NCBI RefSeq assembly: GCF_000003815.2
Contig: NC_049994.1
Coordinates: 14,648,319-14,712,318, forward strand
DNA length: 64,000 nucleotides
Direction of reading: 5' to 3'
From: Branchiostoma floridae
Taxonomy: Eukaryota; Chordata; Leptocardii; Amphioxiformes; Branchiostomatidae
Made by a program: the position numbers and the translations under genes. Shown here in pieces: positions 1-64,000 of the stretch. The notes under the pieces were generated by a model. The model saw nothing but the letters and a program-made list of their open reading frames with translations, did not search any database and was not told where the DNA came from. Each line of letters begins with the position of its first letter. Positions within the stretch are counted from its first letter, which is position 1.

Positions 1-132
1 TAAGTTTTCATGCTGTTGTGCCCTCGGTTGAGCACACAGAATTATACACCCTACAAATACTGTTACCAATGCTCAACCAAAAACATAACCTTCCTGGGGA
101 AGGTAATAATAACCCTGCTGTTTCTGCTCCAG

Positions 133-3100
133 CTTCCTGGTACTGAGATGCTGCAGGACTACTTTTTCCGCTACGGCCGCCATCCTCTGATCGAGTTGCC
201 ATTGGCGATCAACCCAACGGGCTGCGCTCGCTCCGAACCCAAGATGCGCACCTACATCAGAAGGTACAGTCTTTCTATTATACCTCACTGGATAGACCCT
301 GTTTGGGACAATGTATCTTGTACAGGTGTACTGTAAATTGTTTTGAAGAAAAGGTATTCCAAAAACATCTCTTACATTGCTTTGTTCATGTGTAGTTGGT
401 TTCAGTCCAGCCTACACGGTTTATACCATGCAAATACCTTAACATTACTCTGTAAAGTATGCATGTCTTCCCTTTAAAAGAACTCAACTTTTACTCACTG
501 TTTACACTGTATACATAATCATGCTGCATTGGTTGTCATATTCTGAATTGATTTTCAGAAATACATAGGTTGGGTAGTCAGGAAAGCTTTTCAAAGTAAA
601 GGAATCGTGTTAATGGAAATAGAAAGAAAATCCAAAAATGGGTTAAACATTTTTAATGAGAAACCTGTAAAGCACATATGTCTAATGTTTCTTCTTCCGA
701 TTATGTTCCCCAAGACACCATGCTATGACCAGCAGTAACACATCACGGTCCAACCAGACCACCCTTACTGGGAAGCTGCTGTCCCCCTATCATAAGCAGT
801 TTGCCCAGTTAAAACCTGTCAAGCACACTAGGACATATATTTACTGCATACTAATGTTTGTACTTTGATTGTGTTCCCCAAGGCCCCATACTCTGACCAG
901 CAGTAACACATCGCGGTCCAGCCAGACAACTCTGACAGGGGAGTTGCTGTCCCCCTACCATAAGCAGTTTGCCCAGTCCAAGTCGGCGCAGTACCGCAAA
1001 CTCAAGCAGGAGTGGCGCAACAACGTGGTGCTGGGACGCTCACGGATACAGGTAACTGTTGCTATGGCAATACATGTGCATTCATTATTACCTTACTGTG
1101 TAAAGCTCCTGAATGAGGACGGGTAATTTGTCATTTGTGCAGTGAATGTTTGTGTCATAACTAATCAAATATTTAAACAATTAGAGAGATTTCGAATGTT
1201 TATTAATGATGTAAAGTTAGTGGTTGAAATCCTGACTTTAAAAAAAAGCAACAAAATGCTATCTGGTGGTCCCTATTAAAAGTCTTTGACCCTAGCATTA
1301 AGAATTGTTTGTTTATATTCTTCTTTGTTTATAACCTGTCCTTTCCTCCTATCTAATTTGACCATTTTTTAAAAGTCTATTATTAAGTGGTCGCAATAGG
1401 CAGGTTTGACTTACATCCAATTGAATGGTAAATGCTTACTAACCATTGACCATCTTTTTTAGGGTCTCGGCCTGTTTGCAGCCAAGGACATTGACAAGCA
1501 CGTGATGGTGATCGAGTACATCGGAGTCATCATCAGGAACGAGGTCTGCAACAAGCGGGAGCACATCTACGAGGAACAGAACCGCGGAGTCTACATGTTC
1601 CGTATCGACTCTGACCTCGTCATCGATGCCACGCTCGCCGGGGGCCCTGCCAGGTTCGCCGTCAATCGTCTTATTTTATTAAATTTGCCTCTCTAGTTAT
1701 TACCTTTATTTCATTTTGAGACTCAAGGAGCGTTGTAAAAAGGGCCCGTTCAAAAAAGGAGTTGGAAACGGTCTAGAGCCCTATAAATTTATTTATTTTG
1801 TCGAGTACTTAATATCGGGTTTGTATGGAATAGGGGTTAGTGTTTGAAGTTCATGGTTGAAACGAGTCTGTAGTGCACTGTAGTAATATCAGATACATTT
1901 ATTATTCATATAAGATGTATTTATCTAATCTTCAAAAACAGCTGGGTAGCATCCTTCAACAGACATTGTCGATTTCCATTTAGGCCCAGGGTACCTAGGG
2001 AAAAATTAGCACATAACAGAAATTGAATAATACGTAAATGATACAACAAAGTAATATATAGGAAATTGTCATTGTCCGACATGTTTGAAGCAACTTTTCT
2101 TGACAAATGGCAATGAAAAATAATAAAAGAATAAGAGAGAGTTGAGAAGTTAAAATTGCCTTTCCCCTTTAGGTACATCAACCATTCGTGTAACCCAAAC
2201 TGTGTGGCCGAGGTGGTGAACTTTGAGAAGGAACAAAAGATCATCATCATCTCATCACGGCGGCTTAGCAAAGGAGAGGAGGTAAGCGGACATGCTTAGG
2301 ACAATCTTAAACTGAGTTAATTTGTTGGAACTTAATTCATGGTAGAGGGAAAGGAGATGTTTAAAGTGTTTTTTCATTTTCCCCCTACCATTAAAAGTTT
2401 GCAGTTGAAAATACTGCTTGGACATTTGTTTGTTAAACATGCAACATAAAATCACAACATAAAAACTGCAGTATTTTAGCCCAGATAATAGTTACTAACA
2501 GAATACAACTAGTAGATAATATTTGATTTTGGAAATGGAAAACTATTCAGATTGTGTCTACTGCCTTTTGCAGTGACACTAAACAGATCTGTTGAAGAGC
2601 AGGTTTTATACCCTAACTTTGAATTCCAAAAAATGGGAACCTGAACTTCTGACAGTTTCCAAAATCATATCTAGTTGCTTGAGTAACTGTTATTTGACAT
2701 ATCTTATTACCAGGGTGTCTAACCTTTGTTAACCTGCAATATCGTTAATCTTTTCCAAACTGTTTCATTTTTTGACAGGAGCCCTTTTTTTCCTCATGTA
2801 TGATGTATTAAGATGATTGCTTGTTGCATGTATTTTGTATTTCTAATCTTCCAGACAGACTAATATGGAAACTGATTATAGTGACGGACTAATTTTGCTC
2901 CAGTCCAATTCATTTTCAGTTGAGACTAGTTTGTCAAAATGAATTGTGCTTTGTGAGAATTGTTTGTATGGTACAGCCATATGAAGTAGGGCCCTAACAG
3001 TTTTGTTTTTTGGTTCGCGTATTTGGTGGTATCATCAAAATCTTTTCAAAATTGTGGCCAGTGCTTAGCCCACAGTGGGAAAATGTGTACCAAAGGTCTC

Positions 3101-3385
3101 ATTAATTCATAAGTGTTTTCATCCAAAGTATGTATAAATGATTACTGATTGTGCATTAGACAATCTCTCAACCTTTTTTTTTATAATGTTGCAAACTTAG
3201 GGTAACTTGAAAAATTAGCAAATTGAACAGTATGTGTTAAAGAAGTTGTCTGAGAAGTTGTTGATGATGTGCTTTGTTTTTTCCCCTCTCAGCTGACCTA
3301 TGACTACAAGTTTGACATCGAGGATGATGAACAGAAGATCCCGTGCTGCTGTGGTGCCCCCAACTGCCGAAAATGGATGAACTAA
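133..3385 (+). CDS. Kmt2c/d: KMT2C/D (MLL3/4) histone H3K4 methyltransferase, C-terminal five exons
   Basis: This is the 3' end of a chromatin-bound methyltransferase of the COMPASS family, which places H3K4me1 mainly at enhancers. Exons read from splice sites and phase are 133-263, 883-1051, 1463-1653, 2173-2281 and 3293-3385; together they give 230 codons plus stop with no phase break. Exon 1 holds the end of the FYR region ([19 protein letters not shown]) and the WDR5-binding Win motif GCARSEPK. Exons 2-5 hold SET: the SAM-binding segment [23 protein letters not shown], the NHSCNPNC motif, the ELTYDY tyrosine region, and a post-SET cysteine cluster CCCGAPNC ending in RKWMN. The C-terminal RKWMN and [12 protein letters not shown] match KMT2C/D rather than KMT2A/B. 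Most of this very long protein lies upstream of the window. Amphioxus is expected to have one gene ancestral to vertebrate KMT2C and KMT2D, so I do not choose between them. Confidence 0.96.
661..979 (+). repeat. Tandem duplication of an intron 3' end plus partial SET-proximal exon
   Basis: Two head-to-tail copies are visible. The left copy (about 661-811) and right copy (about 812-979) share the intron stretch beginning aaacctgt.aagcac, the acceptor context tgttccccaag, and the first 94 bases of the KMT2 exon at 883. Acceptors at 714 and 882 lie 168 bases apart. The left copy stays open in the same phase and keeps [14 protein letters not shown], but it runs into intron sequence after 808 with no good donor and reaches an in-frame stop near 870. 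It is therefore a decoy or relic exon; the right copy is the functional exon. Confidence 0.85.
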
Positions 3386-5165
3386 GCATCACACAAACCC
3401 CCCTCCCAAACCCCCTCTGGAAAAGAGTGCAAGACTTGGTCAGTCGTTTACAGTGTCAGAAATTGTTCGGTTCGAATTTGCTACACCAGTGCAAACAGAC
3501 TGACTCGGTCGGTTGCGAAAAAGCAGATGGAAGGACTACATTTCCCATACATCCCATTGTTTGTTAGTGTGTGTACAGAAGATGATTGTCATAATCGTTA
3601 GACTTTTTAAGGACAAAGTGGCTGTGGCCAAGAGCATTTACCATGAAACAAGTTGAACAGAATCATGTACTGAACCTGAAGAAATGCTGCAATACTCAAG
3701 CCACCCTGTAAGTAGAAATATAGCGTCTAGCTACGTCTCCAATCCTGTCTACTGGGTAGTCACGATTTCTTTTACTCTTGCAAAAAAGACGCCGTCACAT
3801 TTTTGGCGACGCCTAAGGGGCGAAGCCATTTTTATTACCCGTGTATATAGTGTACATAGCATATGGCAGGAGCGTGTCTGTGTAATTAAATGCAAGGAGT
3901 GAGTTAGTTTAGAAGAGGGATGCGACTCGAAGCTGCATAGACGGCACATCCTGAGTATTTTGATTCCGCTAGTTTAGTTAGGAGAGGAACATCACTGCCA
4001 TGCAAAGGAGGTAATTCAGCAAAACCGATGTGTAATGTGTAAATATTGGATTACTACAGAGGATTACAACTACTACACGCACTGGTAGTTCTAAGTTACA
4101 TGTTGGTCTGGCATATTCCATGGCAGTATCATTTTCCCAATCAGTACCATGTACACAATTAATTAACTCATTGATTGATTGATACGAAATCAATTTTGTT
4201 GCTGTGCTGTCCGAGCAACAGACAAGATTTAAACTGCAAACCTTTCAAATGATAGAGGCTTAAAGTAATATACTGTGTGGTTGGTTATCGGTGGACGACT
4301 TGGAGGCGAAATATGGCAGCTGCAAAGGTAAAAAGTTATCCCCCGTTCGCGCTTTTTTGTACGGCAAAGACAGAAAGCAGTGCTGTATGGTGCATAATCA
4401 TGTTAAAGTACGGTCTCCAGTATGTACAAATCACTGAATATCAATCGACCAATGAACGACGTGCTTTAGGACCACGTAACCGTAGCGACGTGGCGTCGCC
4501 ATGACAGTGGTTGGTAGGCGGGGCTATGCTTCCGTTGCCGGGATAGAATCCCGAGTTGTAGGCAAACTAACTAACACAAAATACATGCCCACAATGGAGG
4601 CCTATTGGAGCCCTTAGGTAAATGATGATAGGTTATTCCGTACACACATGTATTGGTTAAGATGATGATCCCATGTATGTAACCGAGCCTTGTACAAAGA
4701 GTGAAATTTGTAAAGACCTAATTTTGAATTCGTACAGTTAGTTTTCGAATCCAGATTTTTGTCGACCCTGTGCAGTGACTGTATGTGTTTGAGTATGTGT
4801 TTGTAGCAGGACTATTTTCAATAACTTTTTGGAGTCTGACTTTTCAATATGCATTATAGAATCCATATTATCTTTGTATTAGTCCAAGTGTATAGTAAAT
4901 GGCAAACTTTGTAGCCAAAATTCCTTTTGGCTCATCGTGTTGCTGTGCTGTGACTGAAAAATAGATCTTGTTTGTTCAGAGTATTTGAACTTCTGAAACT
5001 GTCCCTATAAATGGATATCCCTATAGTTAGACTCCTTCATTTCACTCTGTGATGCTACCTGTGTGATTTCTAGTTAAATAATAAGGAACAGAAAGACTAT
5101 AAAACTTTTATTTTTGTGGCATAACAATCACATTATAAGCTAAGGTACGAAAGTGTAATAATAAA
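3386..5165 (+). other. Probable 3' UTR of the KMT2C/D gene
   Basis: Non-coding sequence follows the KMT2 stop codon at 3383-3385. The first good AATAAA polyadenylation signal is at 5160-5165 and another is at 5422-5427, so a 3' UTR of roughly 1.8-2.0 kb is likely. The small open frames inside show no family resemblance. The UTR end is inferred from the signal alone. Confidence 0.45.
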
Positions 5166-5561
5166 GGTATATTTATGAATAACTCAACGTTTATCACCAC
5201 ATATGTACATGTAGTTTAACCAATGGCCAATCGTGTACAGTCTGTGATTTTGGGATAAATTATTCCAATTAGTGCTGAGAGTGATTAATTAGTGACCTAG
5301 TTAATTAGGTGTCCAAAGAAGGGAGGGTACTACAGTATAGTGTGACTTGTATGTGCGGTATGGTATTTTGCATATAGTGCGCAAACCCGTGTATTTTATA
5401 ATATCTCTTTTTTGGTTACAAAATAAATGTCTTTTTACTGAGGTGAAAAAAAAGTACTTGAATGTGTGTCTTTTATTGTTGCACCTGAAAGATTCAAAGC
5501 CAAATATTATAGTGCTTAAAAATCTGTGCTACAATCTTGTTTTTTTCATGAAAAAATTGTC

Positions 5562-5700
5562 TGTGGGCTCCTGTGGCATAACTGCAGGGTGTTTGGCCCG
5601 AACTCAGATACCCTGGGTTTGAATGCTGTCATGCTACCAATCAGGAAGAATCATAACAGTTGATTGGTCACTTCAGCACCCTGCTCTTCCCTACTTACAG
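5562..5700 (+). repeat. tRNA-derived SINE head
   Basis: The stretch has a tRNA-like A box (TGGCATAACTGC, about 5574) and a B box (GGGTTTGAATGC, about 5615) with tRNA-like spacing, followed by a non-tRNA tail. The acceptor-stem ends do not pair well, so it is a SINE rather than a tRNA gene. The family is not identified. Confidence 0.5.
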
Positions 5701-8361
5701 ACAACTACTTCTTTCCGATTAAATATAGTACATGTAGAGTCTTAACAAAATAATTTCATGGTGTCCTTGCAACGAGCTATAGACAGTTGAGCCGCGACCT
5801 GAGTGGCTGGGGTGTGTGGGTCACTTCAAGACAGACAACTGCTTACTAGTACTTCTATCCAGTTTAGATACAAGTAGAGTCTTCAAATATTGTCATGATG
5901 AAATATTTTCACTTGCAGACCCACACGGCTTAAATTACAGCTTTGGCTTCGGCCCTTCAAGTTTTTCCCCTCTCTCGTCTACTATGATTGAAATGAAAAC
6001 AACGATTTAAAATTTGCTGAACATCGGAAGAAGTTAAACAATAACAATTCCGGGAACTGCGAGGCAAGCCCCCGCCCACACACTTTCCAACACCTATTGT
6101 TCTTCACTTGAAAATGCCAAGACAATGTCAGACCTTGGCAAATGTCAGACCTCAACCCACGACAGGCAAAAGTTGCATAACACAAACGCAATCTTCTGGG
6201 ACTTACTTTGCCCCGGAGGCACGTTTAAATGTTTATACAAAGTTTGTGTTTCGATTTTAGCTCCTGTCTTGTTTTTGTGAGACCCGCAACAGACTAATCT
6301 TCAATATCAAATCTTCCTTTGTCGTTTCAATGTTTGCTTAGGGATAGGTGACAAGTACACGTGCTCGTCACAAGTTCTGTGGCCAGGGACGTACATATGA
6401 AGGAGCTTTACTCTTGACTCTGCGATCACATTGTCTTATAATCGCAAACTGAGGATTATGTACAAAACTCAACCGACTTGTTACTGAAAATGCGCTAAAT
6501 TTCCAAAGTTACACATCGAACGACAGATGTGACGGAGCCCTTAGTTTTGATCTCAAATCTGGTAATTTTTGAGTATAAATCAAGTAATCTTCATTCATGT
6601 TGTTCCAAACTTTATCATCGAAGTGTAGTTGTTTGGTTTGGCGCTAGTTTGTCCTAAACTTATTCAAAATTGTGGTCAAGACTTGAAGTGGTTGCTTACG
6701 ACTTTAGCAGAACACACACAGTTTTCACGGTAATCCTTCTGTCATCATTGGAAAAGGGGCCCCGTCGGGTGGTGTACGGGCTGTTTTTTGCGTGACCCCT
6801 ATGTGGCCCGTGGGACACCCTGTGGTTACCGAGGTACTAGTGGCATTTACGGATACTGCGCCGGGCCCCGGGATTTTTGTTTTAACTCGGAGCGAATCGC
6901 GAAAACACCGACAGGTACCCCCGCGGTATGTGGCAGGCCATCGTGACAAATCTGTGACTTCAGAGGCCGACAGTGCTACACCCCTGACGGGAACATACAC
7001 TACTGTGCCCGACGGGTTTTGTCATAAACTTTTTTTTTATTTCTTTTTCTCGGTTGTTTACTAAAATTGTTAAGCTAGTAGCTATAAGCCCCAGGCAACT
7101 TACACGGCAAAAATTTGCCACGATAAGGCCAACCCACCCCCATGACATGCCTGCAACTCCCCCGCAACAGACTAATCCAATTTGCTGTTTCGATTTCTCC
7201 TCCACTGTTTTTTTTTTTAAGATTTGAGATGATTCTTAGCCTCATTGGTTGGCTGCGCACATGTTTCCACGTGACTAGACGTATATACACAGACGGAGGT
7301 GCTGTAATCTATTAAGCAGATAAGTCCCGTCGACTGAAGATTAATCCATTTTCTTTCCTGAGATCACCGCCTTAACCTGAGCTGCGAAACAGGTAAGAAC
7401 TTTTAACTATGCTCTATAGATGAGTGTGTGTTTAGACATGATCTATGTCATGGCGGCTATGCTCGTTTTTCTGTCTTTGTTTTCCTAGTTAATTTTTAGT
7501 CTCGATCAAAAAGCAGATATATGATTTTGGCATTGCTGAAAAAAAAAACGCACTGAGAATATGCACACAAAACGATACCACTAGTAATGAAATACACATG
7601 TACTTGAAATGCATGTCTGTCCTGTCTTGTCACTCTCCTTTTTTGTAAAAAGACCACTTGTCTAAGACGACTCGATTCTCTTGGTCCCCGGTGGTCTTCT
7701 TAGACGGGTTATACTTTACCTGACTTGCTGTTGCAATTCTGCTCTGACATAAAAGTTTGTCACATTATCGGCGTGAAAAAATGAATTTGCGTGCTCAAAA
7801 GTTCTTCCTATCTTTTCTGACAGGATAAGATTCTACTGGTATTGAAATCGTCGCTTTTCCGTCGCACATGTCAAAAGGCGCTAGTCGCTGTTGCGAAGAT
7901 CAAAATTCAATTCTACGTGAGAGAAAAAGAACCCCCTAGGCTTGCAATCCAACGGCGAACAATGTACTCAATCCAACGTCGCTTCATTTCCTTCTAGCAA
8001 GGAGGTTCAATCTTTTTTGTTTTGTTTTAAGCAGCCTGGGGAAAAAAAGAAACAGTCTCAATACCCGATCTACAATATCCTTCCACTGGATAAAATCAAT
8101 CGCTATATGTCTAGCAAAATGTCCTACTGAAGTTCAGAGATCAGTGCCGTAAGCCGGTATACAGGGTGACTGATGTTGTACATAGTGCGTTGTTGTTGCG
8201 GGATTTTTTTGTTTGACGTTTGCTACCTTGCGACTGAATCTTGAACGGACAGGCGATCTTTGTCTAAAATGGAAAGATTGGAACGCCTATTAAATAAAAA
8301 TGTAGAGTAGAGTGAAAAGATGCAATTTTCGTTGTTCCACACCTATTAGCACACTGACGCC
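5701..8361. other. Intergenic region between KMT2C/D and receptor gene A
   Basis: I see no convincing gene here. At about 6965-7025 a short frame reads QCYTPDGNIHYC, but it has a stop just upstream and no splice context. A non-coding first exon of gene A is expected somewhere upstream of 8885 but cannot be located from sequence. Confidence 0.4.
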
Positions 8362-8485
8362 TAGCCTCCATAGCAGGCTCTCTGGGGCCTTTTTTGGGCT
8401 CATAATACACTTTTGCTGGCCATTACATGCCGGCAGTCAGAAAAGGCCAGCAAAAAAGGCCCCAGAGAGCCTGCTATGGAGGCTA
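8362..8485. mobile_element. Palindromic MITE-like element with 35-bp terminal inverted repeats
   Basis: The ends are near-perfect inverted repeats starting TAGCCTCCATAGCAGGCTCT and extending through TCTGGGGCCTTTTTTG for about 35 bases. A second nested inverted repeat (TTGCTGGCC / GGCCAGCAA) lies inside. There is no coding capacity, so it is a non-autonomous DNA element or other fold-back sequence. Confidence 0.8.
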
Positions 8486-8596
8486 ACTGACGCCAGCCCT
8501 GTCTTTGTTTTCAACGAAATTTTATAGTTATTGATTCGCTCCGAGCAAGGACGTTACATCTCTCTCAAATCTCCATTTTCTGTCTCTCTGACTGAG

Positions 8597-8693
8597 TGTG
8601 TATGTGTGTGTGTGTGTGTGTGTGTTTATGGTGCGTTTGTTTGTGTCTCTTAACGTGTTTCTTTCTCTGTTTCCCTCTCTGTCTTTATCTTTA

Positions 8694-8722
<29 letters not shown>
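8597..8722. repeat. TG-rich microsatellite cluster upstream of receptor gene A
   Basis: Two (TG)n runs (about 8597-8623 and 8694-8722) are separated by a pyrimidine-rich stretch. Open frames here are low-complexity artefacts on both strands. Confidence 0.85.
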
Positions 8723-8724
<2 letters not shown>

Positions 8725-8897
8725 TTCGAATTTGTTGCGTGTGTCTCCCTCTTAGCCCGCACGCGGGTGTGTGGTGATCGTGTGTGTTTCTGACACTCCC
8801 AATACTAATAAACAGACATACACCCTGAAACCTGTTCGAAGAAGTGGGTCTGTCACGTCTAAATACCTTGTTTGTTCCCTTCAGCCCTAGTAAGAAG

Positions 8898-11800
8898 ATG
8901 AGGCTAGGAGGAGGCTTGGTGGCCCTGCTCCTGCTCGTCTGTGTACCGCCGTGGTGTGCGGGCTGGTGGTGGGGAGGCAAACCCCGGGGGTACCGCCCGG
9001 AGGGTCGGCGGGGGTTCCGCGGAGGAGACCGGCGCTTCGGGTACCGGCGTCACGGGTTCGGCCGTAGACCCTGGGGTAGGTGTCTTTCAAAACTTTACCT
9101 TTGTTTGTTTGTTTGTTTGTTTGTTTGTTTGTTTGAACCTTTATTTATTCATGAGAAGCTCTAATCGTCCAACAGGCCGATTGCCATTGAGGTTATGAGG
9201 GAGGAAAGGGTCAGATGAAATATAACACAGATACAGATTACATTGGGTCTTAATAAATCTTTTAACATATATGTATATCGCTTCACATACATAGTACAAT
9301 GCATATAGTAGGGCGAAACGTTCAGTGTTCATAGTCCGTGCCCGTTCGTTTCGTTTTATTTGTCAATACGGATATGTTTTCGGCGTATTTGTCTGTGTGT
9401 GTGTATGTCTGGCTGTCTCTGTCTGTGAAAAGCATAGCTCAAGAAGACGTGGATGGATTCTGATGATTTTTGGTAGGTGGGTTGGGGCTGGGAAGACGAA
9501 GGTCAAGTTCGATGATGGCCCCTAAACAGATTTCTAAGGTACAGCAGGGTAGAATGCCATGAACAAGGCGCAGATATTAGTCTTGGTGTTTAGTACTGCT
9601 AAAGAACTTGCCATAAATTGTTTGATTGATCAAAAGAATGGATGTTGTCTACGTCCATTTCTGCTCAATTGTTGTGTGATAAATTTTGATCGATTGATGG
9701 ATGGATGGATATACGTAAGACATCATTTTGTATCACTTTAAAGGGTAGTTTCTTTCCAATAATATCGATGTATGTATGTATGATAATGGAGATATGATTA
9801 ACCAATGCTAAGTCGAACATTGGAGTGTCTCGCAATGTACTTAACGTCCAGTACTGTAAGGATCCCAACTCTTTTGGATAAGTGTGGTGGGCTCTTTTAC
9901 GTGCTATATTTGTGGTTCTCCTCGATCAAACACGGCACCTATTTCTATCTTCCTATTCGAGGGAGTTCCCTAACCAAAGCTATATATATAGGTACTCATT
10001 TTCACTTGAATGAAGAGGAAATTCGTATAAGCTGTCTATCTTAGGGGCACAACGTCAGAGTATATCAAGAGACTTAAACCCAGAATCGCTGGGCTTTAAA
10101 ACAGACCGTTACGCGACCCAACACTAAATAACCACTTAACTTGACATGATAGATGATGGGATTTCATATGCATGATTATTTGGTGAGGGTATGGGGTGAA
10201 AGAGCTGGGGGTCTCCGGAACCAACTGGAGGGAATACGCCCAGAACAGATCAACCTGGCGTGAACTTTCCATGCCTGTAGCCGCTATGCATCAGACTTTG
10301 ATGCCTGCGAATGATTGATTGATGGGGCCGTGGGCCTATAGTTGTATGTCTTTCAAGTGAATTGCGCTTTTCTCAAGATTTACTTCTTTTTACATTCATT
10401 CAGAGCTATGCACAGTTTCACTTTTCAAACACAAGTTTGCTGTTTTCCTATTCAACATATTCCCCTAACAAAAGCCCAACAATACGTTTAGGCTTCAGAC
10501 ACAGAATAGGTATATCGAAAACCCCTTATTCTACAGTCTCTCAGCTCTAGGTATTTTAGGTATGTTTTGCCAAACTGTTTTAGGAAATCTTTACGAAGGA
10601 TTCCGAGAAAAAGGTGGCTAATTGGCGACATACCTTCCCTCGGGAACGTTCTGCCTTGGGCTGGTCGGTGTGTTCTATCGTCTGAAATGTACTGCGTGGG
10701 AGATGGTATTTACAAGTGAAAATATACGTTTCCGTTGTTTACTTAAACTTATAAGGGCAAGAAGTATTGCTTTTGGTTTGCCTTAGGCTGTTTGACATTT
10801 GTACTCTTATGACAAGTATGTGTTTTTCGACTGTCTGTTCGTAGAGGAGCCGGGTTCTCCGTGATAGTATGTGAATACAGTACAATACTGTAAATACATC
10901 TAACTAAGCCCGCGAGTTGGCGCTACCGCGAACTCAAAACCACCGCGAAATTAAATCTCTGCGAATTTAAAAACATTTACCATATGCGCAGTGCAGTGCA
11001 GTTTAGCCGACAGAGGAGTTTTATTCTACCGCGAAGACTCCTCTGCCCGCAAAATCTGCTTGGATATTACGCTGCATGACTGGGATGATGTCTGCCATCT
11101 CTGATTGTCTTTTTTTCATCCATGTACTGGGTTTATTATTTAGTGTGTCTGCTTTATCTTGTTGTCTTTTGGGGGGTCCTTTCCAGTGTGATTGGTTGAA
11201 AACCTACATGTCCTTTGGGCGCACATGGGGCAATAACTGTCGTATTGAGTCACCTGAGTTAGCCATAGAATGGCAGCCGCTCCAGACCCTTGTGATTTAT
11301 CCCTGCCTATTGTAAACTCATTACAATTCAGCCCCTGGATGCGAAGAGAGAGTAGTCGGCCCACCCAATAACAAATAACAATAACAATTGTTCTTGTGTC
11401 CATGCAGAGAAAAGGGTTTGCTTTCATGACCAAGTTCCGATACCGACGTTTCCCGAAAACGTGGACCAAGCCACCGCTGTTGTACGGAGCTATAAAGCCA
11501 TTCTGCGGTTTCCGGTCGACTTACCGAATGCAACGACATCTATCGACCTGAACTATAACCTCATCAACGGACTGGCCAATCAGACCTTGGCAAAACTGCA
11601 AGATTTGCAGGTATGTATTGAAATAAAAATTCCACCGTGAAATTTTGTTTCTGTGCAACTTTTGTGACAACGACGGTGCTATTGCCTTTCTTTTAGTGTG
11701 TGCCTGCATTTCTGTGAACATTACTGAGTGACAGTTTGGCAGTAACGTTATATAAGGTGTAAATGATGTAATAGGGTACTTGAGGAATTGAAAGTCAGGT

Positions 11801-14800
11801 TTGGCTCTGAACCAATGTTGTACACAGACAGTGAGTGAGTACACTTGAATGGAATGAATCGATTATGGCTGCTCCCACGCAGTAATGTCAAGTGGTCCGG
11901 GATGCAGTGTGATTTAGAGCTTGTTACAAATAATATTCAGCTAGTTGTATTAGACTCTTTTAAACGCTTGTTTTGTTGTATTCCCAACATTTTGAAGCTA
12001 GATTTGTAATATTAGATTAGATTACTTTACATTAGGTTAGATTTGATAATTGAAGGAAGATTCAGAATTTATGAGAAATTTTCACTGCACAGATTCTGTT
12101 GCTCCGACAAAACATGATCGCCCACATCGAACCAGACACATTCCGGCACGTCCCCAAACTCACGACTCTCGTCCTGGGTGGTAACCGTCTAACCGACTTC
12201 CCCTGGCGGCATATGCAGGTACTGTAAGACAACGTTGTATGATAGATAAGCTATGTAGTTCCACGTTGGGCTTTGGTCCCATTTGCGAAGCGGGGCCCGG
12301 TCGGTATGTTAACGTTTGCGAAACATGCTGACTATTTCTTAAAACTCCGTGTGTTTTGTTGCCTTTCTTATCATATACAGCATTTCGTTTCGGAAAGCTA
12401 CCCGGCCGGGTCCCGGGTTGGGGATTGGGACCTAGGCCTTACCACGCCTTCACCAAATGATTGTGAAGGTCTTGCTACTCACATATAACACTAGTTTCTC
12501 ATTTATCATGCAAACGAAATGTCTAATGAATTACACTTTCATTTCTCAGAGTTCAATTAAATTTGCCAGTGTTGTATTATAAGTACACATGTATTAAACA
12601 ATTGGATTATAGAGTTCCATTTCATCCAAAGGATTTAAATTATTGCTTACATGCTTGCTTGGTCAATTGAGTGGTTGGTTGACAGTTCTATAGGAATACT
12701 TGATTGAAATGGCAACTCTTTGTACCTTGTACCTAGGCACAATCGTTGCTGACGTACTTGGGTTTGGCCGGAAACCGTCTGACGTCACTTCCGACTGAAA
12801 CCTTCCGGTTCCTGCCTGCGCTGAAGGAACTGCGCATCGAAAACAACAAGTTAACCTCCATTCCTGAAGGAATCTTCAATGACCGGCCTTCGCTGGAAAC
12901 GGTAGATATGTTATTATGCGTAGTGCTTAGAGGAAACGTTCCCCGCTTGCTACGGTAGAACTGGCAAACCATCATCAGGCAATCAGGTCGCCGATTACGG
13001 CCAAGAGGCAAGGTGATTAGGTCGTAACCTTCCCTCCAACAATCTTATTGGTTGACAGCTGGCCATTGCTACGTTGGCATTGTTTGACATACACTACTCT
13101 CTAGGCAGAGGTTCACCTATTGTCCCAAATACTTGAGTTTGTGCTGAAGATCGAGCAAAAATTAAATTATCTTCCAGCAATTGGAATGATACTGATAGTT
13201 TTAAAAATGAGCTTTGCACAGTGCAAGGCCACATGGACCATGTCTCGTGTCGACACTGAACTAACTCACACTGTAGTAGCATCTCCTTATTCACCTTAAG
13301 TCAGAAACATTAAGCTTAGGCAAACTAGTCTTAATCTTGAACTGGCTTTGTTTAGAAAGCAATCGTCGTTGACCACTACTCAATCAGTAACAGTCTTGTC
13401 TCTACAAAGCTGTAGCGTAAATTCTACTGGAATCTAACACTGATCCGGTTACATTCATGTAGCCACCCCTTTCCCCCCATTATACATACTCTCCAAGCAG
13501 AGGTTAGGCTTCGGCTATTTTTTTAACGTTTTTTTAGTCGTTTTTATCGGGCTTTCTATTTTGTCATTTTTCTTGAAGTACGCCAGTTAGGTTTTGACAC
13601 AGCAAGATATAAAAAAAAAATAGAAAGCCCGATAAAAACGACTAAAAAAAACTTAAAAAACAACCGGAGCTTAACCTCTGCTTGGAGTGTAATCATATGC
13701 ATGTCATCGACACAAACTATGTTCTTGCAGGTGTACATGAGAGAGAATCCATGGCAGTGTGACTGTGGGTTCCTGTCGTCCTACAAGACCTTCCCATCGA
13801 AAATAACCCGCCTACACCCCTGCATGACCTGCGCTTCTCCCCAGGAATACCGCCAGATGTTGGTGTCGTCGGTAACCCCTGGTAAGGCTTAGGTCATCAT
13901 CATCATAGCGTTCCGTGCCAGTACTGCAGCCAGGCCACGGCCTTATCGTTAGCTTCTAGTAGGTCCTGGTTGGAGATGTTGGGGCCTAATACACAGTCCT
14001 TTGTAATGTGTCCCATGGTTTGCGTTGGGTGGCCACAACGACACTCAGCTGAGTTCACCCGTCCCCATTTCAGTAGGTTGTCTCTGGTCCTACCTACTCC
14101 GCACCTTGCTCTGTTCAGGTCCACCCATTCCCTTCTGGGTAGATGGGTGCCATGAGGAAGGGACTCACAAGGGGTCTGGAGAGCTTCATTTGGTAGGAGA
14201 GTGTCAGAAGCTTTCCAGCGATCGACTCTGTACTTGGCAGCCTCCTTAGGGTTCAGACTCTGTATGGTCATGAAGCTCTTTCTAGATTTGAGTCTTCTTC
14301 TAACATCATGATAGTAGTGTAGAGGGTGTCGAGAGTCCTGCTCTTGTACAAATTTCTGTACAAGGCTTAGGTCTCAATTGGAAAAAGGGACTTTTTTTGT
14401 GATCTCTAGCAGATCCTACGGTAGCAGATCCTACGGTAGCATAAGATAGTATCAAATCTGACATTGTCAATAATGTTTGATAATGATTCTCTTACTATTT
14501 CAAGCAAAAAGAATTGGGTGTCTGACTTCCAGCAGCGCAATTTGACCTACACACCTCAGGTCAGGTCAATTGTCCATGCAGGTTTTTTTCCTTCTCCCTA
14601 ACCTAACATTACTGGGTGTCGCCTGCAAAGTAATGATCACAATAATTTGAATTTTGGTACATATCTATATAAGACTTTATACTTGACATCTATGCTTCGA
14701 AATCTGAGCTGTGCTTAATATTTCTCGGTAAAGCCGAGGACTTATTGACAACCCCGCGTACATGTATAAAGTCTTATATAAATGTGTACCAAAATTCAAA

Positions 14801-16317
14801 TTATTGTGATCATTACGTTGCAGGCGACACCCAGTAACGTTAGGTAAGGGATAACGAAAAAAAGTGGACAATTGATCTGCAATCTGAGGTGTGCGGGTCA
14901 AATTGTCTGATCACACTTCACCCTTCTTTTTCTCGCCACTTACCCTCTAATTTAGAAAAAAAAACGAATGCCGGGAAAGTAACGACTCTAATGATTTGTA
15001 ATTTGGAGGGTATTTATAAAAGGCTTCATACTATGAAGTTGTGCCTCAAAATCTGAGCTGTGCTTGTTATTTCTGGTTTTAGGCGGAGAATTTATTGATC
15101 ACCCCTCGTACATGCATGTCCATTGCCCTAATGCTTTGGTTGCGGGCTGTTTCAGAATGCACCGAAGGCTCGGGCGAAGTTGATGAGACAAAGAATAACA
15201 CCGAAGGTTCGGGAGAGATTGAAGAGACAACCAATGACAACGTCAGCCAGAAGAATCCAGAAAACAGTGACACCGTGAATCTGTTGGGTGAAACGGCACT
15301 TCCCCGCAAATTCTGCCCACTTTGGCGCCCACGATGTCGCCGCTTTCATCAGGGTATTCATCGTGCATCATCACAAGAAAACGACGAACAGACCAAAATG
15401 ACGAAAACAGATACGAAGAAACTTGCCTCACCGCTTCTTTCCAACAAGCCTCTGTCCTATCTTTATGGAAACCAAGGCCAGTCCGCCAAGCGTTTGGAGA
15501 ACGACGGCAACGTAAACCCTGGACAAACAGTCAAGTCTACCACAAGGCCCATACCGAACACTCGACGACTGACCACTGATAGGGACGATGTCTTCAAGGG
15601 ACGTCCTGGCCAAGGACACCTGATTCAGCGATTTTGGCGTACACCAAAACCAAGCGATCAACCAATAGGGTCCCAGAAGACAGCGACGAGCGCCAATCAT
15701 CGCACCGATTCACTATCTACTCGACCAATGAAAAGGCTCGTTGTACAGCTACCGAGGGCTGGGGCATTTCATGCCATTCACCCGAAGACCATAGGTACCT
15801 TAAATCTCCCTAACATATTCTATTGATAGCTAGTAACTCCAAATTGAATGTAGTATTGTGTTATCAATGTGGTACCAATGTGAATTATGTATGACCTATC
15901 ATGCTAATGTCATGGTTTTGGTGTTATGTTTTCAGCCATCACTGTGGTACCGATGTGAATCAAATATGATCTATCATGCTAATGCCATGGTTTGGGTGTT
16001 ATACATTCAGCCATCATCGTGGTAATAATGTGAATTGAATATGACCTATCATGCTAATTCCATGGTTTTGGTGTTATATTTTCAGCCATCATTGCGGTCC
16101 TGGTCGCACTGGTGGGGGTTTCACCGCTCTGTGTGGCTCTCCTGAAGACCCTCAGGACAAAGAAACAGGAGAAGACTCAGACTGAGGCACCCACCGAAGT
16201 AGACGATGGCGAGATACAACCCTACAGTACCACGTATGTGGACAGGTTTCTCATTCGTAAAATCATGAGCAGAAGATAAAGAAAACAAACCCTTGATTAA
16301 AGGGAGAGGGTTCCTAC

Positions 16318-16369
<52 letters not shown>

Positions 16370-17187
16370 CTGGAGAGATGCATGCATATTTCCCAATATG
16401 TAGATGCTATTAAACAAGGTGCAAATTTCATGATTGTTTCCTTGCTCTATATGTTTTAAATAAAAATAAAGTTTTATTGCAAATTATATGTGAATGGCTC
16501 TTACAATATCTACCTTCTGATCATTGTAGGTACCTGTCGAAGATCAACATCTCGGAATCTCCGCTCCCAAAACCACCCCAGCTGGCGAGTGGTTACTCCA
16601 ATCCTGCCGACCTCACCATCGTCCGGCAGACATATGCCGAACCTTACTCCACTCAAACTAACCCAAAAGGGCAAATCAACACCTCAAATGGCGACCCCAA
16701 GACCAGTTTGAACATACACGGTCCAGAAGCAGAAGACGTCTACGAAGATGCCGTGCCGGTGGTGTTCAAGATAGGACGATTTCCAGCCGAAGAGATGGAA
16801 GGAGAGCTACTGGACAAGTTGAACAACGAGCCTTTCCGCCTCGAGCAGGCAGCCAACAGCCTTCAGGCCCAGGCTGCCCAGACCCGTCAGTCATCGGATC
16901 AACTGAACCAACCATTCTATCACACGATTGCCGCGTGTCCTCCAGGTGAAGCCGCCAGTCCATCTGCCTTTCGTGAGGAGACAGACGAGTACGGAGAGGT
17001 CTGGAACTGCATCGGCAGCGCTGAACTGGAGAAGGAAGGAAACCAGGAGGCGACTGGTCTTGGGATGAAGGGAGGGCCCCAGGCGGAGATGGAAGCCAAC
17101 ATGGACTACTACTACCAGCAGCTGATCAAGCCTCACATCTACGAGAAACCGGAAGTCGTCATCGCCAAGCTCAAGCTGAAGACTTAA
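8898..17187 (+). CDS. Receptor A: LRR single-pass membrane protein with tyrosine-motif tail (755 aa)
   Basis: The family is not recognised. Exons: 8898-9075, 11408-11610, 12093-12218, 12737-12901, 13731-13881, 15156-15794, 16086-16233, 16530-17187. Phases agree at every junction (2268 nt, 755 aa). Order: signal peptide (VALLLLVCVPPWC), Arg/Gly-rich spacer (RRGFRGGDRRFGYRRHGFGRR), LRRNT-like segment, about five LRRs (such as LGLAGNRLTSLPTETFRFLP), LRRCT (NPWQCDC..., fourth Cys in the next exon), stalk with two EGSGE motifs and an NNT sequon, then TM helix AIIAVLVALVGVSPLCVALL and a basic stop-transfer. The tail holds IQPYST, TYAEP, VYEDAVPV and a C-terminal block MKGGPQAEMEAN...IYEKPEVVI. The ATG is the only good start before the signal peptide; an acceptor at 8883-8884 implies a non-coding upstream exon. 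There is no enzyme domain, so signalling would need recruited kinases and adaptors (inference). Paralog B lies downstream. Confidence 0.88.
9099..9136. repeat. (TTTG)n microsatellite
   Basis: About eight to nine tandem TTTG units start 24 bases after the donor of receptor A exon 1. Confidence 0.95.
9385..9525 (+). repeat. Microsatellite-associated element with conserved core
   Basis: A GT-rich stretch is followed by a core with gctcaagaagacgtggatgg and a tail gggaagacgaaggtcaagtt. Related cores occur on the minus strand at about 31190-31350 and, more distantly, three times at 23030-24060. The layout resembles invertebrate microsatellite-associated elements of the CvA/pDv type; this family link is from memory of their general form and is not verified. 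Confidence 0.55.
9955..10130 (-). repeat. tRNA-derived SINE, reverse orientation, in intron 1 of receptor A
   Basis: Read on the minus strand, an A-box-like TCGCGTAACGG and a B-box-like GGGTTTAAGTCTC are followed by a tail with gacgttgtgcccctaag. The order is head then tail, as in tRNA-derived SINEs. The family name is not established. Confidence 0.45.
13491..13687. mobile_element. Fold-back MITE, CTCCAAGCAGAGGTT family (full copy)
   Basis: The arms are about 75 bases long. The left end starts CTCCAAGCAGAGGTTAGGCT and the right end closes with cctctgcttggag; inner arms carry tagaaagcccgataaaaacg and its complement. Shorter or diverged copies occur at 24886-24969, 37901-38022, 46358-46454, 52503-52641 and 57771-57918. 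There is no coding capacity. Confidence 0.85.
13895..14361 (-). mobile_element. 5'-truncated non-LTR retrotransposon (reverse transcriptase C-terminus) with target-site duplication
   Basis: The minus strand encodes the C-terminal part of a LINE-type polymerase ORF with the familiar C-terminal pattern ARCGVGRTRDNLLKWG followed by a Cys/His cluster CRCGHPTQTMGHITKDC. The frame stays open from about 14361 to a stop near 13903 and is followed by a (TGA)n-like 3' tail. Direct repeats AAGGCTTAGGT at 13884-13894 and 14362-14372 flank it exactly, as expected for target-primed insertion. The catalytic RT domain is missing through 5' truncation. It sits 13 bases after the donor of the receptor A LRRCT exon. 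Confidence 0.88.
14535..14912. mobile_element. Large palindromic element in receptor A intron
   Basis: Arms of about 150 bases are inverted: cctaacattactgggtgtcg...gatcacaataatttgaattt on the left matches its complement on the right (about 14790-14850), and outer flanks with acctcaggtca / tgaggtgtgcgggtc also pair. The central part (about 14694-14765: aaatctgagctgtgctt) has a diverged direct copy at about 15048-15117, next to the following exon. Confidence 0.75.
15048..15117 (+). repeat. Diverged copy of the palindrome centre just before a receptor A exon
   Basis: It shares aaatctgagctgtgctt and the sequence around ttattga.c.ccc.cgtacatg with 14694-14765. It overlaps the apparent ATG at 15095, which argues that this ATG is repeat-derived intron and that the exon begins at 15156. 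Confidence 0.65.
15861..16085 (+). repeat. Three 75-bp tandem repeats, each ending in a 3' splice site
   Basis: Three head-to-tail copies share gtggta..aatgtgaat (starts 15869, 15944, 16019), gacctatcatgctaat and an acceptor-like ttcag|ccatc (AG at 15934-15935, 16009-16010, 16084-16085), all exactly 75 bases apart. Only the last copy leads into the transmembrane exon in the right phase and with a helix-coding frame. Confidence 0.9.
16319..16369. repeat. (GT)n microsatellite in the last intron of receptor A
   Basis: An uninterrupted GT run of about 25 units lies in the intron between the transmembrane exon and the last exon. Minus-strand poly-Thr/His frames are artefacts of it. Confidence 0.97.
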
Positions 17188-18360
17188 AGTCGTAAGAAGA
17201 CAAAAACAGTCTTGATGCATTTTTGTGATGGCATATCACTTGCAGTGCTTATGTGTACCGTAGTGTTGTTATTTCTTCTTTTTGACTCCAAATGCGGAGT
17301 CTTAGTGTTCGGCCTGTGTGTTTGAGTTGGTGTGTGTTTCAATACAATGTCAAGAGAGTAAGAGGAAGTTAGCGGGAGATGATCTCAAAATTCAAGATTG
17401 GCCGGAAGTACAGTTCAGAGGTGTTAGAGCCAGTTTTTCTCTTCACAACACTTCATGCATTTGATTATTACATACCACTTTACTTAGTATATCCAGTGAG
17501 ATCCTAGTCACAGGAAGTACACACACATTGAAGGACTACAGATTGTGACAATCATTTCCAGAGTAATCAACTATGTATTTTCATAGACCGCCTGGTTTTT
17601 GTGTTGTCTTGTGTGTCCTGCCGATGGTTTACTTTTTTCTAGACGCCTCGTCGTACATGGCGATCAGAGTAAGTAGTATTTCACGTTACCATTGCTCTAT
17701 ACATTAACGTGATGGCTGAAAACATACCTACGTATACCTGTTTTTGCCTTTGCCTCATCTCATTGTATTCAATTCAAGATTATGTGATCCCTCTTTCTCA
17801 TCTAGTAATACCTAAGCGTAGTTTGACGTATTTTGTGTTTGTGCCAAAGAATACATGTACCATCACACTTCAAGGCCAGAGAAAAACTAGACATGTCTGT
17901 AAAAATACTGATTAGAAATAGCCAATCCACAGTATAGATACACACTTATATCACACAGCGTAGCCAATTCAAAGAGACCGAGGAACGTTGACATTGCACT
18001 CAAGTAACAAATCCTCGACGCTGTAGAACATTTGAATGTCAAAGTAAAATAGAAAAAGGAATGATGTAAACACGACCAACAGTCACATGCGAGTCGTGAA
18101 AGAGCTCACTACAAGGAGCATTACGTTATGGATTACATACATAATCAAGCATACAATAGCTATACAATTAACACAATGTCTGGCAACACTAATGACAGAG
18201 GATCTTGACCTGATACCTGTACTTCTCATTTTCAAATCAGTCTCTTAGTGTAGAGGGGAAGACCACAAACTCTTTCTAGAGGGACTCCATAGAGTGCTGA
18301 ACAGTGTGTTTATGTCACACTGACTGTAAGATGTGTAGGTTGCGTGAAACAAGCAATAAA
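17188..18360 (+). other. Probable 3' UTR of receptor A
   Basis: Non-coding sequence runs from the stop codon to a canonical AATAAA at 18355-18360. No better signal is seen closer to the stop. The end is inferred from this signal alone. Confidence 0.4.
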
Positions 18361-20302
18361 CGGCACATTCTGACGTCGACGCACCTCGTGGATAAATCAG
18401 TCTATGTGTGAATGGTGTACACATTTGTATGAACCGCCACTATGATGTTATTAATTCAAATAGTTGTTCTAGATACAAAATCAGCTTATAGACAGCAAAA
18501 GCACAATACAACAGTCATAAATAAAAAATCTCAGAATTACTAGTAACGAGCCGCATGGGATTGTAGGTAATGTCAAAGGTAAGGAGGCTTCTCGGAGTAA
18601 ACAAACATGGAAACGCTGCAAACACAAAATGAGTGACCTGAAACTTTGACCTTACAGTAATTCTTCCCGAGCGGGATCAGATATTGTCTTCCCCCGTAGA
18701 GCTTTGATCTGCTGTCGTCCCTATCACTGGAAAGTTTTATGGCTTAAGTCCGTCATTGATAGTCTTTTTTTATATTTCGATTTTCTGCTTTTTTTGTATT
18801 TTGTGCTTGCCAGCAGAAATTCTAAAAAGAGAAGAGAAGTTTTCTCATTCGATTTCTGTTAAACATGCCAATCGTTAATCCAGCCAAAAGGGCTGCAATT
18901 GTTGGATTGTGGGAGTGTTTTCCCGAAAAAAAAAGTCATGAAGGTAAATTTTGAGATACGTGTGTATACCTTTGAAAATATGTCACTGTTAGAAGAAAAA
19001 TTCTATTAACTGTGCTCATACGTGACTAACGAATCTCTTCAGCGATATTCATAACTCCACGTTTTGTATTCAAACCCCTTTAGTAGCCTTCGGTGTGATA
19101 AAATACTCAACGAAATACCCAAATTTGGGAATATGGCGGTAGTTTTGTAAGATCTTGTAGCGTTCAATATTGACACACCGGGCTAGGCTCTGTTGGGGTA
19201 CATTAAAACGAAGTCAATAGGAATCCATGCTTCATCGGATATTCATAGATTGCTTACGTAAGCTTGCAGACAAATTAAATGTACATGAATAGCTGTTCTT
19301 CATTCATTGCTGTAGACCTCGCTGGGGAGAACGCAGGAAGGCAGGTAAGCAGATAGTAGACTATATTTAAGATTTTGCCATATTTTCAACAACAACATGC
19401 ATGCAGCACAGAAAAATCGTACTGAATTTCGAAGAGTCTTCTTATATTTGTAAGACCTTGTAAACGTATCAAATTTTCTCCGCAAAGTAACGTAGTGGTT
19501 TGAGAATTATTGACAACATTTTGCAAAGGTTGTTACGTGTATGCCATCGTCATATACATATTTGTCTAGATATCAGAAAATCTTAAGCACCACTAGTTAT
19601 AGTTTTTCTGAAAAAAAAAGATGATTTTCACTAAACCGGGCGAAAACGACTCACAGTAGACAAAAAAAATGATTGGCCGGTTGCTGTTAACGTTTGAACT
19701 TCTGAAACCCTGGACTTCTAAAACCTGTTCTCTACATATTTGTGAAGACGAACCGAACTTCGCGTGCTCAAAAATTCTTCGTCTTTCTGAAGACATCTTT
19801 CGTACAAAATTGGCCCATGTTTTGTGTCACGTTCCCCTCAGTTTGGTGCACGTTTTTCCCAAACAATACGTTAACTTAACGTCTATTGTACCAAAGCGGT
19901 TGGATATTGCTTTTTCATCCTTTTTTAAAAGTCGCGGTTCAAACAGTAGCAATCCGGTGTGGGCGTGACTGGAAAAGGATCATGAAGCTTTGTAACAAAG
20001 AATTGCTTACTTCTTATAAGCACCTGGTGGATTATTATTCTCCCTATAATAGTCAGCATAGTGTCTGGTAGAAACTAACTTTAAGCCATGGTCCACTGTT
20101 TATTAGGCTTGCCAAAAAGAGCTGGGAAATTTTCCCCGTACAATGAACCTATAATTATAAATACTGTACGTATCGTCTGTCTTCTCTGTCACAACCAGTG
20201 TAAGAATAGCTCTTCAGTGAGCTAAACTGGCCAGAAAGCAGTTGAACTGTTTTTCTGTGAAAAGAAAAGCTAATTGAGTTCGTTATTTGTTTGCGTTGCA
20301 GG
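18361..20302. other. Intergenic region between receptors A and B
   Basis: I see no coding sequence with family resemblance. An acceptor-like ttgcgttgcag ends at 20301, immediately before the receptor B start codon, so the 5' UTR of B probably begins in a separate exon within or upstream of this stretch. Confidence 0.4.
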
Positions 20303-23300
20303 ATGAAGCTAGGCGGAGGCAGAGTCCCTGCTCTCCCGATAGCTCTGTTCCTCCTGCTCTGTGTAACGCCGTGGTGCGATGGCGGTAAACGCGGCGGCCA
20401 CCGTAGACACGGGGGCCGGTACGGAGGACGCCATGGACGCGTTGGTGGTACGTAACGTTCAGTGTTGTTACTCTGTGAGGGAGGGTAGCCTCCGACGACA
20501 GAGTATTGTTGTTGGTAGCTGGAATGAGTTTTCGCATCTAGCTGTATCTCTATGTTCCATTTTCGTTTGTAGTTTGGCATGTTGTCTGCACTCCAGTCGC
20601 GCGATGATGAACGTTGTTTTTGTTCGCGGTCGCTGTTATAATCGATGTACACATACATAAATACATACACATTCATACTCTTAACAAGTTGAAGCATTGT
20701 AACATGTAATAATATCAAAAATCACCCCTTTATTCCTGGTGTTGTGGAACAGTCCATATGGTTTCGTGGCTTGGTAAAGAGATGCTGTTACCGTTACAAT
20801 GTAACACCATGGAGTGGTCTTCGGGTCACACCTTGAAATGACCTTCAGGTCTTGTTAAGTGGTGACCATTAAAGTAAAAAGATATACATCTTTGAATATT
20901 TTAACACCCAGGAAAGTGCGTGGTCGCAAACGGAATGACCTACCGAGGGACTGTCTCTGTGACCAAAAGAGGCCGGACGTGTCAGCGCTGGGACAGTCAG
21001 ACACCTCACCAGCACCCCTGGACACCTGCGAAGTACCCAAAAGCCGGGCTGGAGCAGAACTACTGCCGGAACCCTGACGGCGAAACCGAAGGAGTCTGGT
21101 GTTACACCACTGATCCTGGCCACAGATGGGAGTACTGTAACGTACCAACCTCTGGTAAGGCTAACGTCACATTTCTACTAAGGGTCACTTTTGTGTTTTA
21201 TCAACAACAACAAAAAAACAATTCAACATAGTCAACCCATTCCATATATTGGGCCCAGCCGGGCTGTTTGTGGAAGCGAAAAATAGACATGCATACGTAG
21301 AAATATACACAAATAATGCCAAGACTATTCTCTTTACCTCTTGTACAGTCTCGTTTAGATCATACTTTACGTTCCCGAAAGCTGCCCCGAAATGTGACGT
21401 AGGCCAAAGGACTAAGGCTAACGTCACATTTTCACAAAGGGGCTCGATCGGGTAGCTTTCTGGAACGATAAGTATGATATTTCAGGCAACAAAATCACAG
21501 AACGGACCAAAAAACAATTCAACGGCATGCCTTGTGCATATTCATTGGTATTGAAGGCAACCTAAGCAATATTACAGCGTCAAAGTGGAAATATTCTGAA
21601 TAAGGCAATCTGCATGATATTGACATCTACTGCACTGTATTCTCACATTTACATCGTAATTTGATACTTTGAGCGCTTAAAAACAGCCCAGAGAAAAGTT
21701 GCACGAGGATATTCCCTTATTATTGTACCCCCCCCCCCAAAAAAAAATAAGGACCTGATCTGGAATCCTTGTGCAACTCATTCCCGCGCTGTTTTTAACG
21801 GCTCAATTTATGAAATGAATTTTATGATGTAAATGTGCTAACATAGTGCATTAGATGTCAATACTATACCAACTGCCTTATTCAGAATATTTCCACTTTT
21901 AACAATGTGATATTGCTTAGGTTGCCTTTAACTTTGATTTGTCGTTTCCACAACAGTCCGCCGGCTGGGCCCCGGGTAGGAAATGTGACGTAGGCATTAG
22001 CTATAGGCTTACGTCACATTCCCAAACCTGGGCCCGGCCAGGCTGTTGTGGAAACGAAAAATAGAAATGTATACGTAGAAATATATCCACAAATAATGCC
22101 CACAAATATTCTCTTTACGCCTTGTGTAGTTTGGTATCTTCGGTCACCGACTCAGTAGTATTAACGCTAGTTCACCTTTATCCGTGGGGTAACCTATATT
22201 CGTTGTATCTAAAACAGGTATTTGGGGATATCAAGTCAACGGACGGTGATTTCAAATTACAATATTTTAAATATATATTTTCAAATTATTGCAGTTTGAA
22301 ACCACCGTTCGTTGACTTGATATCCCCAAATACCTTGTTTTTAAACAACGGATATAGGCTACCCCGCGGACTAATGTTACGCAGAAAGGTTCCCATACAT
22401 TTCTGCTGTTTGATTCTGCGTTTTGAATATGAAGGACGAACCAGATAGGTTTCGGGGAAGTCAGACTAATCTGATTAAGGTTTAAAGTGGCGTGTGGAAT
22501 TGTTTGTGAGGCGACGTGATCATAATGAAAGAGCTGCGCATGCGCAGTTATAAAACCTGACTACGTCTCCAGAATTTTCAGTGAAAAATATTAATGTTTG
22601 ATTTTTTGCTCCTGCCCCCTTGTTAAAGACACTAGCCCCAGTCTTGTGTAGTTTGGTGTCTTTTATATCATACTTTCCGCTCCCGAAATCTACCCGGCCG
22701 GGTACCGGTTTGGAAATGTGACGTAGGCCTCAGTGGTCGCCTACTTGGTGGTATTTTCCGCAAACAAAAGTATCCATACATGTTATTGCTGTTCCATTCT
22801 GTATTCTAAATGTGAAGGCCAAACCAGATCGGTTTCGGGGGAGTCAGCAGACTAATCTTACTAAGATATGAATATTACTGTGTCCAATTCGTTGAATAGA
22901 ATTGTACTATAAATACATGAATATCGGTTCCTTCTTTCTGTGTTTGTGTGCGTGTGTGTGTGTGTGTGTGTGTGAGAGTGTATGTGTGTGTGTGTGTGTG
23001 TGTGTCTGTGTGTGTGTCTGTGTGTGTAAGTGTGTGAACAAGATAACTGAAGAACGGCTGAATGGATTGGTTTCATACCTGGTGTGTTGGGAGGATGTAA
23101 TAAAAGCTGGAAATGGTTTGATTTTGCGCTCCCTCGCGGCTTCTATTGGTACTGCAGCGTAACTTCCGGTTTTGCTATCTCTTCGTTTGTATCATTCTGT
23201 GTTTCAAATGTGAAGGACAAACCAGATCGGTTTGGGGGGGAACTCAGCAGACTAATCTTACTAAGATATGAATATTACAATATCCAACTTTTTGTATAGA

Positions 23301-23368
23301 ACTGTACTGTAATTACCACCATGAATATTCGTGGTGGTTATATTTTCACTAGCGTTTATGTGTGTGAG

Positions 23369-23400
<32 letters not shown>

Positions 23401-26134
23401 AGTGTGTGTGTCTGTGTGTGTGTGTGTGTGTATGAACTAGATAACTGAAGAACGGCTGGATGGATTGGTTTCATACTTAGTTTGTTGGGAGGATGTAATA
23501 AAAGCTGGAAATGGTTTGATTTTGTAATCTCCAAGCAGATTCCTCCGGTGGCATAAAACAGTAACATAAGCTGGGGAAGTACTTCGGCCGGCAGAGGGGT
23601 AAAAGTGGCCATCGCGGTGGCCAATTTTACCCCTCTGGTATGTTGGGAGGATGTAATAAAAGCTGGAAATGGTTCAGTGATTTTGCGCTCCCTCGCGGCT
23701 TCTATTGGTACTGCAGCGTAACTTCCGGTTTCGCTATCTCTTGGTTTGTGTCATTCTGTGTTTCAAATGAGAAGGACGAACCAGATCGGTTTCGGGGGAG
23801 TCAGCAGACTAATCTCACTAAGATATGAATATTACAATGTCCAATTTTTTGTATAGAACTGTACTGTAATTACCACCATGAATATTCATGGTGGTTATAT
23901 TTTCACTAGCGTTTATGTGTGTGAGTGTGTGCGTGTGTGTGTGTGTCTGTCTGTGTGTGTAAGTGTGTGAACAAGATAACTGAAGAACGACTGAATGGAT
24001 TGGTTTCAGACTTGGTGTGTTGGGAGGATGTAATAAAAGCTGGAAATGGTTTAATTTTGCGCTCCCTTGTGGCTTCTCTTGGTACTGCAATGTAACTTCC
24101 GGTTTTGCTATCTCTTGGTTTGTATCATTCTGTGTTTCAAATGTGAAGGAAGAAGCAGATTGGTTTCGGGGGAGTTAGCAGATTAATCTGACTAAGATAT
24201 GAATATTACCATGTCCAATTCGTTTTATAGAATTGTACTGTAATTATTGTATAGTGTTGTATTGTGTTGTGTTGTTAAGCTACCGTCACATTTCCAAACC
24301 GGGGCCCGACCGGGCTGTTTGTGGATAGGAAAAAATAGACATGCATACGTAAAAATATACAGAAATGATGCGCTCGACTATTCTCTTTGCGTCTTGTGTA
24401 GTTTGATAAAACATGTAATACTTTTCGTTCCCGAAAGCTTCCCCCAATTGGAAATGTGACGTAGGTCTAACTGTAGAAATATCAAACAACTACAAAACGT
24501 TGTAATCATGTCCTTTTATATTTAGGAAACCTGTTTGGCAGGCGTCGCGGGGGCTTGCGATTTCTTAGGAACGACTGGGTCAATTCCCCGACTGCTTATT
24601 TCCGACCTCATCAAGCATTATTTCAGTTTCCAACCGACATCCCCAGTNNNNNNNNNNNNNNNNNNNNNNNNNNNNNNNNNNNNNNNNNNNNNNNNNNNNN
24701 NNNNNNNNNNNNNNNNNNNNNNNNNNNNNNNNNNNNNNNNNNNNNNNCGAAGCATTGGATTCCTATCCATATCGTTTCAATGTAATACCAACAGTACATA
24801 GCCCGGTGTGTCACTACTGCAGCGAACCCAGATCTTACAAAACTAACCCCATAATCTCAAACAGACGGTTTTTCCGGGCGCATTCTAAAAAAATGACAAA
24901 ATAGAAAGCCCGATAAAAACGACTAAAAAAACGTTAAAAAACAGCCGGAGCCTAAACCTCTGCTTGGAGAGTAGAATAGCCGGCCAAAGGGAGATAGCCG
25001 GCTAAGGGAATCAAACGGGCACTGGTGCCGCTATACTAAGTCCCTGGCCAGCTTTGATACTATTTCTAAGGCACCGTTGGGTCTGCTTGGAGACTAATGT
25101 TTCCACAAAGGGACCCGGTCAGGCAGTTTTGGGGAACGAAATGTACGAGATAAAAGACATCAAAAACAAAAATGGACCAAAGCTAACTCAACAGCATTCC
25201 TTGTGCATATTCATTAGCATTGAATTTAATTTTTGTTTCCGCAAACAGTCCGTCCGGGCTACGGATAAGAAATGCGACGTAGGTTGGTCAGTTAGANNNN
25301 NNNNNNNNNNNNNNNNNNNNNNNNNNNNNNNNNNNNNNNNNNNNNNNNNNNNNNNNNNNNNNNNNNNNNNNNNNNNNNNNNNNNNNNNNNNNNNNNNNNN
25401 NNNNNNNNNNNNNNNNNNNNNNNNNNNNNNNNNNNNNNNNNNNNNNNNNNNNNNNNNNNNNNNNNNNNNNNNNNNNNNNNNNNNNNNNNNNNNNNNNNNN
25501 NNNNNNNNNNNNNNNNNNNNNNNNNNNNNNNNNNNNNNNNNNNNNNNNNNNNNNNNNNNNNNNNNNNNNNNNNNNNNNNNNNNNNNNNNNNNNNNNNNNN
25601 NNNNNNNNNNNNNNNNNNNNNNNNNNNNNNNNNNNNNNNNNNNNNNNNNNNNNNNNNNNNNNNNNNNNNNNNNNNNNNNNNNNNNNNNNNNNNNNNNNNN
25701 NNNNNNNNNNNNNNNNNNNNNNNNNNNNNNNNNNNNNNNNNNNNNNNNNNNNNNNNNNNNNNNNNNNNNNNNNNNNNNNNNNNNNNNNNNNNNNNNNNNN
25801 NNNNNNNNNNNNNNNNNNNTGACTTTCGCCTGTTCTCCCAAAAATATTTACACACAATAAATGTAATGAATAATAATTGCTGTATGTTTCTGTGCAGGTT
25901 TACATGAAGGGAAATCCATGGCAGTGCGACTGTGAGTTCCTGTCCGCCTACAATACCTTCCCTCCCGCCATCACCCTGCAGCTGTCGAACCCGAGCATGA
26001 CCTGTTCATCGCCTTGGCAACACATGAACCAGCTTGTGTCAATGGTTGCACACGGTGAGCAGAAGTGTTGAAGCTAGCTTTATAACGATAAGGGCAGTGT
26101 CAAAATCCTACCATACAGACGGTTGGAAACAGGG

Positions 26135-26180
<46 letters not shown>

Positions 26181-29100
26181 NNNNNNNNNNNNNNNNNNNN
26201 NNNNNNNNNNNNNNNNNNNNNNNNNNNNNNNNNNNNNNNNNNNNNNNNNNNNNNNNNNNNNNNNNNNNNNNNNNNNNNNNNNNNNNNNNNNNNNNNNNNN
26301 NNNNNNNNNNNNNNNNNNNNNNNNNNNNNNNNNNNNNNNNNNNNNNNNNNNNNNNNNNNNNNNNNNNNNNNNNNNNNNNNNNNNNNNNNNNNNNNNNNNN
26401 NNNNNNNNNNNNNNNNNNNNNNNNNNNNNNNNNNNNNNNNNNNNNNNNNNNNNNNNNNNNNNNNNNNNNNNNNNNNNNNNNNNNNNNNNNNNNNNNNNNN
26501 NNNNNNNNNNNNNNNNNNNNNNNNNNNNNNNNNNATGCACCGTGCACCTATTTCCTTACTTTACTCATGTGAGAATGAGTCTCTACCTTCTGTTATCATT
26601 ATAGTGATATATGTAGTTTTCTTCAGTTTTCAATGGTGTACAGACGTACAATGTTTTCTATAGTATCTTTAGTGGCTCGAGCTCAGGGAAGTTTAAATGA
26701 TAGTGACAGTGGATCTGTCTAACAGTAATCCAAATGTACTGTCATTAGATATACACACGCGCTTTAACGTTTCAATTTCCATCCAGTTTCAGGATGCACC
26801 AAATCGTATGTCTCAAATGGAATTGAAAAGGGCACGAATATCAACGGCTATAACAAGAATAAAGAAGGGGTCAAGAATCTCTTGAAGACACGGCGACCTA
26901 ACCTACGTCTCCAGAAGAAAACATCTCAGCCATTACCACAAATACGTCCCCAACCGACTGTCCGTCTTAAACCCACCACAATGCAGACGACAACTCAGAA
27001 CGACTATCAAAAGAATCTGGACATTGACAAAGTTCCTTCTAGAAAACCACGGGACAACAGGGAAAACAAAAATCCGAACCAACGGAAAACCTTTCCCTCA
27101 TTTTCATCCAACCGTCCACAGCCTGTCACAGAGATGGCTGGAGGTCCACGGGTTACGGCAGAAGAGGGGAAGTTCATCACGACAACTCGACATGGCTATC
27201 GGAAGAATCCACACATTGGCAAAACCGCTTTCAGCAAACTGGCCACTGGTCGACTGGTTACAGCAGAAGAGAGGACCAAGATGACAACCACAGAAAGCAC
27301 CAGACGTGACGGCACTACATCCTTTGACGTCGACGCCATCCGGACCTCCACGCTGGCCCGACATTACAGTCAGTCCACCGAGCCATTTACGGACAAGAAT
27401 CACGGAACTCTAGGTCAGGACGCCCCAACAAGCCAACGGACCACCTCCGAATGGCCAAAGTTTGGTGCTAGACCAACTGACAACGACCCAGTCTTTGCAC
27501 AAGAATCCTCGGACAAGGCTCGTGGAACTCTTGAACATAAAATGCTAACAAACCGACCGACCACCTCCGAATTGCCAAAGCCTGATGTTCATCCAATCGA
27601 CAACGATATGAATCCAGACCAAGACCTGTCCAAAACAAACGACACAATTACAGGCTCTCCTCAATACCCGGCAACAAGTGCTGTCACCTCGGCTACTCTG
27701 AAACTGTTGACCCCTTTTCCGTCAGCTCGACTAATGAAAAAGCACTACGTTAAGATGTCCAAGACGACAACATACGGTGCTACCGAAATACAAATCATTG
27801 GTAAGTTAAGTGTGAAAATTTCTTACATGTTTTGATTTGTGACTTATAAAGAATTTTCAGGGTTCTGATCATGATAGTCTACAGATAGACAAGATCATTA
27901 TTGCAGTGAATTGTTTGGCTTTTATGTCAATGGTTGATGATACCTACAAATCGTGTTTTCATCAAAGCCCCTGTCACACATGTACATAGCCAACCATGGA
28001 TTCCAGACCTTCTCCATAGCTGGGAGCTAGTCGTGAGCGAGGTCATGTGTGATTTGGACTTGGTCAGTTTATAATAACGAATCTTGTAGATAACACCTTT
28101 TGATATTTCTTCTCTTTACTATTGTTCCTAAGGCGTGAGCGTGGGTCTGGTGGCGCTGATAGTGGCTGTGTCCTGCACTGCGGTCGTGCTGAAGTTGGTC
28201 CGGTCAAAACAACCGGAGTCGAAGGAAACCATCGATGATGACGATGTTGATGATGACGACATACAACCCTATAGCACCAGGTGCGGCAAACAGTATATTT
28301 CCTGTCGTGAAATTTCGGTAAAAGGGATAGAAGGAAGCCAATTTATCATATGATGTACTAAAACCGTTAAGACCATACCATGCTGATTGTGATATTTGAT
28401 TGTGTATATTATTATGCTGCTTTTTATAATTCACATCATTATTTGTTATCATTGCCGGGGGAATAGAACAATGTATTTTGTCTAGCCACCCCTCAACCAA
28501 GCACAAGTTCTTCTTTTGCTCTGTTGATCTTTCGTAAATTGATTTTGAAATCAAACTTTAAAGTATAATGTCGACAACGTAACTGAGATACACCCGGAGA
28601 CGCTTATGTGATGTTTTACATTCACTGATCATTTCAGGTACCTGGCATCCATGTCGGCATCTCCCCCCAGCCAACGGTCACAAACAGACCACTACTACCT
28701 TCCCGCAGACCACCACATCGTTCGGCATACTTATGTAGACCCGAACTCTCCCGATTCAAACCGACGTGACGGGAAGACCGGAGTCACCCGTAAAGACGGC
28801 GTTCAAGCCTATCTCATGCACAAGCTGAAACTGCGCGGACCACGACCAGGGGAAGGCTACGAAGATGCAGTGCCGGTAAAGGCCACACCTAACCGCTCCA
28901 AAAATCTGCCGGTGACGCCCAAGACAGATCGGCGCCATCCTGAACAAGCAGAAGGAGACTACGAAGAAGCGCTAACCGTGCACGTCAAGGAAACTCGCTC
29001 CAAGAATCTACCGTTGACACCGAAACCAGGTCGGCACCATCCTAAAGAAGTTGGAGAGCCACAGGAAATCTATAAAGATGCTGTCCCGGTGTACGCCAAG

Positions 29101-29742
29101 CCCAACCGATCCAAGAGCCTACCAGTGACGCCCAAGACAGGTCGACGGTACGACGGAGAGTTCGGCGAGCAAGGAGGACACTACAGTGATGCCGTACCGG
29201 TGTACGCCAAACCCAACCGGTCCAAGAGTCTACCGGCGCCGCCCATGACAGGCCGATGTCAGCCTGAGGACACCGGAAAGCCAGGAGACTACGTATACGA
29301 GGAAGCCGTGACAGTGTCCGCCAAGCCTCACCAACCCAAAAACCTACCGTTGACGCCCAGGCCAGGCAGACGTCAGGCTGGAAAGACCGGAGATCTACCA
29401 GGCAACATGCGAGGCTCCGCCAACCCGAACAAGCCAAGCGTAGACAAGACCAACAGTCTACCCCTGGCTATCACCAAGCCTGCCAGCTCCAAGAAGCAAT
29501 CTGAGCCACAAAAGAAGTCAAGGAGTCTGAAGATGACCAACCTAACGGCCATTGATGAGGAGGATCACGAGTATGAGGACACCTGGAGCTACAACCATGC
29601 CGCTCAGAACGATCTCGGGATGAAGGGAGGACCCCAGGCGGAGATGGAAGCCAACAAGGACTACCATCAGCTGACCAAGTCTAACATCTACGAGAAACCA
29701 GAAGTCGTGATTGGCAGTATCCAGCTGTCGGATGGAGTGTGA
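20303..29742 (+). CDS. Receptor B: kringle + LRR single-pass membrane protein with repeated SH2/SH3-ligand tail
   Basis: Paralog of A; not a recognised named gene. Visible exons: 20303-20447 (signal peptide and Gly/Arg/His-rich spacer), 20912-21154 (kringle), 24526-24647 (basic segment and LRRNT start, cut by an N run), 25898-26054 (LRRCT, NPWQCDC), 26793-27800 (fourth LRRCT Cys, then Thr/Pro/Lys-rich stalk), 28133-28280 (TM helix GVSVGLVALIVAVSCTAVVL, acidic DDDDVDDDDIQPYST) and 28638-29742 (tail). Phases match those of A; the TM exon is 148 nt in both. LRR exons matching A 12093-12218 and 12737-12901 should lie in or near the gaps. In the tail, TYVDP is followed by five acidic-Tyr plus SH3-ligand modules and the C-terminal block ending IYEKPEVVI. 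The stalk has two similar blocks around RTTSEWPKF/PTTSELPKP and an NDT sequon. The role is inferred to be a cell-surface receptor that docks adaptors. Confidence 0.86.
20912..21154 (+). other. Kringle domain exon of receptor B (phase 1-1)
   Basis: This 243-nt exon encodes almost one kringle: GKCVVANGMTYRGTVSVT, RTCQRWDSQTPHQH, LEQNYCRNPDGE, GVWCYTTDP and RWEYCNVPTS. Five of six kringle cysteines are present. The last one, normally about four residues after EYC, reads TS, so C1 lacks its usual partner. Both flanking introns are phase 1, making the exon a symmetric shuffling unit. Kringles bind proteins, lysine or glycans, and this one lies between the basic spacer and the LRR domain. Confidence 0.93.
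21236..21455. mobile_element. MITE-like element, GGGCCCGGCCGGGCTGTTTGTGG family
   Basis: The element carries gggcccagccgggctgtttg, gaaaaatagacatgcatacg, tattctctttac and ends near aaatgtgacgtagg. Related copies are at about 21960-22130, 22670-22740, 24280-24465 and 33195-33310. The gtgacgta / tacgtcac ends form inverted repeats. Confidence 0.65.
21553..21935. mobile_element. Large hairpin element with ~170-bp arms
   Basis: The left end aaggcaacctaagcaatatt pairs with the right end aatgtgatattgcttaggtt. The aaagtggaaatattctgaat and attcagaatatttccacttt segments also pair. The centre carries a C13 run followed by A9 at about 21728-21750. No coding capacity. Confidence 0.8.
22180..22372. mobile_element. 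Hairpin element with ~80-bp arms
   Basis: The arm with ggtatttggggatatcaagt is almost perfectly inverted at 22288-22371; a short AT-rich loop separates the arms. The pairing extends outward to ggggtaacctatat / atataggctacccc. Confidence 0.85.
22429..24250 (+). repeat. Tandem array of a ~380-560-bp unit with internal GT microsatellite
   Basis: The motif gaaggacgaaccagatcggt recurs (with substitutions) at 22429, 22812, 23210, 23770 and 24143. Most units then carry gactaatcttactaagatat, a (GT)n run, a gataactgaagaacggctg core and aaaagctggaaatggttt. Unit length varies through microsatellite length and an insertion in the 23210 unit. It fills receptor B intron 2. Confidence 0.85.
23525..23640. 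mobile_element. Small insertion with a 20-bp hairpin, flanked by duplicated sequence
   Basis: It begins with ctccaagcagattcctccgg and ends with a hairpin (23590-23637): cagaggggtaaaagtggcca against its complement with one mismatch and a six-base loop. The flanks repeat gttgggaggatgtaataaaa on both sides (about 23484 and 23641). Confidence 0.65.
24648..24747. other. Assembly gap (100 N)
   Basis: Exactly 100 unknown bases interrupt the LRRNT exon of receptor B. By comparison with A (203-nt exon) about 81 coding bases are missing. The round size suggests a placeholder length. Confidence 0.98.
24886..24969. mobile_element. Half copy of the CTCCAAGCAGAGGTT MITE
   Basis: It has the right arm only: tagaaagcccgataaaaacg, then ggagcctaaacctctgcttg. 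No left arm is seen. Confidence 0.7.
25297..25819. other. Assembly gap (523 N)
   Basis: Unknown bases lie where receptor A has its two middle LRR exons. Those exons of B are not visible in the flanking sequence. Confidence 0.98.
26138..26534. repeat. (TC)n microsatellite running into an assembly gap
   Basis: A TC run from 26138 to 26180 continues directly into 354 N (26181-26534), which suggests the repeat broke the assembly. It lies in the intron after the LRRCT exon of receptor B. Confidence 0.95.
28849..29390 (+). repeat. Five tandem coding repeats in receptor B tail (Tyr + SH3-ligand module)
   Basis: Units start at tyrosine codons 28858, 28960, 29071, 29182 and 29296, so spacing is 102, 111, 111 and 114 nt (34-38 residues). 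The tyrosine motifs are YEDAVPV, YEEALTV, YKDAVPV, YSDAVPV and YEEAVTV. Each is followed by a basic/proline motif: KNLPVTP, KNLPLTP, KSLPVTP, KSLPAPP and KNLPLTP. All five fit K-x-x-P-x-x-P, the class I SH3 ligand pattern. Receptor A has one such tyrosine motif and no such K-x-x-P-x-x-P partner directly after it. Confidence 0.92.
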
Positions 29743-31189
29743 GGAAGGCAAGGACTCTTACCTTTTTTGGCCAGGGCAAATGCCAAATGGTGTTTTCCTT
29801 TTTTTCAAGCTTGAAGTAATAGTATTTCCCACATTTTTGCCAGGATTGGTAGTATCATAGAATTTCATGATATTTACAAGTTATGTGCATCATATGTACA
29901 AGATATATAGAATCTATGTACAGATTAGCCTGACATTTTTGCCAGGATTGGCAGAGTAATAGAATTTCAAGATATGTATTAATATATGTACAAGATATGT
30001 ACAAAGTATGTACAGAACGTTTGAACTTCATTTTGTAATTATAAGTCTTAAAGAAATACTTTGGTGCAGTTAATAGATCCCGGCGTGAGCATATAAGAAG
30101 GGACAGTGCCAACAAATGAGGGAGACATATTTTATTGAGAGCCAAAACTGGTTTTAAAATCACAACACACTAATATATATCCAAACTGACTTTGAACGTT
30201 TTCATGTGTCATACCCATAATAAGAACATCTTATGTATATTTCGGCACATAATTGGAGGCACAAAATGTGTTAAAGCTTTATGTAAATAATGATCCTGCA
30301 AACAAATGATGTTTCATTTCATGGGACAATTTGATGATCACAAAACATCTCTCTGGACAGGTGAGAGGGGAAGATTTGGTATGTGTTGACAGATGTCAAT
30401 TATTGAACACTTTTTATGAGTAGTTTCTGAATGCAGGTTTCTTTGTAGAGCAAAATTTTAATCGTCATTTAATACCAAAACTAAACTAAACTAAACTAAA
30501 ACTAAACCAATATTTTGCAAGGTTAAGGACGACGCAGCATTGTTGAATGAATATGTAGTAAGTTCCAGAAGGAGATAAAAGTAACTATGATGTTTTGTGC
30601 TGTAACGGTGTATATTTGGCGCAAACGTTTATTGTAAACGTCAGTTGCATTTTGGTGTCATAAGCACTATAAGGTTCATATTTGTAGTATATCATGGAAG
30701 AACATTTTTATGTACATTTTGATCGTAGAAATCATAAAACTCACCCATGTAACAGTACACAGAAAAATGGTCGGAATCATTTATTATGTGACTGTCGATT
30801 CCCATTAATAGCATGGGAGTGGTCTGCCTACCACCCCTATTTGAAGGGTAAACAAGCATGTGTAAACCTCTATCTGCATACCAACAATCATGACAATCTG
30901 TCAACCCCTTCTTGGGTTATTATTTGTCAAACTCTATAACAAAATCGTCCCTTCAGTCACCGAAAATATTGCTAGGGAGCTTACACGCCTAATTCTCCCT
31001 CCCAAGGTATCTAACACACAAATCATGCCCATATCATGTCCAGAACATGAAATATAAAAACCGGAAGTTCAAATGCACTACCATAAAAATCCTAACATCT
31101 CAAGGCCTTGTAAAAACATACCTAATATCAAACAATCTGTCTGGTTCTATTGCGGGCAGACATCGCAGTTACAAAAAAAAAATCGAAGT

Positions 31190-31350
31190 TCTGCTGCAGT
31201 TACAATGTTGCACCCCAGAGGGCCCAAAATCGACCTTGACCTTCGTCTTTCCAACCCCTACCCACATACCAAGTATCACTACAATCCATTTAGAGGTTCT
31301 AGAGTTTTGCTGACCACAAATATCCGGACACACAAACAGACACACAGACA
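31190..31350 (-). repeat. Microsatellite-associated element, reverse copy
   Basis: Read on the minus strand: a gtctgtctgtgtgtctgttt stretch, a core ctctagaacctctaaatgga, gatacttggtatgtgggtag, and ggaaagacgaaggtcaaggt. It shares layout and the gaagacgaaggtcaag segment with 9385-9525. Confidence 0.6.
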
Positions 31351-34232
31351 GACAAAAACTATATCTCCATTTTTCATGGAGGTAACAAACACCAGTTCCA
31401 ACAATTTCATGTGACAGGTTGCACATCGTCTTCTTGATGCACATTGGTCCAGGCTAAGGGAGAAAACAGCTTGTTCCATTATTTGTAGGGGCTGTAAACC
31501 ATCATGAATCAAGACACAGCTTTGGGACAGGAAATCAAATAACCGGATATTACAGCGTAACATGCAGTACCACTCCTAACCGCTGTGAGAATATATTTTA
31601 CGACAAGGCCGTCAAATATCTTTCAGCATAACACAGGGTTAGCGTTGGTGTAAGATAGAAGACATTGCTCCTCATTTATTATCAAATCCAGTCAGACATT
31701 ATACAAAAGAAGCATTTTTACGGCGAGGTTCAGTTGCGGATTTCTGCAGTAGAGTTTCTATCTCGTGTTCTGGCCACGACAATCTACGGCGACGAGGTTT
31801 GTTAGGAAACTATTGGATGCATTCATATGATGGCAACATTTGATAGGTTTGTCAACCAAACGAGAAAACATCGCATAGTTTTCCCATAATGTTTATTGCT
31901 TCAGTTACAGCCCCACCCCCTCCTTTCTCAGTTATGGAGATCAGCAAATACAGGTCTTCCCAAATCGTCTTTTGATACCGGAATGAAAGAGGTAATTGTT
32001 GTGAGCAAATACTTGCCTTAGCTACAAATTGGTGTCTAGCAACTAGATATGGTGTTGTTTCTCCTGTGCGTTGACCTGGCAGTGTTCTGACTCTTGTCAT
32101 TTGGGGTTTAAGAAAGAAAAAGGTCATTAGATAAAAGAGACTAAGAATGATAAAAGTAAAATGCAGGCGAGAAAGAATGACATGTAGGAAAGAAAAGAAT
32201 ATTAGAAGGAAAGAAAAGACGATGCAAAGAAAACCAAAGAGAGGAACAAATTTGGAAGCAAAATTGAAACACTAATATTCATAGAAATTAGCGTATACTC
32301 ATGAACATTGTTCAAGAAATGTATTCATTCATGCATACACAACCTTTAAGTAAATAAAAATGAAGTAGTGAAAAAGACTAATTAAGGAATTGATATCTCA
32401 AATGGAAGCCTGTGGAAAAGACCAATGAATGCACATCAAATGGACAACACATACAATGCCTGCGTGGATAGACACGACGTGTGGGGACACAAACATGTAT
32501 ACTAGTACAGTAGATGCCGTTTAATTGCACACCCTATTTCATCCTGGTGGTGCAACAATGCGAAGTTGTTCAGCTGTACCGCATCGGGTAAGGCTTTTGA
32601 GATTTCGGGCATCTAACTGAAGTGTGCGGTGTACATTTAACTGGCTTATGCTGTACTACAACATTATCAGTGTTTGGTAGCCACATCAGTCCGACCCTCG
32701 CTGCTCTCCGCGATATCACCAGCCATTGTACCCGCCTAATCATGAAACGTACGTCAGTCATTCCAAGACAGAGGCTGACAAACACACGTATTGTACTGTA
32801 CAGACGTGTATCTGCTCTCACATCTATACACCCCCCACACCGCGCCTCGTTCTACGACAATTAGGGAGGGAGGGTAAACAGATTTGCCCCGCTAATCGTC
32901 TTAAGATACGTCAAGAAAATGGTCTTCTTTAAGAGCTATTGTTATGAAAAGGAGCAAGGGGGATCTACATACAAAGGTCTGCCGTGTGCTCAATAGAGAG
33001 TAGATCTTTTGTGTTCTGGTGGAGCTCTAAAGAAGAGTAAACTATCGGTGATAATGTTGTGAATGCGCATATAGGTCAGTCTATGGTACAGCAAGGTGAG
33101 CGTCGCGACCAAGGCCGTCCAAAACTTCCACCTTTCTTAAAAGAAGAACTCGCCAGTTTGAATATCTAAAGGAAGTTGCTGTAATGTCAGGGTTATATGT
33201 TCAACCGGGGCCCGGCAGGACTGTTTTGAGGCAACGAATAATGAAATTACACATCAAGAAACATACGCGAATCATGTCTCATCTTTAGCGTTTTGTGTGT
33301 TTTCTTGTATTTTGCATCATACTCTTCGTTCTCACAAACAGACCAGCTGGAAATGTGACCCTGACACAAGGAAAGAGGGGTTCTACCTTAACTCTAAACG
33401 TTCCACATGTATTGGTCTTCTGTTTTTCAAACATGCATCAAGATATTTACAACCACACCGACATCAAATGGCTTAAACATGTATTGAAGAAATAAGTTAT
33501 CCATTGAATAATCATCCAAAAATAAAGCAAAAAGAAACACAAACATCAGGGCTTACAAATGCTACATCAATTCAACATAAGAAACAAGAAATCAGAACAT
33601 TCTTAGGAAAATGTCTAGAAAAGTCTAGATGATACGCACACAAATACACAAAACAAGCAGCTTACACAAAAAGACACCAGCTTTACAAAACAAGAATATA
33701 GCAACTATCAGTCCACTCAGAAATGAGAAAAAAGCATCTTAGGAAAATGATAAATGGTCAAGCTTATTACATAACACATGTAATGGTCTTAATTTACACA
33801 TGTAGCAGCGAGCCTTTCGCCTTTTTCGGGATGCAGATAAAGACGGGGGCAACCGTTTTTTGAGGCGGCGCCAAATTTCTGGGCTTATCATAAACGGAGG
33901 TGATTATGGGTATAACCTCTACAGCAGGTTTGATTAAAGGTCGCTAATTAAACACCAATGCTGTTTAATTACTCTTTAATTGCGGACAGAACGGGGCAAT
34001 TGTAAGGGTTATCAGGAAAACGTAGGTTAGCAACCGCCACAGTTTACCACATACACATATATTACCGGCTTTATTTCACAATTAATCTTACATATCTCAC
34101 AGCACTGGACAAGATGGCGTAGGCCAAAATTCTTCTAGTAGAAACTTGATATGGAAGGTCGATGGAGCTTTTTTTAATATTCAATTAAATGATTGTGTCA
34201 GCCTGTATGACCGTATACGTACATTCAGCTAA

Positions 34233-34411
34233 TCTCCAAGCAGATCCTACGGCAGTATACGATAGTATCAAAAGCTGGCAGAGACGTGTTGCTGACCTAG
34301 GAGTGTGCGTTGCCCATTGGCTACCGATGGAATGCACACTCCTAGGCCAGCTTCACTCCTTTGCCACTACTTTGCAATAATATTATCTTATGCTACCGTA
34401 GGATCTGCTTG
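34233..34411. mobile_element. MITE with CTCCAAGCAGATCCTACGG ends
   Basis: Left end ctccaagcagatcctacggc and right end gctaccgtaggatctgcttg are inverted, each with ata next to it. An inner hairpin pairs gacctaggagtgtgc with gcacactcctaggcc. A related end fragment is at about 14405-14455. Confidence 0.75.
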
Positions 34412-35902
34412 TTTACAGTGGCTTAATAAACTTGATATAAAGAATATTGAATAATAAACAATTACTCAACAAACTCTTGACCAAATGGGCCAGCCGAGAT
34501 CTAAGCAACTGAATGATTGAATGATCATCTCAGTTCAGCATGACTACATTACCTTTAACTAACCGTGCCCACAGGGGCAGAAGGTTACAGTGAGGGTGGT
34601 CCCCCCACCGCACGCGCCTTGCCCATCACATTTGTGTAAGAAACGGTGTTTAGGCCCAACTCGGCCCACTGATGACGACTTTATTACTCTTTTGTCATGT
34701 GCGTAAGCTGCCCCACGGAGAGACACGCGTGCGACATTTTGTACCCCCCCTCCCAATCTGCTGGTGACCACCTGCCTTATTGGTCGTATTTAGGCCAGGC
34801 AAAATTATCGTTGTGTTTCAGACTACCGTCTTGAAAAATATAATAGACTGGTATAGGTAGGGCCTCTCTTTTCTTATCTTTCTGGAGTTCAGCCGAAGTG
34901 ATCCAATAAATACAATTAAACAACGTAAAACTGTAATGTATCAGGGCACTAGTTTTTTTCACCACCACAATGTAATCATAAAGAGTATACATGTAGATTG
35001 TATGTTAAAAGTTAACGTCGAAGTACTGAAACAACTTTACTACACATTCTTACATTGAATGTTCAAAGTATTAACCTGTTGGTAGAGTATACAATACAAG
35101 AAATCTGTAAGAAAGTTTACAAGACTACCTAGAATTCTGTTTTAAAATCTGCATCACGCAAATGTGAGATCGAACATTTTATTTGCCTTATTTGCTGTCG
35201 ACCCCCAGAAAAAGGCTAGTGTCAGTAGGTTTTGCTAGAGTTGGTCATGTAGCCTGAAACATAAACTTTTTTCCCCCGGCCTTATTAGTCATATTAAAAT
35301 ACCGTATTAGTTGATTAGCTTCCCTTCCCAGGGGCGTCCCTCAATTTATGGCCCGTAAAAACCTCGTCTTGTCAAAACTGCTCGTCTAATTTGCTCATTT
35401 CATTTGGGCACGAGACCTTTACACCTCAATCTGCGTAACAATACACTCGCCACCCTCCGACCTACCGTTTATTGCGTATGATTGCCTTTTGTTCAAAATT
35501 GATTGGAAGTTTTACGCTAATTTAATGGATCATTTCGGTAGGGCATAATCAGTTGTGACGACCTAATAGCGTCTTCGTGTGCAGCTGACGGTTTTTAATT
35601 CCATTCTTATGGTATTTTCCGGGTGCTCAATTGACAAGATTTGGACCAGCCACATGTCAGCTTGTTTATGTATCCGTGAAATTACCGTTTAAATCGGATT
35701 TTTATTCTCTCAAGTCCCATTTTCTTATTGTGAATGAAGGAGCTGCCCTGAATATGCACGTATTTTGCCACAAAAGGAAATCTGCCGTTTATCCTTAGTA
35801 TGTAAAAGGTACTCGAAACGGATACAAACAAGGAAGTGTTTCTCGGGTCCCCTTCAACCCTAAAGGTCAACTATTGATTTTCCTCCAACGGAAATATTAT
35901 CC

Positions 35903-35990
35903 TAATCTCCAGATAGTTCTACCAGGCCTCAAAACACTCCTTAGCCAGCTAAACTCCTTATGTCACCGGTAGATCTGCCTGGAGACTAAT
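35903..35990. mobile_element. Short MITE-like element
   Basis: Inverted ends taatctccagatagttctac and gtagatctgcctggagacta bound an 88-base element with no coding capacity. Similar ends occur at 25080-25095. Confidence 0.55.
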
Positions 35991-36049
35991 GTTATTCTTC
36001 CGCACAGTAATTCACGTATAACATAAATACTAGTAGTTCGTTCATATGA

Positions 36050-36300
36050 TTGTAGCTGAAGTACGTACTGGCATGGCGTAGGTCAGAAAGTTTCCGTGCT
36101 GTTTCAGCAACAAGGTACTAGTGTATTTTAACAGAGAGGAATTTTTAGATAATGTGCTCGATCGAGGTGCCTCCCCGAACATGGCACCACATTTTACGTC
36201 CCTCCCGGAAAACTGGTGCAGCCCCAACCGATATGCCAATTCCAAGATTTGAACCGGGATCTCCCAGTTACGAACTAATTGGAACCAGAAACTCAAATGG
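36050..36300 (-). repeat. tRNA-derived SINE, reverse orientation
   Basis: On the minus strand a tRNA 3'-half-like segment (gggagatcccggttcaaatc, B box GGTTCAAATC) is followed by a non-tRNA body with ggttggggctgcaccagttt. The A box is weak, so the head is degraded. Confidence 0.5.
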
Positions 36301-37900
36301 GAGTCATGAGTCACAGGGACATCCCTAACATAGATCGTAGACTTGATGATCTATTTTAACGCTTGTTTGCTATGATTTTGAATCTATCTGTATCTATCGA
36401 CCTAAATCGTCGCCCATCGACAACCGTTTAAATGTTTCTAAATACACCCTGAATGTAGATATATTTTCATGTAAATGATCCAATGGCTGAAACCACCGAG
36501 CGACGAATTGTTGATTAGTTGTCAGGCTAATTTGGTTGCTCTCAAATGAACATCTGGTGCCATGGCCCCACCCCTCCCCATTTTGTATACCCCATTTCCA
36601 CTGAGGCGGCGACCTAGGAGCGACCCTTCGGTCACCTATTATGATCTGAACCTAATGAAACTATTTACGGATCTCATAAGTAGCTCAAACGAGTTTCATT
36701 GATAAAGAAGTGCATCCTGTAAGTTTTGCGTTTTACATTGCGCTGTACATACAGTTCACACAGAATGTTCCATAAAACCAAGGGATCATTAGCAGAAACT
36801 GTCCTCAGTAAAGAAAGTTGAGGGCGAAGCTGGACTTTGAATTTTGGATATATCTTAGAAAGTAACCATATTCTGTGCATTTACAGACTTGTCCGTGTTC
36901 TCAATGAGTCAATCGCAATGAGTCAATCTTCAATTTTTGTCTTCTTGTGAAAATATGAAGCAAAACTCTTTATTTTCAATCGGTTTGCAGAGGGACCAAA
37001 AAAAGCCATAAAAGGAAAACCACCATCCATCCAGAAGGTCTAAAGATTTACAGGTCCGCGCAATCTTCAACACTCTATAGTCTATACCCTTACTGCGTAA
37101 CCAACCCTCAACCGTGACGTTTTCATATTTCAGTTAACATGATTTTGTAATTGTCCGGAAAACAGTGCTTATGTCGTATATTATTAAATACCTTACATAG
37201 CAAATAAATCCTACATAAGCCCTGCCGCTGTCTAAATAGCTGCCCACTTTCAGGCATCTGCAGTTTACCCAATTAATTAGCTCAATGCGAATATTAATTG
37301 AGTTTGATTGAGCTAATTCGACGAGCAAATACGAGGGTCCCTCGGGGAACAATGGCAGAAGGCAAAAATGGCTTCGTTTATAGTCCACGGGCCGGGGGAC
37401 ATATTGGTAGCCTCCACCAGGCCTTCCTACGGGGTTGCCGGGATCGTAGAATTCGGCAAAAAAATCGGGAAATTTGGGAGCGCGGCCGGCCGACCAACTC
37501 TTCTGGTATAAAAACTCCTCTGGCAAATTATTCTCCCTATAAATTTGATAGCCAGCGTAGTCAGTCTGGTAGTCCTAGACTACATATTGGTACCACAGAA
37601 ACGGACCTGCACAAATTATGCTTGTGATTTTTAAAAGCAAAAGGTCTATGATATAGATTTGATGTGATAGTCATTCTGGTTTGGCAGCTCTATAGTTATT
37701 ATCAACATACAAAGGTATTACCTTCTAAATGAACTTTGTAGTAAGAACAAGAAACTAAAGAGAGGGAGATCTAAAGGGAGAGAGCAAGAGAGAAAGCAGT
37801 AGGACTTGTTTGGGGTGTTTCCAACATATCTGTAGAAAAACTTTACCCGTCGAATTTGGTTATCTGTACAAACCTCACACCTCCAGAGAAAAAAAAAACA

Positions 37901-38022
37901 CTCTCCAAGCAGAGGTTCGCCTCCTTCGAGCAAACGGACATGGAGAAAATAGGACAAAATAGAAAGTCCGACAAAAACGTACGTCAAAAAAGCAGGGACA
38001 GATCGAGCCTCTGCTTTGCGAG
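37901..38022. mobile_element. Diverged CTCCAAGCAGAGGTT MITE
   Basis: The left end is ctctccaagcagaggttcgc; the right end gcctctgctttgcgag is degraded. The inner segment aaaatagaaagtccgacaaa matches the family. Confidence 0.65.
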
Positions 38023-38584
38023 TGAGATAAGCGTACAATACACCGCCAAATGCGCTCAAAAACAAGCTTGGCCATATCTGCTTGTAGATAAGCGAAGACA
38101 GGTATGAACACAACGGATTCTCCCGGACAGGAAACTCTTTGTTGTAACAGGAAACACACTAACTCATTACACTGTTACTCAGTGTCTTCCTAATCTGCCG
38201 TGTGAGAGCGCGTATTGTCCCTGATTGCCTACACCTGCACCCACCGATGTCCGGAGCGCTCAGCGCGATACAGAAATGCGCGCTTGTAACTATTTGTCTT
38301 TGGTTTAGGAAGCCTGAAATTGCGGCCGATTCTGCCCCACCTGTGGCGGTATAACCGTGCGTGAAGCTTGTGTCTCAGTCTCAACAATGCGAGATTTGTG
38401 CTGTATCTGGTAAATTCAGGTGTTCAGTGTGTTAACTACCTAACGGACCATCGCACGTTACAATACCCCATTCAGTATTTTGCAGACCTACCCATTTCCC
38501 CTTCCTCATTTCCTCTAATCGTTCCTCTTTTTTACTCATTAGGAAAAAAGGTGATATACACGTGCAACAAAAGAAAAGGAGTTC

Positions 38585-39150
38585 TTTGAAACCTGTAATT
38601 AACTGCTTTATAGAGTATGCCTGTAACGGGTTTTATTTCAAATGTAAAAGTTTGCCCCTCAGAAAGAAGTTCGATGATGTTCAGAATTTCGTTTGGTATC
38701 AAACGTTTTTGTACTGACCATTGACATTAAAATGCATAAGAAAGTAGAACAACACCCATTATAAATCCAGTTAGATTGTCGACTGACGAAAAAGATTCTA
38801 AAAGATCTGTAAAACATTTCAGCAACGAGGTTCAAGGTTTGAAACCTCTAATTAACTGCTATATAGACTACGTCAGTAACAAATTCTTATTTCAAATGTA
38901 AAAGTTTTAATGCAAGACCCAAGTTAGATTATATAGACTGTATAAGGACGAAAAAGATCTAGAGTCTAAACAAGCTGTAAAATATTTCAGCAACGGACTT
39001 CTTTGAAACCTCTAATTAACTGCTTTATAGACTACGTCAGTTACACATTTTTATTTCAAATGTAAAAGTTTTCCTCTCAGACCCCAACCAGATTAGACTG
39101 TATAAGGACGAAAAAGATTCTAAACAGGCTGTAAAACATTTCAGTAATAT
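38585..39150 (+). repeat. Three diverged tandem repeats (~155-255 bp)
   Basis: Copies begin with tttgaaacctctaattaact at about 38587, 38842 and 39003. Each carries tttatttcaaatgtaaaagt, and the later two carry gactgtataaggacgaaaaa and a run ending in atttcag. No coding potential. Confidence 0.8.
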
Positions 39151-39706
39151 ATCACAACAATACAATAAAACGCTGAAACGACAAAATGATCCTTCTGCAA
39201 ACGTCAATAAAATATACAGCCGCACGGACTGCCTTGACTTTTCATGACAAATTAGCGAGAAGTTTGTTTACGTTTCTGTTGTCAACAGGATTTAAACTCC
39301 CCCTAAACACTGTTTATGCGTGATATAAGAGTCGCAGAAAGTAATTAAGGGGTGGTGTATGGACGAGCCAGTTCCCGTATGCTGTTGCTGTTTATACAGT
39401 TTTGAAAAAAGGCATATACAGCAGCGGCTTGATAGCAAGGCATACCACAGCGCGGTGGTTGTTCCTCTTGGAGTTTTGTTTTTCTGGGGGCTCACAAAAA
39501 AATTACACATACCTCTTTTTTTTATTTTAGTTGTCTCTACTTCTACTGACATTTTGGTATCCGGATCGATTCGGGGTAAGCTAGCGAAATTTTTAAGTGT
39601 TTCTTATTTTCATAAACTGTGAGGTGTTATGTTCAGTTCCTGAAAATAACAGCAATAAGGTAAGGCTCGGCCTCACATCTGTCTACATAAACGAGTGTGG
39701 TGTGTG

Positions 39707-39720
39707 GTAACCATGGTAAC
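39707..39720. promoter_or_regulatory. Palindromic RFX X-box site
   Basis: GTAACCATGGTAAC is a perfect palindrome of two RFX half-sites with a two-base spacer. RFX factors bind this class of site in ciliary and neural genes. The target gene is not evident; Mnx starts 4.3 kb downstream. Confidence 0.55.
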
Positions 39721-39946
39721 GGCCGTCTGCGCAGACGATACTTGAGGAGTAACCCCAAACAACGAGGCGATCGCCGCAAAACATGACACAAATCTCCTCA
39801 TACACGCCACAAGCGAGTCTTTAGAAGGCTCACGGATCACCACTTAGTGAGATATACACCCCTTTTGTAGCGATTTATGAGTGACGGGCGGTGGCTAACC
39901 GCAGAGCATGCTCTATCACGGCCCATCTCATTTTTTTGATCCCCTG

Positions 39947-40003
39947 TGACGTCATAGTTTAGACAGGTGCGCGGGACGTGCGAAATCCGGACAAAAATGG
40001 CGG
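39947..40003. promoter_or_regulatory. CRE and YY1-type site cluster in a GC-rich patch
   Basis: A full palindromic CRE (TGACGTCA, 39947-39954) lies 40 bases before AAAATGGCGG (39994-40003), a YY1-type site common just downstream of TATA-less promoters. The local sequence is richer in CG than its surroundings. It could be a promoter for an unrecognised transcript or a distal element. Confidence 0.4.
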
Positions 40004-43000
40004 ACGGCGGGTCGAGCGAGATTATCGTCCCACGGGAGGGGCGCCGTATCCAAGGCGCCGAATAATTGCTCTCGCTCTCTCTGAAAAGGCGAAAGACAAT
40101 TTTGTTTATTACTACACTCGTGTTGAGGAATATATAACGTTATTTTTTTATCTCAACGTTTTGCTAGGACTATAGGAACAATGTTTTTAATGATTTGCAG
40201 GTTTGTTATATCTTCTACTTAAGATACGTTCCTGACGAGTAAGCATTCGCTTGTGACATTATGAATTGATTAATATTATAAAACTGTTTCATTCGGCTTA
40301 TTACAAATTATGCACCTGGTGTATATCATCTGGAGTTGATTACTCTTTTGTTCGTCCTTTATTATTCATTATTGATTTTCAGAGGGTGTCGGTATTGCTT
40401 TTTTTCCACACACCAAAGCAAATGGCAATGTATGAGAACGGACAATTGCCATTTGGTCGTTTCGTAATCTTTATGAGTTTCATAGTACAGATTCCTTATC
40501 ACTATAATGGAATAAAAACAATCGATACAGTCCCTCTCTAACTTCATATAGCCAATTGTATTCATAATCATTGACACATGAAGGGACCACAAAATTTCGT
40601 AGATTGTGTTGCAGACATTTGAATGTGCTATAGAAGTAAAACTAACTTTGTTATGTAGTATTTTAGGACACATAGATCTATTAAGCGTAATAATGCCAAA
40701 CGCATTTATCAGGAAACGCACCTGTGCAGAGAAACTTGTATTTTTTTCAAAGACTTCTTGCAACAAAACATGATAGATAACTCTTGTCAATTTGAAATAG
40801 AATAGACATTTGGGTTCTCGACAATCTAACCTCTAGTAAAGTAATATTGAATCGTTGCGTTTTTTGAACCTTGTTGCTGAAAATACAAATAAAACCTTTT
40901 CGAATATTTTGAGACCACAATTTCCTTGCACCCTGGTATTTTTTCACAGTGTTTATCTTTACAGCAATGCTTGAATTAAAGTCTGCCTAGATATTCAAAC
41001 TGCCAATATCGTTTTGAATCTAGAATGACCGCCTTAGTTATAATACATATACACTTTTGACCCGTTTCAAACAATCATTCTAAGAGTGTACGTATACGGA
41101 GCTCGAGGATCGGGTGCTTCTTAGAAAGCATGTAAGATAAAAGTCAAGTCAATATGATAAAAAAACTACTTTGAAGGCATGTAGCACTACAGGTGATTTG
41201 ATTTATTCGGCTGTATAATCATGTGAAATACAGTCAGGGCTACCCAACTAGCCAGAGGCTACTATCAAGGGCTAGCCCTGGTAACATTTGTACAATATAC
41301 AATATACGATAACAGCATAACGTTTACCGATACATAGGGTTTGTTTTTCGAACTAACACAGGTGAGAAGTTTTTAGAAAGCAAAGTATGCAGGGCGTTGA
41401 GTTTGCCGAGACATTTCGCCTTCTTCACTGACATTTTCGGGGAGGGGCCGGGGGTGGAGTGCGTTGTGTGCTATGGTTATCCTCTCTTCATTACCTATCT
41501 ATGCGAAGGAAATCAACTTCAAGAAGAAATAACCAACCACTATCGTAAACAGATCTTATACGGAATTGAGTATTTGGTAGTCGGTCAGAAAACAAAATTG
41601 TACGACTATTGTGAATGCAGCATAAGTATAAAGTAGAGTATTAAAAAGGACATCAGAAACTACTTTCGTGCAGAAAGATACCAGGCGTCCCTCCAAGTTA
41701 TCCGTTATTCATAGGATAGTAAAAATCTCTGTGGTGATCAAACTTTAGGTTTTCGTATATTCACCAGTAGTAGTTGTTTGTGTTGTTCTTGTCCATTCTT
41801 CATAAGCACTCTACTCCGGACGGCTCTCTCTCTCTCGCCGCCATGTTTTTTCCACTCGGATGTTAATGCAAAACGCCATTCCGCGTATGTCTGCCCCCAA
41901 ACTGGATTGACAAGGATAAAATTATTCATTTTCCTGACATACGCTATATCTGTTACGGAAATAACTTAGTGATGCTGAAGTACGTATACATTTTTTGTTA
42001 ACGGTTGATTTTTTTACACACGTACACGTTATATGCACAAGAGGGCTATCTAAATTTTATTACATATTTCAAGGCAATGTTTTAACATTACTTCCGTCTG
42101 CGCTTGATATCAATTCAAGTATGTAACTGGTTGGTATAATTCCATGATAAAAAGAGCAATTGGTTTGAAAACAATCTCTATAATGAGATTTAGTACAAAA
42201 AAATCAAACTGCCATACTTGTATGTGTCCATGCCAAATAGAGATTCATTTGCGTTTTTTTACGAAATTAGAAAATTTGTAATATAGCATAACATTTGGTA
42301 GCAATTTTGGTTAAGCTAGATCATTTATGTGTGGCAATTTTCATAATATTTATTCTAATGTAGCATTTAGTAAGAGCGAGATTTAAATTTGCATCAAACA
42401 GCTTTGCTTGCCAACCAGTTTTACGTTTGCGGAACACAAAAACTTTAGATAACGCTTTCTACTTTTTTGGTAGAGTGTGTGTAATAGGAAATATCTACAC
42501 TTCTTCATACACATAATGATAATTATTAATAAAAACATAGTTAATTGAAATGGCAATGTTAAATATTTGTTACATTGGTGCCCACGACGTAGGCGTGTGG
42601 TTACATATAATGGTGACTGGAACACTTACTTGTGCAAGCGACACCTACGCACATGTGCTAAACGTTTCTCACTACACTCTGTTGTTGGAATAAAAATAGA
42701 AGCCGGCAAAATAAGTTAAAAAGACTTGTGTGCCAGTCACAGATTTGTCGTTTGCAACCAACGGACAATTCTATCCTCCAAAAATCGACTTCAGTCATCT
42801 GATGAAATATTCCCCGACTTCTGCTGGCAAATTCCTACATGATTTTCCGTCCGCAAATAGGTGTGGCACAGCACTAGATCTGTGTTGACGTCTAACATGA
42901 AATGCCAAACTGTCAAGTTCAGAAGTAACAGTTCTCATTTTGTTGCAGTATATCCGTTCGCCACGCCTTAAACAATGAGGATTTTAATTGCACCTTTTCA

Positions 43001-43777
43001 ATGATTTTCGTGAGTGTAACGAAAAACGAAAATACCACTCACTGTATTCTGTACCTTGTTTAAATCTTCCTTTACACAGCACTTCTCACAACCAAATTAA
43101 ATTCTACACTCTCTGACCGAAATTTCGACCCTCCGAACAAAAATATTCTATGTCCGACACTAGATCTATTAGCTTAAACCAAGGAGCTTTTATCAAGCTC
43201 CTTGCTTAAACTTGGTCATTCTCCTGAACATTACAAATTCCAATTTGCAAGGCGACTAGTGTATACGTCTGTATGGTATTCACCTAGGCCAAGTAGAATA
43301 GCATACGAAAAAAGACCTCCTCTGTGACTGATAGAAATTGGAATTTTTCTGTTTGACATATTAAAAAAAATGCGTGCCTGTTCTATCAATTTTAACGCCC
43401 AAATACATACTGCATGGCGTATGGTATGTATTTTCTTCGTGGCTTGCTGTGACGGAACACTGTAAAGCCCGCAAACCTGTTACGGGCAATTTGGATGTCT
43501 TCTCGGTAAAATACAAATTTTCCATCGTTCACCTCCGTACAAAATGACACGTAAAAGTCGCTCAGAAGTCGAAAAAAACTAAACTAGTGCTTTAGATTTG
43601 CATTACAAAATTGGCAACACTGCTAGTGTGGTGAACATGAATGTTCTTGGTCATCTGGAGTGTAATTCTCGAAAATCAGTATACCGAGCTTTGGAGAAAA
43701 ACAACACATTTTCGTCCCCAAAGAAATTAGCGTCTTTCGTTCCCGTCAAATTATTCATGGCAACCGGTGACTTTCAG

Positions 43778-43881
43778 CCAATCGCTGTTTATTTTGGGGT
43801 GCATGCGACCAATCAAAGGGCTCGTGTGACATTGGTAAACAAACACGAGTACTGGGTACAGAGGGGTCTCCGTTTTATAAA
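43778..43881 (+). promoter_or_regulatory. Mnx core promoter: two CCAAT boxes and a TATA box
   Basis: CCAAT occurs at 43778-43782 and 43809-43813, and TATAAA at 43876-43881. Spacing predicts transcription from about 43905 and an 85-base 5' UTR before the ATG at 43991. The ORF stays open upstream of that ATG, but this promoter layout argues that the upstream part is not translated. Confidence 0.6.
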
Positions 43882-43990
43882 GTCCACTACACGTCTGCCG
43901 TGTTGTGAGATCTCTTCATTCAAAACCAGTCAGGACCTCGAAGAGAAGGGAAGCGCCTTTTTTCCGTTGAAAAGAGTAAGAGGTCTCAAC

Positions 43991-46900
43991 ATGATGACGG
44001 AAAGTATCAAGTCGTTTCGTATCGATGACCTCCTGGCGTCGGACCGGCGCAAGCTGCAGCGCTCCTCGGGGCTAGGCGTGTGGAGCCCCCGCCAGCGAAG
44101 CCCTACCGCCTCGGAGCCAAGTCCACGGGGCCAGCCCGACACGCCGCCCGTCTCACCCCTAGCGGAAGAGAGTCCCAAGATGTCCCCGCCGTCTAGTTTT
44201 GTCCCGAGACCGGGACTACTTCACCTGCACCCGTCCGCCGGTCTCCCCCTGCACCCGCACCCGGCGTACGGTCAGCACCACTTCCCGTTGACTGCTAACG
44301 GGACGCACCACTTCGGGTTCTCGGGCTTCCACCCGCATCACCCCGACCATCTCAAGACGGCCATGCCCTTCGAGTGGGTCCGAGCAGCGGGAATGATCAT
44401 GCCAAGAATGGATTATGGAGGTAAGTTTGCAAAAATATAATATTCTATAAATTCCTTACAAAATATGAAATATAATTTTAAGTAATTGGCTTGGTCTGTT
44501 TCTAGATATTTCGGGTTGGCTGGGAACAGTATGTGAAGGTATCTGATTTTCTGAGAAATACTAGTAGATAAAAGCCTGCATAGGCAGTGCATAGAAATTT
44601 ATAAGATTTATGGTGAATGCTTGAAGCTTGAAGTGTTCGTATATTTTAGTCATCAGATGCAGAGGGTTTTGCTCCATACACAGGGTTTTTATATCAGACC
44701 TCCTTGATCTGACGAAGTGAAAGTACACGTGTATTGTAAGTTATTTTAGGATAACCATTATGTTTTTAGGATAATTGTAATTGGATAATCTCCGTAGAGC
44801 TTAAAAAGTGACGTGTTGCGGCGAGGACGTTTTAAAAGCTCCTTGGTTGTGATACCGGTGACTTCTCTATAAAGTTCCTCTTTCCGCGAGTTTCGGAATG
44901 AAGAGAGTCATGACGTCTTACTCCTATAGACCCAGCCTCTTCCGGAAGCCGAAAGAAACGTCTGATAAAGTTTTCAAAAGAGCGAGCCGTTACAAAGAAA
45001 CCACGACGTTCTTCTAAAGTGATACAACCATTCAGGAGTAAGAAATTACAATAACAAGGTTTGCGGACGAAGTCTTCAGGGGTGGTCTATTCCACATTGT
45101 AGCCGACCACACTCTGAGCGTGAAAAACCGGCCTTTGGGCCCGAAACGACCGCATAATGAACATTTTATTGGCGACTATTGTCAGAAGGAGTCCTCCCTT
45201 TCAGAGACAGAATTGGCATGAAAATCGGAAATTTTCCGTTTTTTACACCACAAAAATCAATTACTGATTTGCATCACATTTCTTCTATCTTAAATTTAAA
45301 TATTTCAACCAACATTTTGACATGCCGTTTTCCGTACAGGGTAAAAAGAAGGTCTAGACTAAACCCTCGCATCTTTGAAAGCAACGGTCTCAATTAAATT
45401 TGGCAAAAGTCAGTTATCAAAAAAACTTGCTCCTTTTCCGACCAAGAACATTGAATCCTGAATGATCAGAATGTCCACTAAAGTTGTGAACAGATGATAT
45501 AGCTACGTCAGTGCCAGATGGCACGACTTGAAGACTGCGTGTTCCTTATATCCGATTGTAGCATACTTCAGAAGAAACCACGTCATCAGCAATGACAACC
45601 CCAAGTCCCCAAAAGCCTTTCTCAAACAACCAGATTCCGCGGAAAAATGCGGCCGTGCGGTACAGCGGATTACCACTGTTTAGCGACCCGCTCGCACTGT
45701 TTACACCTATCGCACACCTGAATTCGCACCTGCGAGAGCACAATAAATCACCCGACCCTTTGAGTGGCGTGTTTTAAAAGGCGGACTTTGGCGGGAATCG
45801 CTTTCTAATAGCCGAGAGATCCCGCCATTTCCGAAGATGGTGTCGAAGAATGCCGAAGTCGGGTTTAATGTGTAACCGTTTAAGACTGGCGGTTTGCAGG
45901 TGAGGGGTCGGGGTAGGTTGTTAGATCAGGTGTGTGGATGAAGGAGGTGGATGTTATGTAGAGGTAAACACAGGCGACAACACACAGTACTGTGTTGTGG
46001 CGTATTAAACACGGACAATACTAGAGGTGTAGGCGGACCGCGGACTTCAACAATGCAAAATTAACGTTGCCAAACATGCCTTATTAGAGTGAACCTCCCT
46101 TGAAAAATACAGTTTCTCGCAACAATAGTATCGGGCTGTCAGAGAACCCTCTCGCCAGTTTATAGCATTTGTTTTTATAGGTTAAACAAACAATATAGGC
46201 GGTGTTATTGCCAGTGCTTTATAATTCTCAGTTTGCACAATTCGTATCGCTGTACTATAGGCATAGTCACTAGCCTCGTTCGTAGGCTTCTACTTCTAGT
46301 AGCACTGGCTATTATTTTATGATGGATGGAGTGCTGTTTCCAGATGTTCTTTAATGTCCCTAGAAGGAGTTTCCGACCGACAGACATGGAGAAAACGGGG
46401 GGAAAATTCTTGAAAACACGTAAAAACAACCGGAGCCCAACCTCTGCTTGAGAGTAGCCACATGTCTACAATTTGGAACTCACCTTAGACATATCCGTAC
46501 AAAAATGTGTAACGTACTTTCTTCACAAACAATCACAAAACTAATATTCATTTCTCCTATTTTCCAACAATATTAGTTCCATGCCCAACGGTTTGCAAAA
46601 AAGAGAATGACGCAAAATTGTTTTAAAGTATACAACTGAAAGATGAAAAGGGCAGTTTCAGGGTGAAGAACAGGACGGCAAAACTTTTCTATACGATAAA
46701 GGATTGCATTGCCGCGGCGATCGGAAGTCGACATTCAGACGGCACAAAAGGCCCAATGAACCGGCATAATCCCCCACCACAAAGCCCCCTAAGGAAGCTC
46801 GCCTAAATTAATTTCATATTGAGAGCGGCTTGTGTTCAGAAATAGGCTTATGGTCCGCCATGTGATTCTGACCGGTTAAAATATTTCCGAAAACCTCGTG

Positions 46901-49900
46901 TCTGTTTGTCCTGGGGAGGAACGAATTCTTGGACGGATTAACATGGTATTTTACGTTTATCCAAGGTCTTGGTTTATCTAACCTTAATTTGTAGAATGTG
47001 GACCCAAAACTAGTAGCTCTTTTCACCCAATCAATTGTAAATACGTGACGAACTTTTTGAAAGGTTTATTATTATTCCCGACAAACGTTTTCTGAGCGCA
47101 GATGTGTATTCTGTCCAAATTAAAAACACTTGGTCAGAATTTCAGATGTATTTCACACCAAAACTTCAGGGGTCAGCAGAAAGAAAGGGAATCACTTATC
47201 GTCCGTTTTGTTCAGGTTCTTTTAAAAAGGTTTCTTGATTATTCCCGACAAACGTTTTCTGAACGCAGATGTGTATTCCGTCCAAACTAAAGATACTTTG
47301 TCAGAATTTCAGATGTATTTCACGCCAAAACGCAGGGTCAGCAGAAAGAAAGGGAATCACTTATCGTCCGTTTTGTTCGAGTTCTTTTGAAAGCAAGTCA
47401 AATTAGCCGTTTTCTTTGTGCGGCGACCATTTGTATCGCTTTAGCGACGGTTCGGCTCGGGCTAATTGAATCCACAACTGTCGTGAGTCTGAGGGGAGCG
47501 CGTGGCGAACAAAGACTTCAAACGGGAAAGTTGCAACAGTTTTGATTGCGTAACAATGGAGAAAGGTTTGCATAGCTGATAAAATTACATCTGCATCAAA
47601 GGGAGTGGAAATGGCCCCCTCCCGACCCCGGGTAGTTGTGATTCTAATCTTTCCTGTCACCTTTTTAATGAGTTTTGGAGCGATTTAATGGGTTTTACGC
47701 ACCTCGTTGGATCACGCGGCGCGAAAACGAGCCGTGAAATTTGCGTTAGAGGGGGGTACGAGAAATGTCTATTTACAAGGAAAATGTCAAACAACAGTGT
47801 TTCAAACGTCCTTGTTTTATGTAAGATACGATCATGAAGAATATAGTATGTGAAAGAGTAAAGGAAGGAAGGAATTAGGACCAGCAGATTTGATATGAGT
47901 AAAAATGAGAGCATTTTTGTACGTGTGTGGCCGATTCATGATCACGTATTTGTCATTTTAATCATTTTACGCATTCGGCCATTACCGTTTGTCCACATCT
48001 GTACGTTCCCATAGCTGGGAAATTTGGCACTTTTTTTAACTTACCGTGAAATCTGACGATTATCCACGAAATTATCGATTTTCCGCCAATTATAGGAATT
48101 CTCAAATGCTTTACATCCATACGTTCCGGTTTCACTCTGCCTAGGTAGTCCTCCTACTTTGATGTATGATTTTCAATCAGGCCGCGACAGAACCAACCGC
48201 ATACAAGCATCCAAGACAATCTTTACCGTAACTAGACAGCTAAATCTTCTACGACACGTTAAAATGCTAAGATGCTTTGCTTCCATACGTCCCGGTCTCA
48301 CTCTTCTTAAGTAGTCCTACGACTTTGATGTATAATTTTCAAATAGGCTGTGACGAAACCAACCACAGATAAGGACCTAAGACAGTCTTTACCGTAAGAA
48401 GACATCTGATTTTCGTACGACATGTGAACGACTAGAATCCGCCCAGTTTGCAATCGCACGACGATCGTACGATAATCGTGACCTTATATAACGTCCTTGC
48501 CCTTTCAAACAGTAGTCTCCAAGCAGACGTATCAGCTGGATAAAAAAAAAGAGAAGAATTGGGCCAAATAGGGACAACAAGTTGCAATGGTATTTCAGTT
48601 TTCACCGGTCGGTCAGTTCCGTCTTAGGCCAATTAACTCCTATACTAGGCTTTTATTCCTAAAAAAAATAACTTGGTCAAAGTCCCCTATTACTATACGG
48701 CAAGGCCGGAGTCTGATAGAGACTAACAGATTCAGCGCACGCTTATTTCATTTCGGCATAAAAGAATCAGCTATCATATCCACAGATTCAACAATGCTAC
48801 ATTCAAATTGAAACGCATATATGTGCTTGATATATGCGGTACCAGATACAACGTTACCTTTCATATCATTCATAATATAGGAAACACTTAATATTTCAAG
48901 CTGTCGTCGATCTGACACGCCGAAAGAGTAATTCCAATAATTTCCGACCAAAGTGTTTCCGCGTATAGACTTCCCGACAGATGGAACGGAAGCGAACAGA
49001 ACATTAGTCTCGTTTCAGAACCGCCCCTTCCTCGATAGCCCCTTTAGAGGAACAATAGTGGTACATTTCCTCCGTGCGAGCACGGCAAACCTCCTTCACG
49101 CGTCTCTCACAAGTCGGGAACACTTCGGTTGCCATGAATGCCCTAGACTCAAGCAGACGTGTCAGCTGGATTAAAAAAAGGGAAGAATTCGGCCAAATAG
49201 TGACAAATAACTTTTCAGTCAGTCTTTTGCAGTCAATCCAGCTATCCAGCGGCCGGACAGTTCACTCCTACTAGACTTTTATTCCTAACTTGACCAAAGC
49301 CCCCCATTACTAGGGGTTAGGAAAGTCCAGTGAACGACTGGGAACGTACCAAACATTTATGACTTTCACTCTCCAATAACAGTACTAAGATGATTTCGGA
49401 AAAATTTAGACAAAACACACATTTATCAAGGTACACAGAATCTTTTTTCTGCAATTCATATTTACAATTCAAATGAATAACGAGGCACATTTCACGGTCT
49501 TTTACTCAATTTTGCACTAGCAGAACTCTTATCATCCAGATTTTTCTGTTTAGCCGATTTACAAATCATTGTTTGACGGTATATGCAAACCTTTCTAGAT
49601 ATGATTTATCATAGACAATTACGTCAAAATTGTTAAACCAATCCTACTCATGAAATTATACTCATCCGCACATTTGTGCCGCTTTAGTCGACGCGTTTCT
49701 CGGTTGTTTATGTTTCCCGCTGTCCCACCCCCTCGTTACTTTCCCGCCATGTCATAATTGGGGTAATTACCACCCTGAATACCCCGGGATATTGCCACTT
49801 TATTAACACTTGTGTGATAACCCCAGCCGACATGGTCAAACAGCCAACCGATCTATCATCCTCCCGGCCTGGCGACGCCGAAATTTAATATCCAAATTCG

Positions 49901-52149
49901 CACGTCTCCGTTTGTACAGTAATCAACGGAGTTCAGAAGCGTTTCAGCTCCAATTGAGCGGAAAATGTCTTCGGCAAACAGTTGGTGTAGCCGCGGGCGG
50001 TGGGGATGTGGGAGGCACGTACTGCCCGGGTGGGACCAAACTGCGCGGTCTCGCATAGAAGAAGACGATCATGACTTGGTGAAAGGAGAGCGCTTCGTGA
50101 CCAACAACGGTCTCTTGTAGAGCTGACACCCTAATGGCGATCTGATGTTGCTAATTACCTGGTTACGTCAAGAGTCTGTCAACTTCTGTCAGACACAGAC
50201 TTCTGATGTCGACAACGTTTACCTACATGTTTCTCTCTAGCTTCTTTGTGTCCTCACTTCACAAATTGAAATTAAACAGCGGTTAGCTTTACACTCATTG
50301 TGGTTGTGTGGTTTTGTTCAGACGTGAATGTCCTTGGAATAGTTGGAATAGTTGCGAACAGACTTTATCTGAGGTTAGCTTCGTTACTTGTTTGTCCATC
50401 CACCCATTTAATGTGTGGACGGCGCTCATTAAAAGAAAACTTAAGGACAACAGCACTGGAGACGAAAGAATGAGATTCTAGTTGATTAGAAGTACTCCAC
50501 CCAACTCATCTCGTAGCACGACGTGTTGTCTCCAAGTAATACTGGTCACAAAACGTAAACAGATACAAACACAACATGTTCGGTACCTACAATATAGCCT
50601 ACATAGTAGAGTTGGGATTATTCTTTCCTTTTGGAAGATTATGAATCATATCTGATCTCTAACCGCTACGGACTGTTAGATATGTGATACAATCGGAACA
50701 ATGATATTGATGGAGCATTAACTGAGAATGATAGGAAGAAATGTGTGAATCTGATATAGAAGCCAAGCCTAACGACTATTTTAGAGTTATCATTTTAATT
50801 AGAATAGTGACCTGTTATACTGTTCGTTGTTCACTGTTTTTGTACTGTTATATGTATTTGCAATAATTAGCCTTCGGGCAAAGACTTTTCTATTTACTTA
50901 CTTCAGCACAAAGAAAGGCTCGCTCAAATGTTTTGGGTTACTCTAACAACGTTGTAACGACTTATGTCTGTTCATCTTTATACGAGGAAGTTTTGGGTTA
51001 TAACGATGTTTATATTAGGTTAAGTCGATGGAGGTTAGACATTCAGGTAATACTAGATTTAGTAAGATGAGCCGAATAGCAACTGGATCATGGTGATTTT
51101 GGAAACGGTCAGACATTTCAGATAACATCCGTTATCTTTCGTCAGTGAAACTGAGTTTATATCATGTTTGTATTGTGGTATACTTATACTATACAATGGG
51201 CTATATATCTAATAATATCTCCCCTTGTACCCCGCAGTGCACCCGTCCCAGGCCAGCCCCCTGTGTAAGACCCGGCGGCCCCGCACGGCCTTCACCAGCC
51301 AGCAGCTTCTGGAGCTGGAGAAGTACTTCAAGGAGAACAAGTACCTGTCCCGGCCCAAACGGTTCGAGGTGGCCACAGCGCTCATGCTCACAGAAACACA
51401 GGTAGGCGCTACAATTTTCTGTCTCGTAAACAGACGTCACCTTTCCGAACGTCGCCTATATAGCTGAAAAGACTTTACAATATCCAATTGTTTAATGACT
51501 TTTGAAGATCTGAAAACAAGCAAAATCGTGTATGAAGTAACATATTAATATCATATACTAAGTAGTGATAAAACATCTTTGGCACAACATACTTCGTATG
51601 CATATCATTCAAATCTATTCGATCAAGGAGGTTAGTTTGACTAGAACCTTATTGATTCGACAAATCAAATTCATGCTTCCACCATTTCTCCAGCAATGCA
51701 TGTAGAACCTAGCCGTGTTAGATAACAAGCATCTAATTAGATAGCAGAGTCCTCCTATAATCTGTTGCTAAAGATTCCATTTTTGATTCACTGTTGTGTA
51801 CTTTTATTTAGTGCCATATCTGATAACAAAAACCTATCTTTTGTCCATTCAGGTCAAGATCTGGTTCCAGAATCGCAGAATGAAGTGGAAGAGAAGCAAG
51901 AAGGCCAAAGATGAAGTGACGCAAGACAAATCTACAAACGGGAGCGCCAAGGTCACCGATTCCTCCAAAATGGACGACCCCAAAGACACTTACAACATGG
52001 CGGACCTTAGTGACCCGGATGAAGACTGCAGCGAGCATGCGCTGGAGGAGATTGACGTCACGGACAGTATTGACGGTTCATCAGACAACGAAGAATCCAG
52101 GCCAGTGCAGATATCCTTACAGACAAAATCTGACGTCACAACAAGATGA
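43991..52149 (+). CDS. Mnx: Mnx (HB9/motor neuron and pancreas) homeodomain transcription factor
   Basis: Nuclear DNA-binding regulator; vertebrate orthologs specify motor neurons and act in pancreas and notochord. Exons: 43991-44420, 51238-51401, 51853-52149 (296 aa from the first of two adjacent ATGs). The N-terminus has an eh1-type Groucho motif in SFRIDDLLA, matching the FRIDALLA start of vertebrate MNX1. A Ser/Pro-rich and His-rich region follows ([15 protein letters not shown]) and then [11 protein letters not shown]. The homeodomain begins [19 protein letters not shown] and ends [15 protein letters not shown], with Gln at position 50 of the recognition helix. The intron between TETQ and VKIW splits the homeodomain at the common 44/45 site. 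The C-terminal tail is acidic ([18 protein letters not shown]). All three junctions keep phase. Intron 1 is 6.8 kb. Confidence 0.97.
46358..46454. mobile_element. Decayed CTCCAAGCAGAGGTT MITE in Mnx intron 1
   Basis: The right end reads ggagcccaacctctgcttga. The left end is degraded (gaaggagtttccgaccgaca). A-rich inner sequence matches the family. Confidence 0.5.
47067..47395 (+). repeat. Tandem duplication (~165 bp x 2) in Mnx intron 1
   Basis: Two copies start with attcccgacaaacgttttct (about 47074 and 47240) and share cagatgtgtatt, ggtcagcagaaagaaaggga and cacttatcgtccgttttgtt. They are nearly identical, so the duplication is recent. Confidence 0.9.
48100..48420 (+). repeat. Tandem duplication (~170 bp x 2) in Mnx intron 1
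   Basis: Both copies carry ccatacgt.ccggt, tcac, gtagtcct, ctttgatgtat, then gaaccaacc and tctttaccgtaa. Divergence is moderate. Confidence 0.8.
48512..49300 (+). repeat. Two dispersed copies of an aagcagacgt.tcagctgga repeat
   Basis: Copies at about 48519-48660 and 49152-49295 share cagacgt.tcagctgga, agaattgggccaaatag, a cggtc/cagtt block and ctaggcttttattcctaa. The ends resemble the CTCCAAGCAGA element family. Confidence 0.65.
49684..49815. promoter_or_regulatory. Candidate intronic enhancer of Mnx
   Basis: It holds a forkhead-type motif (tgtttatgttt, about 49707), a perfect homeodomain palindrome GGTAATTACC (49762-49771), cccgccatgtcataattg and ttattaacac, in sequence without recognisable repeats. 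Motif clustering only; no conservation data. Confidence 0.35.
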
Positions 52150-52903
52150 TTCCATTAATTACATGTCGTATCTTCTCTAGAATCCAATGTCTCCTGTAGC
52201 TATTCTAATCTATAGAATACAATGTATAGCCTTTCAATAGTAAATTTGTCGATGTTCTCCGTTGTAAGAGATGTGTACAGACTTGTAATATATATTTCTT
52301 TGTGGTTTCCAGAGGAAAATGATAAGCGCACACACAATGAAATGATTAAAGCCACGTAAGCGTTCCCATCGAATGATTTTCTCCACGACTTTCAATAATG
52401 TAAGGCAACACTGTGGAATGATTTACCAAGAAGTATCGGTGAATACAAAATCAGCACAGTCTTTTTTTTTTGCTTTAGTCTGATTCTAGCAACCGTTGAA
52501 AGTACTCTTCAAGTAGAGGTTAGGCTCCGGTTGGATTCTTGACGTCTTTTGGCGTTTTCGTTGGGAAAAACTCACAAAATAGCAGCAAGAACGCTTAAAA
52601 TATGCCATAAACCAATCGGGGCTTAGCCTCTGTTTTGGGACTACGTTGGAAGCAGACTAGAGTGAACAGGACTGGACTCGATGTTGAAATTTTATTGCAC
52701 ATATGTTATAGGTATTCTCAGGTGCTTCTCTGTCTCTTTGCGTTTGTGATCGCATCTGTTCCTACCGACCGTATAAAAGAAGGGCCCATTGTGTGCAGTG
52801 CAGATAAGAGTATATACCGATGGTATTTCAAGTGTATTTATTGTTTGCATATATGTGTGTGATAGACACTAACGTGATACGATGCCAGGTGCACCACAAT
52901 AAA
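52150..52903 (+). other. Probable Mnx 3' UTR
   Basis: It runs from the stop codon to AATAAA at 52898-52903; an ATTAAA variant at about 52346 is a nearer alternative. A MITE copy (52503-52641) lies within it if the distal signal is used. Confidence 0.4.
52503..52641. mobile_element. CTCCAAGCAGAGGTT-family MITE, diverged
   Basis: The left end is ctcttcaagtagaggttagg; the right end ggcttagcctctgttttggg is its diverged complement. Confidence 0.65.
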
Positions 52904-54984
52904 ATCAATATCTCATAAGCTCAATGCAAATTTGCCTTTGCTTTGTACTTTACTCCGTCTTATTCTTCAAACACGAAGGATTCTTCTTCTCTAAGAACGT
53001 TAGACGCTACAAGAAGTGACGAAATTACAGGATGTGGCACCCCTTACCTCTCCATCACCGAAACAGTTTGTACAGTTTGAGGCACAATGTCCACAGGTAA
53101 AAGTTTGGACATTTCTCTCATACCATTCTTGAGACGGGTGCAGCTGTGTTTGAGGGGCTTAGGAAATACCTGCGTAGCCATTGCGAAACTAAGCGAGAGT
53201 AAGCACCACCTTTGATAGCAAACGACACAGTCAAATTTTCCTCTGATCAATTTCCAAAGTTTGTTGTTTCCGCTTTACGTTGGTATTGCGAGTGATTTTT
53301 TACCCTAAACGTTATTAAAACGTGTGGAAGTGACATTATCAGAACGGTTTAAGTGGTCATCAGTGCCGCTATACTCTTGACGATATAAGATCGCTCGATA
53401 GACCTGTTTGAAAAGTGCCTCCCGCTATCTTTGTTTTTCCCACCTGAAGTCCAAATTGTGTAAACTATGATAACTGCTTATGGGGAATATCGTCCGTACA
53501 CGCGGGTATCCTGGATACGCCGTAACTTTTGTCCGCCATCTTGAAAATCATTACACTATCGCTTACTCTCAATTTCCTTAAGGGGAGGGTCCACAAAATC
53601 AACTTTTGAATAAATGAATGGACTGGTCCGCCATCTTTAAAATGGACCATTTCTGTAGAACGGCATATGAACAAATAGAACCCCTTGTTCTATTCCGAGC
53701 ACTTTGGCCAACAACAGTCCTAGTGTAGCAGAAATGGCCAAGGAAAAATGCTGAAGATTACACTGACGAAGTACAGTTGTTTGAGAGGGAGAGCCACTGT
53801 ATAGCATTACATTGTTGGTGGGCAGGATGGCAGTACTCTGCACTAGCGGACTTTGTAGTAGGGTCTCTACTCTCAGTCTACTCACGGAGAGGGTCCACCG
53901 AATGAGATTTTCAATGAATGAAGACCTTTATTGTACATTTCTGCCCCCACTGGGCTAAGTACAGGTCACATTGTAACAATCATATACATTTGTCTACACA
54001 TAAACATCTAATCTACTCTGTATACATACAAACATCTAATCTACTCTAGTGCATTCGACTTCCTCTCGCAAATGTAGTGAGCTTTATGATTAGTTAGTAT
54101 TGGTTTATCAATGTTACATGGTTGAGCCATGCAAGAACAATCACTTCAAACACATTTACCCACATTTCAAACCTCAAGTCTTAATTAACCTCCACTGGAA
54201 ATCTGGTTTTGACAGGTTTGTTTTGCTTAGAAAAAAAGTGGAAGGTCTTCTCCGGCGTTTTTACGAGGTACAGACAGAAGATTGGCATGGCACCAGAATT
54301 TCACCCCCTGTCCTAATGGGTCAGTCCAACCTGTGAGCTGCCATTCAGGCAAAATACATTATATCTATAACAATAAGTTAATGTCCGACTGTACAACTCA
54401 AATGCTGGTCCTTCCCCTTAGCAGATTGACAAGTTAGGCTTTCTATGTGCTTTATTTTATTTGCAGTTATATTCTGATTTGTATGTTCTCATTATTTGCA
54501 TTGTTCACGGCTCCTTGAGAGCCGACAAACAACAAAAACTCGTACAGGAGGCTACGCCCCCCTCCCACCACGCACACACTTTGGCAGAGTTCAATGACCT
54601 CGTAGTCGTAGTGGCTCAAGGTGGTTCCAAAGTTTAACCGTTTCGTACAGAGGCCCATTAACACAATGTTTCTGTACTCACCGTTTCAATTATGCTATTC
54701 TTCTGAAGACTCGTTATATATTACACGTACTCAACAATAATTACGATCATAGAAACATTTCTTGCAAGAACAGTATTATCGTTCCTATTCCATGTTCACA
54801 GAACTTATCTGACATATCATTGTATTGTCTAGTGATGGAAAATATATAGAGTATTACAATATTGCCAACAAAATTGGAGGTTTCTAGCTGTGAGGAAACA
54901 GAAGAAGTTCATGTCTGCTGTGTAATATATAAAGGTACCACAGGCACGTAAAGTGTAAAATAATACGTGGAAAGAAAACTAATT
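52904..54984. other. Intergenic, no recognised feature
   Basis: I see no gene, RNA or clear repeat here beyond a short direct repeat (acatctaatctactctgtatacatac-like, about 54003-54050, two units) and an oppositely oriented tract of small open frames with no family features. Confidence 0.35.
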
Positions 54985-55130
54985 CTATATCACCAAGACT
55001 TGTTCAAGGGCACAACATTGAGACATGCTAGGGATTCAAAGCCAGAACTTCTAGATTCAAGAACCCTACCCATAAGACAGCCTTGACACCCTGTGCACGA
55101 AATTTGATCCATATTTGAACTGTTTGCCAC
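54985..55130 (-). repeat. tRNA-derived SINE, reverse orientation
   Basis: On the minus strand, an A-box-like tcttatgggtagg and a B-box-like GGCTTTGAATCCC are followed by gtctcaatgttgtgcccttg. The tail matches the style of 9955-10130, suggesting one family. Confidence 0.5.
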
Positions 55131-55500
55131 AGAACTACGTGATAGCTGTAAGATAAAAGTGGTGCGGTTTTGCCCCTGTGTACCCACCCCTACTGTGATC
55201 AAACTTCCCTGATGGCTGTGCACATTACAAGTTATAATGTACACGTCAGCTCAGACGGACATATCGGGCCGCTAATGTCCCTGCACCAGACAGGGACTGA
55301 TTGTGCAGTGTGGACAGATGTAATCCCCATGTATACAGCAGGAACCCACGAACATCACTGCACTCCAAATAACAAGGCAAAACTCATGTTAATAAAGCTG
55401 CTTGCTGAGAACTACCCTCCACTAATTAGCGTCTTTGATGTTATGGCGTGTTTCCTGTTTAATTCATACACAGACATAGCAAGCAAACGGAGTGGAGGGA

Positions 55501-55516
55501 GGGGGGGGGGGGGGGG
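55501..55516 (+). repeat. G16 homopolymer
   Basis: A run of 16 G follows ggaggga. It is a potential G-quadruplex and a likely spot for assembly or length error. Confidence 0.95.
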
Positions 55517-55934
55517 CAATCATCTCACAGTAATCTCCAAGCAAGTGTAACGATACTAGTGCTCAGACTTAACTAGTATGTCTTACGCGTAATTTTATCT
55601 AGCAATAGTACATCTTTTAAAATTATGTTTAGTGATAGTATACCTTTTAAACTTTTCTAACTTCTAAGAAATAAGTTAGAAATAAGTAATCCTCATGGAA
55701 AAATAGGGTTTGAGTTGACTTTGAGTGTCAGAAGACGTCAGTCCGACGTTAAGAAAAGCATTACATTAAAAAGGTCTTAAAAGCCCTCCTCAAGTATATT
55801 CATAACACCTAGATATCTTAAATGTACGGAACTTTGGGATTACTAATGCTGCATTAGACAATGTATTTGAATTCAACTTTTTAATTTCTTTTTTAGGGCT
55901 TGTGGTACAATGGTATTCGCCATTTCGCCATTCG

Positions 55935-56285
55935 CATCATTTCCCAAACTACACATACACGCACAAGCACAAGTGTTGCATGCACTGGCTGTGAAACCTT
56001 TCGCCCTCCCAGTTTCTTAATCTTCTTGATAAATCTCCCAGGGTCAAGAACCGGAGGTTTCACGGGTGAGAAGTGTGCAGTTGTCTTTTGTTACACTAAA
56101 ATCTACTAGGGCCTCTACTAGTACTAGGAATTTAGCATCATTTTCCAAGCTACGCACACACACGCGCACTGGCTGCAAAACCTGTTGCCTTCCCAGTTTC
56201 TTAATCTTCTTGATTAATCTCCCAGGGTCAAGAACCGGAGGTTTCACGGGTGAGAAATGTGCACTTGTCTTTTGTTACACGAGCA
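55935..56285 (+). repeat. Tandem duplication (~180-195 bp x 2)
   Basis: Both copies share ttaatcttcttgat.aatctc, cccagggtcaagaaccggag, gtttcacgggtgagaa.tgtg and cttttgttacac. The matching short peptides in two frames follow from the DNA repeat. Confidence 0.88.
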
Positions 56286-56929
56286 AAGTGTACCGAGTTG
56301 TGTGCGTTGGTTGTCAAACACATTAGCCACCGATTACTACTCATTAAGATCCATCTTCCCACGGACCAATCACAATGGCTCTTTCACTCCTCCCTCTTTC
56401 TCAGTAGCCAAAAGAACGGCAATAAAACGAAATGTAAAGAGACGGGTTTTTATACCGTCTGTGGGGAAAATGACTACGAAGAACATTAAGACTTCATTAA
56501 GGTCCTGTTCCAAGGCTTTAGCAATTTTCTTAAACTCGCATGGCCCCTGTTCAAGCTACAGAAATCACAAATCGGAGAGCATCTTCAGCAACAAACCAAC
56601 CTTAAGATATTCCTGGCGACATTTTTGTACTAGAAGAAGAGTTTAGAGTGCGAGGTAAAAAGGCAATCGTAGTCTGCTTCCTTTTTGACTGGTTAAAACC
56701 AATGAGGTTGTATCAAACCCTGATAACCCTCCTTGTTAGAACTGAAACAGAGGACAATTGTGGATTGTCTTGAAGCGGCCCATCGGTACACATCACAGTT
56801 TTCTAAGCGCGTAATTAACATATGTGCGAATGCAGTGTTATGTGTGTACCGTTATAAACAACCAGGCACTAATTGAGCTCAGCTGGGGCCATCAGAGGCT
56901 CATGTACCGAACAACACGTCCCCTTCTTC

Positions 56930-57240
56930 CGCCAATAAACCCAGGCATTCCCCTCCTGGTGAACAGAACGTGCCTTCGCGGCGAAAACCGCAGCCGGGGA
57001 CTGTTTGCCTCGCGCCCCGCTTCGCAAACACTCGCCAAACATGCCGAGCGCTGCAGGTGCGAACAACACGTTCTGTACCGCGAGCGAGCAAAACTTCCTT
57101 TCAAACACACCTCCTTAATTTTCCCGTTGTGTTTGCGAGCCCGGCTGGGAGAAGAAAGGACCGTATTTGTGTAAAAAATCACGACGAAACCCCCGGTGTG
57201 TCCACAAGGAGGTTTCAATTCTGTTTTAACAGCCCGCAAT
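56930..57240. promoter_or_regulatory. CpG-rich patch downstream of Mnx
   Basis: This is the most CG-dense sequence in the last 12 kb (cgccttcgcggcgaaaaccg, ccgcgagcgagc), bordered by TAATTA-type sites at about 56815 and 57343. Open frames exist on both strands but none has family resemblance, so I read it as a candidate promoter or enhancer. Confidence 0.3.
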
Positions 57241-57770
57241 TACCTGTATAGTGATGACTTTATAATACCGCGGCAACACGTTCGTTTGCTCAGCTGGGAG
57301 CTCACAGTCCTAGGTGCGAAAATAGAGCATATTTGCTCTGCGTAATTAAAATTGACTTACAGCGCACGTAGTGACATATGACGACCGGAATGGGATAGCG
57401 GGGCGCTCTTACAGGAGTCGCACTGCGCCCCTCCGGATAAAATCGTAGGTGTGTGTAGCCAAATCGTCCAGGATGGTGATAATGTAAAACTCATATACTG
57501 ATATCGATGATATTTTGTAGTTATAAATGCAGTGTACGTAGATTGGCTTCGTAGTATTGTTCTTTAGTAGTTGTTGCCACACTTTGTAGCAAGTATGTTT
57601 GTCGAGAAATAAAGTCCATTCATTGTAAAAGTCTGCAAAAGTCCTAGAAGCAGAATTATTAAAACCATTCTCGAAGCATCAAAACAAAAGCTTTATTTTA
57701 CTCCTTCCTTTTAGTTTTTTTATTTTTTCATCCGTTTATTGAATCAAAATGAACACAGGACTTTCGGCGG

Positions 57771-57918
57771 TACTTTCCAAGCAGAGGTTAGGCTGTGACT
57801 TAATTTCGACGCCTCTTTAGGCGTTTTTTAACTGGAACACAAAAATAATGAAAACCCGACAAAACATAATGCCTGACCAGAACGCTTAGAAAAGGAACCT
57901 TACCTCTGCTTGGAGAAT
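57771..57918. mobile_element. CTCCAAGCAGAGGTT-family MITE
   Basis: The left end is tttccaagcagaggttaggc and the right end ccttacctctgcttggag. The inner sequence is diverged (tttaggcgttttttaactgg). Confidence 0.75.
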
Positions 57919-59456
57919 AATCCCAACGGGGTGAAGACGGTTACTAGAACAGCCACATGAGGTGACGAATTGGTTGACCAACAAGCAATCAGCGCCCAGG
58001 TAGGGGGTGGAATTGGTCGATAGAGGGGCTAGTTAATCCTCAAATTGACAGGTACCCGATAGTACAGGGGCGTGGAATGCTCGCAAGGGGGGCTGGTTGC
58101 CCCTAGCCCGGCATATGGTATAGTGGGCACCTGACAGAGGCTGTATACAATGGGACAATATTACGGAGAACTGAAATAAATTGTGAGAAAGTGAGAATTA
58201 AAAGCTTGAAAGTTAATTTCAGGTGCAAAGGTTCGGGCGTTTCTGAATCAATTTACTGTACTTTGTACGATCTTAACAAAAACGCCGCGCGTATTTGATT
58301 CAACAAGGCGCTTACATCAGATTTCAATAAACGAATATAATATTGATTCCCTTTAAAATGAAATGGCTTCAAAGTCATTTCCAGGTGTAAGGATGTGGGC
58401 GTCTCTGAGTCAATATACTGTAGTCGGTTCGATCTTGATAAAACACAGGGCGTATTTTATTTTAACGTATAAACTTTTTATTAAATCTCTTTTGAATGAA
58501 AACGAATTGTCATAAAATTAGTAAGTAAAAGTTTGAAAGTCAATTCCAGTTGCAAACATGTGGGCTTTTTTTAGTCAACATGTTGTGGTCTGTAAAACAT
58601 TTATAAAGTGTGTCGTATTGTATTCAATTTCAATATGCAAACATTGTATAGATTCTCCTTTGAATAATGTTTCAAGTACGCTTTTGTTCGTTAGACCAAA
58701 ATAGCTCACATCGATATGCTAATTTGAACTTCGGTTAGAAAAACTAGTACAATGTTTAACACTAAAATCTAATACGGCGCATTTTCATCGAAAATGTTTT
58801 TGCTATCACATTACAGAACTTTCGCTGGAATGTTCCATTGAGAAAAGGGTAGCATTTACATGATCTTTCTAAGTGATCGTTGCTAAAATAGTCCACTTAA
58901 TCATGTCAAAAAGACCATCATGTTACTGATTCAAATTCATTCAGATTCAAATATACAAACGTCGGATTTAAAACAAAAACGGGTGGTATTCCATATTTTT
59001 CTCCCCATATTGCAATGCGTTTCCAATGTAGTATGGTATTATTATTGTACTACAGAATGTAGCATGAAGCATGAAAACCATTTTCGCCTTCTACCGCGAA
59101 ATTAAGCTCATGCGAAAATAAATGAATTCACAATGAGAAAAGTCGCGCTGTCTCTTTTCTATCGGTACTTTCGTTGCCATTGCTCCGATGATCCCACACT
59201 ACTCGTCCCTCCATTGAGAGATTTTAAAGGTAACACTATGTCTTCCATCGTTATACTGTTACCAGTCTCAAATCCCTTCAACAGCAACATCTTATTTCCT
59301 CGGACTGCCAAACTATGCAACTCTTTCGAAGACAACGGTTTCCAACCTGTATACAATCTTCAAACCTATAAAAACTGCTGTTCACCGCTATCTCCTAATT
59401 TCCAGTTTTTCCACCACCCATCAACCTAGTTCAATGTCTAGAAGTGGTCAAATGTA

Positions 59457-59622
59457 GCCTGAGTACCATTCGGATAGTACATGTAGTTCGCTCCGACGTT
59501 TATTATACACTACATACAGTCCTGACTTTTATCATACAATACATATAGTCGCTTCTCTACTATTCTAGCAGCAGAGGCGAACATAGGAGCGAACTACTAA
59601 GCGGATGGTACCCAGGCTAGGT
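59457..59622. mobile_element. Fold-back element with CCTG(A/G)GTACCAT ends
   Basis: Left end cctgagtaccattcggatag pairs with right end gcggatggtacccaggctag (complement), and gttcgctcc pairs with ggagcgaac inside. The interior has two related cctga/tcg...ttatacactacata units. Confidence 0.75.
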
Positions 59623-60561
59623 CAAATGACTTTACATTGAACGAATCTGCTTTTTAAAATGCATCAAAGTTCACGTATGTAGTTCGGATGCCCGGTCAGG
59701 GGTCACACTGGCCACACAACAACGCTGTGTACGCCAAACACCACTAAATACCTCATCCGTACACTTCTCTATGCAGAACAAAAAGACAAATAATCCTTTC
59801 ATACAACAATGAGGTATTTCTAATACAAAATAAAGGGTAAAAACTTCTTCTATGCCAGGAATTACCAAACTTCATTTTGCTCAATCAGTAAGTTTACAAA
59901 ATGCGCGAAGTTTCATCACTGAATGTCATGCAATATAGTTTTAGAACGTAAAAAAAGTTGTTTGGAAAGTTGAAAATACCTTTACATCATTGAATAGCAG
60001 AGAGCTGCGTAATTGTCCGTTGCTGTTTGGGGGTGAGTAGGAAAATTTTAAAAATGGAGAAAAAAAATCTTATTCGTTTTGACCATACTATACCATACAA
60101 ACACGTCTCAGAGTAGAAGTCGAGCTAGAAGTCGTGTCTAGAGTAGTTTTAGAACCAATGTTTTAGATTAGTATTAGGAGTCCTCTCAATGTCACCATGA
60201 GTATTTTATTACAACTTTTTGTGTTTGTTTGCCTGTACTTAGCCCAATAGGACATGGATGTGCGGTAGACACTGTCATTCATTTAAGGTCCCTTCACACG
60301 AGAAGCGGAATCAGCCGGAATTCCATCAGAATGACTATTCTTTGTATATTCATGGGAATTCGTAGTGCATTCTAGACATTCTCACCCGTTCCAGATATTT
60401 CTGCTCATTCTTCTGGCTGTCACGATTTTTTTTGTCATACTCAAAACTTTCGAGGTGCATTTGAAGTGGAGAAACATCGAATGGCATTCAAAATGTATTT
60501 TAACTATTCTAACTACATCCGTGAATAACTTCATCAGGTTGGCAATTATTCATATAGTAAG

Positions 60562-61080
60562 GTTCTTTTAGCACATATAGTAAGGTTCTTTTAGCACAAC
60601 CAGAGAATAACTTACTTCCGACGTTTCGGTGTCTGTCAGACACCATCATCAGGGTGGAATGACGGGAACTACTTCTTGCTGCTACTTATAGCCGATGTAG
60701 GTGGCGTTGCAGCAGCAAGAATGCCATGCCAGAAGTGGCTCAACTTGTATCCCCCCCTCATCTCTGTTCATGAGTGGGACTGGATTTTCTGAACCAAAAT
60801 GCTTCTTTAATCCATTGAGTTATTCTGTTTTCCTCTCTGTCAATGACTCTTTCCCCCTCCCAGTCTATTAAGCTATTGGTTCTATGAATATGGTCTGGGT
60901 CTGCCGATTGGTTCTCTGCTTGTTCTGCTGCCTTCTTCTGAGATGTTGTGTATGCACTGCCTTTGCTGTTTTGTGCCTCCTTTTTGTGTTCTTCAAGTCT
61001 GGTGTTGAATGTCCTGCCCGTCTCTCCAATGTACACCTTGTCACAACTTTTGCACGGAATCTTGTAGACACAGTCTGGGA
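60562..61080 (-). pseudogene. Penelope-like element, GIY-YIG endonuclease 3' end (minus copy)
   Basis: The minus strand encodes VYKIPCKSCDKVYIGETGRT followed by LEEHKKEA, the GIY-YIG-type endonuclease with the preceding Cys pair that Penelope-like elements carry after their reverse transcriptase. The frame breaks near 60760 (SPTHEQR then stop), where the plus copy reads through as VPVMNRDEGGYKLSHVWDG, so this copy has a frameshift. The RT domain is absent. Confidence 0.85.
60610..60662 (-). ncRNA. Hammerhead-type ribozyme motif (minus copy)
   Basis: It is the same core, helix II, GAAA and CGTC as the plus copy, on the opposite strand (complement of ccgacgtttcggtgtctgtc and onward). The core is identical between copies while the coding part has diverged. 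Confidence 0.6.
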
Positions 61081-61385
61081 GGGGGCAAGAGTCATTGACA
61101 GAGAGGAAAACAGAAGAACTCGATGGATTAAAGAAGCAGTTTGGATCAGAAAATCAGTGCCAGTCATGAACAGAGATGAGGGGGGATACAAGCTGAGCCA
61201 CGTCTGGGATGGCATTCTTGCTGCTGCAACGCCACCTACATCGGCTATAAGTAGCAGCAAGAAGTAGTTCCCGTCATTCCACCCTGATGATGGTGTCTGA
61301 CAGACACCGAAACGTCGGAAGTAAGTTATTCTCTGGTTGTGCTAAAAGAACCTTACTATATGTGCTAAAAGAACCTTACTATATT
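61081..61385 (+). pseudogene. Penelope-like element 3' end (plus copy, inverted partner)
   Basis: The plus strand encodes the last about 60 residues of the same ORF (VIDREENRRTRWIKEAVWIR ... AISSSKK stop at 61267) and then the same 3' non-coding sequence. It lies head-to-head with the minus copy, with the upstream sides meeting near 61080. Confidence 0.85.
61276..61325 (+). ncRNA. Hammerhead-type ribozyme motif (plus copy)
   Basis: The core CTGATGA (61284-61290) is followed, after one extra T, by a perfect 7-bp helix GGTGTCT/AGACACC (61292-61308, loop GAC), then GAAA (61309-61312) and CGTC (61313-61316), the expected cleavage triplet GTC. Hammerhead motifs are known in Penelope-like elements. 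Helix III is minimal (ACGT palindrome), which would fit cleavage as a dimer. The unpaired T is unusual. Confidence 0.6.
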
Positions 61386-61892
61386 CTAACTACAGTAATG
61401 ACCTCATTATACGTCATTCCAACATTATTCGAAGCATTCTGATCTCATTCGACGGAGACCCGAAACGGCAAGCCACTTCGAATCTCGCCAGAATGTGGCC
61501 AAAAGAATATCTGGCATGCAGTGAGAATGTCTAGAATGCACTACAAATACCCAGGAATAGACAAAGAATAGTTATTCTAACGGAATTTCGGCTCAGTCCT
61601 TGTCGTTTGAAGGGGATATAAGGTCTATTTGGAATTCCCACCCGAATGTGGCACAAATACTTCATTCCGGCTGGTTCTGCCTGATTCCTGATGATTCGGT
61701 TTCAATGTGAAGGCCCTATGAACAGCGTGGAGCTGATATTGCGCGCTAACAACATGTTGCCTCACACCGTAAATCTACTGATGTTACAAGAGGCTGAACA
61801 CACACGGGGGAGGTTTGTTCACGTGGTTCTAATGGTGGGATGAATGACTTTAAGTGTTTTATGGTCTTCACCTGTGCGGACTCAATTAAACG

Positions 61893-62680
61893 GTCAATCC
61901 TGTACAAGTGACCACCTCACCTCATAGGGGACACATGGCCATTGATCTACTAATACACAGCCAATCATGTACAGGTGACCACCTCTAGATATGGACTATA
62001 TGCCTATATGGCCAATGATTTACACTCAAACTTGCACAGAGACCACCTCTACATACGCACCACCTGTCCATTGATATACAGTCAAACCTGTACATGTGAA
62101 CACCTCTAAATAAGACCCACCTGGTCTTTGATATACAGTCAAACCTATACAAACCTCTGTATAGGGACCACCTGGCCATTGATGTAGAAGTGACCACCTC
62201 TTCGCAAGGACTATCTGGCCATTTATTATAGTATACAGTCATACCTGTACAAATAACCACTTCTGCCATAGGGACCACCTGGTCATTGATGTAGAAGTGA
62301 CCACCTCTACGCTAGATAGTATACAGTTATACCTGTACAATTGCAAGTGACCACCTCTACATAGGAATCACATGGCCTTTGATATACTGTCAACCAAGTA
62401 CAAGTGACCACCGCTACGTGAGGACCACTAGTCTATTGATATACAGTTAATCTTGTGCTAGTGACCACTTCTGCATAAGGACCAGTTTGCGATTGATATA
62501 CACTCAAACTTGTACTAGTGACCACCTCTACACAAGGACCACCTGGACGTTGCTATGCAGTCAAATGTATAGAAGTGACCATCGCTAAATATGACACATA
62601 TGGCCATTGATATACACTCAAACCTTGTTCTAGTGATAACCTCGAGCTCTGCACAAGGACCAGCTGGCCAACGTGGGTGC
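61893..62680. repeat. Minisatellite, ~55-60-bp degenerate unit
   Basis: About 13 units vary around a pattern: gtgaccacctctac, ata.ggaccacctggcc, attgatatacagtcaaacct, gtaca. Divergence is high. The atacagtcaaacctgtac segment resembles transposon ends beginning CAGTCAAACCT, a possible origin. Confidence 0.88.
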
Positions 62681-62689
62681 ATTTTGGTG

Positions 62690-63540
62690 TTCCCTAGATA
62701 ATTTTCCTATTGACACAAGCATGACGAATCCTGTCTATAACAACCACCTGTCCACATAGAGCAACTTATATTGGTCCCCTGAGTGGTCTTCTTGGAATTT
62801 TTGTACGAAGGATACTACATGGTGAGAGGAAACTATGGGCCTCTTGTAACATATGCAATCATACATAATACAAAAGTTCCTCAAACAACTGTAAAAGTTT
62901 CGTAAAGAGTGAGATTTCTAAACTTCACTGTTCAAATTATGCCACAAGTCTGACCTACTCTGATGTAATGTTTCGTTATTTCTGTGGGTATGCGTTTCAA
63001 TGTTTCATCTAACTATCTTTCGCAAATGACTTATTGTCTTCTTCTACATATTTCAGTTATTTAAGTGTACAACGTTCCCCTCTTTTAGTATGCAATTATA
63101 GACCATATCACCATAATAGCACATTCTACGTACATGGAAAAGACATTTATACATTTAAGAACAGGTAGGAAAATTCAATCATAAAATCTTCGAATACAAT
63201 CTGTGATCAAAGATTTGCTAAGACATTTGATGCAAGAAAATATGTCCATCAGTTTCTCATTGACAAATGTGAAGAAAAGATGAAGAAGGGACGAAGAAGA
63301 TCGAAGGAAATAAAGAAAACGAAAAACTAGTTCGAAGCGAAATTTGTCTGACGATGACGACAAAACTCTTCCAACACAAAACTGCTGAAGTTAAGATTCT
63401 AGAAAAACTTTGGAGTACTTTCTTTCAGATCAACTTATATCTTAATGAATGTTAAAACCCCAAAATGACGTTTGGTTTACATGACCTCAAAATATAGTTG
63501 TGCCGCTAAAGGTCTGAAGTAATTTTAACTTGGACCTCAG
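62690..63540. other. Intergenic, no recognised feature
   Basis: AT-rich sequence with no gene, RNA or clear repeat visible. Confidence 0.35.
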
Positions 63541-63542
63541 TG

Positions 63543-64000
63543 TGTCCTGTTTTCGCCAAAGTGTTCATATTTACTTCCATTCCTAAGAATGCCATATGCT
63601 CAATTAGAATTACAAGAATGTTTGCTTATTGTTTGACATGTTTTTATTACCTCAAGATGTTTGAAAATCAGATACGGTTAGGACTTCTTAAAGCAGAACA
63701 TTTATACACTTAACGTCAGGTTTTATTGTTTTTGCCATACAATTTACAGCGTCATTTTGTCTTCATGTTTACTTCCCAGAATCCGAGAATCTTATGCTGT
63801 ATTCATATAGAGTTGCAAGAATGTTTGCTTATTGTTTGACATGTTTTTATTACTTCAAGATGTTTAAAAATTAGATTTGGTTAGGACTTCTTAAAGCAGA
63901 ATATTTATACACTTAACATTAGGTTTTATTGTTTTTGCCATACAATTTACAGCGCCATTTCGCAATCTTCTTAGAAACGTCACATATCAAACTCTGAAAA
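63543..64000 (+). repeat. Tandem repeat, 204-bp unit, cut by window end
   Basis: The segment aagaatgtttgcttattgtt starts at 63613 and again at 63817 (204 bases). The copies share catgtttttattac, aagatgttt, ggacttcttaaagcagaa and catacaatttacagcg. Array length is unknown because it reaches the window end. Confidence 0.9.

Follow-up and report, generated by a model that had tools for sequence, protein, structure and literature searches.

What are the two adjoining receptor-like genes of this lancelet locus, and how did one of them come to hold a kringle exon? The window, meaning the whole 64,000-nt stretch of Branchiostoma floridae DNA that was analyzed, carries both genes on one strand. Our main reading, to which we give a probability of about 0.5, is that they form a tandem pair of predicted LRR receptors, so far seen only in lancelets, with tails that, once phosphorylated, Crk-type adaptors would likely read, and that a kringle was likely inserted in gene B ahead of its presumed LRRs.

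A tandem pair of paralogs

Gene A, rebuilt from the window, runs from an ATG at 8898 to a stop ending at 17188, with eight coding exons encoding 755 aa; its introns are all GT-AG, with phases 1,0,0,0,1,1,2. Gene B runs from an ATG at 20303 to a stop ending at 29742 in seven visible exons, with readable intron phases 1,1,(gap),1,1,2 and canonical splice sites wherever these can be read. Features are as follows.

8898–9075, + strand: gene A exon 1, predicted signal peptide and Arg/Gly-rich spacer
11408–11610, + strand: gene A exon 2, non-canonical N-terminal cap and first LRR
12093–12218, + strand: gene A exon 3, LRR, phase 0-0
12737–12901, + strand: gene A exon 4, LRRs, phase 0-0
13731–13881, + strand: gene A exon 5, LRRCT-like cap (NPWQCDC...)
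15156–15794, + strand: gene A exon 6, extracellular stalk, without a confidently predicted fold
16086–16233, + strand: gene A exon 7, transmembrane (TM) segment and IQPYST, 148 nt
16530–17188, + strand: gene A exon 8, cytoplasmic tail with three YxxP and one YEDAVPV
20303–20447, + strand: gene B exon 1, predicted signal peptide and basic Gly-rich spacer, donor phase 1
20912–21154, + strand: gene B kringle exon, symmetric phase 1-1
24526–24647, + strand: gene B cap exon, running into an N gap
24648–25819, no strand: stretch with two N gaps (24648–24747 and 25297–25819), presumed site of the LRR exons of B; LRRs are present in P0005 and P0006
25898–26054, + strand: gene B LRRCT-like exon
26787–27800, + strand: gene B stalk exon
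28133–28280, + strand: gene B TM exon, 148 nt
28638–29742, + strand: gene B tail exon, five tandem ~37-aa units followed by the shared C-terminus

A and B are tandem same-strand paralogs with homologous tails. Their intron phases agree, their first exons are identical at 29 of 55 positions and their LRRCT-like exons at 28 of 50; in tblastn of A against B the tail matched at E 9e-14 and the LRRCT-like exon at E 6e-12. Both genes have IQPYST, MKGGPQAEMEAN and IYEKPEVVI. A preliminary description of this DNA had pointed to adjacent same-strand genes with similar first exons, TM exons of identical length, these three shared motifs and an A protein of 755 aa, and the rebuilt genes agree with it on each point.

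Distribution among animals

A protein search with A (7,995 candidates scored) gave 98 matches. The six covering at least 38% of the query were all from Branchiostoma; the other 92, which are listed with LRR domains, covered no more than 31%. The search with B gave six matches, only one of which, P0005 of B. lanceolatum, has the tail, while the other five covered 7–9% and are listed with kringles. Tail matches were restricted to Branchiostoma in both searches, and the tail query found two loci only, A and B, in the 513-Mb B. floridae genome at E<=1e-3. Both A-type and B-type proteins, told apart by alignment and identity, were found in B. lanceolatum and B. belcheri. Predicted protein P0005 joins LRRs, LRRCT, stalk, TM segment and tail, with exon 1 missing; in predicted protein P0006, from B. 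belcheri, a B-type first exon is connected to LRRs and to a stalk of B type, without a kringle.

There was no vertebrate ortholog among the 98 matches to A or the six to B. The lineage restriction proposed in the preliminary description held when the A protein was compared with other proteomes, and the receptor family is supported as lancelet-only so far, within the limits of these searches. ISLR2 carries an Ig domain between its LRRs and its TM segment. The automatic name of B. lanceolatum P0002 implies orthology to vertebrate ISLR2, which has a similar short LRR domain, TM segment and tail, but we reject this assignment: Pfam gives LRRs in P0002 and no Ig match in either P0002 or A. A search of the open-licence literature by title or abstract start turned up neither an LRR-kringle receptor nor the A/B family.

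The cytoplasmic tail

Seven tails (A, P0001, P0002, P0003, P0004, B and P0005) were aligned; P0006 was omitted for its divergent C-terminus, which departs from the family. There are 44 invariant columns, and invariant residues in the A tail make up 6 of 12 tyrosines vs 38 of 233 other residues (Fisher p 0.0096). In all seven tails, three of these six tyrosines are followed at +3 by a Pro that is likewise invariant, which gives YxxP, the Crk/CrkL SH2 consensus, although SH2 specificity read from a consensus is loose. Recognition of pYxxP by Crk is described as pre-metazoan (PMC5043372), and the YxxP tails of DCBLD1 and DCBLD2 are reported to bind the CRKL SH2 domain (PMC6029619). Relative to shuffled tails, uncorrected p values for YxxP were 0.07 for A, 0.057 for P0001, 0.02 for P0002, 0.03 for P0003, 0.004 for P0004, 0.04 for B and 0.0005 for P0005; the enrichment in A alone is weak.

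The B tail is an array of five units of ~37 aa, vs four in P0005. An SH3-type KxxPxxP is found in all 5 B units but in just 2 of the 4 units of P0005 and is therefore not a constant feature of the tail. ITIM (1 of 7 tails), YxxM (3 of 7) and Grb2-type YxN (4 of 7) were considered and rejected, none falling below p 0.05 relative to shuffled tails. Taken together, the six invariant tyrosines, the three YxxP sites and the repeat of B support, in outline, a docking type of tail, and to that extent the adaptor-docking tails of the preliminary description stand.

Which partner would read these tails is less clear-cut. The remaining invariant tyrosines (in YST, YEDAVPV and YxxxW) are as invariant as the others and are not YxxP, RSxSxP occurs twice in B and also in P0005, with 0.01 expected in each, and another amphioxus LRR receptor, FrLRR, is reported to work through Grb2 (PMC10199209). 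These observations would fit a tail acting mainly through Grb2, Nck, Src-family or phosphatase SH2 domains, or 14-3-3 (at RSKSLP), in place of Crk-type adaptors. We see this as a real possibility with the odds somewhat against it: YxxP occupies half of the invariant tyrosines in every tail, and the Grb2-type motif has no constant place, being YSNPAD in A, P0001 and P0002 and YWNP in P0004.

The LRR ectodomain

An LRRNT-LRR-LRRCT ectodomain had been proposed for both genes, and part of it stands. Gene A matches Pfam LRR_8 at E 1.1e-24, and an AlphaFold2 model of P0001 places LRR strands at residues 104, 128, 152, 176, 200 and 224 (every 24), with block-mean pLDDT of 67–89 over residues 101–230. 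The LRRCT cysteine pattern NPWxCxC...C...C is present in A and B, and A aligns to LRRC15 into the cap; Pfam LRRCT had no match in either gene. What does not stand is a canonical LRRNT: the N-terminal cap has one cysteine in A and lacks cysteine in B as far as it is visible, with no LRRNT Pfam match at E<=1 in A or visible B. The LRRs of B, too, are not visible (see below). Over its whole length the P0001 model has a mean pLDDT of 41 (six sequences), with only about 41–54 for the TM helix. To call the stalk and tail disordered is therefore to interpret low pLDDT values.

Near folds include the LRR domains of FLRT2, Slit2, LRRTM2 and the Nogo receptor, and DCBLD2, which docks Crk, has been discussed in vascular and neuronal contexts (PMC6029619). 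This raises an alternative, a role for the two genes in cell adhesion or neural wiring, as FLRT, LRRTM and the Nogo receptor would suggest, and not in immune recognition or engulfment. It is plausible, though we would bet against it; such fold matches are what LRR domains give in general, with a plant receptor ranking first and the VLRs of lamprey and hagfish also appearing.

The kringle exon of gene B

The B kringle matches Pfam Kringle PF00051 at E 1.6e-28, with the six-cysteine signature, and aligns end to end with plasminogen kringles. Asp, Glu, Trp, Arg and Trp, which we take to be the lysine-site residues, appear to be kept. The exon lies on the same strand as its host with its frame intact and canonical splice sites, and both its phases fit the phase-1 host intron.

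The kringle class is large in B. floridae: there were 544 candidates in the genome, and the 150 scored were all at E<=8.2e-27 (at least 150 copies). From 42 rows, 5 were repeats from overlapping loci, leaving 37 distinct, and 4 of these were without a callable splice site on both sides, leaving 33. Phase 1-1, as in B, was found in 29 of these 33, with splice sites picked by a simple scoring script and not from RNA; the other four were 1-0 (two), 0-1 and 1-2. The B kringle exon thus has the features of a 1-1 shuffled exon, namely a symmetric phase, a compatible intron and the module elsewhere in the genome. Exon shuffling is reported to be more frequent in lancelets than in other animals examined, and biased toward 1-1 phase (PMC4284660). 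The donor of the exon is gtaagg, as in 26 of 36 callable kringle rows (duplicates included). A transposon origin of this donor site was considered, as a terminal-repeat-like sequence starts at 21156, and was rejected; the frequency of gtaagg among kringle rows makes the overlap likely a coincidence.

The combination of kringle and LRR is not supported as a feature of the family: the kringle is absent from gene A and from P0006, and tblastn found no kringle relic in intron 1 of gene A at E<=10. None of the matches listed for the A and B queries has both a kringle and LRRs. A kringle-LRR query gave 884 matches, mostly multi-kringle proteins, and none of the 120 listed combined PF00051 with an LRR family. 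At 31 sampled kringle loci (3.2–10 kb each), none matched the LRRs of A by tblastn at E<=1e-3, a result with little bearing on rarity, the loci being not random (the 11 best matches plus, in order of contig name, the first 20 clusters out of 114). A regex for LRRs at the same loci flagged only low-complexity repeats, in L020. In other receptors the two modules are described in separate proteins, kringles in ROR/NRK vs LRRs in Trk (PMC2772990).

We consider it likely, judging from sequence, that the kringle reached B through exon-shuffling gain and not loss, because the class has at least 150 copies, the phase is 1-1, and A and P0006 are without it; absence elsewhere is read from the paralog A and one imperfect gene model, P0006. 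The same abundance of kringle exons, the same shortage of kringle-LRR proteins among the matches listed, and the direct joining of exon 1 to the LRR cap in P0006 could also mean that the exon is a passenger in the long first intron of B, rarely or never spliced, and that both genes encode plain LRR receptors. This we think unlikely, as a relic should decay, whereas the exon keeps its strand, frame, splice sites, phase fit and full alignment with plasminogen kringles, and uses a donor common among kringle exons.

A further matter is the gaps of gene B. A third N gap (26181–26534) lies in the intron between the LRRCT-like and stalk exons, and with A as the tblastn query there was no LRR match outside the N gaps between the cap and LRRCT-like exons. 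We infer LRRs in gene B from the flanking exons and the relatives, and its LRR and kringle combination likewise, because the LRR stretch is gapped. An assembly artefact in which these three gaps join unrelated pieces is very improbable: exon 1 and the cap, LRRCT-like, TM and tail exons resemble those of A in conserved order, and in two other lancelets overlapping portions of a B-type gene are joined in P0005 and P0006.

A proposed mode of action

On our main reading, that of lancelet receptors with Crk-type tails, the short LRR solenoid, together with the kringle in B, would bind ligand and the receptor would cluster. A Src- or Abl-family kinase might then phosphorylate the conserved tyrosines, whereupon Crk-type adaptors, and possibly others too, would dock at the three YxxP sites; the docked adaptors would lead to Rac/actin remodeling and so to adhesion or engulfment. 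B would have the same output at a higher valency through its unit array, and a further binding specificity through its kringle. In this scheme we infer the splicing of the kringle into B mRNA and the phosphorylation of the tyrosines, as well as an adaptor, a ligand and a role in the cell.

No animal outside the lancelets yielded the tail of A and B in these searches, and the B kringle would likely give a second binding head. A more specific view, which we hold tentatively and at a little short of even odds, is that B. floridae B became a dual LRR-kringle receptor through one shuffled exon, A and the B. belcheri counterpart being plain LRR receptors, all on repeatable Crk-docking tail units whose number differs by species. 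If true, the locus would be a natural with/without experiment on how lancelets make new receptors when ectodomain exons are swapped over a constant Crk-type output. It is in any case a concrete, testable case of exon shuffling, with module, host intron, kringle-less paralog and relatives all identified.

Comparison with known receptors

Amphioxus adhesion GPCRs with kringles are likewise kringle-bearing lancelet receptors, but they are seven-pass, and the account of them at hand names no LRR with the kringle (PMC2246102).

DCBLD1 and DCBLD2 resemble A and B as orphan transmembrane receptors with conserved intracellular YxxP (PMC6029619). They are reported to bind the CRKL SH2 domain through these motifs after phosphorylation by Fyn/Abl, and 14-3-3 binding is also reported (PMC6029619; PMC8015000). 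They differ in their CUB/LCCL/discoidin ectodomain and in having seven (DCBLD2) or eight (DCBLD1) intracellular YxxP (PMC6029619; PMC8015000), vs three invariant YxxP and a separate YEDAVPV unit in A and B. Pfam, which gives LRRs in A and a kringle in B, finds no CUB, LCCL or discoidin domain in either, and DCBLD1/2 are absent from the protein matches to A and B.

FrLRR of B. belcheri is also a lancelet receptor in which a small extra N-terminal domain precedes a short LRR solenoid; it binds bacteria, and both parts are described as needed for bacterial binding and phagocytosis (PMC10199209). It too differs between lancelet species, which is attributed to exon shuffling (PMC10199209). Its extra domain is a folate-receptor domain, which has no Pfam match in A or B, in place of a kringle, and it is made by readthrough of two genes and described with a predicted GPI anchor and no cytoplasmic tail (PMC10199209). 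In A and B, unlike in FrLRR, a predicted TM segment is followed by a long tail rich in tyrosine.

Gene models and predicted domains

Two adjacent same-strand paralogues, A and B, each for a predicted single-pass LRR receptor, were rebuilt from the window, which also holds several unrelated features:

8898–17188: gene A; 8 coding exons, 755 aa, GT-AG at all introns
20303–29742, same strand as A: gene B; 7 exons visible, splice sites canonical wherever readable
13903–14373, minus strand, within an intron of A: 156-aa ORF (CRCGHPTQTMGH); nothing at E ≤ 0.01 in a Pfam search, though it resembles a reverse transcriptase of retroelements in its C-terminal part
21156–24480, B intron between the kringle and LRR N-terminal cap exons: a short terminal-inverted-repeat-like element in several copies (one at 24273–24480) and a repeat family at ∼370–560 nt spacing; the donor site of the B kringle is the start of one repeat end
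43583–44440 and about 51787–52149, plus strand: homeobox gene, two short protein stretches of which look Mnx-like; partial Homeodomain match (E 8.4e-7) in the downstream ORF, no Pfam match in the upstream ORF
60758–61150, minus strand: GIY-YIG catalytic domain match (E 1.2e-4), which may be a fragment of a Penelope-like element

Intron phases of A and B agree at the positions readable in both, the transmembrane (TM) exon measures 148 nt in each, and both C-termini contain MKGGPQAEMEAN and IYEKPEVVI. Together with the exon structure, these features uphold the tandem pair proposed in the preliminary description. Two details of that proposal did not hold up: the N-terminal cap lacks the LRRNT cysteines and gave no match in an LRRNT domain search, and the LRR repeats claimed for B had no match in the readable sequence of its cap-to-LRRCT-like stretch, which is interrupted by two N gaps (a third lies in the next intron).

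Pfam searches found LRR_8 in A (E 1.1e-24) and a kringle in B (E 1.6e-28). Hydropathy gave one signal-peptide-like and one TM segment for A, and the same for B across its two visible pieces. An AlphaFold2 model of the Branchiostoma protein P0001 (92% identical to A), built from six sequences, has a mean pLDDT of 41 and a pTM of 0.31. Its LRR strands recur every 24 residues from residue 104 to 224 (block means 67–89 over 101–230), a low-confidence helix at 486–515 coincides with the TM segment, and there is no confident structure in stalk or tail. The closest solved folds are LRR domains, including those of a plant receptor, of VLRs from lamprey and hagfish, and of FLRT2, Slit2, GPIb-alpha and the Nogo receptor.

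A lancelet receptor family

Searching with A matched 98 proteins among 7,995 scored candidates. Only six matches covered at least 38% of A, all from Branchiostoma: two from B. lanceolatum (P0002, P0005), two from B. belcheri (P0004, P0006) and two from hybrid assemblies (P0001, P0003). The remaining 92 covered no more than 31% of A and are annotated with LRR domains. This supports a lineage-restricted family, within a search that relies on shared five-residue words, so that distant relatives could escape. Six proteins matched B, with the tail found in P0005 alone; the other five (coverage 7–9%) are annotated with kringles. In the B. floridae genome itself (513 Mb, 431 contigs), a query with the tail of A found no locus other than A and B themselves at E ≤ 1e-3.

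By alignment and identity, rather than by a tree, P0001–P0004 group with A and P0005 and P0006 with B; therefore both paralogues likely predate the split of these lancelets. Since P0004 and P0006 carry consecutive locus tags (Bbelb_266220 and Bbelb_266210) and their contigs are equally long, the tandem arrangement is likely retained in B. belcheri. The public B-type gene models look incomplete, P0006 having no TM segment or tail and P0005 no signal peptide.

Conserved tyrosines in the tail

Seven tails were aligned (A, B and P0001–P0005; P0006, with its divergent C-terminus, was excluded), giving 44 invariant columns. Of the 12 tyrosines in the A tail, 6 are invariant; the corresponding figure for the remaining residues is 38 of 233 (Fisher p 0.0096). 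Three of the six invariant tyrosines lie in YxxP motifs present in 7/7 tails, Y[SY][NL]PAD, Y[AV][ED]P and IY[ED]KP; the others are the PYST tyrosine, a YEDAVPV-type site and the YxxxW tyrosine. This conservation is a stronger argument than enrichment of YxxP over shuffled tails, for which uncorrected p ranged from 0.07 (A) to 0.0005 (P0005).

The B tail consists of tandem units of ∼37 aa, clearest as YKDAVPVYAKPNRSKSLPVTPKTGRR, numbering five in B. floridae B and four in P0005. Units vary in motif content: KxxPxxP, a consensus of SH3 type, occurs in 5/5 B and 2/4 P0005 units, RSxSxP, of 14-3-3 type, in 2/5 and 2/4, and YAKP in 2/5 and 3/4. Among A-type tails, the YEDAVPV-type site is single in A, P0001, P0003 and P0004 and triple in P0002.

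Origin of the B kringle

The kringle of B is a single 243-nt exon, phase 1 at either end, within a phase-1 intron. Across the B. floridae genome, a search for kringles gave 544 candidates, of which 150 were scored, each at E ≤ 8.2e-27; apart from B's own, none of these was more than 77% identical to it. At least 150 lie in single open frames, many of them clustered. The 31 kringle loci that we read gave 42 rows, or 37 distinct kringles, mostly of phase 1-1 (29 of the 33 with splice sites callable on both sides) and with the gtaagg donor seen in B (26/36 callable rows, duplicates counted). Intron 1 of gene A holds no kringle at E ≤ 10, and P0006 has a near-identical signal peptide start followed directly by the LRR cap, with no kringle between. 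Given the phase 1-1 exon, the many genomic copies and the absence from A intron 1 and P0006, the simplest reading is that a ready-made kringle exon was inserted into gene B. Counting against insertion, P0006 is one imperfect gene model and P0005 lacks its start. Shuffling of 1-1 exons is reported to be unusually frequent in lancelets (PMC4284660).

A further point against insertion is that no protein listed from the searches with A, B or a kringle-LRR query combined a kringle with LRRs. The components are each known, and domain shuffling in lancelets is well documented; neither the LRR-kringle combination nor the A/B receptor family was found in searches of open-licence papers, surveyed mostly at title and abstract level.

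Possible role and known systems

YxxP is the Crk/CrkL SH2 consensus, which a choanoflagellate Crk is reported to recognise already (PMC5043372), and the YxxP-tailed receptors DCBLD1/2 are described as binding the CRKL SH2 domain once phosphorylated by Fyn/Abl (PMC6029619). On this consensus and precedent, A and B may be read as receptors with Crk-type output: a ligand would cluster the receptor, and B would bring extra docking units and the kringle as an added head. They may also serve in adhesion or have a neural role. The nearest precedent for role is FrLRR, a lancelet LRR receptor with reported bacterial binding and action through Grb2 (PMC10199209); as described there it has no tail, whereas A and B carry a long tyrosine-rich one.
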